Below, piece after piece: positions 1 to 64,000 of a DNA stretch of 64,000 nucleotides. Position numbers and translations under genes: made by a program. The stretch is from a virus. Each line of letters begins with the position of its first letter. The first letter of the stretch is position 1. The stretch lies in the IMG/VR virus record IMGVR_UViG_3300042197_004075, positions 1 to 64,000 of that record. One strand, 5' to 3'. The notes below the pieces were generated by a model that worked only from the letters and a program-made list of their open reading frames with translations, did not search any database and was not told the origin of the DNA.

Positions 1-415
1 CAAGTGGTTCATCTCCACCTTGCTTATTAGTAGTAGATTGTTTTCTTAAATTTTGTATTTCAGGAATATAGAACTCATCTTTCATTACTGAATATCTTGC
101 TGAAGTTTCGTTCACGCTGCTAGTTCTATGCCTAAACATTTGTCTGGCCACAAACAAGGGCATCTTAATTGCAAACTTAAAATCAATTGCCTCTATTGGA
201 GAAGTGTGACTATGTCTAAGCAAATATCTAATAAGTCCTTTGTCTTCATTTACTGATTTAGTTCCAGCACCATAACTTACTCTTGCCATTTGTGCTATAG
301 CGTAATCACATGTTTGACCATCTGGTACAATTCTTGGCATCACATCAATAAGTTTTACAAATCCTTTATCAAGACAATTTACTTGTTTTTCGGGAACAAG
401 ATCAAGAGCGTCCAT
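1..415 (-). CDS. thyX: Flavin-dependent thymidylate synthase ThyX (partial, cut by window edge)
   Basis: ThyX makes dTMP from dUMP using FAD, NADPH and methylenetetrahydrofolate. The 138 codons visible contain the ThyX signature RHRTSSVNETSARY (family motif RHRxxSxNExSxRY), which binds dUMP and the flavin. The ATG at 415 has AGGAGA about six bases upstream. An ATG at 420 is in another frame and was not used. The gene runs off the left edge, so its C-terminal half is not visible. It lies just downstream of a strong minus-strand terminator at 463-496, so it probably has its own promoter or relies on read-through. Together with the dCMP deaminase, dNMP kinase and ribonucleotide reductase it forms a phage dNTP supply route. 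Confidence 0.95.
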   Translation of the reverse strand, partial: MDALDLVPEKQVNCLDKGFVKLIDVMPRIVPDGQTCDYAIAQMARVSYGAGTKSVNEDKGLIRYLLRHSHTSPIEAIDFKFAIKMPLFVARQMFRHRTSSVNETSARYSVMKDEFYIPEIQNLRKQSTTNKQGGDEPL

Positions 416-462
416 AACATTCTCCTAGCTATGTTTAATTTAGCTACTCAAAAGAGTTATGG

Positions 463-496
463 CAAAAAAAAGGAGAGGTTTTCGGTAAACCTCTCC
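463..496 (-). terminator. Rho-independent terminator
   Basis: Read on the minus strand, an 11-bp stem with arms GGAGAGGTTTA and TAAACCTCTCC, or slightly shorter depending on the loop, is followed by an unbroken run of about eight T. It lies after the minus-strand genes 826-1221 and 617-829 and before thyX. A second small hairpin (505-518, CGGTG/CACCG with a TTCG-type loop) sits just upstream of it. Confidence 0.85.
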
Positions 497-616
497 AGAA
501 ACCCCGGTGCGAACACCGCCCTAAGAATTATGATATGAATTATATTTTATTATAGTAATTAATTTTCTTATTTATTGTATAGGGGGAAGACCAAAGTCTT
601 CATATTATTTATGCAC

Positions 617-829
617 TTATGATCGTTTTTTTCTTTTATTTTTAGGAATTGTATTGCTTGCCATAAGATCGCTTACTGGCCCTGCCAATCCGTGATCGCC
701 AACAGAATAAAATTGAGGAAATTTTCTTGTGAATAATCCACCAATAGGCAGACTAAATGTTGCAACATCAGCAGTTGATGTTGACACTTCGGATAATTCC
801 AGAAATTCTTTGAAATTCAATTTATTCAT
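617..829 (-). CDS. Small protein with capsid-targeting-like N-terminus
   Basis: This is a 70-residue protein of no recognised family. It begins MNKLNFKEFLELSE, with aromatic residues three apart followed by L-S-E, which resembles the capsid-targeting peptides of T4 internal proteins. The following STSTADVA stretch is very close to the STTADVA stretch after the N-terminus of the protein at 23232-23648, so the two may share a propeptide. The C-terminus is a basic tail (KNKRKKRS). Its ATG overlaps the stop of the upstream gene by four bases, so the two are translationally coupled. Packaging in the head is an inference. Confidence 0.6.
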   Translation of the reverse strand: MNKLNFKEFLELSEVSTSTADVATFSLPIGGLFTRKFPQFYSVGDHGLAGPVSDLMASNTIPKNKRKKRS

Positions 830-1221
830 GTGGCTTTTTCCTTTTCAGGAATGGTATCCCAACCAGTTAGTCCTTGAGCCACAAGTCGAAAGTAGGTGTC
901 TGCGTCAACTGTTCCTAGAACATGCATTTTTTCAACCTTGCGACCATCTTTATAAAGCATATTACCTTCATCATTCTTGAGGAATATTCGATACTTGTTA
1001 CCGCATGGCTCTACAGAAAATTGTCCAAGTCCAATTTGTGAACTTGTTTTAGGATCTAGCTTTGCAATAAGTTGTGCAAAAATTGGAACACTTTTTGTAA
1101 TTGCATCATTTACAACATTTGTTGGAATATTCAGTACAGATGTATATGCTTGTTTTATTGTGGCCAGTTTAGCTTTGGGATCAGCTTCTTGTTCAGCCAA
1201 AAATTGACGGAATGTTGTCAT
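826..1221 (-). CDS. Probable internal head protein with a T4-type capsid-targeting peptide
   Basis: This 131-residue protein of unknown family begins MTTFRQFLAE. T4 internal protein III begins MKTYQEFIAE, which has the same length, the same aromatic spacing, and an (L/I)-A-E at residues 8-10 where the T4 gp21 protease cuts. The remainder is mixed alpha/beta with no motif I recognise. The ATG at 1221 was chosen because a longer version would add a hydrophobic leader with no Shine-Dalgarno and would break the match. The stop overlaps the next gene start (ATGA). The start lies in a 30-bp divergent gap with the plus-strand gene at 1252. Confidence 0.65.
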   Translation of the reverse strand: MTTFRQFLAEQEADPKAKLATIKQAYTSVLNIPTNVVNDAITKSVPIFAQLIAKLDPKTSSQIGLGQFSVEPCGNKYRIFLKNDEGNMLYKDGRKVEKMHVLGTVDADTYFRLVAQGLTGWDTIPEKEKAT

Positions 1222-1251
1222 ATAGAATATATACAATAGAAAGACTAAAAT

Positions 1252-1611
1252 ATGAATAAATTTAGAGAGGTTATCTTTCATAAACAAAAAATTTTGTTAC
1301 AGGAAAAATTATGTTCTGTCTTGAATAAACACGCAGACAAAAAAGGTTTTATTATGTATTTTACACTTGGAGACAAGTGTTTTGCAACTACAGAAGATGG
1401 TAGAATTAGTTTCAAAAACCTTAAAAAACCAGTTAAAGGAACAGTCATTGAGGATGATTTTGAAGCAATAAATCTTGACAAATTAGTTAACGGGCAAAAC
1501 AATACTCAAATAATAGAAAAATCTGCGATTCCAAAAATTTCTGTTGTTGATTTTGATGAAATTTGTAAAATATTAAGTGACAAATATAAATTATTTACAT
1601 TACCAAAATGA
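1252..1611 (+). CDS. Hypothetical protein, 119 aa
   Basis: I do not recognise this protein. It is a small mixed-charge protein with no membrane segment or metal motif. Its start has no clear Shine-Dalgarno. The upstream 30 bp, shared with a divergent minus-strand gene, are AT-rich with a TATATA box. The stop codon overlaps the start of the zinc-finger nuclease (ATGA), so the two are probably co-translated and may act together. Confidence 0.55.
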   Translation: MNKFREVIFHKQKILLQEKLCSVLNKHADKKGFIMYFTLGDKCFATTEDGRISFKNLKKPVKGTVIEDDFEAINLDKLVNGQNNTQIIEKSAIPKISVVDFDEICKILSDKYKLFTLPK

Positions 1612-2210
1612 AAAAAAGATTAAGAGAATATTTGTGTTTTGTTTGTTCAGAAGAATTTGAAGACTATGATTCTATGAAATCACATATTTTTTCAAATCAT
1701 CGTGAAGGTGATGACTTTGTCGTTTGTACAAAATGCTTTTGTCCTTTAAGAGATTTAATCAATCATTACAAGACAAAACATATTGGTTGTCAAATACCAC
1801 CAAATTCGCAGATCAGACCAATTATTCTAAGAGATTGCTACAAAAATAAAAAAACAAAATTTAAACAAGGAAATTATATTTCTCAAAAAACAAACAGAAA
1901 TGTAAATTTCAGAAGTGGTCTAGAACTAAAATTCTATGAACAATTAGAAAAAAATCCAAAAGTTAGAGACTACAGGGTTGAAAATATTAATATTGAATAT
2001 TTTTTTGAAGGTACAAAACATACTTACACACCTGATGTTTTAGTTGAGTACACAGATGGTAAAATTGAAATGTGGGAAATTAAACCAAAGTCTCAAACTA
2101 AATGGCCAAAAAACTTAGCCAAGTGGCAAGCTGCCAATATATTTTGCAAAAATAGAAATTGGGAATTTATTGTGGTAACAGAAAATGCGCTCAAGAAGAA
2201 AAAACCTTAG
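1608..2210 (+). CDS. gp4: Zinc-finger nuclease related to T4 gp4 head-completion nuclease / TnsA-like fold
   Basis: The C-terminal half carries a TnsA/gp4-type PD-(D/E)XK nuclease core: E106 in FRSGLE, D143 in YTPDVLVEY, and E157-x-K159 in MWEIKPKSQT, then a W..A..FCKNRNWEF block. In T4-like phages this pattern belongs to gp4, which is needed to finish filled heads before tail joining. The first 60 residues add two C2H2 zinc fingers (C10-C13-H26-H31 and C40-C43-H53-H58), which the 150-residue T4 gp4 does not have. The start overlaps the preceding stop. An alternative is a homing-type or repair nuclease using the same fold. The nuclease call is firmer than the gp4 assignment. Confidence 0.65.
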   Translation: MKKRLREYLCFVCSEEFEDYDSMKSHIFSNHREGDDFVVCTKCFCPLRDLINHYKTKHIGCQIPPNSQIRPIILRDCYKNKKTKFKQGNYISQKTNRNVNFRSGLELKFYEQLEKNPKVRDYRVENINIEYFFEGTKHTYTPDVLVEYTDGKIEMWEIKPKSQTKWPKNLAKWQAANIFCKNRNWEFIVVTENALKKKKP

Positions 2211-2470
2211 TTAATCATCCCATCTGTTATTTCAATGTGCAGCTTGTTTTTAGTTATAGAATACTTAATCATATGCCAACTTGAATCATCTATTGGGCAC
2301 TTTCTTTGTTTGTTAAATTCCTCTAGTGCTGTATTTTTATAATGCTGAATGACTTCTAATGCTCTTTTCAATTTTTTAATATCAAAGTCTGATAAAGAGA
2401 CAGTAATATGCAAATTATTTACATGTTTGCCAAGTGTGTTTTCTTTTGTAACAACTTTGTTTTTATTCAT
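2207..2470 (-). CDS. Hypothetical protein, 87 aa
   Basis: I do not recognise this protein. It is lysine-rich, with a central helix around IKKLKRALEVIQHYK. The start overlaps the stop of the upstream dNMP kinase gene (ATGA), so it is probably translated with it. Its 3' end overlaps the convergent nuclease gene by four bases. Confidence 0.55.
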   Translation of the reverse strand: MNKNKVVTKENTLGKHVNNLHITVSLSDFDIKKLKRALEVIQHYKNTALEEFNKQRKCPIDDSSWHMIKYSITKNKLHIEITDGMIN

Positions 2471-3087
2471 GTTAAATTATCAACCTTTGATTTAATGAAT
2501 GGGAACAATTGGTTTGTAACTCTGTCTTCAAGTTTCTTTAAATCGCCATCATTAATTAGAAAATAATCAAACATTGGATATAATTCATCGTAAACTATAG
2601 GTCCGTCATATCCCATGTCGGCAAAGTGACATGCAATTTGACCCATAATTTTCTCGCTATCGTTTTGATCATTGTTAATCATATCAGGTCTTATTAAACA
2701 AATATTTAGACCTTGTCTTCGTTTGATATTAATTGCCTCGTTGCAATACCTTACATCTGAAATAACAAGATCATTGACAGGATCTTTGAGGACAAACTCA
2801 ATCCAAACATCTGATTTTATTTGTCTAAATCCGTCACCGATCATCTGCAAACCTTTTCTTACTGACACCAAAAAACTTTGAGGTGCTTGCTCTTTTCTTT
2901 TCCAGTCTTCAATAAAATCCAAATCTACCTTGAAGGCTTGAGCAAATATTTTTTTAACATTTCCGGCAAACGAGTCTCTTACAAATGAGAAATTACCCAT
3001 ATTATTCAATAATGGTAACAAAAATCCCGCTACTGTATCTTTTCCAGATGCGGCTTGACCGGCCAAGCCGATAATTACCTTTGACAT
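2467..3087 (-). CDS. Deoxynucleoside monophosphate kinase (T4 gp1-like)
   Basis: The protein begins with a P-loop, GLAGQAASGKDTVA (residues 7-20), where GKD replaces the usual GKT/S, as in the phage dNMP kinase family represented by T4 gp1. The central DVRYCNEAINIKRRQG region fits the substrate-binding part of that family. The enzyme would phosphorylate dNMPs, including the dTMP made by ThyX, toward dNTPs. The length (206 residues) is close to the roughly 240 of T4 gp1. GAAGGAG lies six bases before the ATG. It heads a two-gene minus-strand unit. Confidence 0.8.
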   Translation of the reverse strand: MSKVIIGLAGQAASGKDTVAGFLLPLLNNMGNFSFVRDSFAGNVKKIFAQAFKVDLDFIEDWKRKEQAPQSFLVSVRKGLQMIGDGFRQIKSDVWIEFVLKDPVNDLVISDVRYCNEAINIKRRQGLNICLIRPDMINNDQNDSEKIMGQIACHFADMGYDGPIVYDELYPMFDYFLINDGDLKKLEDRVTNQLFPFIKSKVDNLT

Positions 3088-3126
3088 AATTTCTCCTTCA
3101 CTTTATTATCTTATAGAGGTTTACTA

Positions 3127-3393
3127 ATGTCGCAAGAAAAAAAATGCAAATCGTGTTTGTGTTACGACAGGGGGTCAGGATTTTGTCAAGTCAATATTCT
3201 CATAAATGATAAGAAATTAAAATTACCTGTATTTCAAGACGATTCTTGCCACTATATTGCGCTTGGAGTAAGCGTTGAACAAATTCGGTTATGGGAAGAA
3301 GAAAAACAAAATGGTGAAAAAGTAGTCAAGATTGAATATCCTGTTGGGTTTTTTGGGTCTGATGACAAGAGTCCAGCAAAAAATCTTCCTTAA
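3127..3393 (+). CDS. Small cysteine-rich protein
   Basis: This 88-residue protein is of unknown family. The N-terminal half has C7, C10, C12 and C20, then a later CHY, compatible with a small metal-binding knuckle. AGAGG precedes the ATG. Its last 22 codons overlap the C-terminal coding region of the convergent helicase gene by 68 bp, an unusually long antisense overlap. Confidence 0.5.
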   Translation: MSQEKKCKSCLCYDRGSGFCQVNILINDKKLKLPVFQDDSCHYIALGVSVEQIRLWEEEKQNGEKVVKIEYPVGFFGSDDKSPAKNLP

Positions 3394-5326
3394 GATTTAA
3401 AACTTTACTCGCTTTTTTAATATTGTTTATTATATCACTTTTTGTTCTAAAGCCATTAGAGTATAATAATTCTGCTCTAATCTTTCCAATATTTTTGATT
3501 TCAACAAGTCCTAAAAGCTCTGGTCTTACACCATAAATTATGCGCTTTGACAATGTGTAAAAAAACTCTTCTTTATTCCATCCAAGTATTTTGGACATCA
3601 TGGCTAGACAGGATGTTATCCTGCCACAATCTTTTTGTAATGGTTCTTTTAAATATAGAAGCGGGCCTATATTTGTACCATTCATCATAGACCAATACGC
3701 AAAACCATACTTTATTGCAGAAGATTCATAATACTTGTCTTTTAACAATTCTTGTATTCTTGTTGCATAATTGAGACAAAAACTTGATTCTTCTCCTGAA
3801 ATATAAGTAGTATTACATGATGGTATATTTGCTAAAGCATAAGAAACTAAACTATCTTTCCAAACATTTGTCTTAACAAGATTGTAAAAATTAATCTGAT
3901 AACTAAACAAGTCGTATGGATCAATAAAATAATTACAAGATAATGCTCCTATTTTAGTAACTTTATAATTACTATCAACTATTTCTAAAAATTTAAATAA
4001 TATAAGTCTATTGATTGTTTTTTGCAAATAATCTAAATTTAGTTTCCTATACTGGAACGCAAATGTATCTTTAACAAAATCAATAATTTGTTGTATGTCT
4101 TTGCAATGACTGTTGTATATTAATCCAAGCAAATAAAATGAAAAGTTATAGTACTCTTCTTTTTTGTCAAATGCTAATATTGATGATCTGATAGGGTCAA
4201 TTTTTTTCAATTCACTTACAAAAAACTTTTTGTTTTCTGGAATATAGATGTATACATCGCCCTCGCTATCGATCCCTTTTCGTCCAGCCCTACCCATCAT
4301 TTGCGTTATTTCGGCTTTATCTACGAATGCAGTTCCTCTGGTCACCCCGAAGACTACGACTCTTCTAGCTGGTAAATTAACGCCAGCTGCAAGGGTGCTA
4401 GTGGCTATCAAAACTCTAATTTTGCCCAATTTGAATTCTTCTTCAATTTTTGTTCTGTCATTTGTTTTGAGATCTGCACAATGGAAATCACATGCATGAC
4501 CAGCATTTTGTAAAATCTTTTTTAATTTTTTGCCTGTAACTTTGCTATGCACAAAAATTAAAAACTTTTCAGGATGTCTTGATAGCAAGCCTTTAACTGA
4601 ACTAACCAAATCTGTTGAGATACCATCATCGTAATACGAGTCATCATATTTCCTATAATGTATTGTTAGTGGTACAGGTCTAAATTGACTTTTCAGATAA
4701 ACAGTCGATTTTTTTGTAAGTTTACACAACCACGCTGAAACCTCATCGCCATTTGATAATGTACCGCTTAATAAAATAATTTTGCAAAATGATATTTTTG
4801 ACAACATGATTAAACAAAATTCAAGAGTGTGACCTCTTGATTCGTTTCCAAGTAAATGAGCTTCATCAACGATTATTGAATCAACATTCTTAAATATTTC
4901 AGGTTTTGTCATTAACTTGTGACACAAACCCTCTATTGTAAAAATTCCAATATCAAAAATATCTTGGCTTTTTGAACCTTCTGTAAAATATGCAATTGAT
5001 TTTTTGGAATATGAATGGTTTTGATTATGCCACTCGCTAAACTTTTCATGGGCTAAAGCTTTCAACGGACAAACATATATTGACTTCATGCTTTGTTTAA
5101 GAACCGAATGTGATATGAAAAATTCTGCTATAACAGTTTTGCCTGCACTTGTGGATGCTGAAATTACACAATTATTATCTTCGTCGATGTATGGAATTAT
5201 CGCAGCTTGTACAGGATTAAATTCTTCAAATTTATCATAATTAACTAAATTGTATGTGTTTGTCTTGACTGGTTTTGCATCTTCTATTTCAATAATTTTC
5301 ATAATCTTATTATAATCTTTTTTCAT
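3326..5326 (-). CDS. Ski2-like superfamily 2 helicase, Hel308-like
   Basis: This is an ATP-dependent DNA or RNA helicase. Visible motifs in order are the Q-like FNPVQAA, Walker A ASTSAGKT (57-64), CPLKALA, DEAH (154-157), LSGTLSN, and motif VI QMMGRAGRKG. The C-terminus has VRPELLGLVEIKNIGKIRAELLYSNG, which matches the helix-hairpin-helix/ratchet-end sequence of Hel308, an archaeal and metazoan fork-repair helicase. At 666 residues it matches the length of Hel308 (about 700). No good Shine-Dalgarno is seen, and an in-frame ATG at 5302 (MKIIEIED) is an equally possible start. The terminator at 5371-5398 separates it from upstream genes. Its role is probably fork processing, next to UvsW and Dda. 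Confidence 0.85.
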   Translation of the reverse strand: MKKDYNKIMKIIEIEDAKPVKTNTYNLVNYDKFEEFNPVQAAIIPYIDEDNNCVISASTSAGKTVIAEFFISHSVLKQSMKSIYVCPLKALAHEKFSEWHNQNHSYSKKSIAYFTEGSKSQDIFDIGIFTIEGLCHKLMTKPEIFKNVDSIIVDEAHLLGNESRGHTLEFCLIMLSKISFCKIILLSGTLSNGDEVSAWLCKLTKKSTVYLKSQFRPVPLTIHYRKYDDSYYDDGISTDLVSSVKGLLSRHPEKFLIFVHSKVTGKKLKKILQNAGHACDFHCADLKTNDRTKIEEEFKLGKIRVLIATSTLAAGVNLPARRVVVFGVTRGTAFVDKAEITQMMGRAGRKGIDSEGDVYIYIPENKKFFVSELKKIDPIRSSILAFDKKEEYYNFSFYLLGLIYNSHCKDIQQIIDFVKDTFAFQYRKLNLDYLQKTINRLILFKFLEIVDSNYKVTKIGALSCNYFIDPYDLFSYQINFYNLVKTNVWKDSLVSYALANIPSCNTTYISGEESSFCLNYATRIQELLKDKYYESSAIKYGFAYWSMMNGTNIGPLLYLKEPLQKDCGRITSCLAMMSKILGWNKEEFFYTLSKRIIYGVRPELLGLVEIKNIGKIRAELLYSNGFRTKSDIINNIKKASKVLNLKEDFLLDSCHQTQKTQQDIQS

Positions 5327-5370
5327 TAAAAATCAAAAATTTGCACAATTATTTTTTTATAATTTGCGGC

Positions 5371-5398
5371 AAAATAAAAAGGGGGAGTAAACTCCCCC
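5371..5398 (-). terminator. Rho-independent terminator
   Basis: Minus-strand reading gives an 8-bp GC-rich stem (GGGGGAGT/ACTCCCCC) with a two-base loop core, followed by TTTTTATTTT. It ends the minus-strand unit 5440 to about 7074 or 9365, upstream of the Hel308-like gene. Confidence 0.8.
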
Positions 5399-5439
5399 CC
5401 CCCTTATGAGTGTCAGTCCGAATCACCCCCTTTTAGATC

Positions 5440-5715
5440 TTACGACACTCCGTATTCATCAAGATTCCTTTTTGCAAATTCATTAATTAGTGCTTGAGTT
5501 AAACACTCAATTCTATAATGAAATGTGCTGCTGTCTTCCACACAATCAAGAACCTTGTGAATAGGTTCAAGAACTTTTTCGTTGAAAATAACATTGAGTG
5601 CATGAACCAGATCATCCTGATATCTATACTTGAATCTTGAATACAAGAAATCAAGAAGCTTGTTGTTTACGCTTGAAAGCAAAACTTGCATGTTGTATGA
5701 ATCACTTTTTTTCAT
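5440..5715 (-). CDS. Hypothetical protein, 91 aa
   Basis: I do not recognise this protein. It is largely helical and charged, with no membrane segment or cysteine motif. The ATG at 5715 is preferred because GAG lies close before it; an ATG at 5757 would add 14 residues (MCRGYTFFLS...) with no ribosome binding site. It is the last gene before the terminator at 5371-5398. Confidence 0.5.
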   Translation of the reverse strand: MKKSDSYNMQVLLSSVNNKLLDFLYSRFKYRYQDDLVHALNVIFNEKVLEPIHKVLDCVEDSSTFHYRIECLTQALINEFAKRNLDEYGVS

Positions 5716-5778
5716 CTCAATTCTCGTTGACAGAAAAAATGTATAACCACGACACATTACTAATAAAGTAATTAAAAA

Positions 5779-6099
5779 CTAAGCTACATTGATTGTTTTT
5801 ACATTTTCCCCGTTTGCATCAACAAATTTGTCATCCATGACAATCAATTTTTCATCGGCTGAAAATCTCAATCCCAAATTATATTTGTCAATAACAGTAG
5901 CTCTTAAATCATTTTGAACAATTACATAACAATAAGATTCGCCCTTTTTCATATTTCCGTTATCATCTTCTTCCAAAATTCCTATTTCAAGCACATTATT
6001 ATCAGGTAAAATAACTTGTAATGTACCATATTTTTCAAGATGTTTAATAATTGATGATTGTATTCTTTTATTGTGAACTTTGTTTAATGGTGTATTCAT
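5779..6099 (-). CDS. Hypothetical protein, 106 aa
   Basis: I do not recognise this protein. It looks mostly beta, with alternating hydrophobic residues (GTLQVILPDNNVLEIGIL, YCYVIVQND). The short strand-rich sequence would suit a small OB- or SH3-like domain, but no specific motif supports that. It lies in the minus-strand run downstream of uvsX. Confidence 0.5.
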   Translation of the reverse strand: MNTPLNKVHNKRIQSSIIKHLEKYGTLQVILPDNNVLEIGILEEDDNGNMKKGESYCYVIVQNDLRATVIDKYNLGLRFSADEKLIVMDDKFVDANGENVKTINVA

Positions 6100-6149
6100 G
6101 TATTTTCACAGAAATAATCCTGTGGCCTCTTCAGAAGAAAAATAGTAAC

Positions 6150-6611
6150 CTAGTATAAAAATTCATTTTTTACAAAATAATATGTTAAATTTCCATATTG
6201 TTTTTCAACCATAAATTTTTCAATAGGTTTCATAGGCTCTCCATCTAATGTAGTCATCTTTGTCCAACAATACAAAAATTTACCAGAATTATTAATGTGG
6301 AAAAGACAAAGGTTGTTGTGTTTAATGAAAACTTTTGCAACTTTAACAGATATGCTAAAAGGTAAAAAATTAAAATCTTCTGACCAAACTTGTAAAGAAC
6401 ATATGCGAGAATCTTCAGCTACTGTTTTTGTGAAATAAGTAACCACATCATAACCATCAACAGGAAAACGCCATACTTTAAATGGACTAAGTGCCTGTTC
6501 AACACTTGAATCAAATTTTGGAAATGAATATGGCTCTAAAACAGTACTAACTAAATCGGACATCTTCGCTGCATCAACAACATTGCTGGATTTGTTACTA
6601 CTGTAGTCCAT
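6150..6611 (-). CDS. Hypothetical protein, 153 aa
   Basis: I do not recognise this protein. It is an aromatic-rich, mainly beta protein. The start at 6611 (MDYSSNKSS) overlaps the upstream gene by 14 bp and has a weak GGA about ten bases before it. An ATG at 6638 would give nine more residues and a 41-bp overlap. The tight overlap indicates co-translation with the winged-helix-like protein upstream. Confidence 0.5.
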   Translation of the reverse strand: MDYSSNKSSNVVDAAKMSDLVSTVLEPYSFPKFDSSVEQALSPFKVWRFPVDGYDVVTYFTKTVAEDSRICSLQVWSEDFNFLPFSISVKVAKVFIKHNNLCLFHINNSGKFLYCWTKMTTLDGEPMKPIEKFMVEKQYGNLTYYFVKNEFLY

Positions 6612-7074
6612 TTGTTTTTTCCAGCTTGTAACGACCATTCTTAATCTTATTTACAATCCAGCCACTTGAAACTAGCTCTTGTCTGACAATTTTAAAGTGA
6701 TTGTTCAACGCTGCCAACGAATAATTTAACGACTCAAACATCTTACAAATTTCTTTGAAGGTAATTTCTTTGTTTTTAAGAAAATGATCTTTAATTTTTC
6801 TACGAATGTAATTAGAAGAATTTCCATTTTCGGTTATCGAATCACTAATTTCCGTAGCAGATTTTGAAAAAAACTCTACCGAAGGATTATAATTGCTATC
6901 ACAAATTATTTGTGCAATTTGAGAAATGTCAAGAATTTTATTTTCATCCTCAACATTTACATAGTTTGTAGTTAGACGAAAACAATCGATGAATTCTACA
7001 AGTTGGGGATGGTTAGTCTGACTTGTAATCATCTGTTTTCCATTTGGACTTGTTAATAAAAGACAGGCTTTCAT
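6598..7074 (-). CDS. Hypothetical protein with a possible C-terminal winged helix
   Basis: This 158-residue protein is of unknown family. Residues of about 95-150 (ITFKEICKMFESLNYSLAALNNHFKIVRQELVSSGWIV...GRYKLE, read in parts) have the helix-turn-helix-plus-wing spacing common in small DNA-binding domains, but no close family is recognised. GAGGTGA lies five bases before the ATG. It starts nine bases after the UvsX stop, so it is probably in the uvsX transcript. A regulatory or recombination-accessory role is possible but unproven. Confidence 0.55.
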   Translation of the reverse strand: MKACLLLTSPNGKQMITSQTNHPQLVEFIDCFRLTTNYVNVEDENKILDISQIAQIICDSNYNPSVEFFSKSATEISDSITENGNSSNYIRRKIKDHFLKNKEITFKEICKMFESLNYSLAALNNHFKIVRQELVSSGWIVNKIKNGRYKLEKTNGLQ

Positions 7075-7082
7075 TTTTCACC

Positions 7083-9365
7083 TCATCCCATAAGATCATC
7101 AATTTCATTTTCATCTTCGCCAACATCGCTAATTTCGCCATCACATTCAAAATTAATTGCATCAAGATGGGGATCAAGATAGCTTCTAATGTCAAGCTCT
7201 GAATCTGCATCAAGAAGCAATGGATACTTATAAGCAATATCTAGTGGGATGTCATTCCGTTCCATAGATGATCTGAATGATACTTCTTCATTATTCGTAA
7301 ACTCTGGTTTTATAAGGAACTTACCACCACCTTGAGGAACGATTCGTCCCGCATCAATTAATGCACCCAAAACACCTCCAAGGGGATTTATACCCTTGTC
7401 AAAATAAAGTGGAATATTGTCAACTTCAACAAAGGGACGATAGCTACGATTTTTTTTATTTTGAATTTTAATATTTATTCCAAGAATTTTCTTTTTTGCA
7501 CTTCCAGCAATCTTGGATTCAATCTTCTTCTGTGTTTGTGATCTGATTCTCAAGGACGCATAAAATGGCAAACCCTGACCACCAGCAGCGGTGGTTTCTG
7601 GAGAATTGTGTACAATTGCACCATCCACAACATAAGTATGGTTCCCTTCTACTGTAATATCAAATTTAACAGAAGACCTAGTTGGAGGCTTGGCATAAAT
7701 TTCAAGAACTTCCGATTCTTGAACTCCATAATTAATTTTAAATTCATCCACTTCTTCAATTTCATAATTAAACAAATTTCTAAAATCAGGATGTAATTTG
7801 TAATTCATGCATGGGTGAACAAATGGAGCAATTAATCCATGCAATTTGTATGTGTTTTCAGAATCAAAAACAATTCCTTTGTCAGATATTTTGCAATCCA
7901 ACCCAAATTTTTCTTTCAAAACATTTTTCATTTTATTTTTATTTTGAAATTTCACACTATAAATTATTGATTTTCCTTTACCCCATTTAGCAAAATAACC
8001 AGAAAATGATCCATCATCTAAATACCAAACAGCAAGACCCAAAACATCCAAATTTTTAATGACTTCTTCAGGAATGACGCAATCTCTGCATTGAACTCCA
8101 TTCTTGCGAGGAGAATTGCGAAATTTTAAATTGTTTAATTCGCACATAGGAATTGTGTCAAACCCAACTCTTCTTTTTTCAGAATAAGAATAACCAATCC
8201 AAGGTGAAAGAATAGCTTCTTTCCAACGACAGTATTCAGCTTGTTTGCAACCATGATTAATTCTAAGACTTGTGCAAGAGTGATTTTTTCTTAATGAACC
8301 ATCGCCAAGAATAGAACCATAAACAACTTGTTTTTGTTCTTTTGTTAAATATTGAGGTTGAATTTGAGCTAATTTGTCTCCTACTTTTAATTCACCAGCA
8401 GCCTTTTCAATAATTTCTCCATTTTGATAAACAAACAACATGTGATTTGGAGTGCAACCAAATTGTGTAACTCCATTTCCCCATGGTTTTTTTGCTGTAA
8501 ATTGGATAAAACTTTCTCCTTTTTTCAAGTTACCATTTTTATGCCAAGCAATTACTTTTTTCGGTTCAATTGTATTTGTCTTGGCATTATATGACAAAAC
8601 TTCAACAGGTAATTTTTGATTAACAATTTTACCAATTTTCATAGACGAACCATCTGCCAAAATAACACGACTGTTATGGTGAAAACAACCATACATAACG
8701 CCTATCTTATCTCTTATTTGATTTAAAATAACTACAGTCACATCATTTTGTTCCATTTCCGTATTTAATTTTCGCAATTCTTTTGAACAAATTTTGGCTC
8801 TTTCACCCGGTTGTTCATTTGCGCCCACGATTCGTTTGAAGTCAGCTTTAGAGTATCCTTCGGGAAGTTGTGTTTCACGAAGTTCTCTTGCACTAGGAGA
8901 AACTGAAATAGAGTCATAAACAATAACAACAGGCAGATCAATTTTTTTCTTTTTCCGAATATACTCAATCGCTCTGTAAATTGTTCCAAAACAATCTTCC
9001 AAAGTTACTGGCGTATATCGAATAATTTTATTAATATCACACTTCGTGGCTTGCTGAATAAACTCTCCGTTTATTGCATTTTCTGTATCGAGGATGATTC
9101 CAATTCCACCAAGCTTTTGAACACCGGCAAGTATATTGGTGCCAAGCAAACTTTTACTACTTGCACTTGGCCCATAAATTTCAGTTAGTCTACCACCGGG
9201 AATGCCACCTTTGGTAAACTTACCACTAGCGCAATAATTAATGGCCAAATTGCCTGTGTCTACATAATACTTTGCTACATCAAGATTTGCGACAACTTGG
9301 GCACCTGTATCTTGTGCCATTTGAGTGAAAATATCATCTGCGCCGTCTTTTTTCTTAGCAGCCAT
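7083..9365 (-). CDS. uvsX: UvsX/RecA-type recombinase containing an intein
   Basis: UvsX coats ssDNA and drives strand exchange for recombination-dependent replication. After removal of the intein (residues 227-587) the mature protein is 399 residues, close to T4 UvsX (about 390). Visible are a UvsX-style Walker A GPSASSKS (65-72, lacking the final glycine of RecA as T4 UvsX does), LDTENAIN, VVIVYDSISV (Walker B), VVILNQIRDKIG and, after the intein, the L2-region PETTAAGGQGLPFYAS. The C-terminus is acidic. AGGAAGATGAGG precedes the ATG. A strong terminator just upstream (9423-9460) implies that uvsX has its own promoter. Confidence 0.95.
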   Translation of the reverse strand: MAAKKKDGADDIFTQMAQDTGAQVVANLDVAKYYVDTGNLAINYCASGKFTKGGIPGGRLTEIYGPSASSKSLLGTNILAGVQKLGGIGIILDTENAINGEFIQQATKCDINKIIRYTPVTLEDCFGTIYRAIEYIRKKKKIDLPVVIVYDSISVSPSARELRETQLPEGYSKADFKRIVGANEQPGERAKICSKELRKLNTEMEQNDVTVVILNQIRDKIGVMYGCFHHNSRVILADGSSMKIGKIVNQKLPVEVLSYNAKTNTIEPKKVIAWHKNGNLKKGESFIQFTAKKPWGNGVTQFGCTPNHMLFVYQNGEIIEKAAGELKVGDKLAQIQPQYLTKEQKQVVYGSILGDGSLRKNHSCTSLRINHGCKQAEYCRWKEAILSPWIGYSYSEKRRVGFDTIPMCELNNLKFRNSPRKNGVQCRDCVIPEEVIKNLDVLGLAVWYLDDGSFSGYFAKWGKGKSIIYSVKFQNKNKMKNVLKEKFGLDCKISDKGIVFDSENTYKLHGLIAPFVHPCMNYKLHPDFRNLFNYEIEEVDEFKINYGVQESEVLEIYAKPPTRSSVKFDITVEGNHTYVVDGAIVHNSPETTAAGGQGLPFYASLRIRSQTQKKIESKIAGSAKKKILGINIKIQNKKNRSYRPFVEVDNIPLYFDKGINPLGGVLGALIDAGRIVPQGGGKFLIKPEFTNNEEVSFRSSMERNDIPLDIAYKYPLLLDADSELDIRSYLDPHLDAINFECDGEISDVGEDENEIDDLMG
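7605..8687 (-). mobile_element. Intein with LAGLIDADG homing endonuclease inside UvsX
   Basis: This is a 361-residue in-frame insertion (UvsX residues 227-587). It starts at Cys (CFHHNSRVILADGS, block A), has block B GCTPNHMLF, two dodecapeptide motifs of the LAGLIDADG nuclease (YGSILGDGSL near 349-358 and WYLDDGSF near 447-454), block F FDITVEGNHTYVVDG, and ends VHN followed by Ser as the +1 nucleophile. Joining the flanks restores GVMYG-SPETT, the conserved RecA L2 region (E. coli GVMFGNPETT). Both acidic residues of the nuclease active sites are present, so it may still home. Confidence 0.95.
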
Positions 9366-9422
9366 GTTGACCTCATCTTCCTGAATATCGTCAATATGAT
9401 GTAGTGAGAAAAATAAAATAGC

Positions 9423-9460
9423 AAAAAAAAATGCGTATCAAATAGTTTACTTGATACGCA
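9423..9460 (-). terminator. Rho-independent terminator overlapping the end of the lipoprotein gene
   Basis: A perfect 10-bp stem (TGCGTATCAA/TTGATACGCA) with a nine-base loop is followed on the minus strand by a run of nine T. The stop codon of the small lipoprotein gene lies in the loop. Confidence 0.9.
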
Positions 9461-9620
9461 AGCAAAGACATGATTCGTCTTGGCAGACGCAATCAACTCT
9501 TTTTACATTACAAGCACATGAATTTTTTTCACAAATGTTGCAACAAGATTTAAAACAGGAGCAGCAGCCAGAAACAATTAGTAATGCTGCTGCTGTCAGG
9601 CCAACCAATAATTTATTCAT
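9447..9620 (-). CDS. Small cysteine-rich lipoprotein
   Basis: This is a 57-residue protein. It begins with a lysine, then a hydrophobic core LLVGLTAAALLIVSG and Cys18, forming a clear type II signal peptide with lipobox IVSGC. The predicted mature part starts CCSCFKSCCNICEKN and carries eleven cysteines in total. GGAGG precedes the ATG by six bases, good support for a real gene. Lipid anchoring at the host envelope is expected. Such phage lipoproteins often block superinfection or act in lysis, but no specific function can be read here. The gene lies 18 bp after the SSB stop and ends inside a terminator, so it is the last gene of that unit. Confidence 0.75.
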   Translation of the reverse strand: MNKLLVGLTAAALLIVSGCCSCFKSCCNICEKNSCACNVKRVDCVCQDESCLCLRIK

Positions 9621-9638
9621 AAAAACCTCCGTTTATAT

Positions 9639-10547
9639 TTACTGCACACCTATGTTCTTTAACGCAGTTTCCCAATCTGAATCCAGTACACCTTCAAGTT
9701 CTGATGACAAACCATTTGAGGTTTTTTCGCCACCTTTAGCTTGAGGAACTTGTGCTTCAGATGATTTCACATTTGTGTCATGTTTTTCTTCAAGCACAAG
9801 CTTGAGACTCTTTTCCATTTCTTCGTATGACAAGAAAACAGGAATTTTTTCAATGTCATGATAACTGGACACCCAGTTTCTAATTTCGGCATCTGTGCCT
9901 AAAGGGGATACATCCTCAAATGATGACTGGCCATAATCAGGATATGTGCCGCCTTTGATCTGCTTGACAAGTCTAAAGTCTCGGCCTGTAGCGATGTTTG
10001 CAACATCTCCTAGTTTTCTTCTGCCGGAAACTTCGCTACCTTGAATTGATTCTCTTATGATTGTTTGTACTTGTTTGGGGCATGAGTAGATTTTAGGGCC
10101 AACATTAGTTTCCAATGTTTTGGTCTTACTGTTAACTTGTTGCCTGACAATTACATTATAATAAAACCTTTCTGCTGGCTTAATTGATCTTGCTACATCT
10201 TTTGCTTTTTCTGCTTCGACTGTGTTGGTCATTTTATTGATCTGTTCCCACATTTCATTATATTTTTTGCAAATTGGACAAGGCCTTTTTGAATCAGCCA
10301 ACCATCTTTCGCCCCGTGCCGTTTGAGTGAGAATATGTGGGCAAAAAACAGATTTACTATTAGGGTATGCGCCAAGTCGGTGAATACGAGCAGCAACAAA
10401 AAACTCTCTGTTTTTAAGTTTTGGCAAAAATCGTAAAATTACAAATCCATCTTTTTCAGGCAAACGGACATAGTTGTCTGACCCAGCAGACTCCTTAGCA
10501 TAAATTTTTTCGTCGAGTGATTCAATTCCCAAATCTGCTGGAGTCAT
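9639..10547 (-). CDS. gp32: gp32-like single-stranded DNA-binding protein
   Basis: This is the replication and recombination SSB. The core has the gp32 zinc pattern: H56 and C69 (13 apart, exactly as H64/C77 in T4) and CPIC at C90-C93 (as C87/C90). The C69-C90 gap is longer than in T4. Aromatic and basic residues of an OB fold surround it (FVILRFLPKLKNREFFVAARIHR). The C-terminus has an acidic tail (ELEGVLDSDWE), expected for binding UvsX and other partners. The length of 302 is equal to T4 gp32 (301). The ATG at 10547 has GAGGA eight bases upstream; a longer reading from 10583 lacks this. Confidence 0.9.
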   Translation of the reverse strand: MTPADLGIESLDEKIYAKESAGSDNYVRLPEKDGFVILRFLPKLKNREFFVAARIHRLGAYPNSKSVFCPHILTQTARGERWLADSKRPCPICKKYNEMWEQINKMTNTVEAEKAKDVARSIKPAERFYYNVIVRQQVNSKTKTLETNVGPKIYSCPKQVQTIIRESIQGSEVSGRRKLGDVANIATGRDFRLVKQIKGGTYPDYGQSSFEDVSPLGTDAEIRNWVSSYHDIEKIPVFLSYEEMEKSLKLVLEEKHDTNVKSSEAQVPQAKGGEKTSNGLSSELEGVLDSDWETALKNIGVQ

Positions 10548-10616
10548 GTCATATTCCTCTGCTATAGTCAGGATGATCTGCACACACCAAACACATGGTG
10601 ATTAACAAATGGTAAA

Positions 10617-10937
10617 CTAAGAAGCTTCTTGTGTCAAATCGTTTTGGAAATTTTCAGTCGGTGTCAAGTTATTTACTTTAGACAATTTTGCTTTTTCAAG
10701 TTCTTCTGCCTTTTTTTGCATTTCATCATAAATGCCTTGCAAAATTTTATAATTTTGTTCAATTCTTTGATTAATTTCATCTTTGCTAAGATTTTTTAGC
10801 TCTTTAGACTCAAACTCCTGTTCCAATCTAACCTCCTCTTTTCGTTGTTTTCTTATTTCTTCCCTACGAGCCAAAACCTTCTTCCTAACTTCAATCTTTC
10901 GTGCTTTTTTCTTTTGATCTTTCTTGCGCTGATTCAT
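10617..10937 (-). CDS. Basic, coiled-coil small protein
   Basis: This 106-residue protein is of unknown family. The first 35 residues are almost entirely Lys/Arg/Glu (MNQRKKDQKKKARKIEVRKK), followed by a long charged helix likely to form a coiled coil. GGAG lies eight bases before the ATG. It lies just upstream of the SSB gene on the same strand. DNA or RNA binding is likely from composition alone. Confidence 0.55.
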   Translation of the reverse strand: MNQRKKDQKKKARKIEVRKKVLARREEIRKQRKEEVRLEQEFESKELKNLSKDEINQRIEQNYKILQGIYDEMQKKAEELEKAKLSKVNNLTPTENFQNDLTQEAS

Positions 10938-10951
10938 TAGAAAATCTCCAT

Positions 10952-11674
10952 TTAACGCAACACAGGTGGAGCATCGTTACCATCACCTTGCCAGTTTAAA
11001 AGATCAATGTTTCCGTCTTTTTTTGACAAATTCATTTCATCAGTATATTCAAGATTATTACCAAATGGAACAAAATACTCATCATGTACTTCCACATCAT
11101 TTCCAGCATCATCTACCATTAACAAAATCATGCCTATGCCATTTTCAGCATATCGTTCAGAAAAAACGGGATACTTTTTGTTCCTGCTAAATTTAAAATT
11201 AAATTTAGATTTATCAACATTTAAAGGTGGACTAAAAACAACAAAACGATTAGGTTTTTTATTTTTGTTTCTTGTAATTTTATCAGCTAAATTTTCAAAT
11301 CGATTTTTAGTCTGGACAATAGCATTTGGTTTTTGTTTTTGACTATTTTCACTTTGTTCTGCAATTTGAGTTTTTTCTACAACCAATGTATTATTCTCTA
11401 ACATTTCATCATATGATACTTTTTGGTTTTTAAGGACTAAACCATTTTTTGTAATTTTAAATGGAATTTTTTTGCGTGTAAATTCAAACACATCAACATC
11501 AAAAACATAAATATCTCTTCTAGCCAAATATCCAGTTATGTTGCTCATCAACTTATCCATCGGATATTCTGTCTCAATTGTACCATATTTTTTCTTTATT
11601 TCTTGTGGCTTATCGAGACAAAATGATCCATCATCTTTAACATCATAATATTTAAACACAACTTCATATGCCAT
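10952..11674 (-). CDS. Hypothetical protein, 240 aa
   Basis: I do not recognise this protein. The N-terminal 90 residues look like a compact alpha/beta domain (YEVVFKYYDVKDDGSF, IYVFDVDVFEFTRKKIPF), followed by a lysine-rich linker (residues of about 115-140) and a second beta-rich part with YFVPFGNNLEY. GGGGA precedes the ATG. It sits between dCMP deaminase and the SSB in a minus-strand run, so a replication-associated role is plausible but unsupported. Confidence 0.5.
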   Translation of the reverse strand: MAYEVVFKYYDVKDDGSFCLDKPQEIKKKYGTIETEYPMDKLMSNITGYLARRDIYVFDVDVFEFTRKKIPFKITKNGLVLKNQKVSYDEMLENNTLVVEKTQIAEQSENSQKQKPNAIVQTKNRFENLADKITRNKNKKPNRFVVFSPPLNVDKSKFNFKFSRNKKYPVFSERYAENGIGMILLMVDDAGNDVEVHDEYFVPFGNNLEYTDEMNLSKKDGNIDLLNWQGDGNDAPPVLR

Positions 11675-11690
11675 GAAAATTTCCCCAATA

Positions 11691-12314
11691 TTATATTTGA
11701 GTGTTATTGAATTCGTTTTTATCTATTTCAAAAATTTCAATATTTGACTTTTGAAACAAATATCTACTACCAATAGAATAATCAACACTATCTTTATAAC
11801 AAAACAATTTTGATATTCCGACATTTATTATAACTTTTGTACACTCTATACATGGTAGTGGACAATAAGCAAACATAAACGAGTCATTTAAATTACATTC
11901 AGCATTAATAATTGCGTTTACTTCTGCGTGGACACATGTACACAAACTGAGTCTTTCTCCAGATTTACATCCTATTAATTTTCTGGGACATTCCTTTTTA
12001 TATGCAAAATTTTCAACAAATTCATCAATACAAAAAGTGTCCAAATTCATTTTATTTTGCAAATACATTTTTTCTTCAGAACTTAACTGTGGCACAAATA
12101 CATTTTTATAGTGTTCAGGTGTGTTGCAATGCGGGATTCCTCTTGGAGGCCCATTGTAGCCAATCGACAAAATTTTATTTAAATGTTTGTCTGTAATTAC
12201 CACGCCAATTTGTCGTGAATAACACGAATCATTTTGTGATGCTATATATTTTGCCATATTCATATATTTTATTATAAATTTTTTGTTTCTAGCATCTTGT
12301 AAAAAGTTTGACAT
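11691..12314 (-). CDS. dCMP deaminase
   Basis: It converts dCMP to dUMP, the substrate of ThyX. The zinc site is clear: H129-A-E131 in CTCVHAEVNAI and PCIEC (154-158), the two halves of the cytidine/deoxycytidylate deaminase motif. The N-terminal SRQIGVVITD and SIGYNGPPRGIPHC also match the family, as does a length of 207 residues (T4 Cd is 193). The ATG at 12314 has AGGAGG six bases before it. The start faces the divergent plus-strand gene at 12345. Confidence 0.95.
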   Translation of the reverse strand: MSNFLQDARNKKFIIKYMNMAKYIASQNDSCYSRQIGVVITDKHLNKILSIGYNGPPRGIPHCNTPEHYKNVFVPQLSSEEKMYLQNKMNLDTFCIDEFVENFAYKKECPRKLIGCKSGERLSLCTCVHAEVNAIINAECNLNDSFMFAYCPLPCIECTKVIINVGISKLFCYKDSVDYSIGSRYLFQKSNIEIFEIDKNEFNNTQI

Positions 12315-12344
12315 AAATTCCTCCTTGTCAAAGTAAATAATAAC

Positions 12345-12980
12345 ATGGAATACAGTTTTAAACAATTTCTAAAATGTAAAGATTTTTATTTTTCCGAAAT
12401 CTTTGTTGGAAATCAAGAAAGCAAACGGAAAACAACTGATTTGAGTCCATTGGCAAGACAATTTGAAAATTTAACAAAATCAATACTAGGTGACAAAACA
12501 GTAAACAAATTATTTTTCAATCCTATCAAACAAATTGATGAAAATTTAATAGGATTTGCAAAATTATACAAACTTGCAGTTGGGCCTACAAAAACAGCAG
12601 CCATGGACACTTTCAGAGATATAAAAACTTATTTGACCACAAATAATAAAGACGAAAAAGAACAAGCTCTAAAATCCTTTTTGAGTAATGCTGATGAATT
12701 AGTAAGACTAGTTATAATAAATCCTATTTTTACCTTGGCTCCTACAGAAATAGCTTTTCAAGCCTTTGCAGAGACACTTGGTGTTAAACCTACTTTTGTA
12801 CATAAAATGATTTTCGCATTTATGACAAAAATTCCTTACTATGTTTTCATGTATGTTTTACCCATGCTTGATTTGCTTTCAGAAGTTGAAAATTTACAAG
12901 TTCAACAAACAGCAAAAAGACTTTCAACCAAAATTAAAAAATCTATGCCTAAAACAGCTTTGTATAAACCGGCAGCTTAA
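12345..12980 (+). CDS. Hypothetical protein with targeting-like N-terminus and a hydrophobic segment
   Basis: This 211-residue protein is of unknown family. It starts MEYSFKQFLKCKDFYFSE, similar to the capsid-targeting-like starts elsewhere in the window. It is mostly helical with a hydrophobic stretch at about residues 150-172 (MIFAFMTKIPYYVFMYVLPM) that may span or sit on a membrane. The C-terminal tail is basic. No Shine-Dalgarno is evident. Its stop overlaps the start of the FkbM methyltransferase gene (TAATG), so the two are co-translated. Confidence 0.5.
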   Translation: MEYSFKQFLKCKDFYFSEIFVGNQESKRKTTDLSPLARQFENLTKSILGDKTVNKLFFNPIKQIDENLIGFAKLYKLAVGPTKTAAMDTFRDIKTYLTTNNKDEKEQALKSFLSNADELVRLVIINPIFTLAPTEIAFQAFAETLGVKPTFVHKMIFAFMTKIPYYVFMYVLPMLDLLSEVENLQVQQTAKRLSTKIKKSMPKTALYKPAA

Positions 12981-13624
12981 TGAAAGAATCATATTCACAA
13001 CTTGGCCAAGATTTGTTTATCGCAAAACATTTTAAATATAAAAGTAAAGGTTTTTTTGTTGAAATTGGAGTCGGTGATGGGGTTAATTTATCAAATACTT
13101 ATTTGTTAGAAAAAAATTATAATTGGAATGGTATTTTGTGTGAGCCACATCCAGATGATCATAAATCTATAAAAATTAATAGAAATTGTTTTTTAGAACA
13201 GGCAGCAGCATATAGCGAATCAAATATGCAAGTAGAATTCAACATGTGCAAAATAAAAGAGTTAAGCGGAATTAAAACACATATGAAAACTTCACATTCA
13301 ATTCATGCAAAAGATATTAATAAGGTTATAAATGTTAAAACTATTTCATTAAATGATTTACTTAAAAAATATAATGCTCCCACAAAAATTGACTACATAA
13401 GTCTTGACACCGAAGGTTCGGAATTTGAAATAATAAAAAGTTTTAATTTTGATAATTACAAAGTATCTGTATGGTCAATAGAACATAATAGTATGCATCG
13501 TTCTGATGGAGAACAATACTTAATGAAATTAAAAAAACATATGAAATCAAAAAATTACTATTTTGTTCCAAACCAATTTGATTCCTATTTCATTCATGAA
13601 GGCAAAAATAAAATTTATTCGTAA
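12980..13624 (+). CDS. FkbM-family methyltransferase
   Basis: This is an S-adenosylmethionine-dependent O-methyltransferase of the FkbM type. Motif I is FFVEIGVGDGVNLSNTYLLEKN (residues of about 25-46), followed by NGILCEPHP and YISLDTEGSEFEII, both hallmarks of the family. Members usually methylate sugars on glycans or secondary metabolites. In phages they occur with glycosyltransferase genes and are thought to modify surface glycans or virion sugars. The gene is coupled to the upstream gene and converges on the helical protein at 13615-14052 with a ten-base overlap. Confidence 0.8.
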   Translation: MKESYSQLGQDLFIAKHFKYKSKGFFVEIGVGDGVNLSNTYLLEKNYNWNGILCEPHPDDHKSIKINRNCFLEQAAAYSESNMQVEFNMCKIKELSGIKTHMKTSHSIHAKDINKVINVKTISLNDLLKKYNAPTKIDYISLDTEGSEFEIIKSFNFDNYKVSVWSIEHNSMHRSDGEQYLMKLKKHMKSKNYYFVPNQFDSYFIHEGKNKIYS

Positions 13625-14052
13625 TTTGAAATTGAACGAATATCTCCATGTAACTTATCCATTTCTTTTCGCAACATATGTCCCCTTTGATGTCCATCTT
13701 CACGGGCTGAATTGAGGGCTTGAAGATGAGCGTAAAGACGATCCTTAATATATTTTGCATTGATTGTCATTTGTTTTAGATTAATGCAATCTGGATCACC
13801 CTCTGCATATAATTCTGCTGTTTTATCTGATTTTCCTGCATCTTTTTGGGCTTTGAATTTATCAATAAACATTTGCTTATAAGACAATTCGCAAACTGCG
13901 TGGTATCGCATGGCATTGGCGTGTGCGCTACCAATGTAGTCAATAATACCGCCAATTTTCTCAAAAAATGTATTGAGCGTTGAATCAGTAAATGACAAGT
14001 CGCTTGTATCAATTTTCCAATCGGTGTCTTGAATCTTGATGTTCTCGATCAT
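13615..14052 (-). CDS. Helical protein downstream of the replicative helicase, possible UvsY analogue
   Basis: This 145-residue, nearly all-helical protein has a size, helix layout and position of an acidic loop (AELYAEGDPDCINLKQMT) that resemble T4 UvsY, the mediator that loads UvsX on SSB-coated DNA. There is no decisive motif, so this is only a suggestion. AAGGAG lies seven bases before the ATG at 14052; a longer frame upstream overlaps the helicase gene and is not used. It follows the helicase stop by ten bases, so both are in one transcript. Confidence 0.5.
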   Translation of the reverse strand: MIENIKIQDTDWKIDTSDLSFTDSTLNTFFEKIGGIIDYIGSAHANAMRYHAVCELSYKQMFIDKFKAQKDAGKSDKTAELYAEGDPDCINLKQMTINAKYIKDRLYAHLQALNSAREDGHQRGHMLRKEMDKLHGDIRSISNYE

Positions 14053-14062
14053 GTCAAACTCC

Positions 14063-15598
14063 TTAGTCGATGATATCGTTGTTGGTGCTGGGCTTTTTTC
14101 GCCGTGATGATTTAGTTTTGGCCCCTTCATCATGGTTAAGTTGCTCAGGAGTAACCAAACCATATTCTTCAGCCTTGCGCTTGGCGTTATTATGCATGAC
14201 AGCCCGGTATTCATCAACCTTAATTTCGTAAATATTCAAAATATCCTTATCGTACTTAATGCAAAAATGAAATTTTGATCTTCCGTTGCGGTGTTTCACG
14301 ACAAAAATTCTACCTAAATTACAACTAGCTTCTTCCGTAGTTTGATTAATCGACCATAAACCATCCAAAGGTTTGTACATGTCATAACTTGTTCCAATAT
14401 TACCTTCTTCAATAAATTCACTAGATGTGTGTTCACTTGAAGCTCTATTTGCTTGCATAGCAGTAAACACAATCATTTTCTTTTCACCAGCTAATCCACG
14501 CAAATCTCTCATAATTCGATATTTGCTTTCCCATGTTGGAATATTTGGTGTATCTTTCATTTCACCGGGATAATCAACAATAAGAACATCTGGCACAAAT
14601 CCATATACTTCCAATTGATTGACAAATGCTCTAATATCGTGAACATCAATAGATGCTGCCGGGAAATCTTTTATAACCAATCTATTTTTATCATCATAAT
14701 TAATATTATTATACTCAATAAATTCCTTAATTTGAGTTTTGTTTTCTTGCAGATTGCCAAAGGAAAATCCTGAATATTGACTTGTAAATCTTTTTGAGAT
14801 TGAAACCCAATCCATTTCAACACTAATAAATAAAACCTTATAGCCTTTTCTTATATTTTCTACTGCTGTTTTTACAAGTGCAAGACTTTTTCCTTTTCCA
14901 GCCATTGCAATAAAAGCATAGATTTCTCCACGCCTACATCCACCACCACTTAAAGCTTCATCTATGCTTAAAAACCCAGAAGTAAACATTCCTTCTCTTG
15001 TTTCTTCTTTTTCCAACTCATTGAAGAAATTTTCTATTTTTTGAAAGTATTCAAATCCAACATCAAATGATTTATTAACATTCATGACATTACGAAATCG
15101 TTCAAATATTTTATGCCAAATTGCCTCGGAATCTGGGTCTTTTTTCAGGTCTTTTTGCGACTCATCCATAGCAATTCGCAAACTTTGCATTTTTGCAAAA
15201 GTGACTAATTTTTCAATTAATATTTCTCTAGATGCCATATTTGGCATATGATATGAATAAATAGCTTCTAATTCAGATTTATAATATAATTTTACTGCAT
15301 CAGGTTTATCTTTGTTAATTTCATCAAGGTACTGTTCAATAACAAATTTATCTGGTACTTCTCCTTTATACTTTTCAACACACTTAATTACAACTTTGCA
15401 TATATCAATGTGACATTCATTTGTAAAGTACTCTGGTTTAATTAAATTAATACATTGACCAATAAAATTTTGGTCAGTAAGAATAACTCCTATAATTCTT
15501 TTTTGAAATTCTTCATCCCAACGAAACTTTTGCTTAACAATTTGCTTTTGTAATAACGAATCAAGTATTTTTTCCTGATCGTCGTTTAAGTCAGCCAC
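14063..15598 (-). CDS. gp41: DnaB-type replicative helicase (T4 gp41-like)
   Basis: This hexameric 5'-3' helicase unwinds the fork and works with primase. The N-terminal helical domain is followed by a RecA-like core: SGFLSIDEALSGGGCRRGEIYAFIAMAGKGKS (read in parts; Walker A near residue 235), VLFISVEMDW (H1a), PDVLIVDYPGEM (Walker B), FTAMQANRAS and a DnaB-type tail. The length of 511 is close to DnaB/gp41 (about 470). It starts with GTG at 15598, with AGGAG nine bases upstream and no better start nearby. The basic C-terminal tail (KSSRRKKPS) is unusual. Confidence 0.9.
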   Translation of the reverse strand: MADLNDDQEKILDSLLQKQIVKQKFRWDEEFQKRIIGVILTDQNFIGQCINLIKPEYFTNECHIDICKVVIKCVEKYKGEVPDKFVIEQYLDEINKDKPDAVKLYYKSELEAIYSYHMPNMASREILIEKLVTFAKMQSLRIAMDESQKDLKKDPDSEAIWHKIFERFRNVMNVNKSFDVGFEYFQKIENFFNELEKEETREGMFTSGFLSIDEALSGGGCRRGEIYAFIAMAGKGKSLALVKTAVENIRKGYKVLFISVEMDWVSISKRFTSQYSGFSFGNLQENKTQIKEFIEYNNINYDDKNRLVIKDFPAASIDVHDIRAFVNQLEVYGFVPDVLIVDYPGEMKDTPNIPTWESKYRIMRDLRGLAGEKKMIVFTAMQANRASSEHTSSEFIEEGNIGTSYDMYKPLDGLWSINQTTEEASCNLGRIFVVKHRNGRSKFHFCIKYDKDILNIYEIKVDEYRAVMHNNAKRKAEEYGLVTPEQLNHDEGAKTKSSRRKKPSTNNDIID

Positions 15599-15624
15599 TT
15601 AGAACTCCTGCCAAAGCTATTCTG

Positions 15625-16179
15625 CTAGTAGAACAGAAAATCGTGTTCTGACAAGGATACTTGACCAACCCTAATCTGTTTTTCTTTAGTAATTTTTTTA
15701 CCTATAAAGCGACTAGCATTCCAAATGATTCTTTTAGCATAAATTTTGAACTTTGTATTGATGATTATTGGTGAAGTTTTTGAAGGCATTTCATCTTTTG
15801 GGATAAATTTGACGGCTAACATTTCAAGTATTTCTTCTTGTTCTTCACCAAATTTACGCTTATATGCACCATGCTGTGTTTTTTTACTCCACAAATATTG
15901 CAAAGATTTATTTAATTCTGACCAAATATCATTAGATTCAATATACTTGTCTAATTTTTGAAAAACAGCTTCAATCCATGTTTGACGCTTATAATAGGAA
16001 CCAGCACGAATAACACTCATAAGTAGTTCTTGCTTAAAATCTTCAATTTCATGTTGATGATTGTTTTTACTATTATTTTGCATAAGCTGCCAAGAAACAA
16101 AATAACACAATTGACTGAATTCTTCTTCTAGAAGTTCATACTCTTCGGCAGTAATCGAAAAATTCTTGAAAGTGTTCAT
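15625..16179 (-). CDS. Hypothetical protein, possibly a divergent sigma-like factor
   Basis: This 184-residue helical, acidic/aromatic protein is of no certain family. Two stretches recall sigma-70 region 2: IEDFKQELLMSVIRAGSYYKR and FKIYAKRIIWNASRFIGKKIT (compare DLxQE...F..YA..xIR). The match is weak and the gp55-like gene at 40149 is a better sigma candidate. AAGGAG precedes the ATG. It lies between the family A polymerase and the DnaB-type helicase, so a primase-like or replication-accessory role is an alternative. Confidence 0.5.
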   Translation of the reverse strand: MNTFKNFSITAEEYELLEEEFSQLCYFVSWQLMQNNSKNNHQHEIEDFKQELLMSVIRAGSYYKRQTWIEAVFQKLDKYIESNDIWSELNKSLQYLWSKKTQHGAYKRKFGEEQEEILEMLAVKFIPKDEMPSKTSPIIINTKFKIYAKRIIWNASRFIGKKITKEKQIRVGQVSLSEHDFLFY

Positions 16180-16225
16180 AAAATTTCTCCTTATTTAAGA
16201 AATATAATACTATTCAAATTTTGAG

Positions 16226-17593
16226 TCAAGAAGTTTTATTAATTTTGATCAACTGGTTCAGTTTATTACCCACTTTACCTTCAGCAAAAAGAATAACATC
16301 AGGAGCTTGATCAATTTTTTGCTCTAATAAATCCTTAATTTCATAAAACTTCTTTTTAACCTGACTTTTCTTTACAGAAAGACAATAGGCATCATGATTT
16401 ATGTAAAAAACCCTGAAACCTATTTTGTTCTGATTCTCAATTAACCTATTCAAAATTAATTGGTTTATTGTTGCTGCTGGTGATTGAACAACAAAATTTT
16501 TAGCTTTAAATGATTCATCTGGTTTGAATATTCTAATTCTACCAAAGCAATCATCAACTAGTCCTGTTTGTGCCGCCTGTTGGTATGCTTTATCCATATA
16601 CTCAAATGATGCTGAAAAGTTCAAACGAAGTGAAGAAATATAAACCTTTGCTTGTTCTACACTTATGTGGTTTTTTTCTGCTAATGTTGATGCTGAAATT
16701 CCGTAAATTACTGGTAAAAAAATTTCTTTTCCTAAAACTCTTGAATTGAAATTATCAATATTAAGCACATATTTTGCAATTTGCTCATAAGGATCGGCAC
16801 ATGAATTTATAACTGTGCTTAATTTACCATCTTTAGACAATCCTGCAAGCACACTAGCTTCCATAGATCTATAATCAAAAACAACAAATGCTTCATCTTC
16901 ATATGGATTAATTAATATATTTTTCTTTTCATCATCAAGTGTGTTAGGATTATAAGATTTTGAACCAAATATTTTTGTGTTTAATCTTCCATTATCTTGT
17001 CCCTCAACAATGTAATGAGGATAAATTTTTTCTGCGGTTAAATCATTAACAAGAAAAGTATTTTCAATTTTTGGTAATGAAACACAAATTAGTTTTTGAA
17101 ATATAGATTTGTAAATTTCTAAAACATTTGATGTAAGAAAGTCTCTAAAAGTTTCACAAATTTGTTTAAAATTTTCAAATTTATTTTCATCTTTGATTCC
17201 AATATATTTTTTATACCAAAGAATGTCATAAATTTGTTTATAACTAATTCCAATACTATTATTTTTTCTACAGAATAATTGAAATATTTTAGCATCTATA
17301 AATACAATTGGTTTATTGTTTTTTTCAAGAACCTTGTTTATAAAATTAATATAAGTGTTTGTGTTCCTTGAATTTAATCTAAATTCAATTTTTGTACCCT
17401 TCATGCCGTAAATTATAATATCAAGTTTAGACTCTTGTAACACATTTATATAAATGTTGTCTTTTATGATCTCAAAATATAAAAATTGTTCAATTATGCA
17501 AGCATTGAAGAATAATTGAAAGAACGGAATTGAATCATTCATGGCAGAATTTAATAGCAAAAGCTCGCTTATGTCAAATTTTGTAATTGGCAC
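16226..17593 (-). CDS. polA: Family A (Pol I-type) DNA polymerase, polymerase domain only
   Basis: This is a template-directed DNA polymerase. Motif A is VVFDYRSMEASVLAGLS (D240, E245; family DYSxxELRxxA), motif B is R285-K289-PVIYGIS (Y297), then QSPAATINQL, and motif C is YINHDAYCLS (H400, D401; the usual HDE has Ala402 in place of Glu). Both catalytic aspartates are kept. At 455 residues it lacks a normal 3'-5' exonuclease; residues of about 85-155 look like a decayed exonuclease fold without acidic residues. The start is GTG at 17593, inside a 25-nt inverted repeat; the next ATG (17542) lacks a ribosome binding site. It takes the place of the family B gp43 expected next to T4-like replication genes. 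Confidence 0.85.
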   Translation of the reverse strand: MPITKFDISELLLLNSAMNDSIPFFQLFFNACIIEQFLYFEIIKDNIYINVLQESKLDIIIYGMKGTKIEFRLNSRNTNTYINFINKVLEKNNKPIVFIDAKIFQLFCRKNNSIGISYKQIYDILWYKKYIGIKDENKFENFKQICETFRDFLTSNVLEIYKSIFQKLICVSLPKIENTFLVNDLTAEKIYPHYIVEGQDNGRLNTKIFGSKSYNPNTLDDEKKNILINPYEDEAFVVFDYRSMEASVLAGLSKDGKLSTVINSCADPYEQIAKYVLNIDNFNSRVLGKEIFLPVIYGISASTLAEKNHISVEQAKVYISSLRLNFSASFEYMDKAYQQAAQTGLVDDCFGRIRIFKPDESFKAKNFVVQSPAATINQLILNRLIENQNKIGFRVFYINHDAYCLSVKKSQVKKKFYEIKDLLEQKIDQAPDVILFAEGKVGNKLNQLIKINKTS

Positions 17594-17611
17594 AAGATTT
17601 GCTTCGTGCGT
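17587..17611 (-). repeat. Left copy of a 25-nt inverted repeat
   Basis: Minus-strand ACGCACGAAGCAAATCTTGT followed by GCCAA is repeated on the plus strand at 17839-17863 with one mismatch (24/25). This copy spans the GTG start of the polymerase gene. Confidence 0.9.
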
Positions 17612-17660
17612 GTGCGTGTGCGCCCGTGCGTTTGTATTTAATACTTATATTAATAATAGT

Positions 17661-17693
17661 GTGTTTCTAGTCCACTTCGTGGACTAGAAACAC
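17661..17693. repeat. Perfect hairpin, 15-bp stem with TTC loop
   Basis: GTGTTTCTAGTCCAC at 17661-17675 pairs with GTGGACTAGAAACAC at 17679-17693 with only three unpaired bases. No T-run follows directly, so it is not a simple terminator. Confidence 0.9.
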
Positions 17694-17716
17694 GATCTAG
17701 CACTTCGTGCTAGATC
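17694..17716. repeat. Perfect hairpin, 10-bp stem with TTC loop
   Basis: GATCTAGCAC at 17694-17703 pairs with GTGCTAGATC at 17707-17716. It directly abuts the 15-bp hairpin and has the same ACTTCGT core. A run of seven T begins about nine bases further on the plus strand. Confidence 0.9.
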
Positions 17717-17737
17717 AGTTAATGGTTTTTTTATCTA

Positions 17738-17827
17738 AATTAAACCAATTAAACCAATTAAACCAATTAAACCAATTAAACCAATTAAACCAATTAAACC
17801 AAATAAACCAATTAAACCAAATAAACC
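17738..17827 (+). repeat. Ten tandem 9-bp repeats (AATTAAACC)
   Basis: Seven perfect copies of AATTAAACC in a row are followed by AAATAAACC, AATTAAACC and AAATAAACC. The array is very AT-rich and resembles the iterons bound by replication initiators, or a slippage-prone spacer. A reading frame across it gives only (NQL)n and is not a gene. Confidence 0.9.
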
Positions 17828-17838
17828 AAATTAACAAG

Positions 17839-17863
17839 ACGCACGAAGCAAATCCTGTGCCAA
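17839..17863 (+). repeat. Right copy of the 25-nt inverted repeat
   Basis: ACGCACGAAGCAAATCCTGT followed by GCCAA matches the minus-strand copy at 17587-17611 with one change, closing a 277-bp element. Confidence 0.9.
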
Positions 17864-17907
17864 AATATAATAAAATTAGAAAAAAATTTGTTTTTTAGTA
17901 GCTTTTT

Positions 17908-17955
17908 TCAAATCTTAATTATTTGCGTTTTAAACGACTTTGTATTAAGATTTGA
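17908..17955. repeat. 12-bp inverted repeat with nested palindrome
   Basis: TCAAATCTTAAT (17908-17919) and ATTAAGATTTGA (17944-17955) are perfect complements. The 24-bp spacer holds CGTTTTAAACG, and TTTGCGTTT in it can also pair with AAACGCAAA near 17985, so two mutually exclusive folds are possible. Confidence 0.75.
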
Positions 17956-18068
17956 TTGTTGACACGGATTGGGTGCAAAAGTGGCCTTAAACGCAAAAAT
18001 TAAGCCCTTAAATTGAAAGATAACTTGGCCCACATGACTTTCAACTTGTGTTTGGAGGAACGCACCTT

Positions 18069-18770
18069 ATGATTCCTAAAGTTTATACATCGAACAACGA
18101 AGTGATTCTCAAATATTGTAATGATAAAGTGACACTTTTGGCATATGAATTATCATGTTTTTACATGAATTGTGAAATGTTTTATTTTCCAAAAATTACA
18201 CACAGCAAATTTAATGTCATGAAACAGCCGCAAAAGCAATTCCTATTTAAACACATTTTAAAAATGGTAAATACCTTGAAGTCGAAATATTTACCAACTG
18301 AATTCATGGGTTATATTAAAGCGCAATTTGAAATTATGAAATTAAATGAAAACCACAATCCCATGGTTACGCCAAATATGCTTCATGGAAAAAAGGCTGA
18401 ATATCGATATGCAGTTTGGTTACAAATGCTTGCAGATAAACAAATTAAGGAAAACGAAAATACCTCAAAAATTTCTTTGAAGTATCTTGATCACTTAATG
18501 AAAATTTCAAAAAACAATATTAAAAATGTATTCGGTGAAAATGTTAAATTTCAAGATTTTGTCGATCATCAAAAAAAACTTATTTTGATGGTCAAATCAA
18601 AACAAATTGCACATGTGTATTGTTTTGCTAGTGTTTGGATAAAAAAACTTGAAAAAAGTGTTGTTGATGAAATAACAAAATTTAGCGAATCAGAAAATCT
18701 TTATAAATGCAATATTGATGATATCAATCAAATATATTTGAAATATTTTGAAAATGAACTTAATATGTAG
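18069..18770 (+). CDS. Hypothetical protein, 233 aa, beside the repeat cluster
   Basis: I do not recognise this protein. It is lysine-rich, helical and has no membrane segment. The ATG at 18069 is chosen because TTGGAGGA lies about ten bases before it; upstream extension starts only at GTG 18048, inside that site. It is the gene immediately downstream of the iteron-like array and hairpins, so a role in binding that region is a testable guess. Its last four codons overlap the convergent gene. Confidence 0.55.
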   Translation: MIPKVYTSNNEVILKYCNDKVTLLAYELSCFYMNCEMFYFPKITHSKFNVMKQPQKQFLFKHILKMVNTLKSKYLPTEFMGYIKAQFEIMKLNENHNPMVTPNMLHGKKAEYRYAVWLQMLADKQIKENENTSKISLKYLDHLMKISKNNIKNVFGENVKFQDFVDHQKKLILMVKSKQIAHVYCFASVWIKKLEKSVVDEITKFSESENLYKCNIDDINQIYLKYFENELNM

Positions 18771-19575
18771 TGAATATTTTTTCAAGAATAGTTACTATTT
18801 CTTGTGGTTCTTGATTTGGCGCAAACCACTCATCCCATTCAGGGGTTTGAGGACGATATTCGTAGCCTTGATTTGATGACGAATGCTCGGCTCCCCAACT
18901 ATGAATCAATCCAGCTTTGGGATCAAAGCAAACATAAACATTAAATTGATTTACTTTTTTATGATCCGGTGCTTCTAAGCCGTAGCCTTTGTAGCTAAAA
19001 TAAATTAAATAATTGTTAACATCCAATTGAATAACCCCTTGAAAATTCATCACTTGCGGATGTTTCAATTTCATGTTTGAGGCTATTTTGATGACAAGAT
19101 CTTGTAAATCTTGATAAGTAACATCTGGGCTTTCAAGGTCTGTTGAATCAATAAAAGTAATAATTTCATTTGCTCTAATAGCAAGCATTTTTTCTACAGC
19201 AATGTCTTGTATTGTTAAATGTTCGTAGTCGTTAATAACTGGAATGGCATATCTTGTGATCCACTTTGAATCTCCTTGAGCGTCTTTAATCATTCTTTGT
19301 ATTGTGATTCTGCATGATCCAAGTGGAGAAAATTCAACCCTAAGTGATCCCACTTGGTCTTTTGGCCCATAAGTGACCATGTTCCCAAAATCTTTAACTG
19401 GTATCTTGGTTCCAACATTTCCAAGACTCACAATTTCATCCAAGCAAGTTTCAACTTGTAGTTGTTCAATTGGATGTTGTTCGTAATTTAATGCGATTGG
19501 TGAGGTTTTTTTATTTGGATTTGTAAACCCAAAAAGCTTATCTGGTGAAGTGCCAATCCATTCGTAAAATTTCAT
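18760..19575 (-). CDS. Hypothetical protein, 271 aa, aromatic N-terminus
   Basis: This protein is of unknown family. It starts MKFYEWIGTSPDKLFGF, a weak relative of the targeting-like starts seen on other genes. It is mixed alpha/beta with long beta-rich parts (RVEFSPLGSCRITIQRM, QLDVNNYLIYFSYKG) and an acidic/Trp C-terminal region (PEWDEWFAPNQEPQE). No Shine-Dalgarno is seen; the upstream sequence is AT-rich (TATATA). It may be a virion or internal head protein, with low certainty. Confidence 0.5.
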   Translation of the reverse strand: MKFYEWIGTSPDKLFGFTNPNKKTSPIALNYEQHPIEQLQVETCLDEIVSLGNVGTKIPVKDFGNMVTYGPKDQVGSLRVEFSPLGSCRITIQRMIKDAQGDSKWITRYAIPVINDYEHLTIQDIAVEKMLAIRANEIITFIDSTDLESPDVTYQDLQDLVIKIASNMKLKHPQVMNFQGVIQLDVNNYLIYFSYKGYGLEAPDHKKVNQFNVYVCFDPKAGLIHSWGAEHSSSNQGYEYRPQTPEWDEWFAPNQEPQEIVTILEKIFTTY

Positions 19576-19619
19576 AGGTAGCCTGTTATAGAATAGTTAC
19601 TTGTATATTATATATTTAT

Positions 19620-19904
19620 ATGCAAACATTTAAACAATACATGGAAGCAAAACATCCTAGGAATACTTTGGACTCTAAAGAAAAATCATTCGCAGCACAA
19701 CTTAAATTAGGTAATATAACGCCAGAAGGTATGCAAACCAACAGAATATCTGGAACTGATAAAGCTGAATTTATGGCCAACCTAAGAAATTGGAGTGTTT
19801 TTCAAAAATTACCTAAAGAAAAACAAGAAACAATTTTGGATACAATCAATGATAAGCCCGATGTAACAAGTTTTGCTGATATTTGTGATTTGATTTATGA
19901 TTAA
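19620..19904 (+). CDS. Small protein with capsid-targeting-like N-terminus
   Basis: This 94-residue protein is of unknown family. It starts MQTFKQYMEAKHP, which fits the M-x-x-F-x-x-Y-M-x pattern but has E one place earlier than in T4 peptides. The remainder is helical and charged. No Shine-Dalgarno is present; instead a TATATTATATATTTAT stretch abuts the ATG, suggesting a late promoter and a very short leader. It ends exactly one base before the convergent methyltransferase gene. Confidence 0.6.
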   Translation: MQTFKQYMEAKHPRNTLDSKEKSFAAQLKLGNITPEGMQTNRISGTDKAEFMANLRNWSVFQKLPKEKQETILDTINDKPDVTSFADICDLIYD

Positions 19905-20423
19905 CTATTTTTTAAAGACTGCTACACCCCTGTGTGCGTAAAATCCATCATAAAGTTTTTTTTCACCCTCTGTGGATAATATTATTTTCGATTTATACTT
20001 TGACATCATTCTTGCTGATTCTTTTCTTGCTGAGTCATGAAGTACAATCGTACCATCATTAGATATTAAATCAAATGCTAGATCCAAGCAAGCATCTCGA
20101 TAATTACCATCAACAAGAATAAATTCATATTTTTTATTTTTTGGTCTATTTATGTAGTTACTTTCTGTTTTTTCAAGTATTAATGTTACTTTTGATGAAA
20201 CAACATTTTTAATCAATGCATAGTGACTTGGACAATGTTCTATAGAGTACCAATTTTGTACTGACTGATTTTGTATCGGAAAATATAAAGTTGAATTACC
20301 TGAACCCCATTCTAAACAATTTGTATATTTATTATCTGTTAATATATCATTGATGATTCTAATTTCAGAATCAGCCATCATAGGAAGAGAACCAACACAA
20401 TCTTTTAATTTTTTTACACTCAT
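19905..20423 (-). CDS. Class I SAM-dependent methyltransferase-like protein
   Basis: The Rossmann-type motif I is NCLEWGSGNSTLYFP (residues of about 35-49), followed by WYSIEHCPSHYALIK (acidic residue after strand 2) and FILVDGNYRDACLDLAFDLI and DGTIVLHDSAR, typical of small methyltransferases acting on sugars or small molecules. The length of 172 covers one domain. No Shine-Dalgarno is evident. With the FkbM enzyme and the TPR glycosyltransferase it may modify glycans. The substrate cannot be told. Confidence 0.65.
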   Translation of the reverse strand: MSVKKLKDCVGSLPMMADSEIRIINDILTDNKYTNCLEWGSGNSTLYFPIQNQSVQNWYSIEHCPSHYALIKNVVSSKVTLILEKTESNYINRPKNKKYEFILVDGNYRDACLDLAFDLISNDGTIVLHDSARKESARMMSKYKSKIILSTEGEKKLYDGFYAHRGVAVFKK

Positions 20424-20435
20424 AATATGTATTTA

Positions 20436-21845
20436 TTATTTTATTTCAATACTATGACCTTCTTTTTCAAGAATTTTGATTCTTTTTTTAGAATGTTTTT
20501 TTAGATATGGGTTATTTTCAAATAGAAAGTCAATATAAAGAACTGCGTCTTTGTCATCAGCTGTCCTGAGACCTCGACCCATGCGCTGAATGATTAAATG
20601 ATCGGCTTGACCACCAGCAGCATTAATAAGATTGTGGATTTTAACATTGATTCCAGTATTGAATATTTGTTGAGTGGCTATTGCGATACAACTATGTTTT
20701 GAAGTTTGCAACATATCAATTACTTGTTTGCGAGTTTCATTATTATCTTGACCAGTAATCCAATAAGCATTAGGTATTAAAGTTTTTAGATTGTCTCCAT
20801 GTGCAATTCTATCAACTAGGATAAGTGTTCTTCCAGTAAGATTAAGACATAAATCGTAAACCTTTTTATGGAACAAACTATTTTTGACAATACCATTTTC
20901 GATAGCATCTTGATACAATTCGTATTGTAATTCAGGTTCGGAAATCTTATAGAAAATACAAGATGATTTTGATAACCTTCCTGTTTTTTGCAAATCTGAT
21001 GTTTTAATAATACCTGTTTCGGTTGTATTGGTTTTGAAAAGTGGGCCAAAATATCCTTTTACCAAATATTTGTGTACCTTATCTGATTCTCCATATTTGA
21101 ATGGTGTTGCGCTTAATCCAATTCGCATACTTGCACTTTTAAGTTGTTTATAGATTTCTTTTGATTGTGCGCTAACCATTTCATGTACTTCATCAACAAT
21201 AAGCACCTTGATATTTTTTAATTTGTCACCAAGATGATGTGCGCTTTGAACAGTCGCCACAGTAATTGTGTTAGGATTTACTGAATTACCCCATAATGTT
21301 CCAGCATTAGAAACCTTCCATCTTAACATTTCTTCATAGTTTTGAATTGCTAAATCTTTTTTGTTCTGTAGCAATAAAACAGATTGTCCTTCTTTAATAG
21401 ACTTAATAATACTAGCTAGGATAAAACTTTTACCAGAACCTGTAGGAGCATAAACAATACCACGCTTGTATTGTAAAGCTTGATTTACAAGATCAACTTG
21501 ATAATCAGTTAGTTCAATTTTAGAAGAATAGTCTATAGTTTGTAAATAATTTTTATCTATAGTATTGTGTAATAATTCTATAGATACTGAATTGTTAATT
21601 ATTTGTGGTATTTCGTTAAATTTTTTAATAGCTGTTACGACTTCAGGTAGTATTCCAGTTAGGAATTTACCTGTTTTATTACTGAAAAAATTAACATAAC
21701 CATCCCATTTTTTTTGTTTATATAATGGATGAAAGTGGTATCCTTTTTGCCTGAATCTTAGGTTGGCATACAAATATTCCATTAATTCAGCATTATCAGT
21801 TTCTATTTGTGATTGATCGTTATTAATTGTTAATTTTATAGACAT
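20436..21845 (-). CDS. uvsW: UvsW-type recombination helicase
   Basis: UvsW is a superfamily 2 helicase that reverses forks, moves branches and removes R-loops, switching T4 from origin-dependent to recombination-dependent replication. Visible motifs: N-terminal DNA-binding part with YKQKKWDGYVNFF, TDYQ, Walker A APTGSGKS (near 138), VLLLQNKKDLA, DEVH (VDEVHEM), SATPF, and QRMGRGLR (motif VI). The 469-residue length is close to T4 UvsW (503). The start abuts the Dda stop (TAAATG), so the two are co-translated. Confidence 0.9.
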   Translation of the reverse strand: MSIKLTINNDQSQIETDNAELMEYLYANLRFRQKGYHFHPLYKQKKWDGYVNFFSNKTGKFLTGILPEVVTAIKKFNEIPQIINNSVSIELLHNTIDKNYLQTIDYSSKIELTDYQVDLVNQALQYKRGIVYAPTGSGKSFILASIIKSIKEGQSVLLLQNKKDLAIQNYEEMLRWKVSNAGTLWGNSVNPNTITVATVQSAHHLGDKLKNIKVLIVDEVHEMVSAQSKEIYKQLKSASMRIGLSATPFKYGESDKVHKYLVKGYFGPLFKTNTTETGIIKTSDLQKTGRLSKSSCIFYKISEPELQYELYQDAIENGIVKNSLFHKKVYDLCLNLTGRTLILVDRIAHGDNLKTLIPNAYWITGQDNNETRKQVIDMLQTSKHSCIAIATQQIFNTGINVKIHNLINAAGGQADHLIIQRMGRGLRTADDKDAVLYIDFLFENNPYLKKHSKKRIKILEKEGHSIEIK

Positions 21846-22922
21846 TTATTTGTACCATATAATTTTTGACTCAGCCCTACTTGCAGCGGTGTAATTCCAT
21901 CTGTTTTGTTCCCACAACGAACTTGGTTCCTCAAAGACTGCAATTGAATCAAACTGATCACCTTGCGCCTTGTGGCATGTGATTGCATAGGCGTAATCCA
22001 TTATGATTGCTTCATTCCTATAATAATCTAGTAGATCTTGTGGTATTTTTTCGAGATTAAATGTCTCTGGTGCGTATGTGAGTTTTTTAGCCAACCATCC
22101 ATCAAACTGTAAATCTACAGTTGAATGATTACCATCTTTTGAAATATTTTTTATGACACCTTGTTGTCCATTAAATACACCATGCGTTCTATTATTTTTT
22201 AGTACGATGATTTTATCTTCAACAAATGGATGGTCAGGTAATTTTAAATATGAACGAATTTTATTGTTCAAAAAAATTCTTGTTTTATTGTACGCACAAA
22301 TTATTTGCTCTACAGAAATTAAGTCAGACAAAATCGCATCTTGTTTTTTCATTATTCTTACATCATCGTTGTAAGATTTGAAGTCGAAAGCATTTCTACC
22401 TTGGCGTAGATGATCTGCAAAATGTGCAATTATACCCGCATTTCGATGGATAGTTTCCAACTTGTAGTCGGGGTTTGACATAATGTTGAATTTGGCATTA
22501 CCAATAGGAGGAAGTTGACCATGATCGCCAACAAAAATAATCGGCTTTTTGAAAGAACTTAAATCATTAAATAATTCTTCACTTATCATACTAGATTCAT
22601 CAATTATAAATCCTCTTGCATTTAAACTTCTTGGTTTTTTCAAATTGTAACTAATTTTGTCATTTTCATTCACTTCAACATTATAAATTGTGCTGTGTAT
22701 TGTTTCCGCTTCATATATCTGTTTTCTTCTTAATATGTTTGTAGCTTTTCCCGTAAAGGCACACACTTTATAATTTGATAAATTTTTAAGCAATTCTTGT
22801 ATAATTGTTGTCTTGCCGGTTCCAGCATAACCACCAAGAGATACAATTTTTTTAGTTTTTATATCACCTAGAATATTTTTTATAACAGCAACTTGTTCAT
22901 CTGTATATTCGACGCTTGACAT
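21846..22922 (-). CDS. dda: Dda-like superfamily 1B (RecD/Pif1-type) helicase
   Basis: This is a 5'-3' DNA helicase acting at T4 origins and in removing proteins from DNA. Motifs: GGYAGTGKTT (Walker A), VCAFTGKATNILR (Ia), IIDESSMIS (II), FVGDHGQLPPIG (III), YAITCHKAQGDQF (V) and YTAASRAES (VI). From the ATG at 22922 the protein is 358 residues, shorter than T4 Dda (439). An upstream extension to 23018 is hydrophobic and has no support. A TATAAT hexamer lies about 30 bp before the ATG. It is divergent from the small gene at 23049. Confidence 0.9.
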   Translation of the reverse strand: MSSVEYTDEQVAVIKNILGDIKTKKIVSLGGYAGTGKTTIIQELLKNLSNYKVCAFTGKATNILRRKQIYEAETIHSTIYNVEVNENDKISYNLKKPRSLNARGFIIDESSMISEELFNDLSSFKKPIIFVGDHGQLPPIGNAKFNIMSNPDYKLETIHRNAGIIAHFADHLRQGRNAFDFKSYNDDVRIMKKQDAILSDLISVEQIICAYNKTRIFLNNKIRSYLKLPDHPFVEDKIIVLKNNRTHGVFNGQQGVIKNISKDGNHSTVDLQFDGWLAKKLTYAPETFNLEKIPQDLLDYYRNEAIIMDYAYAITCHKAQGDQFDSIAVFEEPSSLWEQNRWNYTAASRAESKIIWYK

Positions 22923-23048
22923 AATTGTTGGTCCCGCTTGAATTTTCTTTATTATAAACGAAAAATCTGTTAAATAAAGAAAAATAATGTTGTATCTTAG
23001 AAATTCTTCTGCGAACAATAAATAATAGGTCTAGATATAGGAGTTGAG

Positions 23049-23231
23049 ATGAAATCAGACGAAGAGTTCATTGACAACACATATCAAAAAATCTGTGATA
23101 CAGATAAAAATCTTGATAAGTTGCAAGAAAGACAGTCTTATCTAGATAATATGCTTGATGCATTATTAGGTCTGAAAAAAGAAAATATTATTACAAAACA
23201 AATTAGTGTTAAAAAACCAGCCCACTTATAA
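23049..23231 (+). CDS. Small helical protein, 60 aa
   Basis: I do not recognise this protein. It is charged with a single long helix (NLDKLQERQSYLDNMLDALLGL) that may form a coiled coil. AGGAG lies seven bases before the ATG, good support for expression. It abuts the convergent gene end at 23232. Confidence 0.6.
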   Translation: MKSDEEFIDNTYQKICDTDKNLDKLQERQSYLDNMLDALLGLKKENIITKQISVKKPAHL

Positions 23232-23648
23232 TTATATTCTATTTTTAACATTTAAATAGAATAAATAACTATCTTTCCCACCGGGTTTTAAGCTTTTTGC
23301 ATTTTGTCTATAATCAATTACAAGTTTTGTTTTTTCACTTTCATACATCAAAATATCTTTCAATCGTGATAAAACTGTAGTAATAAATTCTTTTGATCCA
23401 GTAATACGAATTCCGTCTTCTTGAATTGTAGTTCCTTTGTGGGTTGCCTCAATTGGTCGTAATGCTAATGGAATACTTGGAGCTATAGTTTGCCAAAATT
23501 TAAGTGTCTCTTTTTTGCTTGCTTTCCATGGCTTTAATTTTCTTGCATAAAAAGAATAAGGAGTTGGCGCAGAAACAGGAGCAACATCTGCTGTTGTTGA
23601 TGTCGGAGCAAAATCAACTTCTTCCAAAAATTGGTAAAAACTTTTCAT
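23232..23648 (-). CDS. Probable internal head protein with a T4-type capsid-targeting peptide
   Basis: This 138-residue protein begins MKSFYQFLEE, with F4, F7 and L8-E9-E10: the T4 internal-protein pattern with a gp21-type cut site after residue 10. Then comes a Thr/Ser/Ala/Pro linker whose STTADVAPVS matches the linker of the protein at 617-829. The C-terminal 90 residues look like a compact alpha/beta domain (KFWQTIAPSIP, TVLSRLKDILMYE, DSYLFYLNVKN) of unknown type. It is divergent from the Gly-rich gene at 23667, with only an 18-bp AT-rich gap between the starts. Confidence 0.65.
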   Translation of the reverse strand: MKSFYQFLEEVDFAPTSTTADVAPVSAPTPYSFYARKLKPWKASKKETLKFWQTIAPSIPLALRPIEATHKGTTIQEDGIRITGSKEFITTVLSRLKDILMYESEKTKLVIDYRQNAKSLKPGGKDSYLFYLNVKNRI

Positions 23649-23666
23649 TTGTAATATATATTCAAT

Positions 23667-24071
23667 ATGATATCAATTTATGAATATAGAATTAAAAATA
23701 ACTTGTTTATGGAAGAGGATGCACCAGCGGGGGGCGCACCAACACCCGCAGCTGGAGGAGATGCAGGAGGATTAGGTGGAGGCGCACCACCACCGGCAGC
23801 TGGAGGAGATGCAGGAGGACTTGGTGGAGGTTTAGGTGGAGGGTTAGGAGGTGGAGGGCCAACACCACCGGCACCTGATATGGGTGGTGGTTTAGGAGGT
23901 GGATTAGGTGGAGCGGTGGGGGCTGGAGGGGCTGTATCTGATATAACAACAAAACTAGAGATATATAATTGGGATTCAATATTACAAGAATATTTCAGAA
24001 ATAAAGACAAAGAATCTGATGAAAAAAAGGATCGGGATACTATCAAGAGATTATCTTCACAGTTTTTTTAA
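23667..24071 (+). CDS. Glycine/proline-rich low-complexity protein
   Basis: This 134-residue protein begins MISIYEYRIKNNLFMEED, a looser version of the targeting-like start. Residues of about 20-90 are almost only Gly, Ala, Pro and Leu in repeats of the GGDAGGLGGG type. The last 40 residues form a charged helical tail. The start has no Shine-Dalgarno; TATATATT lies about ten bases upstream. Composition resembles the protein at 46827-47492, and both may be head-internal or scaffold-type proteins. The DNA repeats make slippage and length variation likely. Confidence 0.6.
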   Translation: MISIYEYRIKNNLFMEEDAPAGGAPTPAAGGDAGGLGGGAPPPAAGGDAGGLGGGLGGGLGGGGPTPPAPDMGGGLGGGLGGAVGAGGAVSDITTKLEIYNWDSILQEYFRNKDKESDEKKDRDTIKRLSSQFF

Positions 24072-24125
24072 ACTTGATTTTTTGACCTGATCAGTTATAT
24101 TTTCTTAAGCCAAGAGGGCATTCAT

Positions 24126-25220
24126 GTGACAGTAAGTAGTTTTCTTCTATTTACAGATTTACACGCACATCCACATAAAAAATCTGAGCAAAGACTCAAT
24201 GATTGTTTGGAAACTCTTAAATGGGTGTTTGAAACAGCTAAAAAAAATAATATTAAAAATATATTGTTTGGTGGCGATTTTTTCCACGATAGAAACAAAA
24301 TTGATCTGCTTACTTGTCATCAAACATTTAGTTTGATGAAAAATTATCTAGATGGAAGCATAAATTTATATCTTGTTTTAGGAAATCATGATCTATGGTA
24401 CTACGAAAAAACATCAGTAAGCGCAGTTACCATGTTTTCTTCTTTGCCAAATGTAACTATTATTGATAAACCGCAATCTATGCGTATAGATGGTATCAAA
24501 TGGCACTTGATACCTTTTACTCATGATCCAACAAATACATTACAAGCACTTGATTCAGATATCGATGATAAGACATTTTTGTTAGGTCATTTGGCTATTG
24601 ATGGTGCTAGGCTGAATAGTGCTGGAAGTATTTCGGAAGTTGAAATTGAACATGATGGAGATATGATTAAAATAAACAAGTCTTTGTTTTCACGATATAA
24701 ATCTGCATTTTTGGGGCACTATCACGGATATCAGACTTTATCAAAAAATCTTGAATACATTGGAAGTCCGCTTCAATTATCATTTGGAGAAGCTAATGAA
24801 ACAAAACATATTCTGCATCTTAAAATTGAAGATACAGGAGAATATCAAAAAGAATATATTGAAAATGAATTTAGCCCAAGACATTATTGTGGTACATCCG
24901 AGCAACTATTACTTATTCCTAAAAAATTCCTAGAAAAAGCATTTATTACTTTGATTTCATCACATGAAAATAAACAAGATATTGCTCAAGAAATAGAAGA
25001 GCTTGAAAAATCTGGAATTAAAACAATAAAAGTAAAAAAACAAGTAGAAAAAGACTCTGCCGAAGATACAAGCACAGTACAAACATCAAAGTCAATTCTT
25101 GAGAATACAGAAACCATGGTTGAACAATATGTTAAACATTTAAATCCTACAGCTGATCATGAAAAATTAATCAAAATTGGTAAAATTATAGTATCTGCGA
25201 CAAATCTGGAGGATGAGTAA
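24126..25220 (+). CDS. gp47: gp47-like recombination nuclease subunit (SbcD/Mre11 family)
   Basis: This is the metal-dependent phosphoesterase of the gp46/gp47 complex that resects DNA ends for recombination-dependent replication. The metal motifs are present in order: DLHAH (11-15), GGDFFHDR (near 49), GNHDLW (near 92), GHLAIDG and GHYHGYQ. The length of 364 is close to T4 gp47 (339). The start is GTG at 24126 with AGAGGG seven bases upstream; no in-frame ATG fits. The stop overlaps the gp46 start (TAATG), so the two subunits are co-translated. Confidence 0.92.
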   Translation: MTVSSFLLFTDLHAHPHKKSEQRLNDCLETLKWVFETAKKNNIKNILFGGDFFHDRNKIDLLTCHQTFSLMKNYLDGSINLYLVLGNHDLWYYEKTSVSAVTMFSSLPNVTIIDKPQSMRIDGIKWHLIPFTHDPTNTLQALDSDIDDKTFLLGHLAIDGARLNSAGSISEVEIEHDGDMIKINKSLFSRYKSAFLGHYHGYQTLSKNLEYIGSPLQLSFGEANETKHILHLKIEDTGEYQKEYIENEFSPRHYCGTSEQLLLIPKKFLEKAFITLISSHENKQDIAQEIEELEKSGIKTIKVKKQVEKDSAEDTSTVQTSKSILENTETMVEQYVKHLNPTADHEKLIKIGKIIVSATNLEDE

Positions 25221-27229
25221 TGCACAAGATAAAGTTTAAGAAATTAGTTATTCAAAACTTCTTGTGCTTTGGCAAGGAAGCAACAATAATTGATTTTGAC
25301 AATTTAAATAAAGTTATTTTAGTTAAGGGTCAAAATCTCGATACAATTTCGGATATTGATGATAATACAAGCAGTAATGGATCTGGTAAAAGTTCTATAC
25401 TTGATGCATTTATTTATGCTTTATTTGGCAAAACAGTCAAAAATCCAAAAAAAATTGGTGCGAAAGATGTTATTAATAATATTATTGGCAAAAAAATGGT
25501 TCTTGAAATTTATTTTGACGATTATAAAATACAACGAACTAGAAAGCCTGATAGTTTAAAATTTTGGAAATGTCCTGAAGGTAAGTTTGATGATGCCTCT
25601 GAACTTACAAGAGGTGAAATGCGACAAACCCAAGCCCTTATTGAATCAGTTCTAGGTTTTTCCTATGATACAATGAAATCAATTTGTGTCTTTACAGATA
25701 ATAATTCAGATAGTTATTTAGAATCATCAGCACAAGAAAGAAGAAATATCATTGAAAATCTTTTAGGTTTAGAAAAATATAGAAAATTTCACGAAAAAAC
25801 AAAAGAATTTATTAAAGAAAATAAATCAGATATACAAATAAAAAATAGTGCTAAAGACAGTATTGTTCTTTTGAACACTTCTAATAAACTTAATTTACAA
25901 ACTTATCAAGAACAAAAACAAAATTGGAAAACTCAAATACAGAATGATATAGATAAATATGAACTTGAAATAAATATGCATAAAAAGCATATTGAGAATA
26001 TCTATAGCAATAATACAGAACTTCAGAAATATAATGAAGCTCAAAACGAAATTGTAAACAAGGAAGATTTGCTATCAACACAAAAAACCAAGCTGGAGTT
26101 TCACGAAGATTTAGTAAATAAGATTCAAGAAAAGGCTGTTGAAATTGTTAAATCTATTCAAGATTTAAAAGATGGACTTACACCTATTACAACAGAAATG
26201 GCCGTATTAAATAATGATCTGAAAAATATAGATATAATAATCAATAAAATACAAAATTTATCTGATGGGGTGCAATGTCAGCATTGTTTCAATAATGTTT
26301 CCCATAAAAATTGCTCTACAATTTTATCAGATAAACTTCAAGAAAAAAATGTCATTGATAAGATTATTATTGATAAAGCACAAATTATTGAACATACTAA
26401 ACAGTCAATTCAAGAAAAGCTGAACGATCATAAACAAGCTAATGATGTTGCAAAAACAAATACATTAATAATCAAAAATATTAAAGATAATATTTTAAAA
26501 TTTGAAAAAGAGATTGCTGAACTACGCAAAATTCAAAAACCTGAAACAGCTACTATGGTTGATCTCATCAATAACAAAATTACCTCTCTAAAAATTTCTG
26601 TAATTGAGAAACAATCAACACTCAATAAAAAATCTCCATATTGTGATTTGATTGATCAAGTTACAAAGCAAATTGAAGATGAGAACACTAAAATAAAAAC
26701 TATTGAATTGGATATATCTGATCTTAAAAATAAAGCTGAGTTATATGATTTTTGGCTTGAAGCTTTCAGCGAAAAGGGCATAAGAAAATTTATTATTGAA
26801 CAAATTCTTCCTGTTCTTAATAAGACAATTGAAGAAATGTTGGATATTTTAATTGATGGCAAATTAACATTAATTTTTGATAGTGAATTTAGTGAAAAAA
26901 TTAGTAAATTTCCTGAATTGGTTGAAATGCCTTATGACTTATTAAGCAACGGCCAAAAGAGAAGAATTAATCTTGCGTTGTCTCAAGCTTTCGCATATGT
27001 GAGACAACTAAATGTCGGAAATTATCCTAGTGTTATGTTTCTTGACGAAGTTTCAATAAATATGGACAGTCAAGGAAATCAGGCTATTTACAATCTCATA
27101 AATGATATAAGCAAAGAAAAACAGGTATTTGTGACAACTCATGATAGTGAACTTCAACAGCTGATTTATGGTGGTAACTGTGACAATATCTTGGTTCAAA
27201 TGAAAGATGGATTCTCAAAAATAGTATAA
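25220..27229 (+). CDS. gp46: gp46-like recombination ATPase subunit (SbcC/Rad50 family)
   Basis: This is the ATPase partner of gp47. It has Walker A NGSGKSSILDAF (near residue 53), two long coiled-coil arms, a zinc hook C353-Q-H-C356, a signature-like LLSNGQKRRINLALSQAF and Walker B YPSVMFLDEVSINMD, then a D-loop and VTTHDSE. The length is 669 residues (T4 gp46 is 560), with longer coiled coils. It is translationally coupled to gp47. Confidence 0.92.
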   Translation: MHKIKFKKLVIQNFLCFGKEATIIDFDNLNKVILVKGQNLDTISDIDDNTSSNGSGKSSILDAFIYALFGKTVKNPKKIGAKDVINNIIGKKMVLEIYFDDYKIQRTRKPDSLKFWKCPEGKFDDASELTRGEMRQTQALIESVLGFSYDTMKSICVFTDNNSDSYLESSAQERRNIIENLLGLEKYRKFHEKTKEFIKENKSDIQIKNSAKDSIVLLNTSNKLNLQTYQEQKQNWKTQIQNDIDKYELEINMHKKHIENIYSNNTELQKYNEAQNEIVNKEDLLSTQKTKLEFHEDLVNKIQEKAVEIVKSIQDLKDGLTPITTEMAVLNNDLKNIDIIINKIQNLSDGVQCQHCFNNVSHKNCSTILSDKLQEKNVIDKIIIDKAQIIEHTKQSIQEKLNDHKQANDVAKTNTLIIKNIKDNILKFEKEIAELRKIQKPETATMVDLINNKITSLKISVIEKQSTLNKKSPYCDLIDQVTKQIEDENTKIKTIELDISDLKNKAELYDFWLEAFSEKGIRKFIIEQILPVLNKTIEEMLDILIDGKLTLIFDSEFSEKISKFPELVEMPYDLLSNGQKRRINLALSQAFAYVRQLNVGNYPSVMFLDEVSINMDSQGNQAIYNLINDISKEKQVFVTTHDSELQQLIYGGNCDNILVQMKDGFSKIV

Positions 27230-27347
27230 ATTTGACTATAATTAGGCCTTAAAATCCCGTTACTATTTTTTCTTGATTTTTTCTTAAAGATTGCTACACT
27301 AATGGATACATAATTTTTCAAGCGTAAAAAAATTAGTTGGGGGAATC

Positions 27348-30300
27348 ATGACACTAAAAGCTTTAGCTGATTATACATTTATTTCTCGTTATGCAAGATA
27401 CAATAAAGATCTTAAAAGAAGGGAAAGTTATCACGAAGCAATTGATCGTGTCAAAAATATGCATCTTGAAAAATATCCAATGGCTAAAGCAGAAATTGAA
27501 TTTGCATTTAAACATGTTCATGAAAAATTAGTTTTAGGTTCACAAAGAGCGTTACAATTTGGTGGGAAACCAATATTAAATAAAATGGCGAGAATTTACA
27601 ATTGCTCGGCAGGGTATTGTGATCGAGTAAGGTTTTTTCAGGAAGCCACATGGCTTTTGCTCTGTGGTGTAGGTGTAGGCGTTAGTGTTACAAAAAATCA
27701 TATTGCAAAGTTGCCTGATTTTCATACAAACCTTGAAAAACCATCTGATTTTGATACTGCCAAAACATTTGTGATTGAGGACAGCATCGAAGGATGGTCA
27801 GACGCATTTGGTGTGCTTTTAGCGTCTTATATGCCACACGATGAATTTAATGCTTATCATGGTCGGTATGTAGAATTTGATTACAGTAAAATTAGGCCCA
27901 AGGGATCAGCCCTGTCTTATGGGGTTGGCAAGGCACCCGGCCCTGATCCATTAAAAGCAAGTCTTGAAAAATGCAGACAAGTTTTGAATACTTGTTTGAC
28001 TAATAATCAAAGAAGACTTAGACCAATTGATGCAATGGATATTCTTCTTCATGCATCAGATTGTGTTATATCTGGCGGAATTCGTAGATCTGCTGTCATT
28101 GTTTTGTTTTCAAAAGATGACATGGAAATGATGACCGCAAAAACAGGAGATTGGTATTATACTAATCCGCAAAGAGCAAGAAGTAATAATAGTGTGTTGC
28201 TTGACAGAAAAACAACAACTTCTGAAGAATATCACCAACTTTTTGCATCAGCAAAGCAATTTGGTGAACCCGGAATTGTTTGGACTGATTGTGTTGAAGA
28301 ACAATTATTTAATCCTTGTGTTACATCAGATACAACAGTAGTTACAAAAAATGGAATTGTTCAAGTAAAAGAATTAGTTGGACAAAAGTTTGATGCACTT
28401 GTTGATGGAAAAATTTATTCATCAACACAAGAAGGTTTTTGGAAAACAGGAACTAAAGATGTAATTAAATTAACATTTGCATCAGGAAGAGAATTGAAAC
28501 TTACATCAAATCATAAGGTAATGACATTAGACGGATGGAAAGAAGCTGGAGAAATTTCGTTTGAAGATGAAATTGTGATACATGATCATTCAGAAAACAA
28601 TTCAATTAGTGTAGATAAATTTTCAAAATCTTACGCACAAGGTTATTTACTTGGATCTTTTATTGGAGATGGCAATACAACTGGTACAAAAGAAAGTGTC
28701 CAAGTAAAATGGTGGGGGAAAGATAGGTATAATTATAGAAAAGATGGTTGTGATTTATTGGAACAAGCAGAATGGCAAAATTGCCATCATAATAAAACAA
28801 CAATTAATGATTGTAAAAATTCATATTGTTGTATAGAATCAAAAAAATTATTTAATTTTGCTAAAGAACAAGATTGTATTGTTGATGGTAAAAAATGTTT
28901 ATCATTAAAAGCTATCCAAGGAAATTGGTCCTATCTAGCGGGAATTGTTACTGGATATTTTGATGCAGACGGAACAGTATTAGTCAAAAAACAAAAAGGG
29001 TCATCAATTAGACTAGCATCCGTTGATTTATCAAATTTAAAACATATACAATTAGTTCTAGGAGCTTTTGGAATATTTAGTAAAATATACCAAAATCGCA
29101 GGGCAGCAGGATTTTATGAATTGCCAGATGGACACGGAGGATCAAAACTCTACCCAGTTGAAGAAGCACATGAGTTGATTATTAGCAGAAATAGCATTGA
29201 AAAATATGCAAAACATATAGGCTTTAGAAACATAGATAAAAGCAATAAATTAAATAAAATTTTATCAACAAGAGTTAGAGTGCCATACAGATCAAAATTT
29301 ATTGATAAAGTTGTTAACAAAGAATTTATTGGAAAACATGATGTTTATGATTGCACTATAGACTCAATACACGCTTTTGATGCTAATGGCGTTTATGTTC
29401 ATAATTGCAACGAAATTTCATTAAGAGGATATGACGAATCTGGTGACTCTGGTTTTCAATTTTGTAATTTATCAGAAATTAATGGAAGCAAGCTTGTAAG
29501 TGCGGAACAGTTTGCTTTAGCTGCAAGAGTTGGAGCAATCGTTGGAACATTGCAAGCTGGATATACAGATTTTGGTTACTTGGGCAAAGCAAGCGAAAAT
29601 ATCACAAGAAGAGAAGCACTTCTAGGTGTGTCTATTACGGGAATGATGGACAACCCAGACATTTGTTTCAACGCACAACTTCAGCGTGATATGGCACAAT
29701 TAGTTATACAGACTAATAAAGAACTTGCTGCAAAAATAGGTATTAATCAAGCTGCAAGATGCACAACAGTAAAGCCCGCCGGAAGCACTTCATGTCTGCT
29801 TGAGACGGCAAGTGGTATTCATCCTCATCATGCACATAGATATTTTAGACGAGTGCAAGCCAACAGTATGGAAGCACCAGTTCAATTATATAAAAATTAT
29901 AATCCTGATGCTGTTGAATTATCTGTATGGTCTGCAAACAAGACTGATGATGTTATAACATTTATGTGCGAAGTGCCAAATCATGCCTTGACTAAAGGCG
30001 ATGTTGGTGCAATTAAACTACTTGAGTTTGTTAAATTAACTCAAGAAAACTGGATAGAGAGCGGAAAAGTAAAAGAACTTTGTGCGGCACCTTGGTTGTG
30101 CCATAATGTAAGCAACACAATTAATGTTGGTCCTGATGAGTGGGACGCTGTAGAAAATTTTATTTATAAAAATAAAGAATCATTTGCCGGGATATCATTG
30201 CTTGGCAACACAGGAGATCTTGATTATAATCAAGCTCCATTTACAAAAGTGCTAGAGTCTGACCAAATTCTTGAAAAATATGGTCATGGGTCTTTATTTG

Positions 30301-30701
30301 CATCTGGATTAATTGTAGATGCGCTTCATGCTTTTGATGACAATCTTTGGCAAGCATGTGACGCATTGCTTGGGTATTTTGAAGTCAAGGCACCAATACC
30401 TCCAGAAAAACTCTGTGATAAAACTCTAAATGAACTTCAGGATAATTACAGAAAATATAATATGAGAAATGATTGGATTAGACGAGCAAAGCAATTTGCT
30501 GAGAGATATCTGAAAAATGACACAAAAGAACTTACTTATATGCTTAAAGATGTCAACAACACAAAACAATGGCATGATCTTAAAAGGAGTCATGTTGAAG
30601 TAAACTATGAAAATTTGATTGAAGAAGATGATAATACAAAACTTGCTGAAACTATTGCTTGTTCTGGGCCAAATGGATGTGACCCATTCATGAGGTCTTA
30701 A
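27348..30701 (+). CDS. nrdJ: Class II (adenosylcobalamin-dependent) ribonucleotide reductase containing an intein
   Basis: It reduces ribonucleotides to deoxyribonucleotides using a B12-derived radical. After removal of the intein (residues 324-686) the protein is 754 residues, in the range of monomeric RTPR-type enzymes. Visible are NCSAGYCDRVRFF and LLLCGVGVGVSV near the N-terminus, ISGGIRRSAVIV, the active site N322-P323/C687-N-E689, FCNLSEIN, TTVKPAGSTSCLLETASGIHP and a C-terminal Cys pair (CSGPNGC) that would re-reduce the active site. GGGGGA precedes the ATG. It depends on host cobalamin and needs no oxygen and no separate small subunit. Confidence 0.93.
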   Translation: MTLKALADYTFISRYARYNKDLKRRESYHEAIDRVKNMHLEKYPMAKAEIEFAFKHVHEKLVLGSQRALQFGGKPILNKMARIYNCSAGYCDRVRFFQEATWLLLCGVGVGVSVTKNHIAKLPDFHTNLEKPSDFDTAKTFVIEDSIEGWSDAFGVLLASYMPHDEFNAYHGRYVEFDYSKIRPKGSALSYGVGKAPGPDPLKASLEKCRQVLNTCLTNNQRRLRPIDAMDILLHASDCVISGGIRRSAVIVLFSKDDMEMMTAKTGDWYYTNPQRARSNNSVLLDRKTTTSEEYHQLFASAKQFGEPGIVWTDCVEEQLFNPCVTSDTTVVTKNGIVQVKELVGQKFDALVDGKIYSSTQEGFWKTGTKDVIKLTFASGRELKLTSNHKVMTLDGWKEAGEISFEDEIVIHDHSENNSISVDKFSKSYAQGYLLGSFIGDGNTTGTKESVQVKWWGKDRYNYRKDGCDLLEQAEWQNCHHNKTTINDCKNSYCCIESKKLFNFAKEQDCIVDGKKCLSLKAIQGNWSYLAGIVTGYFDADGTVLVKKQKGSSIRLASVDLSNLKHIQLVLGAFGIFSKIYQNRRAAGFYELPDGHGGSKLYPVEEAHELIISRNSIEKYAKHIGFRNIDKSNKLNKILSTRVRVPYRSKFIDKVVNKEFIGKHDVYDCTIDSIHAFDANGVYVHNCNEISLRGYDESGDSGFQFCNLSEINGSKLVSAEQFALAARVGAIVGTLQAGYTDFGYLGKASENITRREALLGVSITGMMDNPDICFNAQLQRDMAQLVIQTNKELAAKIGINQAARCTTVKPAGSTSCLLETASGIHPHHAHRYFRRVQANSMEAPVQLYKNYNPDAVELSVWSANKTDDVITFMCEVPNHALTKGDVGAIKLLEFVKLTQENWIESGKVKELCAAPWLCHNVSNTINVGPDEWDAVENFIYKNKESFAGISLLGNTGDLDYNQAPFTKVLESDQILEKYGHGSLFASGLIVDALHAFDDNLWQACDALLGYFEVKAPIPPEKLCDKTLNELQDNYRKYNMRNDWIRRAKQFAERYLKNDTKELTYMLKDVNNTKQWHDLKRSHVEVNYENLIEEDDNTKLAETIACSGPNGCDPFMRS
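28317..29405 (+). mobile_element. Intein with LAGLIDADG homing endonuclease inside the ribonucleotide reductase
   Basis: This is a 363-residue in-frame insertion. It starts at Cys (CVTSDTTVVTKNG, block A), has block B LTSNHKVMTLDGW, two LAGLIDADG-type motifs (LLGSFIGDG near 434-442; IVTGYFDADG near 533-542), and ends FDANGVYVHN with Cys as +1. It is placed directly before the catalytic cysteine of the NPCxE active-site motif, so the host protein is inactive until the intein splices out. Removal rejoins FNP to CNEISL. Confidence 0.95.
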
Positions 30702-30702
30702 C

Positions 30703-31269
30703 ATGAGAGTCAATTTATTTGGTGCGCCGGGAAGTGGAAAAACCACCCTAGCTGCCGAGCTTTTTGTGCATTTTAAAAAGCAAAATATTAATTGTGAGAT
30801 TGTTAATGAGCTTGCAAGAGAATGGGCTTATTTGAATAGACCAATTGTTTCTTGCGATCAAATATTTCTGTTTGCTTCTCAAATGAATCGTGAAGACACC
30901 CTGCTTTCACGAAACAAAGCAGACATGATTATTACCGATTCGCCTGTTTACCTAAATGCATTTTATGGTATTCTTAAGGATGCAAAATTATTTAAAGGTT
31001 TGCAATCATTGTCAAGATATTTTGATTTGAAGTATAAGTGTGTTAATTTATTTTGTAAATTAAATGAAAATTTTATCTATTCAGATAAAGGTAGGTATCA
31101 TAGCAAAGAAGAAAGTAAAAAGCTTGAAACATTAATGTTAGAAGATGTGGAATCATATTATAGAACAATTTTAATGGATGTAATTATTTTAGATAATTCA
31201 AAAGAAAGATTGGATCAAGCAATCTCAATAATTGAAAGTCAATTTTTTGATCCAATATTTCCTTCTTAA
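30703..31269 (+). CDS. P-loop NTPase, AAA_28/NadR-like kinase fold
   Basis: Residues 5-15 are FGAPGSGKTTLA (Walker A). MIITDSPVYLNAFYG (near 75-90) is the Walker B region as in NadR-like nucleotide or nicotinamide riboside kinases. KYKCVNLFCKLNENFIYSDKGRYHS supplies the lid-like basic part. At 188 residues it is a single domain. GAGGT precedes the ATG, and it starts one base after the reductase stop, so it is in the same transcript. A nucleoside or nucleotide kinase role fits the neighbourhood, but the substrate is unknown. Confidence 0.65.
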   Translation: MRVNLFGAPGSGKTTLAAELFVHFKKQNINCEIVNELAREWAYLNRPIVSCDQIFLFASQMNREDTLLSRNKADMIITDSPVYLNAFYGILKDAKLFKGLQSLSRYFDLKYKCVNLFCKLNENFIYSDKGRYHSKEESKKLETLMLEDVESYYRTILMDVIILDNSKERLDQAISIIESQFFDPIFPS

Positions 31270-31297
31270 TTTAGAATATAATAACTAAATAAATTGT

Positions 31298-31834
31298 ATG
31301 GAAGACTTTAATTTCAAATCATTTTTACTAAATGAAAACAAAGTATACTTGGCACAAGAAATTGGTGAAATCTTAAATTCTGTGCAAGAGCTTAATGATG
31401 AAGTTGATAAAATTGGTACAAGAAATTTAGTACGATATACACAAGTTATAATTAACAAAGCTAGAGGAATTTTACAAGGACATTGGGGGGATGAAAATCG
31501 TAAGTGGTTAACCAAACTTCAAAAGTGTGCTGTGGCATTGGCAAAAGCTATAGATGAAAATGATAATACTGAAGAAGTATTGAAATCAGTTCAAACTGAA
31601 GTAGAAAATATGTTGAAAAAGATGGGGGTGCCATTTAATACAATTTCACCATCTAGTCAGCCAAAACAGCAAGACAATAGCGCAACGACGGCAGCAATAC
31701 CACAACAAGTTGGTGGCGAGACTCCCGCAGGACAACCGGCACCAACATTGCAGCCTGACTTAGCGGGACAAGAAGGTATGCCAGCATCACCGACTGGAGC
31801 AGTCAATCAAATGCCTGACAATCTAGGTCTATAG
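31298..31834 (+). CDS. Probable virion/internal protein with targeting-like N-terminus and Pro/Gln-rich tail
   Basis: This 178-residue protein begins MEDFNFKSFLLNENKVY, with F6/F9 and L11-N12-E13, similar to capsid-targeting peptides with an L-x-E cut site. Residues 20-105 are helical; the last 65 are Pro/Gln/Ala/Gly-rich (SSQPKQQDNS, GGETPAGQPAPTLQP). There is no Shine-Dalgarno; TATAATAA lies about 15 bases upstream, similar to other candidate late genes. It stands alone between the kinase and the amidotransferase genes. Confidence 0.55.
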   Translation: MEDFNFKSFLLNENKVYLAQEIGEILNSVQELNDEVDKIGTRNLVRYTQVIINKARGILQGHWGDENRKWLTKLQKCAVALAKAIDENDNTEEVLKSVQTEVENMLKKMGVPFNTISPSSQPKQQDNSATTAAIPQQVGGETPAGQPAPTLQPDLAGQEGMPASPTGAVNQMPDNLGL

Positions 31835-31837
31835 AAT

Positions 31838-32659
31838 ATGTGCGGACTTGCTGGATTCATTGGAAAGTCAAAGCAACCATATGTTTCGTTTGAACTTTTC
31901 TCAAATTTATTTGTAAACACACAAGTTCGTGGCGTTGATGCTGCCGGAATATACGCCGTCGATTCAAAAAACAATATTACATTTTTAAAGGATGGCGTTC
32001 CTTCTGAAGTTCTAATTAATTATGATGATTATATTGATCTGCAAAACAAGGATATAAATCTTTTATTGGGTCATTGCAGACAAACAAGCATTGGAGTTGG
32101 AGGATCAGAAGAAAATATTAACAATCACCCATTTGTTTCAGATAATAATAATATAGCCGTAATTCATAATGGAAGAATTGATCAAGAAGAATATAATAAG
32201 CTGGCAAAAGTTTATAATCCAACTGGCAAGTGTGATTCAGAGGTGATTTTAAGACATGTTGAAAAAAATGTTACCAAAAGTTCTGAAAATAACGCTGATT
32301 TAATATTAGAATCATTGACGCATTTTGTAGGACTATGTCCTGCTAGTCAATATGCGATTGCTTTAGGGGAGGTAAAAGAGCATGACAGAGTATTATACCT
32401 TTTGCGTAATGTACACAGGTCTCTTTGGTTCTTCGACTTAACCAAACAGCTAAATCAAATATTTTTTGCATCTACAGACGAAATTCTTTTTACATCACTT
32501 CTAAGTGTTTTACCAAAATTAATTAATATTGATGAAATTAAATTATATAAAATTGAACCAGATTGTATTGTCAAAATTTTGATGAAAGAGAACACTCTTG
32601 ATATTTTTTCTTATAAGTTAAAATTGCATCAAAAAATTCTTCTTGATTATATGAGGTAA
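31838..32659 (+). CDS. Class II glutamine amidotransferase
   Basis: This Ntn-type amidotransferase domain releases ammonia from glutamine. It begins MCGLAGFIG, so Cys2 becomes the N-terminal nucleophile after Met removal, as in PurF, GlmS and AsnB. Other family marks are RGVDAAGIY, GHCRQTSIG, NNHPFV and AVIHNGRIDQ-E. At 273 residues it has only this domain and no synthase part, so it must feed a partner. It starts four bases after the preceding stop. Stand-alone phage enzymes of this type occur with COOH-NH2 ligases, one of which is at 58319-59209. Confidence 0.85.
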   Translation: MCGLAGFIGKSKQPYVSFELFSNLFVNTQVRGVDAAGIYAVDSKNNITFLKDGVPSEVLINYDDYIDLQNKDINLLLGHCRQTSIGVGGSEENINNHPFVSDNNNIAVIHNGRIDQEEYNKLAKVYNPTGKCDSEVILRHVEKNVTKSSENNADLILESLTHFVGLCPASQYAIALGEVKEHDRVLYLLRNVHRSLWFFDLTKQLNQIFFASTDEILFTSLLSVLPKLINIDEIKLYKIEPDCIVKILMKENTLDIFSYKLKLHQKILLDYMR

Positions 32660-32660
32660 C

Positions 32661-33215
32661 ATGGATTTTCATAATTATGAGGTTGATGATTTAGGTCCGA
32701 TTAAGAAACCATCAAAAAAAAGAAATGGTTGCTCAAAAGGTAAACGATTTGAGAGAGAAATAGTAAAAAAATTAATAAATCGATTTGGTGTAGGCTTCAG
32801 CAGAAGTGTTGGAAGCGGTAATAGATGGGGACAAGTAGCAAATTTACCAGAACATGCAAAACAGACCCTTACAGGCGACATCTGTTGCCCAGAGGGATTC
32901 CTGTGGGTATTTGAATGTAAAGGTGGATACTCTGATATAGATTTACATTCATTTTTCAATGGAAATAAAAGATTTGATGAATTTTTACAGCAAGCTGAAG
33001 ATGATGGCAATAGACTTGATAAAAAACCAGTTGTTATATGGAAAAAAGATAGAAAAGAAATTGTAGCAGCATTTAAACAAGATGATTTGTTTGTTGAGTT
33101 TAAATATTGTTTTAATTACAGAAATTGGGTTATCGTTTCATTAAACGATTTTTTATCTTTAGATGATCGATGTTTTATTCAAAATCCTCAAGTTGGTAGG
33201 AATGAGATTTTTTAG
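32661..33215 (+). CDS. PD-(D/E)XK nuclease, resolvase-like
   Basis: The nuclease core is visible as KGKRFEREIVKKL (E31/E33), SRSVGSGNRWGQ, TGDICCP (D73) and WVFECKGG (E85-C-K87), the spacing seen in Hjc-type resolvases and phage RecB-like endonucleases. GAGGT lies before the ATG, two bases after the amidotransferase stop. It could act on branched DNA before packaging, a job done in T4 by the unrelated gp49. The 3' end overlaps the convergent VWA gene by 41 bp. Confidence 0.7.
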   Translation: MDFHNYEVDDLGPIKKPSKKRNGCSKGKRFEREIVKKLINRFGVGFSRSVGSGNRWGQVANLPEHAKQTLTGDICCPEGFLWVFECKGGYSDIDLHSFFNGNKRFDEFLQQAEDDGNRLDKKPVVIWKKDRKEIVAAFKQDDLFVEFKYCFNYRNWVIVSLNDFLSLDDRCFIQNPQVGRNEIF

Positions 33216-34515
33216 GGATTAAATTTTTATATTCTGTGGACAAAAACCAATGCCATCTATTCGGAAATTGAGGATTTACATGTGTTCCGTAACCATCAGT
33301 AATAACAAATACAGCAGCAGGATATTTGTTACCCTGATTAACTATAGATTTAATATGATCTTCAATAATACTAAATGATGTTCCACCTCCACCATAAACT
33401 TGTTGACCTTTAATATCTGTTTCAACAACTCTTGTGTCAAAACAGAACAATCTGATGTTGAACTTTTTTGGATCAAGCGTTAGAGCAGCAGCAAAAAACC
33501 TATCTTTCAGATGAATACAACTACCTGAAGTGTCCATAAAAAAGAAAACATCAATTTTATCCTTCTTCATGCGAATATCTTCAACGATCTCGTCTGATGG
33601 AATAAACAATTCTGTTTCTATGCACGAAAATCTGCGTGGTAAACGAATCCATTGTTCAATTTCAAATTCGTCATGTCTTAAAGCAATCTTTTCCCACTTT
33701 TTAATGACTGTTTCCCACTTTTGTTTTTTAATAATTATGTTTGGTTTCACAACTAGAAAAGGTACGCACCCAAGAGCAGTACCTGCTTTGAACGACTTTG
33801 AAATTTGATTTTGAAGTTTGTCTTTCAAAACTTGAATATCTTCATCACTTAAACTTTCAATAACATCCTTGATCAAATCTGGATTGTCGAGGTCATCAGA
33901 CCATTTATCGTGATTATCCACAGTACTTGGTAAACCATCATCAGATTTGGAACCAGAATCAGAATCAGACTTTTCGTCTGAATTACCTTGATCTTTATCT
34001 TGACCTTTGCCTTGACCCTGACCTTTATCTTTGTTTTTGGCTTTATCCTGTTCTTTTAGTAATTGAACATAATAAAATTCTGAACTTTCATCAGTAGGGT
34101 AAGGTCTGCCATAAAGTTGTTTGCCCTTAAAAACAGTATCAACCCAACAATACTTTTCCCAATCTTGAATTTCTGTTTTAATAAAACCAAAACTTTCACA
34201 TAGCAAATGATTAATAACAATGTCTTGAGCAACATTTGCTATTCGCTTTTGATCACAATCTTTAAATCTTGAACCATGATTTAAAACGACATGCAAACAT
34301 TCGTGACAAATAACAAACAATTTTTTGTATTCATCACATTCATTCCAAAAATTTTCATTGAATAAAAAGTTGATGCATTTACCTTCCTTGTTGAACACAA
34401 CGGCAGCAGTATCCACGGAATCAGTAAATACAGGTTTTCCGAGTTGCCAAAATTTGTAAAATAAGGCATGATGTTGCTCAAGTTTGTCACCAATACTTTT
34501 CCAATAGTCTATCAT
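33175..34515 (-). CDS. Metallopeptidase-like protein with C-terminal von Willebrand A domain
   Basis: The N-terminal part has a zinc-metallopeptidase motif H71-E-C-L-H75 (VICHECLHVVLNH). A highly charged linker (about 155-210, Lys/Asp/Gly/Gln repeats) leads to a VWA-like domain with a MIDAS motif D328-T-S-G-S332 and later GGGGTSF. This is the layout of the DUF2201-type metallopeptidase/VWA family that partners with MoxR ATPases, and a MoxR gene lies two bases upstream. GAGGT precedes the ATG. Together they may remodel or insert metal into a protein; in a phage the client could be a virion complex or a host defence protein. Confidence 0.75.
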   Translation of the reverse strand: MIDYWKSIGDKLEQHHALFYKFWQLGKPVFTDSVDTAAVVFNKEGKCINFLFNENFWNECDEYKKLFVICHECLHVVLNHGSRFKDCDQKRIANVAQDIVINHLLCESFGFIKTEIQDWEKYCWVDTVFKGKQLYGRPYPTDESSEFYYVQLLKEQDKAKNKDKGQGQGKGQDKDQGNSDEKSDSDSGSKSDDGLPSTVDNHDKWSDDLDNPDLIKDVIESLSDEDIQVLKDKLQNQISKSFKAGTALGCVPFLVVKPNIIIKKQKWETVIKKWEKIALRHDEFEIEQWIRLPRRFSCIETELFIPSDEIVEDIRMKKDKIDVFFFMDTSGSCIHLKDRFFAAALTLDPKKFNIRLFCFDTRVVETDIKGQQVYGGGGTSFSIIEDHIKSIVNQGNKYPAAVFVITDGYGTHVNPQFPNRWHWFLSTEYKNLIPKKSHSYQLEDFE

Positions 34516-34517
34516 AA

Positions 34518-35951
34518 TTACCTCATAGTAAATGATGCGTTTGGACGCAGAGTACCATCAGTAAATCTTTCAAGGCCAACCTTTGCAATTTTAGCATTAA
34601 AAACATTATCATTGGTGTATTTCCCAACTGCATCAACTTGAAGCTGATTGATAAGTTCATTATAAACCCGTAAGAAATTTCCACAACAAGTTTCTTTAAG
34701 TTTTGCAGTAAAAGTCTTGTTAACAAAATAATGAATGAAAGCAAGAGTTTGTTCAGCGTTTACAAATAAGTTTCCAGATTTAATAGCATCGAATTCCTTT
34801 TGGTTATCCGAATTGTTCAGAGAAATTTTACAATGTTGTGTCCAATCACAAACTGTTTTGGAATCAACATCAGAAAGTTTAGATCGAGCTATTGATTCGT
34901 ACATGGAACCAATTTCACGAACCAAATTTTTATCAGCACTTGCCGAAATAATATTTCCCAGCATTTCGTCATATTTTTTTGTTACATCTGGTTTAAGGTC
35001 TTCAACAGAACGACTCATTTTAATATGGTCGAAAATAGTTTCTTTAATAAGTTTGCCATCTGTTTCACTCATAAGTAGAGAAATCTTCTCGTTGCTGATT
35101 AGGGGCAAATAGAACTCACATAGTTTTTTGTTAGCTTTTATATACTTTTTAGCTTGTTCATAATTGTTTTCAGCAGTAATGAATGTTTTGGCTTTTCTCA
35201 AGTTGCCTGTATTCATAAGTTCATGCAAAGTTTTTTCCACAGGTCCATTAATAAGCAAGGACTTAAGTTTAGAAATGTTGCTGTTACGAGGAATCACATC
35301 TTCAAGATCACCACCAATAATGTGATTATTAATTGCATAGTCTAACCGACGAGGAGATATATGATCTTTAAACTCAACAGGGAGATCATTCCACCATTCA
35401 ACAGCAGCTAAACCAATATCATCACCATATTTGGTCTTAAAGTATTGAACATCGCACTCATAAGGAATTGGCAAAAAGATTTCAAACCTATCTCGTTGGG
35501 GTGGATCGAGTTTCTCAACATCATATACTTCTTCTTCAGTATAAGGATTAATTGCTGCCCAAACGACTTTTAGATTGGGAAACTTTTTGCCATTAATTGA
35601 CTTAAACTGAATCAATTCTAGAACAGCATTTCTGATCTTCTTGGGCGCACGATTGAACTCATCAAAGAAAATAGCTTGTACTTTGGAACTGTCGCTCAAT
35701 GCCCTAGGTCGGACAAAATCAAGCACCCTGTTTCCCGATGGGTCCAAAGTTTCTTTTGGGACTCCGATGAGATCCGTCCAAGGATCAAGCGTAGCAGCAG
35801 AAAAATAGAGATACGACTCACCCAAAACTAAGCCAGCAGATTCAAATACCTGTTTAATCATGGCAGTCTTGCCAACGCCATGCTTTCCCTCTAGCAAGAC
35901 ATTGAGATTGTTATCGAGATAAAATTTTAGCTTGTTGATTTTACTAGACAC
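34518..35951 (-). CDS. MoxR-type AAA+ ATPase
   Basis: This is a chaperone-like AAA+ ATPase. Walker A is EGKHGVGKTAMI (22-33), followed by FSAATLDPWTDLIGVP, Walker B AIFFDEFNRAPKKIRNAVLELIQ, sensor 1 VVWAAINPYTEE and QRDRFEIFLPIP, which match MoxR/AAA_5. The C-terminal 230 residues are helical and unrecognised. The start is GTG at 35951 with AGGAG nine bases before it; the ATG just upstream is in another frame and reads only four codons. It forms a two-gene unit with the VWA protein. Confidence 0.8.
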   Translation of the reverse strand: MSSKINKLKFYLDNNLNVLLEGKHGVGKTAMIKQVFESAGLVLGESYLYFSAATLDPWTDLIGVPKETLDPSGNRVLDFVRPRALSDSSKVQAIFFDEFNRAPKKIRNAVLELIQFKSINGKKFPNLKVVWAAINPYTEEEVYDVEKLDPPQRDRFEIFLPIPYECDVQYFKTKYGDDIGLAAVEWWNDLPVEFKDHISPRRLDYAINNHIIGGDLEDVIPRNSNISKLKSLLINGPVEKTLHELMNTGNLRKAKTFITAENNYEQAKKYIKANKKLCEFYLPLISNEKISLLMSETDGKLIKETIFDHIKMSRSVEDLKPDVTKKYDEMLGNIISASADKNLVREIGSMYESIARSKLSDVDSKTVCDWTQHCKISLNNSDNQKEFDAIKSGNLFVNAEQTLAFIHYFVNKTFTAKLKETCCGNFLRVYNELINQLQVDAVGKYTNDNVFNAKIAKVGLERFTDGTLRPNASFTMR

Positions 35952-36017
35952 GACTCATACTCCTATTGGCAATTGGTTTTTGCCACTAGTATAAGGCATA
36001 GTCGGTAAAGTTCTAGT

Positions 36018-36752
36018 TTATTTGTAAATCTGTAAAGACATTCTGTCGCTTATGAATGTGTTATCACCTATTTCTAATGTGAACCACACATCATAGATAC
36101 CTTCATTCAAATCTGTCGTATCAAGTAAATAATAAGCAAAGTTCTTTTCTCTATAGCTAGTTGCAGCAGCATCAACAACAGTTCGCAAATCTTCTTCAGC
36201 TGGCAAACAATCGCCACATTTTTGAACTATGCTTATTTTAACATCAGAGGAAATAATAAGGTTTTCGTAATATCTTTGCAAATCTGTTCCTCTTGGAACA
36301 TTTGGAGTTATTTGACAAATTATATATTGTTTGCTACCTTTTCTGAACTTATTAGGTCTAAAAATAAAAGAAAAATCGTAAACAACAGGAATTGGTGTTG
36401 TGTACCAAAGATCAGGGTATAAGGTAAAACTGTTTACTATTTCACTTGAACCTTCTTCATTTGTAAAAGATATAGTCCAAACATCAATATAATTGCCAGT
36501 TATATATATTGGATAGCTTGTAGGCAAGTCAATGTAGTATTTTCCTGTGTCATCCTGATTGACTGATGAAATAGTTGTAATTAAAGTTCTTGCATTTGGA
36601 TCATTTACTGAAACACCATCATTAATACGATAGATTTCTACTTTTTCAATTGAGTCTACATTTGAAAAGTTGTTCTGATTATATACAAATAGTCTAAGGG
36701 CGACAGTATTTCCAACTGTAGGATTTTGATATCTTTCTCTTGTAGTTGTCAT
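36018..36752 (-). CDS. Probable virion protein, beta-rich
   Basis: This 244-residue protein consists of two or three beta-sandwich-like stretches (TVALRLFVYNQN, DVWTISFTNEEGSS, YDVWFTLEIGDNTFISDRMSLQIYK), typical of Ig-like domains in phage tails or heads. The family is not recognised. AGGAGA lies six bases before the ATG. It follows the gp26-like hub gene and its small neighbour on the same strand, so a baseplate or tail role is likely. Confidence 0.6.
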   Translation of the reverse strand: MTTTRERYQNPTVGNTVALRLFVYNQNNFSNVDSIEKVEIYRINDGVSVNDPNARTLITTISSVNQDDTGKYYIDLPTSYPIYITGNYIDVWTISFTNEEGSSEIVNSFTLYPDLWYTTPIPVVYDFSFIFRPNKFRKGSKQYIICQITPNVPRGTDLQRYYENLIISSDVKISIVQKCGDCLPAEEDLRTVVDAAATSYREKNFAYYLLDTTDLNEGIYDVWFTLEIGDNTFISDRMSLQIYK

Positions 36753-36754
36753 GT

Positions 36755-36934
36755 TTATCTCCTAGACCTTGCTTGGGATTTTGCTTTACGAGCTTCTTTA
36801 TCGTGTTCTTCTTTTTCTCGTTTCTTTTGTTCCACAAACTTGTCTATAAGATATCTACGCTCTGTGATTTCAAGTCTCATAGCTGAAAATTTATCCATAT
36901 GCATATGGTATATGAAAAAGAAAATCTCATCCAT
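36755..36934 (-). CDS. Small charged protein downstream of the baseplate hub gene, possible gp51 analogue
   Basis: This 59-residue protein has a hydrophobic start (MDEIFFFIYHMHMD) and a very basic C-terminus (KKREKEEHDKEARKAKSQARSRR). GTGGAG lies seven bases before the ATG at 36934. In T4 a small hub-assembly protein (gp51) works with gp26, and the order here (gp26-like, then a small gene) is suggestive, but no sequence match can be claimed. It runs directly into the next gene. Confidence 0.55.
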   Translation of the reverse strand: MDEIFFFIYHMHMDKFSAMRLEITERRYLIDKFVEQKKREKEEHDKEARKAKSQARSRR

Positions 36935-36951
36935 GAGATTTCTCCACAATA

Positions 36952-37989
36952 CTAGACTTGGGTTTTCGCTCCCTTCTTGCTCCGGGGGAAGAAAAAATTT
37001 GCTTCAAGAGGTAGATCGATTTCAAATTCTTCATTGTTATAAGGACTTACAATTGTAACTTTGGTGTCAACACCAAAAGGAGGATCATTAACAAGATTTC
37101 TAAGATAACTTACATCTTGAATAGGTAGATTTTTAAGAACAACTTTAATTTCTTCCTTTTCAACTATGCTTTCAATATTGTTGATTAGTTGTGCTGTTCT
37201 AAATAAAAGTGTATCATCAGCAGCAGTATCACCAAAGGCTTTCAATCGCCTTTCACGATAATCTTGCAATTCTGTTTCATCTCGACCCTTGGACAATCGA
37301 TAAGTAAATTTCAAACCACTTTTGGGTAGAACACCAGTCAAATCATTGCTGTTGAAAGAGTCTGGGCAACGCTGAACGGGTATAGTATCAAGGTCAATTA
37401 CAGTTTGGAAAGGACGATCAGTTTCAGGACACTTTACCTGAACTTCGTAGTCTGAACCATATGAAATGCCACGAAGATAAATCAAAAGAAAAGTTCTATC
37501 AGCGGTCAAAAGATTTTCAGGTTTAATAGATTCCTTAATACATTTTGAAAAAATCATGTTCATAGCAATGCCCTTTTTGACGAAACGAGGTGTTGCTAGA
37601 ATCTGTTCTTCTTCACCAGTCATAGCACGAATGTGAATCTTCCCATCAACAGGCCCATCTGTACCATCATAAAATCGACCTCGGCTTGGTAAAACAACTT
37701 CTTCAAAATTTGAACTTTGATTTTTTAGATTTTGAAGCAGAATTGTTAGTTCTGTGTTTTGTTGAAATCCAGCAGGAGCAAATCCTGCAACAGGTTGTTG
37801 AGGTTGAGGACTTGACGAGTCTAAACCCATGGCAGCACGGAATTGTGGAGGAATATTTCCTGTGATTTTTACAGGACTTTCAGGTTGCTGCCCGCCCATT
37901 TGCTGCCGAAGTGGATGATGCTCTGGCAAATCAACATGATCATTGTTTTGTGTATTGGGACGCTGTGGACGATAGATTTCATCTGACAT
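36952..37989 (-). CDS. gp26: Baseplate hub protein, T4 gp26-like (T4_baseplate family)
   Basis: After a Pro/Gln-rich N-terminal 90 residues, the core reads VVLPSRGRFYDG...IHIRAMTGEEEQILAT, the pattern of the T4 gp26 baseplate hub family (PSxGxFY then R.MT..EE..L). A CPET motif, a helical region and the closing IDLPLEANFFFPRS follow. At 345 residues it is longer than T4 gp26 (208) because of the N-terminal extension. AGAGG lies eight bases before the ATG. It starts a minus-strand unit with three genes. Confidence 0.7.
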   Translation of the reverse strand: MSDEIYRPQRPNTQNNDHVDLPEHHPLRQQMGGQQPESPVKITGNIPPQFRAAMGLDSSSPQPQQPVAGFAPAGFQQNTELTILLQNLKNQSSNFEEVVLPSRGRFYDGTDGPVDGKIHIRAMTGEEEQILATPRFVKKGIAMNMIFSKCIKESIKPENLLTADRTFLLIYLRGISYGSDYEVQVKCPETDRPFQTVIDLDTIPVQRCPDSFNSNDLTGVLPKSGLKFTYRLSKGRDETELQDYRERRLKAFGDTAADDTLLFRTAQLINNIESIVEKEEIKVVLKNLPIQDVSYLRNLVNDPPFGVDTKVTIVSPYNNEEFEIDLPLEANFFFPRSKKGAKTQV

Positions 37990-38085
37990 GTTTTTTCCTC
38001 TTTACTTTTAATGTGTCATTTGACACTAGTTTATAAATTAATACAGTAAAAATAAATTTTTCTTACATTAAACTAAGATATTTGT

Positions 38086-38466
38086 ATGATTACAATTGGA
38101 ATTCATAACATCGAAAATATTATTTTTGATAATAAAACTATAAGAGATTCTTTACCTAGACATAAACAATATTTTGATTCTTGGCAATTGAGTAAATCAA
38201 TTCCTTTTATGAGGGCACTTGGCACAAGATCAATTTTACAGTTTATTGATCAAATCTCTGATGATGACAAAAAAATTATTTCTGACATCTTGAAAACAGA
38301 AGTATATTTTCTTGAAATTGATTTATCAAAAATTTTGAGTTATTCGGGAACAACAGAAAATATAGAATTTGAACTGCCCCTACACAAAAATATAAACGAA
38401 ATAGCTATTACAAGAAGTAGAGATAAAATTGGTGTCACTTTACACGCAGGAGAGAGTCATGAATGA
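38086..38466 (+). CDS. Hypothetical protein, 126 aa
   Basis: I do not recognise this protein. It is mixed alpha/beta with several charged helices. There is no Shine-Dalgarno; the ATG follows AAGATATTTGT. It is the first of four plus-strand genes with overlapping ends (38086-39373) and faces the divergent baseplate hub gene across a 96-bp AT-rich gap containing the short palindrome GTGTCATTTGACAC. Confidence 0.5.
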   Translation: MITIGIHNIENIIFDNKTIRDSLPRHKQYFDSWQLSKSIPFMRALGTRSILQFIDQISDDDKKIISDILKTEVYFLEIDLSKILSYSGTTENIEFELPLHKNINEIAITRSRDKIGVTLHAGESHE

Positions 38467-38779
38467 ATTTGTGCTAATTATGTGGATTTTTGGTTGCATT
38501 GGCATGACACATATTATTGTAGAAAGCGATATTTCCAAAAAAATCAAAGATTTTATTGAACCATATACGCCCACTTTTCTTTTTAAAGCGTTGGGCTGTT
38601 ATCAATGTACAGGATTCTGGTCAGGAGTGTTTATAACAACTGCATATCTAATTATGCAAGATAATATAAACGAATTTTGGTTTCTTATTTTTGTTGGTGG
38701 TTGTGCAAGTAGTTTTTTAAGTACATTTGCAGCAATTCTGCTTACATATTTAGAGGCAAATTCAATGGTGAAAGAATGA
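38459..38779 (+). CDS. Small membrane protein, DUF1360-like
   Basis: This 106-residue protein has three hydrophobic segments: about 4-21, 47-62 and 68-98 (FVLIMWIFGCIGMTHIIV; GVFITTAYLIM; FLIFVGGCASSFLSTFAAILL). Between the first two is ALGCYQCTGFWSG, the Cys-x2-Cys-GFW mark of the DUF1360 family, found in phages and bacteria without known function. GGAGAG precedes the ATG and its start overlaps the previous stop by eight bases. It probably sits in the inner membrane. A holin role is possible but not supported by any motif. Confidence 0.65.
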   Translation: MNEFVLIMWIFGCIGMTHIIVESDISKKIKDFIEPYTPTFLFKALGCYQCTGFWSGVFITTAYLIMQDNINEFWFLIFVGGCASSFLSTFAAILLTYLEANSMVKE

Positions 38780-38997
38780 ATAAATTAAATTTATATTGTG
38801 ACTTTTGTAATAGAAAGTATCATTCTGTTGATGAGAAAAACTTTATTCAACAAATAAAGTCACAAGTACAAAAAAGTTTTAAAATTGCAATTGATCAGGA
38901 ACAGATAAAACAAGAAGCATTTATTGCACAGAAACCAACATATAAGTGTCCTAGATGTGGATATCTTATGAGGAACATTGTCAAAAATGAAAAATAA
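38776..38997 (+). CDS. Small zinc-ribbon protein
   Basis: This 73-residue protein has CDFC near the N-terminus and CPRC near the C-terminus, a classic two-knuckle zinc ribbon, joined by a charged helix. Its start overlaps the stop of the membrane protein (ATGA). The function is unknown; such proteins often bind nucleic acids or RNA polymerase. Confidence 0.6.
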   Translation: MNKLNLYCDFCNRKYHSVDEKNFIQQIKSQVQKSFKIAIDQEQIKQEAFIAQKPTYKCPRCGYLMRNIVKNEK

Positions 38998-39373
38998 ATC
39001 ATACATAAGTCTTTTTGATGTAAAACAAGCTCTAAGAGATTCTAAGTTCAGAGAATCCTTACCAGAGTCTTTAATGCCAGAAGTTCAAAGATTTCTTAAC
39101 AACCCAAGCTGTACTTGTAATTATTCAATTTATGTAAAGATAATGAAAGATGCCAAAGATCAACTTATTCAATTCTATCCAGAAAAACAATACATGTCTC
39201 CTGATGAAGAAAAGGAAAAACTTGCCAAAAATAATTTTACAGTAATAAATTGTTCAATTGGAGAGCTAGAATCTCGGCTTAAATTACTTAAACCGGGAAG
39301 AAAACAAATAGCAATTGCAAGATTTGAAGATCAAGCAACTGTAATTGTTAATGAACTTGATCAAATTTTTTAA
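38987..39373 (+). CDS. Hypothetical protein, 128 aa
   Basis: I do not recognise this protein. The N-terminal part is helical, with RFLNNPSCTCNYSIY holding two cysteines. The sequence resembles a small soluble alpha/beta protein. The ATG at 38987 overlaps the zinc-ribbon gene; a TTG at 38978 would add three residues. Its 3' end overlaps the convergent gene at 39348 by 26 bp. Confidence 0.5.
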   Translation: MKNKSYISLFDVKQALRDSKFRESLPESLMPEVQRFLNNPSCTCNYSIYVKIMKDAKDQLIQFYPEKQYMSPDEEKEKLAKNNFTVINCSIGELESRLKLLKPGRKQIAIARFEDQATVIVNELDQIF

Positions 39374-40103
39374 TCAAATATAAAATATTATTTCTCATTT
39401 CATTTAATATGGTTTTATGATATTTGGGACACATTGGGTACAAATCATATATGTTCCGCTTACTTACTAATTTTGAAGCAATATCTAGAAACGAGAGTGC
39501 TTTATAATGATTATTTTGCTCGTAGAAATAGCTTGCAGTAAGAACAGATAGTTCAATAAATTGTGGATAGGTTTTTAGCAAAGTATTTAGCCATTCTTGT
39601 GATTCCTTCAAATTTGTATTCTTTTTGAGCCAATCTTTTAATATTTGAAAATATACATACAATAAATCCTCAGACATTTTTTTACCAAAAAGAAATTTTG
39701 TAAAAACTGCTATTCTGTCATGCGTATCACTTTCTTTAATCCAATTTTGATCAAATGGGAAAATGTTAAATTCATTACTTTTTAGAATTAATTTATTCAC
39801 TTTATGATTATTTGTATTAAAAACTCTCGGTGATTTTACAAAAAAGTCATTTACAGCGAGACATACATGTGAACAATTAAGATCATCCGGCAAGTCAGAT
39901 ACTATCTTTTCATCACTTAAAATGAGTAAAAATGGTTCTTTACCAAATTCGCTTATTATTTGTTGTAATTTGTTTTTATTTGAAGAAATAAGTTTTATGC
40001 AGTCTTTTCTATTACCATCACTAAAATACTTTATTTTTCCATTACAATCTATTCTTAATAGTTGTTGAGAGTCTTGTTTTTGATAGATTGCTAAATTTAT
40101 CAT
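39348..40103 (-). CDS. Hypothetical protein with TPR-like C-terminus
   Basis: This 251-residue protein is of unknown family. The last 110 residues are helical with TPR-like spacing (WLNTLLKTYPQFIELSVLTASYFYEQNNHYKALSFLDIASKL). The N-terminal half is alpha/beta. No Shine-Dalgarno is evident. It may relate to the TPR-glycosyltransferase protein at 55340, but this cannot be shown. It is divergent from the sigma-like gene with a 45-bp gap. Confidence 0.5.
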   Translation of the reverse strand: MINLAIYQKQDSQQLLRIDCNGKIKYFSDGNRKDCIKLISSNKNKLQQIISEFGKEPFLLILSDEKIVSDLPDDLNCSHVCLAVNDFFVKSPRVFNTNNHKVNKLILKSNEFNIFPFDQNWIKESDTHDRIAVFTKFLFGKKMSEDLLYVYFQILKDWLKKNTNLKESQEWLNTLLKTYPQFIELSVLTASYFYEQNNHYKALSFLDIASKLVSKRNIYDLYPMCPKYHKTILNEMRNNILYLIKKFDQVH

Positions 40104-40148
40104 TTTGTTTTTATTTACTAACTTATACTAGAAAGGTTGAACAAAAGT

Positions 40149-40652
40149 ATGGATTATGTAAATAATAAACAACTAGAAAATAATATTTTATTATTTCAAA
40201 AGTATTTAAAAAACAAAAAAAAGTTTGAATACATGAAAGCTGACTATGAAAACCATAAACAGTTATTAGGTAATAAAATATTTTTACCATTTGATGATAC
40301 TCGGTACGAAGAAAATAACAAAAAATTAAAGGAAGTTAAAGATTATCTGGCTAGTGAGTTTTTTATTCTGGCACAAAATATAGTCAGGTTTACAAATTAT
40401 CAATCTGTAGATGTAGATGATGCAATTCAAGAAGGTGTTTACATTTGTTTGAGCAGGGTGGAACGATTTGATCCCAGTAGAGGCAGCAAAGCTTTTAATT
40501 TTCTTACAACATGCCTTATTCACCACTTGCGGCAGATTTATAGAAGTAATAAAAATTTTATAGAATTAAAGCGTAAATACTGTGATTTTATAGTTCAAAA
40601 GCATGGTAGAGAACTACCAGCAAAACGAAATGAAAGATTAGGTAAAAAATAA
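40149..40652 (+). CDS. gp55: Late-transcription sigma factor, T4 gp55-like
   Basis: Residues of about 88-140 have sigma-70 region 2 character: DVDDAIQEGVYICLSRVERFDPSRG...AFNFLTTCLIHHLRQIYRSNKN, where D-AIQEG and F-FLTTCL-H-LRQ match the core-binding and -10 recognition helices of gp55-type proteins. The length of 167 is close to T4 gp55 (185). It would direct host RNA polymerase to late promoters. The ATG at 40149 is chosen; a TTG at 40137 is too near the GAAAGG site. Candidate late boxes are reported among the findings. Confidence 0.75.
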   Translation: MDYVNNKQLENNILLFQKYLKNKKKFEYMKADYENHKQLLGNKIFLPFDDTRYEENNKKLKEVKDYLASEFFILAQNIVRFTNYQSVDVDDAIQEGVYICLSRVERFDPSRGSKAFNFLTTCLIHHLRQIYRSNKNFIELKRKYCDFIVQKHGRELPAKRNERLGKK

Positions 40653-40659
40653 TTATTTT

Positions 40660-40688
40660 TTGACGCACTTGATTTTTGTAGATATATT
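40660..40688 (+). promoter_or_regulatory. Sigma-70-type promoter
   Basis: TTGACG at 40660-40665, a 17-bp spacer, then TATATT at 40683-40688: five of six matches in both hexamers with ideal spacing. It lies 41 bp before the ATG of the small gene at 40730 and would let host RNA polymerase read that gene early. Confidence 0.6.
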
Positions 40689-40729
40689 TCCTTTTGATTC
40701 TTTTGAAGAATTTTAAATTGGGAGTTTAT

Positions 40730-40966
40730 ATGAAAAACAAATTTCTCGATGGTATTGAAAACGCTGAACTCATGGCGTTGCTCGAAAATAGTAGTGTTCG
40801 TGAAAAAATTAACACAATTCTTTTAAATGAAAGTATTGTTTACACTAAGAAGGGTAGACTTAACAAATCTGGAGCATGTCGTGTACTCAACATGAAGCCA
40901 AAAGAGCTTGACGATTTCATTATTGAGTGTCGGGATATTATAAAAGCAAGTCAATTTGAAGATTAA
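40730..40966 (+). CDS. Small protein with a possible helix-turn-helix
   Basis: This 78-residue protein ends in GRLNKSGACRVLNMKPKELDDFIIECRDI, which has the spacing of a Fis-like helix-turn-helix. GGGAG lies six bases before the ATG, and a strong sigma-70-type promoter lies upstream. It sits right after the sigma-like gene, so a transcription role is reasonable. A four-base overlap joins it to the convergent tail tube-like gene. Confidence 0.6.
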   Translation: MKNKFLDGIENAELMALLENSSVREKINTILLNESIVYTKKGRLNKSGACRVLNMKPKELDDFIIECRDIIKASQFED

Positions 40967-41598
40967 TTGATACAATTATACCATTCTGCTCGATCATATC
41001 TAAGAGTAAGATTGATACGCATGACATCTGCGGATGTCATGTCGTGTTCACCAAATTCAACTTCTTGTGGCCAAGCATTATAAAAATACCATTGTTCAAG
41101 AAAATTACCACCACCATCTAGTGATGTTACTGTAACATCACGCTTGAATTTACTAGCAGGATCAGCCTGATTTGCAAATTCTAACCCACCATAATATTTT
41201 CCTGTTGCAAAATTTCTATTATTATTTGTCATCCCGTAGACGAAACTTATCCACTCAACAACGGGACTCGCTTTATGCATAGTATCATATAAAGTTACTT
41301 TAATTGGCTTCCAATCGGGTCTACCGGGATAATAAATTGTTTCTGTTAAATGTGTTACTTCAGTCTCTTTGAAACTAAATGATGGCCTACTTGCTTTTTC
41401 CCAAATTAAAATTGATAAACCATCACGCAAACTTGTAATATTTGCATTTGTAATTCGTACGGCTGGTTTATCTTCAGTACCTGTGCCCGAAACATTTCCG
41501 GTTGTGACACCCCAAATGTTTAAAATAAATCGGCAAGCTCTCTTGAACAAAAGTTGAGAGGCAAAACCAATTCCCATATTTCCTCTAGCATTTGGCAT
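40963..41598 (-). CDS. Tail tube-like protein, gp19 paralogue
   Basis: This 211-residue protein has the layout of T4 gp19: NMGIGFASQLLFKRACRF at the N-terminus, the KETEVTHLTETIYYPGRPDWKPIKVTLYD region (read in parts) and SLDGGGNFLEQWYFYNAWPQEVEFGEHDMTSADVMRINLTLRYD. It aligns along its length with the neighbour at 41672-42301 but is clearly diverged. AGGATAA precedes the ATG. It may be a second tube protein, or the last ring or tube cap (gp54/gp3-like). A terminator separates the two genes. Confidence 0.8.
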   Translation of the reverse strand: MPNARGNMGIGFASQLLFKRACRFILNIWGVTTGNVSGTGTEDKPAVRITNANITSLRDGLSILIWEKASRPSFSFKETEVTHLTETIYYPGRPDWKPIKVTLYDTMHKASPVVEWISFVYGMTNNNRNFATGKYYGGLEFANQADPASKFKRDVTVTSLDGGGNFLEQWYFYNAWPQEVEFGEHDMTSADVMRINLTLRYDRAEWYNCIN

Positions 41599-41614
41599 TT
41601 TTGTTTATCCTAAT

Positions 41615-41654
41615 GAAAAAACTCCACTTCTATATAGAACAGAAGTGGAGTTTT
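41615..41654 (-). terminator. Strong terminator between the two tail tube genes
   Basis: Arms AAAACTCCACTTCT (41618-41631) and AGAAGTGGAGTTTT (41641-41654) are a perfect 14-bp stem with a nine-base loop. Minus-strand reading continues into T's, giving TTTTTT. It would raise or isolate expression of the sheath/tube unit and could work in both directions. Confidence 0.85.
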
Positions 41655-41671
41655 GTGTTTTAAATTTAACT

Positions 41672-42301
41672 TTAGTAAGTACCAGCACGACCACCGGGAC
41701 ATGCAGGCACGGGCAGAGTGCCGGGAGGCACAGGAATACAGTAGTTTGTGTACTTGGCGAAGCTATAACGCATATTCAATTCAATTGTACATTCTTCGGA
41801 GCTTGAGTAATCAAGATCACCGAAGTTAATTGAAACTGGCCAGCAGTTAATCAAACGCCACTCTTCAAGAGCATAACCACCACCATCAAGAAGTGTGAGA
41901 ATGCCGTTGCCAGCGTATCCATCTCCAGCAGCATTTTTAGCAACATTCTTTTGTGTTGCTGAGATAAACTCACCATTTCCATCAGAGAAGTTATAAACCT
42001 TGTTTACCCAAACAAGAAGGTTGTTTACAGCAGCATCAGTAGAAGCGATATCGTAATAAGTTACTGACAACTGTTGGAATGTTGCCTTACCGGGAATCCA
42101 TGTCTTGCCATTAAGGAAGTTAATTTCAGTTTCCTCAACCTCAAGTTGTGGACGATTAGCAACTTTCACATATTGGCCACCTACGCCTAGTTGTGGATTG
42201 CCACCAATATTATCAACACGGAATGTCCATCTATACTTCCGTTTGAAGGTTGCACTACCGAGTGGGCCGATGCCCATATTATTTACTGTCGAAATTGCCA
42301 T
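41672..42301 (-). CDS. gp19: Tail tube protein (T4 gp19-like)
   Basis: This is the main inner tube subunit. It has NNMGIGPLGSATFKRKYRWTFRV, PQLEVEETEINFLNGKTWIPGKATFQQLSVTYYD (read in parts), TLLDGGGYALEEWRLINCWPVSINFGDLDYSS and EECTIELNMRYSFAKY, the order found in gp19-family tubes. The 209 residues exceed T4 gp19 (163) by a Pro/Gly-rich C-terminal tail and insertions. GGAGG precedes the ATG. It sits directly downstream of the sheath gene, as in T4, and ends at a strong terminator. Confidence 0.88.
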   Translation of the reverse strand: MAISTVNNMGIGPLGSATFKRKYRWTFRVDNIGGNPQLGVGGQYVKVANRPQLEVEETEINFLNGKTWIPGKATFQQLSVTYYDIASTDAAVNNLLVWVNKVYNFSDGNGEFISATQKNVAKNAAGDGYAGNGILTLLDGGGYALEEWRLINCWPVSINFGDLDYSSSEECTIELNMRYSFAKYTNYCIPVPPGTLPVPACPGGRAGTY

Positions 42302-42334
42302 GTTTTTCCTCCAATTTGTATTTTAATTAATTCA

Positions 42335-44674
42335 TTATCCAAGGCTAGTGCCAGTTCTATTTAGTGAAAATTCAATAAAGATGAATTCTACTGCCCTTGT
42401 TGGAACAACACCAATTCTGGCTCGGAGTTCGTTCCTATCAATAACATCGGGTGGGTTAAGTTCCTCGTCGCACTTAATAACGAAATCAGTAAGACCTTGA
42501 CCCTGTTGCACCTCTGAAAGAATTGATGTGCAAGCTGAAACGAATGTGCTGCGAAGAGCCTCGGTGTTTGGTTCAAACAGTAGTGCCCTTGCAACATTCT
42601 TGATTGATTTTTCAATAAAGAACATCATTCTACGAACATTGACTCTATCAAGAGCAGTAGGTGCCCTTTGAAGAGTTTTCTGGCCCCAGATAACAAATCC
42701 TGCGATGTCAGGATAAGAAATAATTGGGTTAATTGCATTTTGGTTGCCGTACATCTGATCTCGTTCAGCCAAAGTTGGACGAGTATACACATTTGCAACA
42801 CCTTGAGTTACACCACGGGTCAAACCGGCTGGAGCGAACCATACGGCAGACAAATTGTCGCTGTAACAGATAGTTGCTAGTACAGTACCGCTTGGTGGAA
42901 CCCAGACAGGAATGTTATTGTATGTGTCTGTGATCTGCAACCAAGGCCAATAAAGAGCGGCAAAGTCACTATCAAAGCGATCTGAATTGAGCGGATGCAC
43001 ACCATTTTGCCAATCAATAATATCCCTTACAGTTAGTCCGAAAGGAGGATCAACAATCGCCAAGCAATCCTGTCGATATGTTTCAGCAACACTAACCAAA
43101 GCACGAATAACTGCGGTGCTTGATCGACCGGGAGCGGCGATAAGGTCAATGTCAATCTGTTCTGGTTCGGATAGATTATAAAGACCTGTTCCAGCAACAG
43201 GATTGCCAATCACTAAATCATCCTGATCATCAGGATCGACAGGTAAACCATCAACGCCACCACTCAATGACAAGCCAGTCGCAGCGGTGTTTGCAGGAGG
43301 AGCAGATGTTGCTGTGTTGTCAACAATCCTAATGAAATTAGAGTTTGCATTTACATATGTTGGTGCATAGAAAGTTGAGTCCTGATTCTTAGTCAAATTG
43401 CCCCATGATTCAACAGATGCCCCGTTATTAAATACTTTCACAGTAAATGAGCCGTTTGTGGTATCATTTTGGAAAATAACTTGGGTGTGGTTGCCTTCAA
43501 GACCCGGAGAATCTGCATAAACAGTAAGGCTCACTAGACTTGAACTATTTGCAGAACCTGTAATAATACCACCCGTGTCAGTAGATCCTCCACCGGATGT
43601 CTCAGTTGGAGAAGTACCAGCTTTTTGGGTGTTTGCAAGACCAAGCACCACATCTAGAGTGCTATCAGCCTTCACAAGAAGCTTGCTATCTCTACCAAAA
43701 GCGATAGTCTCAAGTTGCACATAATCACCAACTGCAACTGCTAGGAAGCCACCCGGAAGACTACTAATTTGATTATTAATTTCTGCTACAACTTGAGCAG
43801 TTGTATAGGTGCCGCCAGCAAGAGCATCAAGATTAACTACTTGCACGACATCATCAATATTAACATTACCTGTTCCACTAACAACAACTTGAAGTGCTGT
43901 TTCCATAGTGGTCATGCTAACACCTGAGAAGTTCCAAGTACCAGCAGAGGTGTAGATATCGTCAGGATAACGATCAGCGGTGCCGAGAAGTTCGGCAACT
44001 GTCATGGATGTACCCATTCCAACAATGCTGGATGCTCCACCATAGATTGAGTCTTGGATCGAAACTAGCTCGATTGAAGCTGATGATCCGAAGGCCCAAG
44101 TACTGCGAAGTCCTAAAGTATTGCTGCTTGTTGCGTAGAATTCAATACCATCGATAAGTGCAGTAAGTTGATCATTAAGTTCTGTTACCAAAGCTGTTAA
44201 AGTATAGGTTGCAGCAGCCACTACAAGTGTTTTACTGGCTAGTACACCATTTAGTTTCCATGCAAAATATGAATCTACAGCAAATGTATATGGGCCAGTA
44301 GCTGAACCAATAATGTCAACTAATCCACCGGCAGCAGGGACTTGGACAGATGCTGTGGTAGCTTGTGATCCGCTTGTTGGATCAACATCAGCTACACGAA
44401 CAATTACCACATCGTTTGAAACCTGAAGTGCCTGTTGAGCAGCGTAAATAAGATAAGGGTCACCTTGATCAGGGTGTGGATTACCAAACTTGGTGGCAAG
44501 GTCGGTGAGACTTGTCACACTAGTTGGTGTATTGATTGGCCCTTTAGATGCAAAACCAACAAGACCAATTCTGTGAAAAGTAGTTGTTGGTGAAAGAAGG
44601 GTCAAATCAACTTCAGAGATACGAACTGAAGGACTTATTGTGTTGCTTGGTGGGAAACCTGTTAGGATAGCCAT
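42335..44674 (-). CDS. gp18: Tail sheath protein (T4 gp18-like)
   Basis: This is the contractile sheath subunit. It starts SPSVRISEVDLTLLSPTTTFHRIGLVGFASKGP, the standard sheath N-terminus, and ends with TALDRVNVRRMMFFIEKSIKNVAR, a conserved C-terminal block, plus AVEFIFIEFSLNRT. The 779 residues are close to the largest sheaths (T4 is 659), with inserted Thr/Ser-rich domains at about 150-440. AGAAGGAG lies about nine bases before the ATG. The start is one base after the stop of the small upstream gene. Confidence 0.93.
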   Translation of the reverse strand: MAILTGFPPSNTISPSVRISEVDLTLLSPTTTFHRIGLVGFASKGPINTPTSVTSLTDLATKFGNPHPDQGDPYLIYAAQQALQVSNDVVIVRVADVDPTSGSQATTASVQVPAAGGLVDIIGSATGPYTFAVDSYFAWKLNGVLASKTLVVAAATYTLTALVTELNDQLTALIDGIEFYATSSNTLGLRSTWAFGSSASIELVSIQDSIYGGASSIVGMGTSMTVAELLGTADRYPDDIYTSAGTWNFSGVSMTTMETALQVVVSGTGNVNIDDVVQVVNLDALAGGTYTTAQVVAEINNQISSLPGGFLAVAVGDYVQLETIAFGRDSKLLVKADSTLDVVLGLANTQKAGTSPTETSGGGSTDTGGIITGSANSSSLVSLTVYADSPGLEGNHTQVIFQNDTTNGSFTVKVFNNGASVESWGNLTKNQDSTFYAPTYVNANSNFIRIVDNTATSAPPANTAATGLSLSGGVDGLPVDPDDQDDLVIGNPVAGTGLYNLSEPEQIDIDLIAAPGRSSTAVIRALVSVAETYRQDCLAIVDPPFGLTVRDIIDWQNGVHPLNSDRFDSDFAALYWPWLQITDTYNNIPVWVPPSGTVLATICYSDNLSAVWFAPAGLTRGVTQGVANVYTRPTLAERDQMYGNQNAINPIISYPDIAGFVIWGQKTLQRAPTALDRVNVRRMMFFIEKSIKNVARALLFEPNTEALRSTFVSACTSILSEVQQGQGLTDFVIKCDEELNPPDVIDRNELRARIGVVPTRAVEFIFIEFSLNRTGTSLG

Positions 44675-44675
44675 C

Positions 44676-44897
44676 TTACTTTTCTCCTTCTAAAATATTA
44701 GATATTCTTCTAGTGGTAATTAATCCATCTTTTTCTGCTCTATCTATATATTCAGTATGTCTTTCATCTTCAAGAAAAAATACATTTTTTCCTTTGCCCA
44801 AGGCTGGTATGTTGAGAACTGTGAATTGCCTAGTTCTTTTTTTACTCTTGATAATGAGTTGAACTGGAAATTTTTTCAAGTTCGTAATTTTAATCAT
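44676..44897 (-). CDS. Small basic protein between sheath stabiliser and sheath genes
   Basis: This 73-residue protein is of unknown function. It starts with beta-rich IKITNLKKFPVQLIIKSKKRTRQFTVLNIPALGKG and ends with helix-like HTEYIDRAEKDGLITTRRI. The pattern (beta part, then a helix ending in an Ile/Gly-rich strand) recurs in the protein at 53213-53587, so both may be virion adaptor proteins. AGGCGG precedes the ATG. Tight spacing puts it in the gp15-gp18-gp19 transcript. Confidence 0.6.
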   Translation of the reverse strand: MIKITNLKKFPVQLIIKSKKRTRQFTVLNIPALGKGKNVFFLEDERHTEYIDRAEKDGLITTRRISNILEGEK

Positions 44898-44898
44898 C

Positions 44899-45891
44899 TT
44901 AACCGCCTGACTCTTTTATTCTACCTATTACACTTGTTACTGAATCAAATTCAACAGCATCAACAATATCACCTTTAAAGACCTTTATTAACGAATCATA
45001 ACGCTTAATAGGCATTGGCACATATGTTTCTGCTGTTAAACCAAACTGAAACTTGATTACTCGCAACGCTTGATCACCGGGTTCTGTTTCAAGGTTGTTG
45101 GCAATCGAGTCCAATTTGACAATAACATCTTGTAAAACTCCTCTAACTTTTATGTATGCAACAAGACTAAATTTTGTGACTATCTGTTCTAAAATTTGAT
45201 TCATGTCTTCAAGTTGCATGGTCCAAGCATATAATGTATACTCTATATTTAATGGAATGCCTCTTGACACACCAAAAACAGTTGATTTATTGTCTGGCAA
45301 GTTTCTATCAAATTTTGAAGATCCTGTGTAGGCATTTAAATATCTTAATGCTTGATGATAAGTATATCGATTTGCATCAAAAGAGTAACCAGTAGAACTT
45401 ATTGCTAACATAGGAAGTTTAATTCTATCAACAACAATAGTTTCATCTTTGCGAACATTTTGCTGTAATATTGCAGCTACTGCTCTTTCTTGTGTTCCCC
45501 AAATTACAGGAACCTTTATGGCTTTACCATCTTCATCGATTACAACAATGTCTCGAAACAAATCCATAACACCTTCATCAGTTCCTCGCACAGCTTTGCT
45601 GTACCGATAAACTGTATTATCATCTATTTTGCCATCTACATCGTTTACAATTTTACCAGCTTGCATTGGATCAGCATTATTTGCTGCACCATTGCCGGTG
45701 TTTTGTACTAAATTGTCATTTAACCAATCTTCGACTCCATTGTTTCCAATGTTGTTTTGATTATCAGGTTTTTCATTACAAACAAAACCCGGTGGACCAT
45801 CTGTGTTGTTTGATCTTCCTAAAGGTGAAAGATCTGGACAAGTTTGTAGATTGTCTTTATATGAATTTGGATTCGGCCCGATTGGTAACAT
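44899..45891 (-). CDS. gp15: Tail terminator / sheath stabiliser (T4 gp15-like)
   Basis: This protein caps the finished tail and joins it to the head. After an Asn-rich N-terminal 85 residues, the core follows gp15: YRYSKAVRGTDEGVMDLFRDI, IKVPVIWGTQERAVA, VVDRIKLPMLAISSTGYSFDANRYTY, then GIPLNIEYTLYAWTMQLEDMNQILEQIVTKF and IKFQFGLTAETYVPMP. The gene order gp15-like then gp18 then gp19 is as in T4. The length of 330 exceeds T4 gp15 (272). No Shine-Dalgarno is clear; the region upstream is AT-rich and shared with a divergent gene. Confidence 0.8.
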   Translation of the reverse strand: MLPIGPNPNSYKDNLQTCPDLSPLGRSNNTDGPPGFVCNEKPDNQNNIGNNGVEDWLNDNLVQNTGNGAANNADPMQAGKIVNDVDGKIDDNTVYRYSKAVRGTDEGVMDLFRDIVVIDEDGKAIKVPVIWGTQERAVAAILQQNVRKDETIVVDRIKLPMLAISSTGYSFDANRYTYHQALRYLNAYTGSSKFDRNLPDNKSTVFGVSRGIPLNIEYTLYAWTMQLEDMNQILEQIVTKFSLVAYIKVRGVLQDVIVKLDSIANNLETEPGDQALRVIKFQFGLTAETYVPMPIKRYDSLIKVFKGDIVDAVEFDSVTSVIGRIKESGG

Positions 45892-45937
45892 AAAATTATG
45901 TAGTTTTAAATATTATTATTTTTCCTATATTAATTTT

Positions 45938-46783
45938 ATGAGCAGCAGATATGGCAGTAAGTTTCATATTGAATATAGAACATACGGCAAGTCATTGCCT
46001 CCAAAAAGATGTGCTATTCATATTCCCGGTTGGGCAGGAGATGCCACAGATCACACAAATGGAAGCGTTGCAAAACCATTACATTGTATACCATTTGTTG
46101 AAGGTAGTACTTATGGTCTGGAATTGATATATGCATTTGATACAACAACTTATGTCACCAAGAAAAATGGTGAAATCATTTTTGAGGGCGAGTGGGAAAA
46201 AGAAAATTTAATGGGCGTAAAATATGATTCGATACCTCCATTCGGAGCTTTTGCAGCTGATCATTATGGTATGACATCATGTTTAGATATTAAAATTCCA
46301 AAAGATCATGTTCTGAGACTTGAACCACATCCAAGTTTTTATACAGATCCAACTTATTCAACACCTTGGGTGGTGCCCGGTCACATTCAAGCAGAGTGGT
46401 GGTCTAGTATATTTTTTGTTGTTTTTAAAGCTCCCCCAGAAGGACACACTCATGTATTTCAAAAGAACACTCCATATGCACAAGTATTAATTTTGCCAAG
46501 AAAAGTTAATTATGATATTGAAAAAATGTCAGAAACTGCCGAGAAGGAACGATCAGAAAGGAATAACCTTATTTTTAACAATAGGAAAAAATATTCAAAA
46601 AATATCTGGAAAGATTCAAACGGAAAAGAATTTGACGATAAATATAAACAAATAAAAAATATATTTGAAAAACATGGAATAGAAGCAGTCGATAAGTTTT
46701 TATCTAAATTCAAAAATCCACAAGAAGTAAAAAAAATTAAAAGAAAACTTAAATTATTTGGTGTAAAAAATAAAAAAAAATAA
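45938..46783 (+). CDS. DUF6065-like protein
   Basis: This 281-residue protein has a pattern (KPLHCIPFVEGSTYGLELIYAF, then PPFGAFAADHYGMTSC..., GHIQAEWWSSIFFVVFKAPPEG, NTPYAQVLILPRKV) that resembles the DUF6065 family, of unknown function. The last 90 residues are a highly charged, helical tail. The ATG at 45938 is chosen since the upstream part would overlap the divergent gene. There is no Shine-Dalgarno; TATATTAATTTT lies immediately before the ATG. It may be a virion or cell-surface-directed protein. Confidence 0.6.
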   Translation: MSSRYGSKFHIEYRTYGKSLPPKRCAIHIPGWAGDATDHTNGSVAKPLHCIPFVEGSTYGLELIYAFDTTTYVTKKNGEIIFEGEWEKENLMGVKYDSIPPFGAFAADHYGMTSCLDIKIPKDHVLRLEPHPSFYTDPTYSTPWVVPGHIQAEWWSSIFFVVFKAPPEGHTHVFQKNTPYAQVLILPRKVNYDIEKMSETAEKERSERNNLIFNNRKKYSKNIWKDSNGKEFDDKYKQIKNIFEKHGIEAVDKFLSKFKNPQEVKKIKRKLKLFGVKNKKK

Positions 46784-46815
46784 GTCTTGATTGCTCAAAA
46801 CTTATTTTTATAATT
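46780..46815 (+). terminator. Weak terminator-like hairpin
   Basis: AATAAGT-c-TTGA pairs with TCAA-a-ACTTATT around a four-base loop and runs into TTTTTA. It ends the plus-strand gene at 45938-46783 and faces the end of the minus-strand gene at 46827. Confidence 0.5.
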
Positions 46816-46826
46816 TATAAATTGAA

Positions 46827-47492
46827 TTACATTTGGAAATTCATAGCTGGTGCTTGTGCTTGTGCATTTCCAGCGGCAGGAGCTTGTTGACCTCCTGCTG
46901 GAGGTGCGGCTCCACCAGATTCCCCGCCCATGTTCATATCAAGATCCATACCGGAATCTGCGCCTTGAGCCTGATCACCACCCGCAGCGTCACCTTCGGG
47001 TTTATTGCCTTCCTCACCTTCGCTATCGGCCTCTTCTTCATCTTCATCCTCCACGGAATCAGCAAGTTCACCAATCTTATTTACTGCTTGTTTAAGTCTT
47101 GAAACAGTATCTGAATCTAGTGTATTATTGTTATCTTGTGCTGCTGAAAGAACTTGATCTAAAAGTCCTTTGATCTCGCCTAGAGATTCTTTTGTTTCAT
47201 TCTTGCCAACTGAGCCAACTGATTTAGAAAGTTGTGAATCGCCTGTATCTCCCATATCGCTCATAGTTCCTTGCTGATCAGCAGGAACTTGGCCAGAAAC
47301 TCCCTTCATCCCACCAGCAGAAGCCCCTGAATTATCTCCACCAAAATCAACACCGCCACCAGCAGCATCTCCACCCATGCCGCCTCCCATATTCCCACCC
47401 ATGGAGCCACCCATGTCACCACCAGCGGCAGCATCTTGCTCAAAAAGTTTTTTAGCTTGAATTATTTGATACATTTCATAAAAAGTTTTCAT
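46827..47492 (-). CDS. Gly/Ala-rich acidic protein with targeting-like N-terminus
   Basis: This 221-residue protein begins MKTFYEMYQIIQAKKLFEQ, with F4, Y8 and L16-F-E18, similar to capsid-targeting peptides. Residues 20-70 are Gly/Met/Asp repeats (GGSMGGNMGGG type), then a helix (about 100-145), an acidic run (EDEDEEEADSEGEEG) and a Gly/Pro/Gln/Ala tail. GAGGAG precedes the ATG. Composition suggests an intrinsically disordered head-core or scaffold protein, similar to 23667-24071. Confidence 0.65.
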   Translation of the reverse strand: MKTFYEMYQIIQAKKLFEQDAAAGGDMGGSMGGNMGGGMGGDAAGGGVDFGGDNSGASAGGMKGVSGQVPADQQGTMSDMGDTGDSQLSKSVGSVGKNETKESLGEIKGLLDQVLSAAQDNNNTLDSDTVSRLKQAVNKIGELADSVEDEDEEEADSEGEEGNKPEGDAAGGDQAQGADSGMDLDMNMGGESGGAAPPAGGQQAPAAGNAQAQAPAMNFQM

Positions 47493-47523
47493 AATTTCTC
47501 CTCGTATGCTTATTTAGCAAAGA

Positions 47524-48060
47524 TTAAATAATTTTGTAATCAGCATTTTTCTTTTCACCAACAGAAGAACCTGATACATCGTCTTCTTGGAACCTCTGAC
47601 AAATAAGTTGCAATCTCAAAGCATTATACTTTTTAAACTCACCTAATTTTCTTTCAATAATTACCCAATCCTCATTGAGAAAAGGCGTTCTTACCCTACT
47701 GCCAATTTTTGGCGCATAGCCCAAGTCTCGCAATACGGCCTTGTAATTTAGGTCAAAAGTCATTTCATCTGGGCTATCTAATCCAAATGCAGTTTGCATA
47801 TTTTGACTTGGAATTGGTTCGTACACGCACCATAATTGGACAGGATTTTTACTGTAAATTTTTGCTCTTGTCTCAACATAAAGTGGATCAATATTATTTA
47901 CATCAACAAACAACTCATAGTAAAACAAGGGACTGCCACCAAGTCTTATAGACTCTTCATCCCATTTATTAAACAAATCTCGATCTGGTGATGAATCATC
48001 GAACTGTTGAAGCGACCCAACAGCAGAGTATGGTTTTCCATCAGATCGATAGATTGTCAT
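47524..48060 (-). CDS. Probable neck/tail structural protein
   Basis: This 178-residue protein begins MTIYRSDGKPYSAVG, which parallels the MTIYKKDGSIYKF start of 48521-49156. The middle (LFYYELFVDVNNIDPLYVETRAKIYSKNPVQLWCVYEPIPSQN) and end (LNEDWVIIERKLGEFKKYNALRLQLICQRFQE) recall a family of T4-like virion proteins in the neck/tail region, but I cannot name the T4 counterpart. AGGAG precedes the ATG at 48060 by three bases; a TTG at 48081 overlaps the upstream gene and is unlikely. Confidence 0.6.
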   Translation of the reverse strand: MTIYRSDGKPYSAVGSLQQFDDSSPDRDLFNKWDEESIRLGGSPLFYYELFVDVNNIDPLYVETRAKIYSKNPVQLWCVYEPIPSQNMQTAFGLDSPDEMTFDLNYKAVLRDLGYAPKIGSRVRTPFLNEDWVIIERKLGEFKKYNALRLQLICQRFQEDDVSGSSVGEKKNADYKII

Positions 48061-48071
48061 AAACTCCTTTG

Positions 48072-48476
48072 TTATGCACAACTATTGAGCGAAATTGTTG
48101 ATGTAATTAGAATTTGACCACCACTTGCTGGTAGCTGGAAAGGAGCAGCGGTAAAGCGTTCCAACCAAAGCAAGTTGCTTGAAGTATCAGTCACATAGTA
48201 ACCATATACTGTAGCACTTGTGGAGAAAGTGAAAGTAATTTCAGGATAGGAAGCAGTCGCCACACCACTACTTGTCGCCACTGTCCAAGTGGCAGATGTT
48301 AATGTAACAGCAGCATAACCGCTAGCAGCGACTTCTGTGACGCTAGCAGTTGTAGCATTAGCATCAGGTGTGTAGTTATTTGAAAATAGACGGAGAACTG
48401 TATTAGGTGGGGCGATTACATTAAGCATATAACTAAGCAGCTTAACTTCACCCACATTTGGAACAACTAAAGCCAT
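48072..48476 (-). CDS. Small virion protein, beta-rich
   Basis: This 134-residue protein begins MALVVPNVGEVKLLSYMLN and is a Thr/Ser/Ala-rich beta sandwich (ASGYAAVTLTSATWTVATSS, VYGYYVTDTSSNLLWLERF). The LVVPNVGE...VYGYYVT...LLWLERF pattern is common in marine phage structural clusters. The role (head decoration or tail tip) is unknown. AGGAGA lies six bases before the ATG, and the promoter-like TATATAATAT lies about 30 bp upstream. Confidence 0.65.
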   Translation of the reverse strand: MALVVPNVGEVKLLSYMLNVIAPPNTVLRLFSNNYTPDANATTASVTEVAASGYAAVTLTSATWTVATSSGVATASYPEITFTFSTSATVYGYYVTDTSSNLLWLERFTAAPFQLPASGGQILITSTISLNSCA

Positions 48477-48520
48477 TTTACTCTCCTAAATTAAGGTTGA
48501 TATTATATATTAATGTAGTC

Positions 48521-49156
48521 ATGACTATTTACAAAAAAGATGGTTCTATTTATAAATTTTCAGAACCAAATAAAATTATGATTCAACAAAACTTATGGGA
48601 TAATTATATAACCCATAATTTGAATTACCTTTCTCAATATATATTAATGGCAGAGGAAAAATCTTTTTATTCAAATGTACTAGATTTAACAACAAAAATA
48701 AAAAAGCTATCTGAAATTAAAACAAATGTTGATATATCTAATCAACAACAGTTAATTGAAATTGCCAAAGAAGTTGAGCAAAATCAACAATTAGAACAGA
48801 TTACAGAGATAAAACCAATTGTTCAATCAACACAAGATACTAGATTAAAGTTACAAAAAACAATTGCACATTGTTTAATTGCTAAAATAAAAGAAAAAAC
48901 TGATGATTTATATGGAGATATTAACAGAAAGATTGAATACTCAGATTCATTTACTGTAGAAATTATAATTGTTGAAACACAAGATCTTAAAATTAAAATT
49001 TTTACAACTTATGAAAATTTTTCCATGGACACAATTTTGTATCCTAAAGACACGGAAAAGAGATGGTGGCAAATTGTTAATATCATACCTAATCCTAAAG
49101 GATTCTTTTTGGAGTGTATTCCATCAAAACTACAACCTAGTTTTTCTATGAAATAA
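48521..49156 (+). CDS. Hypothetical structural protein, paralogous N-terminus
   Basis: This 211-residue protein begins MTIYKKDGSIYKFSEPN, which shares the MTIYxxDGxxY start of the protein at 47524. The rest is helical with long polar stretches (QQLIEIAKEVEQNQQLEQIT) and a C-terminal beta part. The ATG at 48521 lies after a TATATTAAT box; earlier start codons would overlap the divergent gene. A virion role is likely from context. Confidence 0.55.
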   Translation: MTIYKKDGSIYKFSEPNKIMIQQNLWDNYITHNLNYLSQYILMAEEKSFYSNVLDLTTKIKKLSEIKTNVDISNQQQLIEIAKEVEQNQQLEQITEIKPIVQSTQDTRLKLQKTIAHCLIAKIKEKTDDLYGDINRKIEYSDSFTVEIIIVETQDLKIKIFTTYENFSMDTILYPKDTEKRWWQIVNIIPNPKGFFLECIPSKLQPSFSMK

Positions 49157-51776
49157 GTCTTTGCAATGCATTTTTTATTTGCGGAAATGAACTCATTTTT
49201 TTCAATTTTAATATATTGGTAATTTTTTTTCTTATAGATTCATTTATCGTAAAAACTTGTGTGTGTAGATTATTCATAACATCATATTTTTCAGACAAAT
49301 TTGATTGAAGTGCAGCATTTCCGACTCTAAAATCACTTATGGACTGTAGCAATGATTCTAGTATTTGATTGTTGTTTTCAATAGTTTTTACTAAACTTTG
49401 AATTGCTCTATTGTAGACTGTACTTTCTGGATTAGCAAACTTAATTAACAATTGCATATCTTCCAAAGAAATAGCAGGTTTCATTCCATTTCTGATTTGT
49501 TGTAACAAAAGATATGCTTGTTTGTAATCAATTCTTGTGGATGCTACTGTACAATTTGCATCTGCGTCAGGGGTGCCCAGACGAACTATTTCGGTTTCAA
49601 CAGCAGAATCTAAGTCTTTGCCACTTCTCGTCACACCATTTATAAATGATGAGGCGCATAATTCAGCTGATGTACGAGCATCTGGCCCTGAAAATTTAGG
49701 AGTATAGGCGACCACTAAACGACTAAACAGTTGTAGTCTGTTTGGATTGACACCATCAGCATCAGCAATTCTATTTCTGTATTCAGCCCTGTTGGCAACA
49801 TCGTGCAACCTACCCTGATCAGCTTCCTCACCTTCAGTTGCTGGTTCAATAAACATAGCACCACTATAAAACCTGTTTATTATGTGTTTTATTCTATTGC
49901 AGTCATAAAAAACAGGTAATCTTCTTTGCTTAAATGTCCCACAACCAAAATCAAGTTGTATCATTCTCGTAAATAAATCATTAAGAATTTTTTTGACTTC
50001 ATTTACAGGATCGCTTTTAACACGAATGTAATTATCAGTTAGAAGTTCTGCACAATGATCGTGCAAACGCTTGTAGTCTATTTCGTTCATACATTTATGC
50101 CATTCAGACCATTCAAATGTAAATTCGGCTCCATGAGCTTTTTCTGTTTTTGTTGTCTTAAGTTTTTTCTCAAGATAATTAACAACCAACCTAGACATTG
50201 AATAATTGCCGTCTTCAGTTAAAACTGGTTGAAGAACTCCATCACCACTTGTTTCAAAATTATATTTTTTATAATCTAATATTGATCGTATATTTTGGAT
50301 TTTTGACAAGAAACCTGATTCTGTTGCAATAACACCAGATCGTTGAGGAGAATCTTGATTTGGAATTAAACCACCGCTGATAATTCTTAAATTCTTTTTC
50401 AAACTTGGGTCTTCTTTAAAACTATCCGGTGTTATCCACATAAATGGTCTATATTTACCTTTTTGTCCTTGTGGTAAATGCAAATCTTCATACCTGTGCA
50501 AATTACCTGTAGCATATTCTGAATCTTGTAAATCTGGTCTGTCGTGAATTGGATACAACATCCTTCCACGCTGTAAATCGGGGATTTCAATTATTTCTGG
50601 TTCACCATAAGAATCTCTGCGATTTTTTTTCCTCATCACTTTAACTTGTTTCATTTTGATGCGAGGAGGCAATTTTTCATCTGAATTGGTCTCGGCACTA
50701 TAACGAGGGAATCTGTTGTGTGGATCAACAAATGTGTTGTTTCTTCTCGCTATTCGCAACTCTGATTTACTTAAAACTATACTCAAATATTTATTTCTAC
50801 TTCTGTCTCTTAGGTATGTTTGAAGTTCTGTTAATCCTTTAAGCCTTGTAGCAGGAACTGAAATTTCAAGAATTCTATCTTTTATATATTGAATAATGCC
50901 AATTGCGCCTTTGACTGATCGAGCCAGTTCCTCAATATTTTCATCTCTTATCAAAGAAATCATTCTGTTGTACAATTCTCTGTTTGCAGAATACCATGTA
51001 ATTAAATTTCTTGCAGAAGAAAGATTTCTAAAAAAATTAAAATAGGTTTGCCACCAATGTTTTTCATAAAGTTCATTTACTTCTGTGCCATCAATATTGA
51101 TAAAATCTTTTTTTTCACTTTCTTTTGGTGCGACTGGTGGTAAATGATGCAAATCAGCCCCAGTAAATTCTATCCATCGTCTTAAAGCTTTTCGGATTGT
51201 ATCTCTGCTTGGGAACTGAAAACCTCTTGAGCTAAATTTTGATTTTGTTTGTTCATTTGTTATGTTATGAATTCTTACATTGGTTAAATCATATCCTTGT
51301 GGATTCATGGGACTTACTTCAAGTGATTTAACTAGTTCTTCAATATATGAATTTGCTTTTATAAACGCTTCGCTAGTTTTCCTTTCTGTTCTCCCATGTG
51401 AATAATTTAAAGCACGAACTGTAAAATCTATATCTCGATTTCGGACATTAATGTGATAGAATCTTTCTTCAGCCAAATTTATAGCTTGTAGTAAAGCTCT
51501 TTTCTTTTTAATTTGCAAATCTAAATCAACGCTCTCAAGATTTTTGAGAATTTCATGATATTTGGCTTGTACAAATTCATTATAGCCAGCTTTTTCTCGT
51601 TCAATTTCCCTATTTCGTAAACTACTATAAAGAACAGTATTGTATCTGAGCCACAATGCATCTACCCAATATTCTGCTGGGAATTGTTCAAGAAATGTTA
51701 TATCGCCACTTGAAACAGTAAACAGGAAAGGTTTTCTATTTACTGCACCAACTATGTACTCGTTAAATAAACGCAT
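49146..51776 (-). CDS. Large virion-associated protein, 876 aa
   Basis: This is the largest protein here without a named family. It begins MRLFNEYIVGAVNRK, loosely like the targeting peptides (F4, Y7, I8). It is mixed alpha/beta, with highly basic patches (KQVKVMRKKNRRDS), Arg/Asn-rich parts and a helical C-terminal 200 residues (QILESLLQSISDFRVGN, ILKLKKMSS). GAGGT precedes the ATG. Its size, location among neck/tail genes and start fit an injected internal protein or a large baseplate or tail protein. Confidence 0.6.
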   Translation of the reverse strand: MRLFNEYIVGAVNRKPFLFTVSSGDITFLEQFPAEYWVDALWLRYNTVLYSSLRNREIEREKAGYNEFVQAKYHEILKNLESVDLDLQIKKKRALLQAINLAEERFYHINVRNRDIDFTVRALNYSHGRTERKTSEAFIKANSYIEELVKSLEVSPMNPQGYDLTNVRIHNITNEQTKSKFSSRGFQFPSRDTIRKALRRWIEFTGADLHHLPPVAPKESEKKDFINIDGTEVNELYEKHWWQTYFNFFRNLSSARNLITWYSANRELYNRMISLIRDENIEELARSVKGAIGIIQYIKDRILEISVPATRLKGLTELQTYLRDRSRNKYLSIVLSKSELRIARRNNTFVDPHNRFPRYSAETNSDEKLPPRIKMKQVKVMRKKNRRDSYGEPEIIEIPDLQRGRMLYPIHDRPDLQDSEYATGNLHRYEDLHLPQGQKGKYRPFMWITPDSFKEDPSLKKNLRIISGGLIPNQDSPQRSGVIATESGFLSKIQNIRSILDYKKYNFETSGDGVLQPVLTEDGNYSMSRLVVNYLEKKLKTTKTEKAHGAEFTFEWSEWHKCMNEIDYKRLHDHCAELLTDNYIRVKSDPVNEVKKILNDLFTRMIQLDFGCGTFKQRRLPVFYDCNRIKHIINRFYSGAMFIEPATEGEEADQGRLHDVANRAEYRNRIADADGVNPNRLQLFSRLVVAYTPKFSGPDARTSAELCASSFINGVTRSGKDLDSAVETEIVRLGTPDADANCTVASTRIDYKQAYLLLQQIRNGMKPAISLEDMQLLIKFANPESTVYNRAIQSLVKTIENNNQILESLLQSISDFRVGNAALQSNLSEKYDVMNNLHTQVFTINESIRKKITNILKLKKMSSFPQIKNALQRLIS

Positions 51777-51856
51777 TGAAATACCTCATTCGGTGTCAAA
51801 TTACGGCACCATTAGAATTATTTATAATTTTCACAACAAATTTGATAAATATCTTT

Positions 51857-52735
51857 ATGACAACTTGTACAAATGGCACTTTATATTTTCCTAGACCATC
51901 TAGTGCGACAAATTGTGGCACTAATTATAATTTGGGCGTGTCTGATCCGTTAGATATTGGTTCTCTTTCACCGAGACCTAATCGTGGAAAAATTAAATCT
52001 CAATTAAGAGATTATATCCTTTTAATGTTAGGGGCACCTGTAGTTACAGTTGAATTAGATGATCAACAACTTGATGCTGCCGTTGACCTATCATTACAGA
52101 TATATGAAGAATACGCTCCTAGGGAATTTTTTAAATATTATGTATTTCCTACAATACCGGGTAAGAGTGTTTATACACTTCCACCAGATATTGGTTATGT
52201 GAGACATGTATACTATAAAGAAATGGCAACTTTTAGTTTCTCTTCCTCAGACTTAGGTGGTGCAATACCAATTGAATATTTTTATCCCGGTGGCGCATAT
52301 GCTTCAATTACTGGTGGTTTAATCGATAGTGTTACTCCGATTTGGGGCCGTGTTGGAGAATGGAGTCTTTACAAAGGTTACGAGCGCACCTATGCTCGAT
52401 CAGCAAGTAATCTGGGTGGATGGGAATGGGTTGGAGGCTATCAAAACATAAAATTGTATCCAATACCTAGATCGGTACAGGGAGTCATTGTACATTATGT
52501 GCAGAAAAATAACGACTGGCCAAGAGTTAATCAAGCTATGCAAGAAGGCGCACTATGTTTTGCAAAAATTATGCTTGGCAGAATAAGAGGCAAATTTACG
52601 ACACTTCCCGGCGCACAAGGTGGTGTGCAGTTGGATGGTAAAGACCTATTGACTGAAGGTATGCAAGAGAAAAAAGATTGGGAAGAAAGATTAATTACAA
52701 GATACGGCGACACATTGCCAATCACATTTGGATAA
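51857..52735 (+). CDS. gp13: Neck protein (T4 gp13-like)
   Basis: This is a head-tail connector protein. The key block RGKIKSQLRDYILLMLGAPVVTVELDDQQLDAAVDLSLQIYEEY (read in parts) matches the gp13 N-terminal pattern (L+ey.L..LGAP...V.v...Q..D.i...L). The middle holds a Tyr/Gly-rich insertion, and the end is a helix-rich block with KDLLTEGMQEKKDWEERLITRYGD. The length is 292 (T4 gp13 is 309). The ATG at 51857 is only a few bases after GATAAATATC, a T4-late-like box, with no Shine-Dalgarno. Confidence 0.72.
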   Translation: MTTCTNGTLYFPRPSSATNCGTNYNLGVSDPLDIGSLSPRPNRGKIKSQLRDYILLMLGAPVVTVELDDQQLDAAVDLSLQIYEEYAPREFFKYYVFPTIPGKSVYTLPPDIGYVRHVYYKEMATFSFSSSDLGGAIPIEYFYPGGAYASITGGLIDSVTPIWGRVGEWSLYKGYERTYARSASNLGGWEWVGGYQNIKLYPIPRSVQGVIVHYVQKNNDWPRVNQAMQEGALCFAKIMLGRIRGKFTTLPGAQGGVQLDGKDLLTEGMQEKKDWEERLITRYGDTLPITFG

Positions 52736-52745
52736 TAGGAAAAAT

Positions 52746-53210
52746 ATGTTAAGTTGGAAAAATTATAAATCTATTGTTTCAGAAGCAGTACAAAATGTAC
52801 GCTATTCTGTTGAAATTAATTATGATACTTCACAAATAGACGCAGTAAGTGGATTTACAAAAATTTGTTTGGGATACATAAGTGCCGCACTTAAGAAGAT
52901 GGATTTTCATACAAAAATTATTCTTACACAAAAACCATTTAGAGTTATAGTCGCATCAAGAAATTGGGATGATGGTGAGTGGGTTGGCATGATAAGTTAT
53001 AATGATGAACTAGATTGCTTTGTTGTTTCAAGAGGATACTACAATAAAATGAACAAGACTGTAAGGGTTGAAAAAACTGTACAAATGCCTCTTGAATATA
53101 GTGCAAAAGACATTTCTAAGTATGTTTTCCAAATGATGAAAGATTTAAAAGGTGTAAAAGATAAGCACTCTCCTGAACACAGGAAAGTGCATCTCAGGAA
53201 AAATTCTTAA
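52746..53210 (+). CDS. Probable internal or virion protein with targeting-like N-terminus
   Basis: This 154-residue protein begins MLSWKNYKSIVSEAVQN, with W4, Y7 and V-S-E at 11-13. The rest is alpha/beta with a strand-rich part (RVIVASRNWDDGEWVGMISYN) and a Lys-rich C-terminus. ATAGGA precedes the ATG. It follows the neck gene by ten bases and shares its transcript. The function is unknown. Confidence 0.6.
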   Translation: MLSWKNYKSIVSEAVQNVRYSVEINYDTSQIDAVSGFTKICLGYISAALKKMDFHTKIILTQKPFRVIVASRNWDDGEWVGMISYNDELDCFVVSRGYYNKMNKTVRVEKTVQMPLEYSAKDISKYVFQMMKDLKGVKDKHSPEHRKVHLRKNS

Positions 53211-53212
53211 AT

Positions 53213-53587
53213 TTACTCTGAAATAATTGTAATGCCGTCAGACGGACCTTCGTTGAGTAGAATTTCTCCTTCTTCATTGTTGGTTGCATCCGAAAGAACT
53301 TCCTTCTTTGTTTTGCAAACAACATTCTCAACTTTACCATGATATGTAACTGTGGCTGGTTGTTCAGTAATTAGTTTTTCTTCCATTTTTACCTCTTTTG
53401 GTTTCAAAGGCCCAATATATCTAATCATTCCAGTCTTAACATACTCAAGAAAACTAGAATCAGCAACAAATTGTTTTTTTGAATTAATTAAATTAAATCC
53501 TTGAAAACTTGGTTTTGGTAATTGCAAATCATACTTGTGATGATTTTCAAAAATATGTAATTCGACATTGTTTGGATTTTTAATCAT
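53213..53587 (-). CDS. Small hypothetical virion-type protein
   Basis: This 124-residue protein is of unknown family. The start MIKNPNNVELHIFENHHKYDLQLPKPSF is beta-rich and the block FLEYVKTGMIRYIGPL resembles the ending of the protein at 44676, with a polar, acidic C-terminal 50 residues. AGGTGA precedes the ATG by six bases. It converges on 52746-53210, leaving two bases between the stops. Confidence 0.55.
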   Translation of the reverse strand: MIKNPNNVELHIFENHHKYDLQLPKPSFQGFNLINSKKQFVADSSFLEYVKTGMIRYIGPLKPKEVKMEEKLITEQPATVTYHGKVENVVCKTKKEVLSDATNNEEGEILLNEGPSDGITIISE

Positions 53588-53636
53588 TTTTCACCTACTA
53601 ATATAATAGTATTATAATCAATTTTTTGGTGCATAT

Positions 53637-53981
53637 ATGAAAAAATTAATTGAATGGCATGAAATTTATCCACAAGGCACACAGGAAGGGGATGAAGAAG
53701 CTGCTGTATTTATTGCTCTTACTAGAAACAAAAAGTGGCGTAATTGGCGTAGTGTCACAGCAATATCAAAAGAAACAAAACTAAAACCAGAAATTATTGA
53801 AAGAATTATTTATAAATACTTCAAAATTGGATTAATAATTCAAAATCCAAAGAATGCAGAATTTTGGGGCTATATTTATTGTAATCCTGAAGACGCTCCA
53901 GAAAAAGATATTTCAGTAGTTGATTACGAGAAATACAAAATAATAACAAAACGAAGTCTTAATAAACTCACTAATTCGTAG
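53637..53981 (+). CDS. Hypothetical winged-helix-like protein
   Basis: In this 114-residue protein, WRSVTAISKETKLKPEIIERIIYKYFKIGLIIQNP (residues of about 40-74, read in parts) has the helix-turn-helix and wing spacing of a small DNA-binding domain. The rest is aromatic. There is no Shine-Dalgarno; TATAATAG and TATAATC lie within 40 bp upstream. The gene ends at the bidirectional terminator at 53996-54034. Confidence 0.5.
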   Translation: MKKLIEWHEIYPQGTQEGDEEAAVFIALTRNKKWRNWRSVTAISKETKLKPEIIERIIYKYFKIGLIIQNPKNAEFWGYIYCNPEDAPEKDISVVDYEKYKIITKRSLNKLTNS

Positions 53982-53995
53982 CAATAGTAAAATAA

Positions 53996-54034
53996 ATATA
54001 GAGCATCAGTTTGTGCTGATGCTCTATATGTTTT
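53996..54034. terminator. Bidirectional terminator
   Basis: A perfect 14-bp stem (ATATAGAGCATCAG/CTGATGCTCTATAT) with a six-base loop lies between convergent genes ending at 53981 and 54054. TTTTC follows on the plus strand; the minus strand is also T-rich. Confidence 0.8.
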
Positions 54035-54053
54035 CAATAAAAAACCTAAATAA

Positions 54054-54269
54054 TTAGTTGGCTTCTGAAGGTCCGCCCTTTGCTACTTTAGTTGCCTGAA
54101 GTTTAAATGGCGCATCAGCAGCAATAGGTGTAAAATAGTTATTTGGATACTGCGCTCTTACATAAGCGTCAGGATAAGCATATGGAGCAAGACCACCTCT
54201 TTTTGCGTTCTCGCTCACAGTTGGAACGGACAAATTATTATCAGCAGCCCAATCGGAAAATGTTTTCAT
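54054..54269 (-). CDS. Small protein with targeting-like N-terminus
   Basis: This 71-residue protein begins MKTFSDWAADNNLSVPTVSE, with F4 and W7 in place and V-S-E at 18-20. The remainder is Pro/Ala/Tyr-rich (GGLAPYAYPDAYVRAQYPNNYF). GAGGAG lies eight bases before the ATG at 54269. The function is unknown; it is a candidate for packaging in the head. Confidence 0.6.
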   Translation of the reverse strand: MKTFSDWAADNNLSVPTVSENAKRGGLAPYAYPDAYVRAQYPNNYFTPIAADAPFKLQATKVAKGGPSEAN

Positions 54270-54327
54270 AATAAATCTCCTCAACAGTATGTATTTAGGA
54301 AGATAAGTTTTTTTACTTATTTATTGC

Positions 54328-54900
54328 ATGAGTAAAATTTTTTTAAAATATCACCCCGCTGAAATAATTGAGAAAGAACCATCTTTAATTTTTGAAGAAT
54401 ATCGTGGATGTAGCTCATGTAACACATTTATGATGCCTGAATTTTTTCCAACATCTGACTCAAAAGTTTGTATATTTTGTCATCGCAGAATAAAAAATAA
54501 TAAAAACTTTACTTTATTTACATTCAAAAATATTTTTTTATTTCTTTCCAAATTTGGTTTTGACTCTAAAGTTTTAACTAAAATAGAATCAAAACAAATT
54601 AAAATTCTTATGAAAGAAGATTGTTTTGATTATGTTGATCAAAATATGATTTGGTATGTTAACAAAGATGAATTAACAAATGCCAGCAAAAGTTTAATTG
54701 ATAGTGTGTATGAAAATTTTGTTAAACTTGAAATAATTGATTCAAAAGTATGGAATATGCATATGGAAAATTTGAAGGGTAAATTATTTTCACAGCACAA
54801 GAATATTGAAAAACTAATTATGCCAAAATTTCTTGCTTCAAATCCGTATTTTGATAGCAGAGCATCAAAATTTTTGAATAGGAATCACATTTTTTCTTGA
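54328..54900 (+). CDS. Zinc-finger hypothetical protein
   Basis: In this 190-residue protein, residues of about 28-53 form a Cys4 finger (CSSC, then CIFC with RRI). The remainder is helical and Lys/Phe-rich with a SKVWNMHMENLKG block. The start has no Shine-Dalgarno. The function is unknown; nucleic acid binding is plausible. Confidence 0.55.
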   Translation: MSKIFLKYHPAEIIEKEPSLIFEEYRGCSSCNTFMMPEFFPTSDSKVCIFCHRRIKNNKNFTLFTFKNIFLFLSKFGFDSKVLTKIESKQIKILMKEDCFDYVDQNMIWYVNKDELTNASKSLIDSVYENFVKLEIIDSKVWNMHMENLKGKLFSQHKNIEKLIMPKFLASNPYFDSRASKFLNRNHIFS

Positions 54901-54964
54901 TTTTGTTATTTTATCAACTAAATTAATCCTGAGCTTTTTTTGCTCAACCCTTTTGGAGAATTAT

Positions 54965-55345
54965 ATGACAACTGAAAAGACTGCATCGAAGAAGCGAACG
55001 ATTAACAATAACAGGCCAAGTGCCAAGATTCTAGCGAACGCTATTCGCTTTAAGGTCACCACTAAGCTGAAGAACAACAGCGAAGTGTATGAAGCAACCG
55101 CTAACATCCCCGGTTTTCAACCAACGAAGGTTGTTCGCACAGATGGTTCGACTGTCTTTACTACTCGCAGCAGCCTCACGAAGGCTTGCCGAGATCGTGC
55201 AGCACAATATAAGCGAACACCAGTTTTTGATTACGGAACAATTTCAACAACCACCAAGGCAAAAATTGTGCAACGAGTAAGCGGAAAGGTTCCCGCTGCA
55301 ACTGCTGGTGCCTGTCCTGTTACTGGCGCAGTTGCACGATCATAA
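54965..55345 (+). CDS. Basic protein, probably highly expressed
   Basis: This 126-residue protein of unknown family is rich in Lys, Arg, Thr and Ala with no acidic clusters. Base use differs from its neighbours: more G and C at third positions and frequent CGC/AAG/ACC. This points to strong translation or to a different origin. GGAG lies seven bases before the ATG. A strong terminator (55365-55405) follows. Abundant DNA-binding or virion protein are both possible. Confidence 0.6.
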   Translation: MTTEKTASKKRTINNNRPSAKILANAIRFKVTTKLKNNSEVYEATANIPGFQPTKVVRTDGSTVFTTRSSLTKACRDRAAQYKRTPVFDYGTISTTTKAKIVQRVSGKVPAATAGACPVTGAVARS

Positions 55346-56794
55346 ATCTAAATCTTTGATAGCAAACCCAATCGTTTCCCTAAACGATTGGGTTCTTTCT
55401 TTTCTATAAATTTTGACATTTTTGTACCAATCTGTCGTTGCGCCAAATTTACCCCAACGCCAGTCTGGTTTATCTGAACAAAATAAAATTACTGGAGTCC
55501 CAACTCCCCCAGCAATATGAACGGGCAAACTATCAACAGACATGATCAAATCCATTTCTGACATTAATTTTGCTGTTGCACTTATATCTGTTAGTTTATC
55601 AGCCAAGTCTATTATGTTATACTTTTCAAAATCTTTACTGAAATCTACTGGCTCTTTTTGATGCGGATATTTTCTAGCTCGTCTATCTTTTTGAAATGAA
55701 TAGATTTCATGTTTTTCAAAATCAAGTTGATCAGCAAAATCTGTGAAAAATGTACTTCTTTGATAGTCCATAGGAGCGGCAGGATTTCCCGCCCAAATTA
55801 ATCCAATTTTTTTCTTTTTATTTTTTGGATAATTATAGTCACAAATTTTGTAAGCATCAGGAATAGTTTCAATTCCTAGATGAAAAGGCAAACTTAAAAG
55901 TGATATTCCAAGTTTTGTGTCGGAATTAATTTGTGGTTTCCATCTAATTTTGTCTGTCATTATTGAAATAAAGTTTTCAGGAGCGAAGAAATATGAATTC
56001 TTATAAATGCTTTGAAATTTTTCAAGAAAGCGCAAGTACATCAGGTTATCGCCAGCACCTTGCTCACAGAATACTACAAATTTCAAATCTTCTGACAAAT
56101 TGTCTGGCTTTAACAAATTATTTACGATCATAAATTTTATTAAATTATCATAACAGTAATATCTTTCTTCATAATAAGTCCATGCTTCCTTATACTTTTT
56201 TTGGAAAGCTAAACAATGGAATAAATCTACGCTAATTTCTTTGTCGCAACTTGGAATAGCAACAGCAGTTTTAAAGCATTTTTCAGCATCTTGATACTTA
56301 CTCATTTCTGCAAGACAGCAACCTTTGTTTGCGTGATGAAACCATTCGCCTGATTTCATTTGAAGTGCGTTATCAATAAATTCAAGTGCTTCATTATATC
56401 GATTTAATCTAGATAGTGTCAAAGCATGATTTGATCTAAATACTGCCTTGTCAGGGTTCATCTCAATAGCTTTTAAGGAATAAACCAAAGATTCTTCCAT
56501 TCTATTATTGTTGTTTAAAAATAAAGCGTAATTATTGAAGTCATCTGGATTGTTATAATTTCTGCAAAGCTCAAGGTATAGTTTTTCAGCCTCTTCTAGC
56601 TTATTCAATTTTGTTTTTACCAAAGATAGAAGTTGATAAAAACAATGTCGATCAGATACTTTTATAGTCTGCTCAAGAAGTTGTTCAGAAGTTTTATAAT
56701 CTCTGGCTTTAAGATAATAGGTTACTGTTTGAAACGCTTTGTCGAGAAGTTCATCAAGATCAATAGTTTCACAATTTTTGTCATTATTGTTCAT
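55340..56794 (-). CDS. TPR protein with a glycosyltransferase (GT9/O-GlcNAc-type) C-terminal domain
   Basis: The N-terminal 230 residues hold several TPR-type helical pairs (AEKLYLELCRNYNNPDDFNNYALFL; KAIEMNPDKAVFRSNHALTLSRLNRYNEALEFID, read in parts). The C-terminal domain has VVFCEQGAGDNLMYLRF, KKIGLIWAGNPAAPMDYQRS and LIMSVDSLPVHIAGGVGTPVILF, matching glycosyltransferase family 9-like proteins. It may glycosylate a virion or host protein. The ATG at 56794 has GTGGAG before it. The 3' end contains the terminator of the convergent gene. Confidence 0.8.
   Translation of the reverse strand: MNNNDKNCETIDLDELLDKAFQTVTYYLKARDYKTSEQLLEQTIKVSDRHCFYQLLSLVKTKLNKLEEAEKLYLELCRNYNNPDDFNNYALFLNNNNRMEESLVYSLKAIEMNPDKAVFRSNHALTLSRLNRYNEALEFIDNALQMKSGEWFHHANKGCCLAEMSKYQDAEKCFKTAVAIPSCDKEISVDLFHCLAFQKKYKEAWTYYEERYYCYDNLIKFMIVNNLLKPDNLSEDLKFVVFCEQGAGDNLMYLRFLEKFQSIYKNSYFFAPENFISIMTDKIRWKPQINSDTKLGISLLSLPFHLGIETIPDAYKICDYNYPKNKKKKIGLIWAGNPAAPMDYQRSTFFTDFADQLDFEKHEIYSFQKDRRARKYPHQKEPVDFSKDFEKYNIIDLADKLTDISATAKLMSEMDLIMSVDSLPVHIAGGVGTPVILFCSDKPDWRWGKFGATTDWYKNVKIYRKERTQSFRETIGFAIKDLDL
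55365..55405 (+). terminator. Terminator placed inside the end of a convergent gene
   Basis: AACCCAATCGTTT (55365-55377) and AAACGATTGGGTT (55382-55394) form a perfect 13-bp stem with a four-base loop, then CTTTCTTTTC. It serves the basic-protein gene ending at 55345 but lies within the C-terminal coding region of the minus-strand glycosyltransferase gene. Confidence 0.8.
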
Positions 56795-56837
56795 GTTTTT
56801 TGCTCCACTATCATAAATAGAGTAGGGGGCAAAATAT

Positions 56838-57143
56838 ATGGGTTGTGGATGCAGAAAAAATAAAGGTGCTTTACCCGCAAGAAATGTCAACTTAAACCCT
56901 ATTAGAAATGTTGTTTCTGGTGGGAGAAATATAGTTGCTCCTCAACCACAACAGGCCAATATTGTACCGCAAAACAATCCTTCTAAATCAAATCAACCAC
57001 AGGCAAAACCGGGTGCTGATCCCAAAGTTGCCAATATGAATCTCAATGTCCAAAAAAATCCACAAACTACTGGTATGACAAAAGAAAGGCTCGAAATAGA
57101 AAAAAGAAGAAGAGAAGCTATTAGGCGAGCTTTAGGAAAATAG
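56838..57143 (+). CDS. Small MGCGC-type protein
   Basis: This 101-residue protein begins MGCGCRKNKG, then a Pro/Gln/Asn-rich disordered middle, then a charged helical end (ERLEIEKRRREAIRRALGK). GGGGG lies about nine bases before the ATG and ATCATAAATA, a T4-late-like box, lies 20 bases before that. The Cys-rich N-terminus might bind metal, accept a thioester or be lipidated. It is divergent from the TPR-glycosyltransferase gene, and the amidoligase follows at 58319. Confidence 0.55.
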   Translation: MGCGCRKNKGALPARNVNLNPIRNVVSGGRNIVAPQPQQANIVPQNNPSKSNQPQAKPGADPKVANMNLNVQKNPQTTGMTKERLEIEKRRREAIRRALGK

Positions 57144-57185
57144 TTGTTGTTGGATAAATAATTTATTCAAGATTGGAGACATAAA

Positions 57186-58268
57186 ATGATTAATTATGAT
57201 AAATGGAAACTTCTTAATGAAAACTTCATGATTTCACAACCAATTGGTGGAATCAAATCTAATAATGGTTTCCTCGCATATAACAAGTTACACGAAGATG
57301 AAGAAATTGAGGAAGAAGAAGTCGAAGAAGAAGACATGGATGATGAAGGCGAAGAAGACATGGAAGACATGGATGACGAAGGCGACGAAGACATGGAAGA
57401 CATGGATGACGAAGGCGACGAAGACATGGAAGACATGGATGACGAAGGCGACGAAGACATGGATGACGAAGATATGGATGACATGGATGACGAAGATATG
57501 GATGACATGGATGACGAAGGCGGCGAAGACATCGATGACATGGATGACGAAGATGAACACCTAATGGGTCGTGTTCGTAGCATTCACCATCCTGATGCTC
57601 ATAAGCATAAGCATCCTAAGCATCGTGAGCATATGCATGATCGTCCACATCATAAAATGGATGTTGATGAAATTGATTTTGCTAATGCTGCTTCTGAAAA
57701 ATATAGTAAGATGTATGCTAGCTGCGAATCAATGGATTACAAGCTTCCTCCTATGAATGAGTGGCTTGCTAGCGTTAATGGCCAAATGTTTCCAGAACAA
57801 CTTCAGGAATACATCGGTAAGAAAGATGTGTCCATTAATGAGGCTCAAGAAGAAAAATTGACAGGCAAAATGACACAACTAAATCAAAAAATTGATCAAC
57901 TTGCAGAAAAACAGTCAATAACTAGAGTTGAGTTCATGTCTGCTATAAGACATTTCATTCAGGCTCTTGAGCCAAAAGTTTCAGGTGGATTGCCATCAAT
58001 GGCTAAGAGAAGACTTGATCAATTCCTTGAAGAAGTTGCTAAAGTAGTAGAAGACGGCGATTCCAAAAAAGAAGAACCTTCAGAAATGAAGCACATGAAA
58101 AAGGGCAAGGATAAATGTGGTTATTCCATGCGTATGATGGGTATGAATAAGGGTAAAGTTCACCCCAAGCACATGAAAATGTCAAAGAAAAAAATGGGCA
58201 AAGGTTGCATGGATGCCAAGATGAAAGGTCATATGAAATCCCACATGAAAAAAGGCTGGAAGGGTTGA
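57186..58268 (+). CDS. Acidic-repeat protein with basic His/Lys/Met-rich end; candidate head-core/scaffold protein
   Basis: This 360-residue protein begins MINYDKWKLLNENFMIS with Y4, W7 and L10-N-E12 (targeting-like). Residues of about 37-125 are tandem Asp/Glu/Met repeats (MDDEGDEDMED type). Then come a His/Lys segment (HKHKHPKHREHMHD), a helical domain (about 160-290) and a Lys/Met-rich tail. The charge split resembles T4 scaffold or core proteins (gp22/gp67/gp68), though no homology is claimed. TTGGAGAC precedes the ATG. It ends at the strong terminator at 58292. Confidence 0.7.
   Translation: MINYDKWKLLNENFMISQPIGGIKSNNGFLAYNKLHEDEEIEEEEVEEEDMDDEGEEDMEDMDDEGDEDMEDMDDEGDEDMEDMDDEGDEDMDDEDMDDMDDEDMDDMDDEGGEDIDDMDDEDEHLMGRVRSIHHPDAHKHKHPKHREHMHDRPHHKMDVDEIDFANAASEKYSKMYASCESMDYKLPPMNEWLASVNGQMFPEQLQEYIGKKDVSINEAQEEKLTGKMTQLNQKIDQLAEKQSITRVEFMSAIRHFIQALEPKVSGGLPSMAKRRLDQFLEEVAKVVEDGDSKKEEPSEMKHMKKGKDKCGYSMRMMGMNKGKVHPKHMKMSKKKMGKGCMDAKMKGHMKSHMKKGWKG
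57336..57467 (+). repeat. Four 33-bp tandem repeats in the acidic-repeat gene
   Basis: Units begin at 57336, 57369, 57402 and 57435, the first a variant and the last ending in a changed triplet. Each codes for an 11-residue acidic unit. Shorter 9-15 bp units follow to about 57540. Length variation by slippage is expected. Confidence 0.8.
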
Positions 58269-58291
58269 GGAGCCAGCTAAATTAGCCGAAT

Positions 58292-58328
58292 AAAAGCCAT
58301 AGTAGTTTACTATGGCTTTTATTTTTTT
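58292..58328 (+). terminator. Bidirectional terminator
   Basis: AAAAGCCATAGTA (58292-58304) pairs with TACTATGGCTTTT (58308-58320), followed by ATTTTTTTA. It ends the acidic-repeat gene and overlaps the stop of the convergent amidoligase gene. The minus-strand side is T-rich too. Confidence 0.85.
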
Positions 58329-59209
58329 ATCTGAAAGTTAATTTCTTCAACAATATCATTTGGCATAAAATTAGAAATGAAATTAAACAAAACTTCAGCA
58401 GATTTATAATCGCACTCGTTAATTGTTTTTGTTACAAAGTTGAGATCATATCCAAAACATTCATATGCTTGACTTGGATCGGAATCATACAAATCACGAA
58501 TATTAAATGTCCAAAATTTCTGCCACATGTCATTATTCATAAATTCAAATACAAATTCACAAATTCTATATATCAATCCACAATATTCAGGTTTTCTTGT
58601 CCACCAAGATGATAACACTCTGTATTCAATTCCATATGGTTTAATTCTAAAAGACCCAGCTTTGCCGAAAAATTTTCGTCTATCTTTTTGTGTCTGATCC
58701 TTTTCAACCAATAGACTTGAAATGCCTAAAAATAAATCAAGCATATAAACAAAAAGTGGATATTTTGTTTTGTCAGAAATTGAATCGGTGCTTGTACCGC
58801 TCAAATGCAAATGACCACCGCTTGTTCTCATGCAAGTGTTTTTAAGAGCATCTTGAATAAAATAATTTGGTTGCATGTTGTACGCATTGTACTCTATATC
58901 ACAAGCTACAACTTGTGACTTTGAATCGCTCATGAATTCAGGATTAAAATAAGTTGAAGCACTTGTATCAAGAAAGTGTGGCCGAATATTTGATTCAGCA
59001 AAATTAATACCACTTTCAATATTTTCTATAAATTCTCGTATTGATTTACAAGGTGGAATATTGAACTCTAACAAAACATTATCAAAGTATAGTTTTATGT
59101 CCTGATTTGAAATTGGATTATTTTTATCATGATCAATAACTGTATAGGCTGGAATAACATCGCCTAAAGAATTTCTTACAAAAAATTCAACATCAGAACC
59201 GATGATCAT
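58319..59209 (-). CDS. COOH-NH2 amidoligase, phiEco32-like type 2
   Basis: This enzyme has a glutamine-synthetase-like fold that joins a carboxylate to an amine using ATP. The N-terminal MIIGSDVEFFVRN (with D6, E8), VLLEFNIPPCKS (near 46), RTSGGHLHLSG (128-138) and GIEYRVLSSWW (193-203) are the metal/ATP motifs of the phage phiEco32-like COOH-NH2 ligase family. The length of 296 fits. GGGAG lies about eight bases before the ATG, and CTATATTATTT about 30 bases before it. Products may be peptide or amide tags on a virion or host molecule; the amidotransferase at 31838 could supply ammonia. Confidence 0.85.
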   Translation of the reverse strand: MIIGSDVEFFVRNSLGDVIPAYTVIDHDKNNPISNQDIKLYFDNVLLEFNIPPCKSIREFIENIESGINFAESNIRPHFLDTSASTYFNPEFMSDSKSQVVACDIEYNAYNMQPNYFIQDALKNTCMRTSGGHLHLSGTSTDSISDKTKYPLFVYMLDLFLGISSLLVEKDQTQKDRRKFFGKAGSFRIKPYGIEYRVLSSWWTRKPEYCGLIYRICEFVFEFMNNDMWQKFWTFNIRDLYDSDPSQAYECFGYDLNFVTKTINECDYKSAEVLFNFISNFMPNDIVEEINFQIKK

Positions 59210-59277
59210 GATATTATCTCCCGGTTTCTAAATAATATAGAACAGAAAATTGTTTTTAGACAGTAAATTATATTACT

Positions 59278-60084
59278 ATGATTCAATCAACAGATTTAGC
59301 TTTTGTGTTTAGCGGTGGATCAAGCAATTTCAAACCTAATCTTTCATTAGGTGGTGACCCATCCAGCGTCGAAATCGGAAATATTGGAAATAATCTATTC
59401 AATTCATTAAGTGATGCCCAATTACAGGATGGTATTGTTGATTATAGATGTTTGTACATTTTTAACCAAAGTGAATTTGATACATTTTATTTACCAAAAA
59501 TGTTTATTATCAACAACAGCGAATGTTTTTGTCAAATAGGAGCTACAGTTGCAAACGAATTGCAAAAGATAACAATTTCTGGCAATCCAACAAGTGGAAC
59601 ATTTACACTTATTTTTGACATTCACACATTATTAATTAATTTTTCAACAGATGTTTCTGTGTTACAATCAAATATACAAACTGCATTTGATGGTATTGGA
59701 TATACTGGAGTGGTGGTAACAGTAACCGGGAAAGATTGTGCATATTTTATTGATGTAAGTTTTGAAGGTGTTGATGGGTTTAAGTACCAACCACTTATAG
59801 AATTATCAGCAAATAATTTGACTCCAGAACCAATAATATTTATAAATAGAGAAGTGGCTGGATCACCAATTAATACCATATCAGTAACAACTTCCAACAC
59901 GACTACACCACCAGAGGGTATTCAATTTATAACATATACTGATGGAAACCCTTTGATATTAACAAGCCTTAAACCATTAGAGGGAGTTCCTATATGGCTT
60001 CAGAGAATAATACCAGCTGGGCAAAAAGATGCTGTAAATCAGCAATTTACTTTTGTTATAAGAGGAAAAGGTTGTGCTTCATAG
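59278..60084 (+). CDS. Probable tail/virion protein
   Basis: This 268-residue, beta-rich protein begins with LAFVFSGGSSNFKPNLSLGGDPSSVEI and has DGIVDYRCLYIFNQS, a pattern found in structural proteins of marine myophages. The rest is Thr/Ser/Ile-rich with fibre-like strands. The ATG has no Shine-Dalgarno but directly follows TTATATTACT, a candidate late box. The last 91 bp also hold the start of the next gene. Confidence 0.65.
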   Translation: MIQSTDLAFVFSGGSSNFKPNLSLGGDPSSVEIGNIGNNLFNSLSDAQLQDGIVDYRCLYIFNQSEFDTFYLPKMFIINNSECFCQIGATVANELQKITISGNPTSGTFTLIFDIHTLLINFSTDVSVLQSNIQTAFDGIGYTGVVVTVTGKDCAYFIDVSFEGVDGFKYQPLIELSANNLTPEPIIFINREVAGSPINTISVTTSNTTTPPEGIQFITYTDGNPLILTSLKPLEGVPIWLQRIIPAGQKDAVNQQFTFVIRGKGCAS

Positions 60085-60560
60085 GCCTAGCTCTAATTGC
60101 GGTTTTTTATATTATATTACCCAAAAATCAAAATTGTAATTTTGAAGATTTCTATTGTTTATCTTCAGATGATTCAGCAAACGAAGATAGATTGGTCAGA
60201 ATATTTGATAAGAAGCAAATTCCTCTTAAAACAACAGAAGTAGACAAAGATGTAAAAGAAGATTTTCTTAATCTATTTTATTTGAATAGGTTCGGGAAAA
60301 ACGAGGTTACAATAAATGGAAATAAAGTAAAAGTTTCTGATCTTGATGAACATGTAAGAGATTATATTTGGTTATTAAAGGCAAAGAAATTTAAGCAAAA
60401 GTTGTATCAAAATTTTCAAAAAAATGGAATTTATGATTATATTAAACATTTGCCTTATAATAAATTCGTTGATTCAATTGCTGATTGTAAAATAAATTCA
60501 CTTTTTTCATCTGAACTTTATGCAATTGACAAAGAACTATTGAGTAAAATAAATGAATAG
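59994..60560 (+). CDS. Single-pass membrane protein starting inside the previous gene
   Basis: This 188-residue protein has a Cys/Lys-rich start (AKRCCKSAIYFCYKRKRL), a transmembrane segment (about residues 27-43, LCFIGLALIAVFYIILP), then a charged helical part of 140 residues. The start at 59994 is 91 bp inside the upstream gene in another frame but has GAGGGAG seven bases before it, good support. The topology (short N-terminus inside, large domain outside) resembles an inner-membrane spanin, but no spanin motif is seen. The stop overlaps the next start by eight bases. Confidence 0.6.
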   Translation: MASENNTSWAKRCCKSAIYFCYKRKRLCFIGLALIAVFYIILPKNQNCNFEDFYCLSSDDSANEDRLVRIFDKKQIPLKTTEVDKDVKEDFLNLFYLNRFGKNEVTINGNKVKVSDLDEHVRDYIWLLKAKKFKQKLYQNFQKNGIYDYIKHLPYNKFVDSIADCKINSLFSSELYAIDKELLSKINE

Positions 60561-60819
60561 AAAAAAATGTCCAAATTGCAATGCTGATTTTGCATTTTTG
60601 ATGCAAAAAAGTAGATTAGGTTGTGCTTTTTGTTATACTACATTTAGTGATGAAATTATTTGGCATTTGCGTAAGTTACAAAAAGGCAAAACAGAACATA
60701 AAGGCAAGATGCCACAAAAATATGATGATCCTGTGGAAGTATTTTTCAAAAAATGTGTTGAAAATTCATTTCTAGGCGATCATGATAAAAAAGTAATATT
60801 GAAAGAATGTGGTTTGTAA
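60553..60819 (+). CDS. McsA-like zinc-ribbon protein
   Basis: The 88 residues hold C6-x2-C9 and C24-x2-C27, and the stretch RLGCAFCYTTF...RKLQKGKTEHKGKMP follows the McsA pattern (kLGCxxCYxxF...HxGKxP). McsA is the zinc-binding activator of the arginine kinase McsB in Gram-positive bacteria, part of Clp-protease control. The zinc fingers here are intact, but the protein is shorter than McsA and lacks its UVR motif. The start overlaps the preceding gene, so it is co-translated with the membrane protein. Confidence 0.65.
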   Translation: MNRKKCPNCNADFAFLMQKSRLGCAFCYTTFSDEIIWHLRKLQKGKTEHKGKMPQKYDDPVEVFFKKCVENSFLGDHDKKVILKECGL

Positions 60820-60865
60820 GAAGATTAATTGTTGGAAAATAGTACTATATACATTTAGTCTTTAA

Positions 60866-60876
60866 TATATAATACT
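60866..60876 (+). promoter_or_regulatory. Candidate late promoter box
   Basis: TATATAATACT lies directly before the ATG at 60877, with no ribosome binding site. It resembles T4 late TATAAATACT. Similar boxes precede other virion genes. Confidence 0.35.
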
Positions 60877-61479
60877 ATGGGCACAAATACTTATACAGAG
60901 CTAAATTGCGGTTCCGGCGGCTCCATTATGGACGAGTTCGGAATTGACTATGGAGATGTTACCCCATTACCAGATGCTTGCGCCCCTGTGGCACCGGGCA
61001 CAACTGTATTGCGTCGAAGAGCAAAAGTTGTTATAAGTGGTGCAAATTTAAGCGAAGTTACCACAGTTAGCGACAGTAATTTAAACGGCAATGAATATGG
61101 TTTATCAATTAAATCAATAGAACGGGCTTATACAACACCAATTAATGACTTTGATCAAGCAACTTCAGTAAGTCCAGACGATGGGTCGGATACATTCACA
61201 TCCGTGTCTTCATACACAGTACCTTCTGCTAAAACATTTGTATTCCAAGGTGCTGTGGTCGGAGGTGATATTGGTGCAAAATTTAGAATCCAAAAAAATT
61301 CTACAACTTTATTTGTTGTAAGAACAACAAATGCGAATACAACCAATAGTCTTATGTTTAAAACACCACCATTTGAAGCAACAGCAACCGATGTAATTAC
61401 AATTGAAGTAATTTATTATAATGACAATTCCAGCATTTTAGCAGATTTTGAAGCAACAATTATGGGGTATATTTTTTAA
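60877..61479 (+). CDS. Probable tail tip or receptor-binding virion protein
   Basis: This 200-residue beta-rich protein has Cys/Gly at the N-terminus (NCGSGGSIMDEFG), an Arg-rich link, then a Thr/Ser beta domain (SSYTVPSAKTFVFQGAVVGGDIGAKFRIQKN; LADFEATIMGYIF) like a jelly roll. Such domains occur in phage tail fibres and tips. The start has no Shine-Dalgarno but a TATATAATACT box. The function is inferred from composition and context. Confidence 0.6.
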   Translation: MGTNTYTELNCGSGGSIMDEFGIDYGDVTPLPDACAPVAPGTTVLRRRAKVVISGANLSEVTTVSDSNLNGNEYGLSIKSIERAYTTPINDFDQATSVSPDDGSDTFTSVSSYTVPSAKTFVFQGAVVGGDIGAKFRIQKNSTTLFVVRTTNANTTNSLMFKTPPFEATATDVITIEVIYYNDNSSILADFEATIMGYIF

Positions 61480-61497
61480 TTTATAATAAGTTATATT

Positions 61498-61992
61498 ATG
61501 ACAACAGAAGAATTTGCTATGTGGTTCGATAAAATTGAAGCTGTACAAGTAGTAAAGCTTGAACCAGACAGAGTTTTTTTCTCTTTAGGTAGCGAAAATT
61601 TAATTAAAAAAATAACAAAAACATGTGATGAGTCAGATAATTTTCTTTCTATTCATTATGACAAGGATGGGATTGTATTTTGCATTCATAATCACAAATT
61701 GCAAATGTTTGTAGATATATGGGAAAATAGAACTACTATTACAAAATATGGAACACCGGATTTGTCTCTTGTGACAACAAAACAGATGATGAATGAATTG
61801 AAAAAAAGGCAAAATATTTCATTTGTTTTTATTATGACTGACAATGTAAATTCTAATAATATTATCCTTGAAGCATCTGGTAATCCAACATATTTATGTG
61901 GTCTATTGGCAAGAGGTCAGCACTTAGCAAATAAGTTTGCAGAAAAAGATTTAAGATATCAGACCGATGACGAAGATACATCTGAAACTTGA
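61498..61992 (+). CDS. Hypothetical protein, 164 aa
   Basis: I do not recognise this protein. It is alpha/beta with an acidic C-terminal end (DLRYQTDDEDTSET). TTATAATAAGTTATATT lies just before the ATG, with no Shine-Dalgarno, like nearby late-type genes. It overlaps the convergent membrane-protein gene by 34 bp. Confidence 0.5.
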   Translation: MTTEEFAMWFDKIEAVQVVKLEPDRVFFSLGSENLIKKITKTCDESDNFLSIHYDKDGIVFCIHNHKLQMFVDIWENRTTITKYGTPDLSLVTTKQMMNELKKRQNISFVFIMTDNVNSNNIILEASGNPTYLCGLLARGQHLANKFAEKDLRYQTDDEDTSET

Positions 61993-62312
61993 TTTTCATT
62001 TATAAATTCATCAAGTTCATCTTTTATAATTAGTTGTCTTATTTTTTCAATTGCAAGTTCTTGTTCTTCAATAGTAAAATCCTTGTTTTGCATAGCGGGA
62101 TAAACTTGATTTTTAAGAAATTTTTTATATAAAAATCCTTTTTTTCGTGCGCTATTTTTTATAAGTGCTTTACTCATCTTGCAATTTTTATACATAAATA
62201 AAAATAGCTCAAGGGATATACTTACAATTGTTAAAATTAAAATCGATGACATTTTGTCATCTTGATCAAACTCTTTATACAACTTGGCTTTAAGTTTGTT
62301 TTCATCGTACAT
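61959..62312 (-). CDS. Small single-pass membrane protein
   Basis: In this 117-residue protein, residues of about 21-41 (MSSILILTIVSISLELFLFMY) form one membrane segment, followed by a basic stretch (KMSKALIKNSARKKGFLYKKF) and an acidic/helical end. AAAGGAG lies eight bases before the ATG at 62312. It is divergent from the BCS1-like gene (36-bp gap), so the two may be co-regulated. It might partner with that membrane ATPase. Confidence 0.55.
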   Translation of the reverse strand: MYDENKLKAKLYKEFDQDDKMSSILILTIVSISLELFLFMYKNCKMSKALIKNSARKKGFLYKKFLKNQVYPAMQNKDFTIEEQELAIEKIRQLIIKDELDEFINENQVSDVSSSSV

Positions 62313-62348
62313 AAAAATTTCTCCTTTGGTTTTCACTATTTTAGTGTT

Positions 62349-63569
62349 ATGAACCAAAACCTTTTTACAACTTTGCTTGCTTTTGCAACCATATCTATTA
62401 GCGCATGGGCAATTTTCAAGTATGTTATTTTACTTGAAATCCGTATCGAACCAGCAATTTTCAAAAAAATCTATGAGGCAAGTAATCATAGCTGGAAACT
62501 TGTTTTTGCAGAAGAAGTAAAAATTGAAAACAGAATTCCTGTGGAATATTCGTCAATATTAAAATTTAACAAATATCCATATTTTTATTTAACCCATTCT
62601 GAAAGACTATTGAATGCTGGCTGGCATGGCAAAGATCATATTAGCAAAATCATTTGTTTTCGTTGGAATTATACTGGTATCGCCAAATTTATCAGAGATC
62701 TGGTTTCAAACAAATTACAAATATCTTGTGAAGTGCCAGTTTATGTGATCACACCAAACTTTGTTGATAGTATTGGAAAAATTAAAACATCAACTTTACA
62801 ACCTATTCAACCTAAACCTTTTTGGAAAGATCTTGAAGATCATGTTACTGAGACACTTGATAAACCAAATACAAAATTTGGTTTTATTCTTTATGGGTCA
62901 CCGGGAAATGGAAAAACAAGTTTTATCAAATATTTGGCCGATAAGCACAAGCTGCCGATTTACTACATAACATTTTCACCAGAATATGATAATTTTTCAA
63001 TTATGATGTTATTCGCACAAATACCTCCGAGAAGCATGATTATTTTAGAAGATTTTGATAGTTACTTTGATAAAAGAACATGCATTATGCAAAATAATTT
63101 TGCTGGTTCAACAACAGGAGCAAGATTTACATTTGACACGATTCTAAATAGTTTGGATGGTGTCTATACATCTTTTGATAGAAATATATTTATATTAACT
63201 GCAAATAATATAGAAAAAATTGATGACGCACTCAAGTTTAGACCATCACGATTCAAGATTGTAAGAGAATTTAAGAATCCAACACAAGAAACGATACAAA
63301 ACTTTTTACAACCTTCGTGGGCAAAAAACGCTCCAGATGTCAATTATGACCAATTAATCCGCTTGACCGAATTTCAAAATCAAAAGGTTAAATTTACCAA
63401 AGCACTTTATATGTTGTCTTTGCCTCTTCCAAAAAAAGTATACGAGATTGCAGAAAGAATCCATGAAAATAAAGTTAAATCACATATAAATAGTAATGAT
63501 TTAGAAAATTTCCTACAAGCATGTAGCGAGTATGATAATATTATAGAATGGGAAAAAAATGAGGCGTAA
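62349..63569 (+). CDS. BCS1-like membrane AAA+ ATPase
   Basis: This 406-residue AAA+ ATPase resembles mitochondrial BCS1. An N-terminal hydrophobic segment (about 7-30) precedes a BCS1-type middle and an AAA domain: Walker A YGSPGNGKTSFI (182-193), Walker B MIILEDFDSYF, FDTILNSLDGV and FILTANNIEKIDDALKFRPSRF, which are the BCS1 forms of the second region of homology and arginine finger. BCS1 moves folded proteins across a membrane. In bacteria and phages the role is unclear. The ATG at 62349 avoids a long upstream overlap with the divergent gene. Confidence 0.8.
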   Translation: MNQNLFTTLLAFATISISAWAIFKYVILLEIRIEPAIFKKIYEASNHSWKLVFAEEVKIENRIPVEYSSILKFNKYPYFYLTHSERLLNAGWHGKDHISKIICFRWNYTGIAKFIRDLVSNKLQISCEVPVYVITPNFVDSIGKIKTSTLQPIQPKPFWKDLEDHVTETLDKPNTKFGFILYGSPGNGKTSFIKYLADKHKLPIYYITFSPEYDNFSIMMLFAQIPPRSMIILEDFDSYFDKRTCIMQNNFAGSTTGARFTFDTILNSLDGVYTSFDRNIFILTANNIEKIDDALKFRPSRFKIVREFKNPTQETIQNFLQPSWAKNAPDVNYDQLIRLTEFQNQKVKFTKALYMLSLPLPKKVYEIAERIHENKVKSHINSNDLENFLQACSEYDNIIEWEKNEA

Positions 63570-64000
63570 TATATCTGAAATATTTCTTGAAAATTATAAT
63601 TATGCATTATCAACTTCTATAAATAATTCAAGTTGGCAAGAAAAAATAACACAATATCCTGAAATACTATCAGATTATTTAGAAACAACAAAAACAATTG
63701 ATATAGTTGGTGATAATTTAGATGTTCAAAATTTAATTGAATATAAAAACAAAAATAAACTTAAATTTATTTCTCCAAAAGTACTTTACTTGAACAACAA
63801 TAAAAAAGAAATAGCAAAAAAATTGATCAACAATGTATTTCAAAAGACATCTTATTTTGCACATATAATAAAAAATCTTTTAGATGAATTTGGAGATAAC
63901 AAAAGAAAATTTGCAAATTATAAAATAATACCATATCCAGAAGAACCGGCAGATACATATTTCCCCATTAAAAAATTCAAAATTAATTCGGATATCGGCA
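63559..64000 (+). CDS. Hypothetical protein (partial, runs off the right edge)
   Basis: This is an open frame from ATG 63559 to the end of the window (over 147 residues), starting MRRNISEIFLENYNYA and rich in Lys, Asn and Ile. It overlaps the end of the BCS1-like gene by 11 bp, in another frame, with GGGA about seven bases before the ATG. No family is recognised, and the C-terminus is not visible. Coupling to the ATPase suggests a shared job. Confidence 0.6.
   Translation, partial: MRRNISEIFLENYNYALSTSINNSSWQEKITQYPEILSDYLETTKTIDIVGDNLDVQNLIEYKNKNKLKFISPKVLYLNNNKKEIAKKLINNVFQKTSYFAHIIKNLLDEFGDNKRKFANYKIIPYPEEPADTYFPIKKFKINSDIG

Follow-up and report, generated by a model that had tools for sequence, protein, structure and literature searches.

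Unrelated proteins of a huge T4-like phage share a predicted capsid-targeting N-terminus, often coupled to a late-promoter-like box

Introduction

Why would a dozen or so proteins with unrelated bodies begin with nearly the same ten residues? The question is raised by a 64,000-nucleotide stretch of viral DNA (positions 1 to 64,000 of IMG/VR record IMGVR_UViG_3300042197_004075; hereafter the window), in which thirteen open reading frames had been singled out for their start: two spaced aromatic residues, then Leu, Ile or Met, then Glu. The original prediction took them for a sorted family of proteins packed into the phage head, a reading that our survey supports. To our knowledge, the cargo injected by huge phages is largely unknown. 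We consider it highly probable that the tagged proteins are internal proteins that a huge T4-like phage targets to its capsid, that a promoter-tag cassette equips them, and that their bodies are ejected.

Results

A shared N-terminal motif

All thirteen open reading frames are present at the coordinates given for them, and the pattern they share is real. Its core, [FYW]xx[FYW][LIM], lies among the first residues of 9 of 89 genes, where internal positions would lead one to expect 0.66 (Poisson P 4e-8), and the literal FxxFLxE occurs only in 826 and 23232 (genes are named by their lower coordinate). Because this core was partly picked from the sequences on which it was tested, an independent profile was trained on 12 relatives only and scored against 40,000 internal draws. 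Six genes (617, 826, 12345, 19620, 23232 and 31298) outscored every draw, followed by 68563 (0.07 expected by chance), 15625 (0.14) and 54054 (0.20); taken singly, 57186, 18760, 49146, 52746, 46827 and 23667 fell within chance. Enrichment recurred in all 12 relatives examined (P 1e-3 to 1e-20), with 9 to 45 tagged genes per record and 275 candidates over the 13 records, and the search for further genes with this start also added 68563, which lies in the same genome fragment outside the window and was absent from the initial list. Genes came from a home-made caller that took loci as separate stretches, and some starts may be wrong. Applied to the complete T4 genome as a positive control, the same scan returned three genes, including the known ipII and ipIII; applied to the first 109 kb of phiKZ as a negative control, it found no tag in 117 called genes.

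Among the high-scoring genes, 826 (826..1221, minus strand) encodes 131 residues starting MTTFRQFLAE, for which a start at the ATG at 1221 is preferable to the unlikely TTG extension. A second gene follows it, 617 (617..829, minus strand), which overlaps it by ATGA and encodes 70 residues that begin with MNKLNFKEFLELSE and continue, after the predicted cleavage site, with VSTSTADVATFSLPIGGLFTRKFPQ. We found no homologue of 826, for which an IMG/VR search returned no relatives, of 12345 (12345..12980, plus strand; 211 residues, MEYSFKQFL) or of 19620 (19620..19904, plus strand; 94 residues, MQTFKQYMEA). Pfam and PHROGs gave no convincing match to the tagged proteins of the window, and the predicted structures of 826 (pLDDT 56) and 12345 (pLDDT 43) were too poor for a fold search.

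Conservation of the motif within families

Homologues were collected from the protein body alone, with the N-terminus withheld. The strict motif reappeared in 9 of 9 family members of 31298 (31298..31834, plus strand; a conserved protein of 178 residues, MEDFNFKSFLLNEN), in 7 of 7 of 68563 and in 5 of 7 of 23232 (23232..23648, minus strand; 138 residues, MKSFYQFLEE), the other two having FxxW, so that the aromatic pair is kept in all seven homologous open reading frames of 23232; the linker that follows diverges. The two aromatics are likewise kept in the families of 54054 (54054..54269, minus strand; 71 residues, MKTFSDWAADNN), whose 17 members start MKTFxxWA and often occur as two copies per genome; of 52746 (52746..53210, plus strand; 154 residues), with MxxFxxW/Y/F; of 18760 (18760..19575, minus strand; 271 residues, MKFYEWIG), with the variant FxxW/Y; and of 49146 (49146..51776, minus strand; 876 residues), whose relatives of 800-1050 residues start with FxxF tags. 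Orthologues carrying the tag overturned an assignment of 18760 and 49146 as chance starts of baseplate proteins. The high-ranking 15625 proved to be a look-alike, as its family lacks the motif.

For three genes, clearly tagged relatives were found only through N-terminal and positional resemblance. These are 23667 (23667..24071, plus strand; 134 residues rich in Gly, Pro and Ala), whose degenerate tag MISIYEYRIKNNLFMEED has counterparts such as MNTFKEFLESKLINED in similar Gly-rich genes of relatives; 46827 (46827..47492, minus strand; 221 residues, Gly-rich, MKTFYEMYQIIQ), whose syntenic gene in the relative G023 starts MKSFYEFYQ; and 57186 (57186..58268, plus strand; 360 residues, acidic, MINYDKWKLLNENF), with like N-termini (MLSYKQWKTLNES) in a family of six genomes. 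Of the weaker members originally proposed, most are thus backed by orthologues with the same N-terminus, although six of the thirteen are individually within chance.

Head module and predicted cleavage sites

The genome fragment from which the window comes measures 75 kb, belongs to a huge T4-like phage and had no megablast match among phages. Just beyond the window edge lies a T4-like head module in the order gp20 portal, gp21 protease, gp22-like scaffold (identified from gene position alone) and gp23 capsid (PF07230 9e-71, PF03420 4e-23, PF07068 2e-86). The original prediction was to fall if the genome lacked a prohead protease; since Peptidase_S77 is encoded within this module (G000:70875-71306, E 9e-25), that objection fails. 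A prohead protease was found in 13 of 13 records, that is, in this one and in 12 of 12 relatives.

Sites of the kind such a protease would cut are enriched behind the tag. An L/I-x-E-type site directly follows it in 151 of 275 candidates, a clear [LIMVF]xE being present in about half of the tags and not in every member, and [LIMVF]NE occurs 30 times after the tag compared with 7.1 in shuffled sequences and 1.2 at internal positions. The phage's own protease and its capsid, scaffold and core proteins have INE or LNE sites as well; in relatives, the capsid site is retained as [IMVF]NE.

An 'STxTADVA' linker common to 617 and 23232 had been read as a sign of propeptide shuffling. The segment is present in 617 and is one residue shorter in 23232. 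In 617, the residues beyond the predicted cleavage site significantly match the mature N-terminal arm of the major capsid protein; the STTADVA of 23232 did as well in 6491 of 20000 shuffles, and we reject it as a capsid-arm mimic. A second candidate mimic, 54054 (YVRxQYP), was dropped, its Arg being kept by some distant members only.

A late-promoter-like box next to the start codon

We further observe that a T4-late-promoter-like box (TAAATA or TATATA) is often coupled to the tag. Within 4-6 nt before the ATG, it is found in 78 of 204 tagged genes and in 85 of 3410 other genes (OR 24; OR 16 and z 19.9 when stratified by genome), spacings of 4 and 5 nt being the most frequent, and Shine–Dalgarno (SD) sites are depleted in tagged genes (z -7.6, stratified by genome). 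In the window, the box is TATATA for 826 (1228..1233, minus strand; 6 nt) and 19620 (19609..19614, plus strand; 5 nt), TAAATA for 12345 (12334..12339, plus strand; 5 nt) and (C)TAAATA for 31298 (31286..31291, plus strand; 6 nt). The divergent genes 23232 and 23667 share one palindromic TATATA (23655..23660) in their 18-bp gap, 6 nt from each ATG. The coupling is partial: the box stands at this distance in about 40% of strictly tagged genes, others have SD sites (617, 54054, 46827 and 57186), and a strict tag is missing from about half of the box genes.

The enrichment of this box would be compatible with late expression of the tagged genes. Given the abutting box and the depletion of SD sites, the tagged box genes look leaderless, and a box placed so close to the ATG would have the mRNA start at or next to the AUG.

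One cassette, many bodies

The bodies behind the tags in the window are mutually unrelated (best E 0.10), as originally claimed. Across the 13 records, 266 bodies fall into 182 clusters, 144 of them singletons, with domains that include Acb1/2H phosphoesterase, NADAR, Nudix, a CCA-adding type (PolyA_pol head), an RNA-repair HAD (HAD_SAK), C39-peptidase and ankyrin; matches to primase, sigma factor and FkbM domains may come from genes tagged by chance. An ART-like reading of some G006 and G005 proteins, made by eye, found no Pfam backing and was set aside. In relatives, promoter, ATG and tag recur as a single DNA cassette ahead of unrelated bodies, 92% identical over a stretch of 100 bp that ends near codon 11. 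Propeptide shuffling is supported by the cassette DNA of relatives, whereas the STxTADVA resemblance is something else.

Discussion

Comparison with known systems

The motif coincides with T4 IPIII residues 4, 7, 8 and 10, and amber mutagenesis of IPIII showed that residues 4 and 7 matter for targeting and 8 and 10 for processing (PMC9026906). As in T4 IPI, IPII and IPIII, a ten-residue N-terminal tag, with aromatics at positions 4 and 7 and often with L/I-x-E, is found alongside a gp21-family protease, and one leader stands before unrelated bodies, which in the ip genes vary between relatives; the leader is the only common part of T4 Ip1-3, which inhibit GmrSD enzymes (PMC12373910). T4 has three strict motif genes, as against 9 to 45 per record here, many with enzymatic domains. 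The boxes resemble the T4-type late promoter TATAAATA (NATAAATA in cyanophage S-PM2), in that CTAAATA, ATAAATA or TATATA lies upstream of presumed late genes. In T4, however, the late box ends 13-34 nt before the ATG and the ip genes have SD sites with no abutting box, whereas here the box abuts the ATG and is copied along with the tag; T4, S-SKS1 and RAS14 had few tags and no comparable box. Giant-phage head ejection proteins (SPN3US gp245, phiKZ gp175) offer a further parallel, as there, too, a gp21-related protease cleaves many head proteins behind Glu and these are ejected, but their sites are S/A-x-E (PMC9026906), and phiKZ, tagless over the 109 kb scanned, gave no detectable Peptidase_S77. 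Polyvalent proteins and MuF fusions (Iyer, Aravind and colleagues) are similarly virion-delivered effector domains with early action, fused, however, into large proteins rather than encoded as separate small genes with a predicted cleavable tag.

From these likenesses, we propose that the first 8-14 residues act as a T4-type capsid targeting sequence, in which the protein would dock to the prohead core through two aromatics three apart, while the Leu or Ile followed by Glu would allow a gp21-type protease to remove the tag. Many tagged genes would have their own T4-type late promoter, and promoter, ATG and tag together would form a portable 5' cassette joined to many unrelated bodies. Once packaged, these would probably be ejected with the DNA and go to work immediately in the host, many of them countering defences or acting on host RNA and nucleotide chemistry.

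Alternative explanations

The motif might instead dock proteins to another virion site (tail, baseplate or neck), making them structural parts rather than internal cargo. Four tagged genes (46827, 49146, 52746 and 54054) do sit near tail-type or virion genes and could encode tail or neck proteins, and the family of 49146 is large and conserved. We nonetheless regard this as improbable, because the four key residues fit the experimentally mapped T4 head tag, the scan recovers ipII and ipIII, a cleavage site of this kind also occurs in the capsid protein, and the tagged 68563 adjoins the portal gene, with a head core protein (69020) starting similarly.

Less probable still, and in our view very unlikely, is that translation starts that are leaderless or AT-rich produce the shared N-terminus as a side effect, selection on the early codons favouring weak mRNA structure and not the peptide. 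The tag does co-occur with the abutting box and the loss of SD sites. The Leu/Ile/Met position, however, uses ten different codons, Phe is split between TTC (83) and TTT (78), the second aromatic is most often encoded by TGG (Trp) and the same residues are retained in GC-rich genomes; this codon variety points to a protein-level motif, and 617, 54054, 46827 and T4 ipII and ipIII have it behind SD sites. That short aromatic N-termini are simply common and were picked out by a reader has a negligible chance of being right: the six singly unremarkable genes and the look-alike 15625 would suit it, but the profile trained on relatives only, the conservation within families and the enrichment seen independently in 12 relatives refute it for the set as a whole.

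Implications

Capsid-targeted cargo thus being the preferred reading, the same tag on many unrelated proteins suggests a large, rapidly changing set of injectable proteins per virus particle. For the clade of huge phages, an evenly poised extension is that a portable 5' cassette (late-promoter box, leaderless ATG and capsid tag) makes captured genes into virion cargo, with tens of injected proteins per genome, Acb1-like, NADAR, Nudix, tRNA-end and RNA-repair enzymes among them, forming a pre-loaded counter-defence kit that precedes phage gene expression. Such a cassette would be a ready-made delivery tag for engineering and a simple evolutionary device by which any gene could become cargo. Should the tag be a packaging signal, N-termini would directly give a testable list of the proteins carried in the virion, which mostly have no known family, and would point to proteins acting ahead of phage gene expression, for example in anti-defence.

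A probable T4-like capsid-targeting N-terminus recurs across a huge-phage clade

The 75,060-base record (GC 33%), whose positions 1-64000 form the window, carries a T4-like head module in its final 11 kb, beyond the window. This module comprises an intein-containing portal gp20 (66033-68561, or 3033-5561 of locus L002; PF07230, 9e-71; PF14890, 1.7e-15), a small tagged gene on the opposite strand, a core-like protein of 587 aa, a prohead protease (PF03420), a scaffold-like protein and the gp23 capsid protein (PF07068, 2e-86). Genes for UvsX, DnaB, gp32, a helicase, tail sheath and hub lie in the window. Among phage records, the closest relative of the capsid protein belongs to LR756511.1 (W01), a 595-kb metagenomic phage (76% identity, the next best reaching 32-43%), and some of the 80 close loci in IMG/VR sit on contigs of 532, 343 and 223 kb. 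Because of the head module, the window genes, the capsid relatives and these large contigs, we conclude that the window is part of the genome of a huge T4-like phage. The portal intein domain lies after ADEA/CVAG, and in relatives G017 and G023 the portal gene calls are interrupted at a comparable position, suggesting inteins there too; the UvsX-like recombinase (7083-9365, 760 aa), whose middle matches a LAGLIDADG homing endonuclease family, probably contains another. In the 532-kb G007, which has an intact capsid copy at 338843, short ORFs at 58150, 351369, 453477, 517817 and 524328 match pieces of the capsid protein and represent fragments or divergent copies.

The shared T4-like N-terminus (strict core [FYW]xx[FYW][LIM]) originally predicted for otherwise unrelated proteins was borne out by its enrichment in this record (P = 4e-8), by a profile trained without this genome, under which six genes score beyond every internal draw, and by its conservation within families retrieved with the N-terminus withheld. 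The proposed search, run on the rest of the record, recovered the gp21-type protease of the head module and predicted a further member, 68563 (MQSFQDFISRRFEMNED), which adjoins the portal gene and whose family carries the tag in seven of seven members. The family of 54054-54269 (also in loci L111, L134 and L220) consists of small proteins of about 70-100 aa, MKTFxxWA...AYPDAYVRxQYPD, often as two adjacent copies per genome; the COOH.NH2 ligase family protein at 58319-59209 (phrog_3815, 2e-49) is untagged. In 12 related records, read as overlapping pieces with genes called by a simple script, tagged genes exceed expectation in every case (195 strict hits versus about 29 expected) and Peptidase_S77 is always present; W01 has, besides its head-module copy, a second, weaker match (242621-242989, E = 3.5e-9). 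A leave-one-genome-out profile with 5% expected false hits yielded 275 candidates: 45 in W01, 34 in G009, 23 each in G007 and G023, 22 each in G005 and G008, 21 each in G006 and G018, 19 in G015, 14 in G021, 12 in G016, 10 in G017 and nine in the present record. As for controls, complete T4 gave three matching genes, ipII and ipIII among them, S-SKS1 five strict hits and RAS14 nine (near or modestly above expectation), and 109 kb of phiKZ none.

Coupling of the tag to an abutting late-promoter-like box

TAAATA is strongly enriched upstream of tagged genes, its same-letter permutations much more weakly and its reverse complement not at all. With expectations stratified by genome, TA[AT]ATA ends 2-9 nt before the ATG in 84 strictly tagged genes versus 14.9 expected (odds ratio 16, z = 19.9), and Shine-Dalgarno-like sites are depleted (73 versus 123.8, z = -7.6). 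The most frequent spacings are 4 nt (36 cases) and 5 nt (29 cases), every other spacing occurring four times or fewer; the distance in T4 is 13-34 nt. Transcription from T4 late promoters starts about 6-7 nt after the box; if the same holds here, these mRNAs would begin at the AUG. In the window, the box lies 5-6 nt before the ATG of 826, 12345, 19620, 23232, 23667 and 31298. Between the divergent genes 23232 and 23667, whose ATGs are separated by only 18 bp, lies a single palindromic TATATA, common to both and 6 nt from either ATG; relatives have comparable pairs, T4 none. Clade-wide, about 60 genes without a strict tag carry a box 4-5 nt before the ATG, many showing a looser aromatic pair and others (the MNNNMLFIPRPT and MALKNLDGTPYQLRG families) resembling other virion proteins.

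Box and tag also appear to travel together. In G006, a 100-bp stretch that starts some 66 bp upstream and runs to around codon 11 is 92% identical between genes 90152 and 90666, which then diverge into unrelated bodies. Stretches of 47-60 bp spanning the box, the ATG and the tag are common to 94128, 95000 and 96689 of the same record (89-98% identity), again with unrelated bodies, and weaker cases link G005 with G006. The common peptide accounts for part of the likeness in the short matches, but it cannot explain the 100-bp match, which is mostly non-coding.

Predicted cleavage sites and putative cargo

Among the 275 candidates, [LIMVF]NE follows the tag in 30, versus 7.1 in shuffles and 1.2 internally. 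INE/LNE sites also occur in the record's own capsid (residue 46), scaffold, core and protease proteins, and relatives retain the capsid site in the form RL[IMVF]NE|[VTA]STDT, some showing RLMLEREKLFNE. The STxTADVA linker, first read as propeptide shuffling between 617 and 23232, corresponds to the predicted N-terminus of the mature capsid protein (NE|VSTDTADVAQFKRISIPLVRRIYPQ). This likeness stands for 617, whose segment SE|VSTSTADVATFSLPIGGLFTRKFPQ has a score unmatched by any of 20,000 shuffles and which as a query retrieves the capsid arm in five relatives; its G009 relative 45952 (QE|VGTGTNAVAVFARQIMPLVRR) has a score reached once. The match of 23232 is insignificant. Speculatively, 617 could be a small protein using the capsid arm's contacts after putative cleavage.

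The bodies behind the tags are diverse, 266 of them forming 182 clusters (144 singletons), and when 131 representatives were scanned against Pfam, the matches fell in many different families, none of them in more than one representative. Individually checked matches include 2'-5' RNA ligase/Acb1 (L137:8632-9186; 1e-11 and 3e-9), NADAR (W01 521964; 2e-19), Nudix (G021 58394; 8e-19), C39 peptidase (2e-12), PolyA_pol head (G006 86966; 5e-24), the HAD_SAK RNA-repair domain (W01 582920; 2e-15), NIF phosphatase, AdoMet decarboxylase and sigma-70. Ankyrin repeats were found by the Pfam scan in G005 47450, the first in a tandem array of three tagged paralogues (567-725 aa; G005:47450-53221, locus L122), each preceded by an abutting box. 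Body-only searches with the canonical window proteins 617, 826, 12345 and 19620 found no homologue outside this record, the pattern that would be expected of fast-turnover accessory cargo such as the T4 ip genes. The tag-protease system is already known from T4; the open-licence literature searched contained no report of tagging on this scale, of its enzymatic content or of a tag coupled with an abutting putative late promoter in one reusable cassette.
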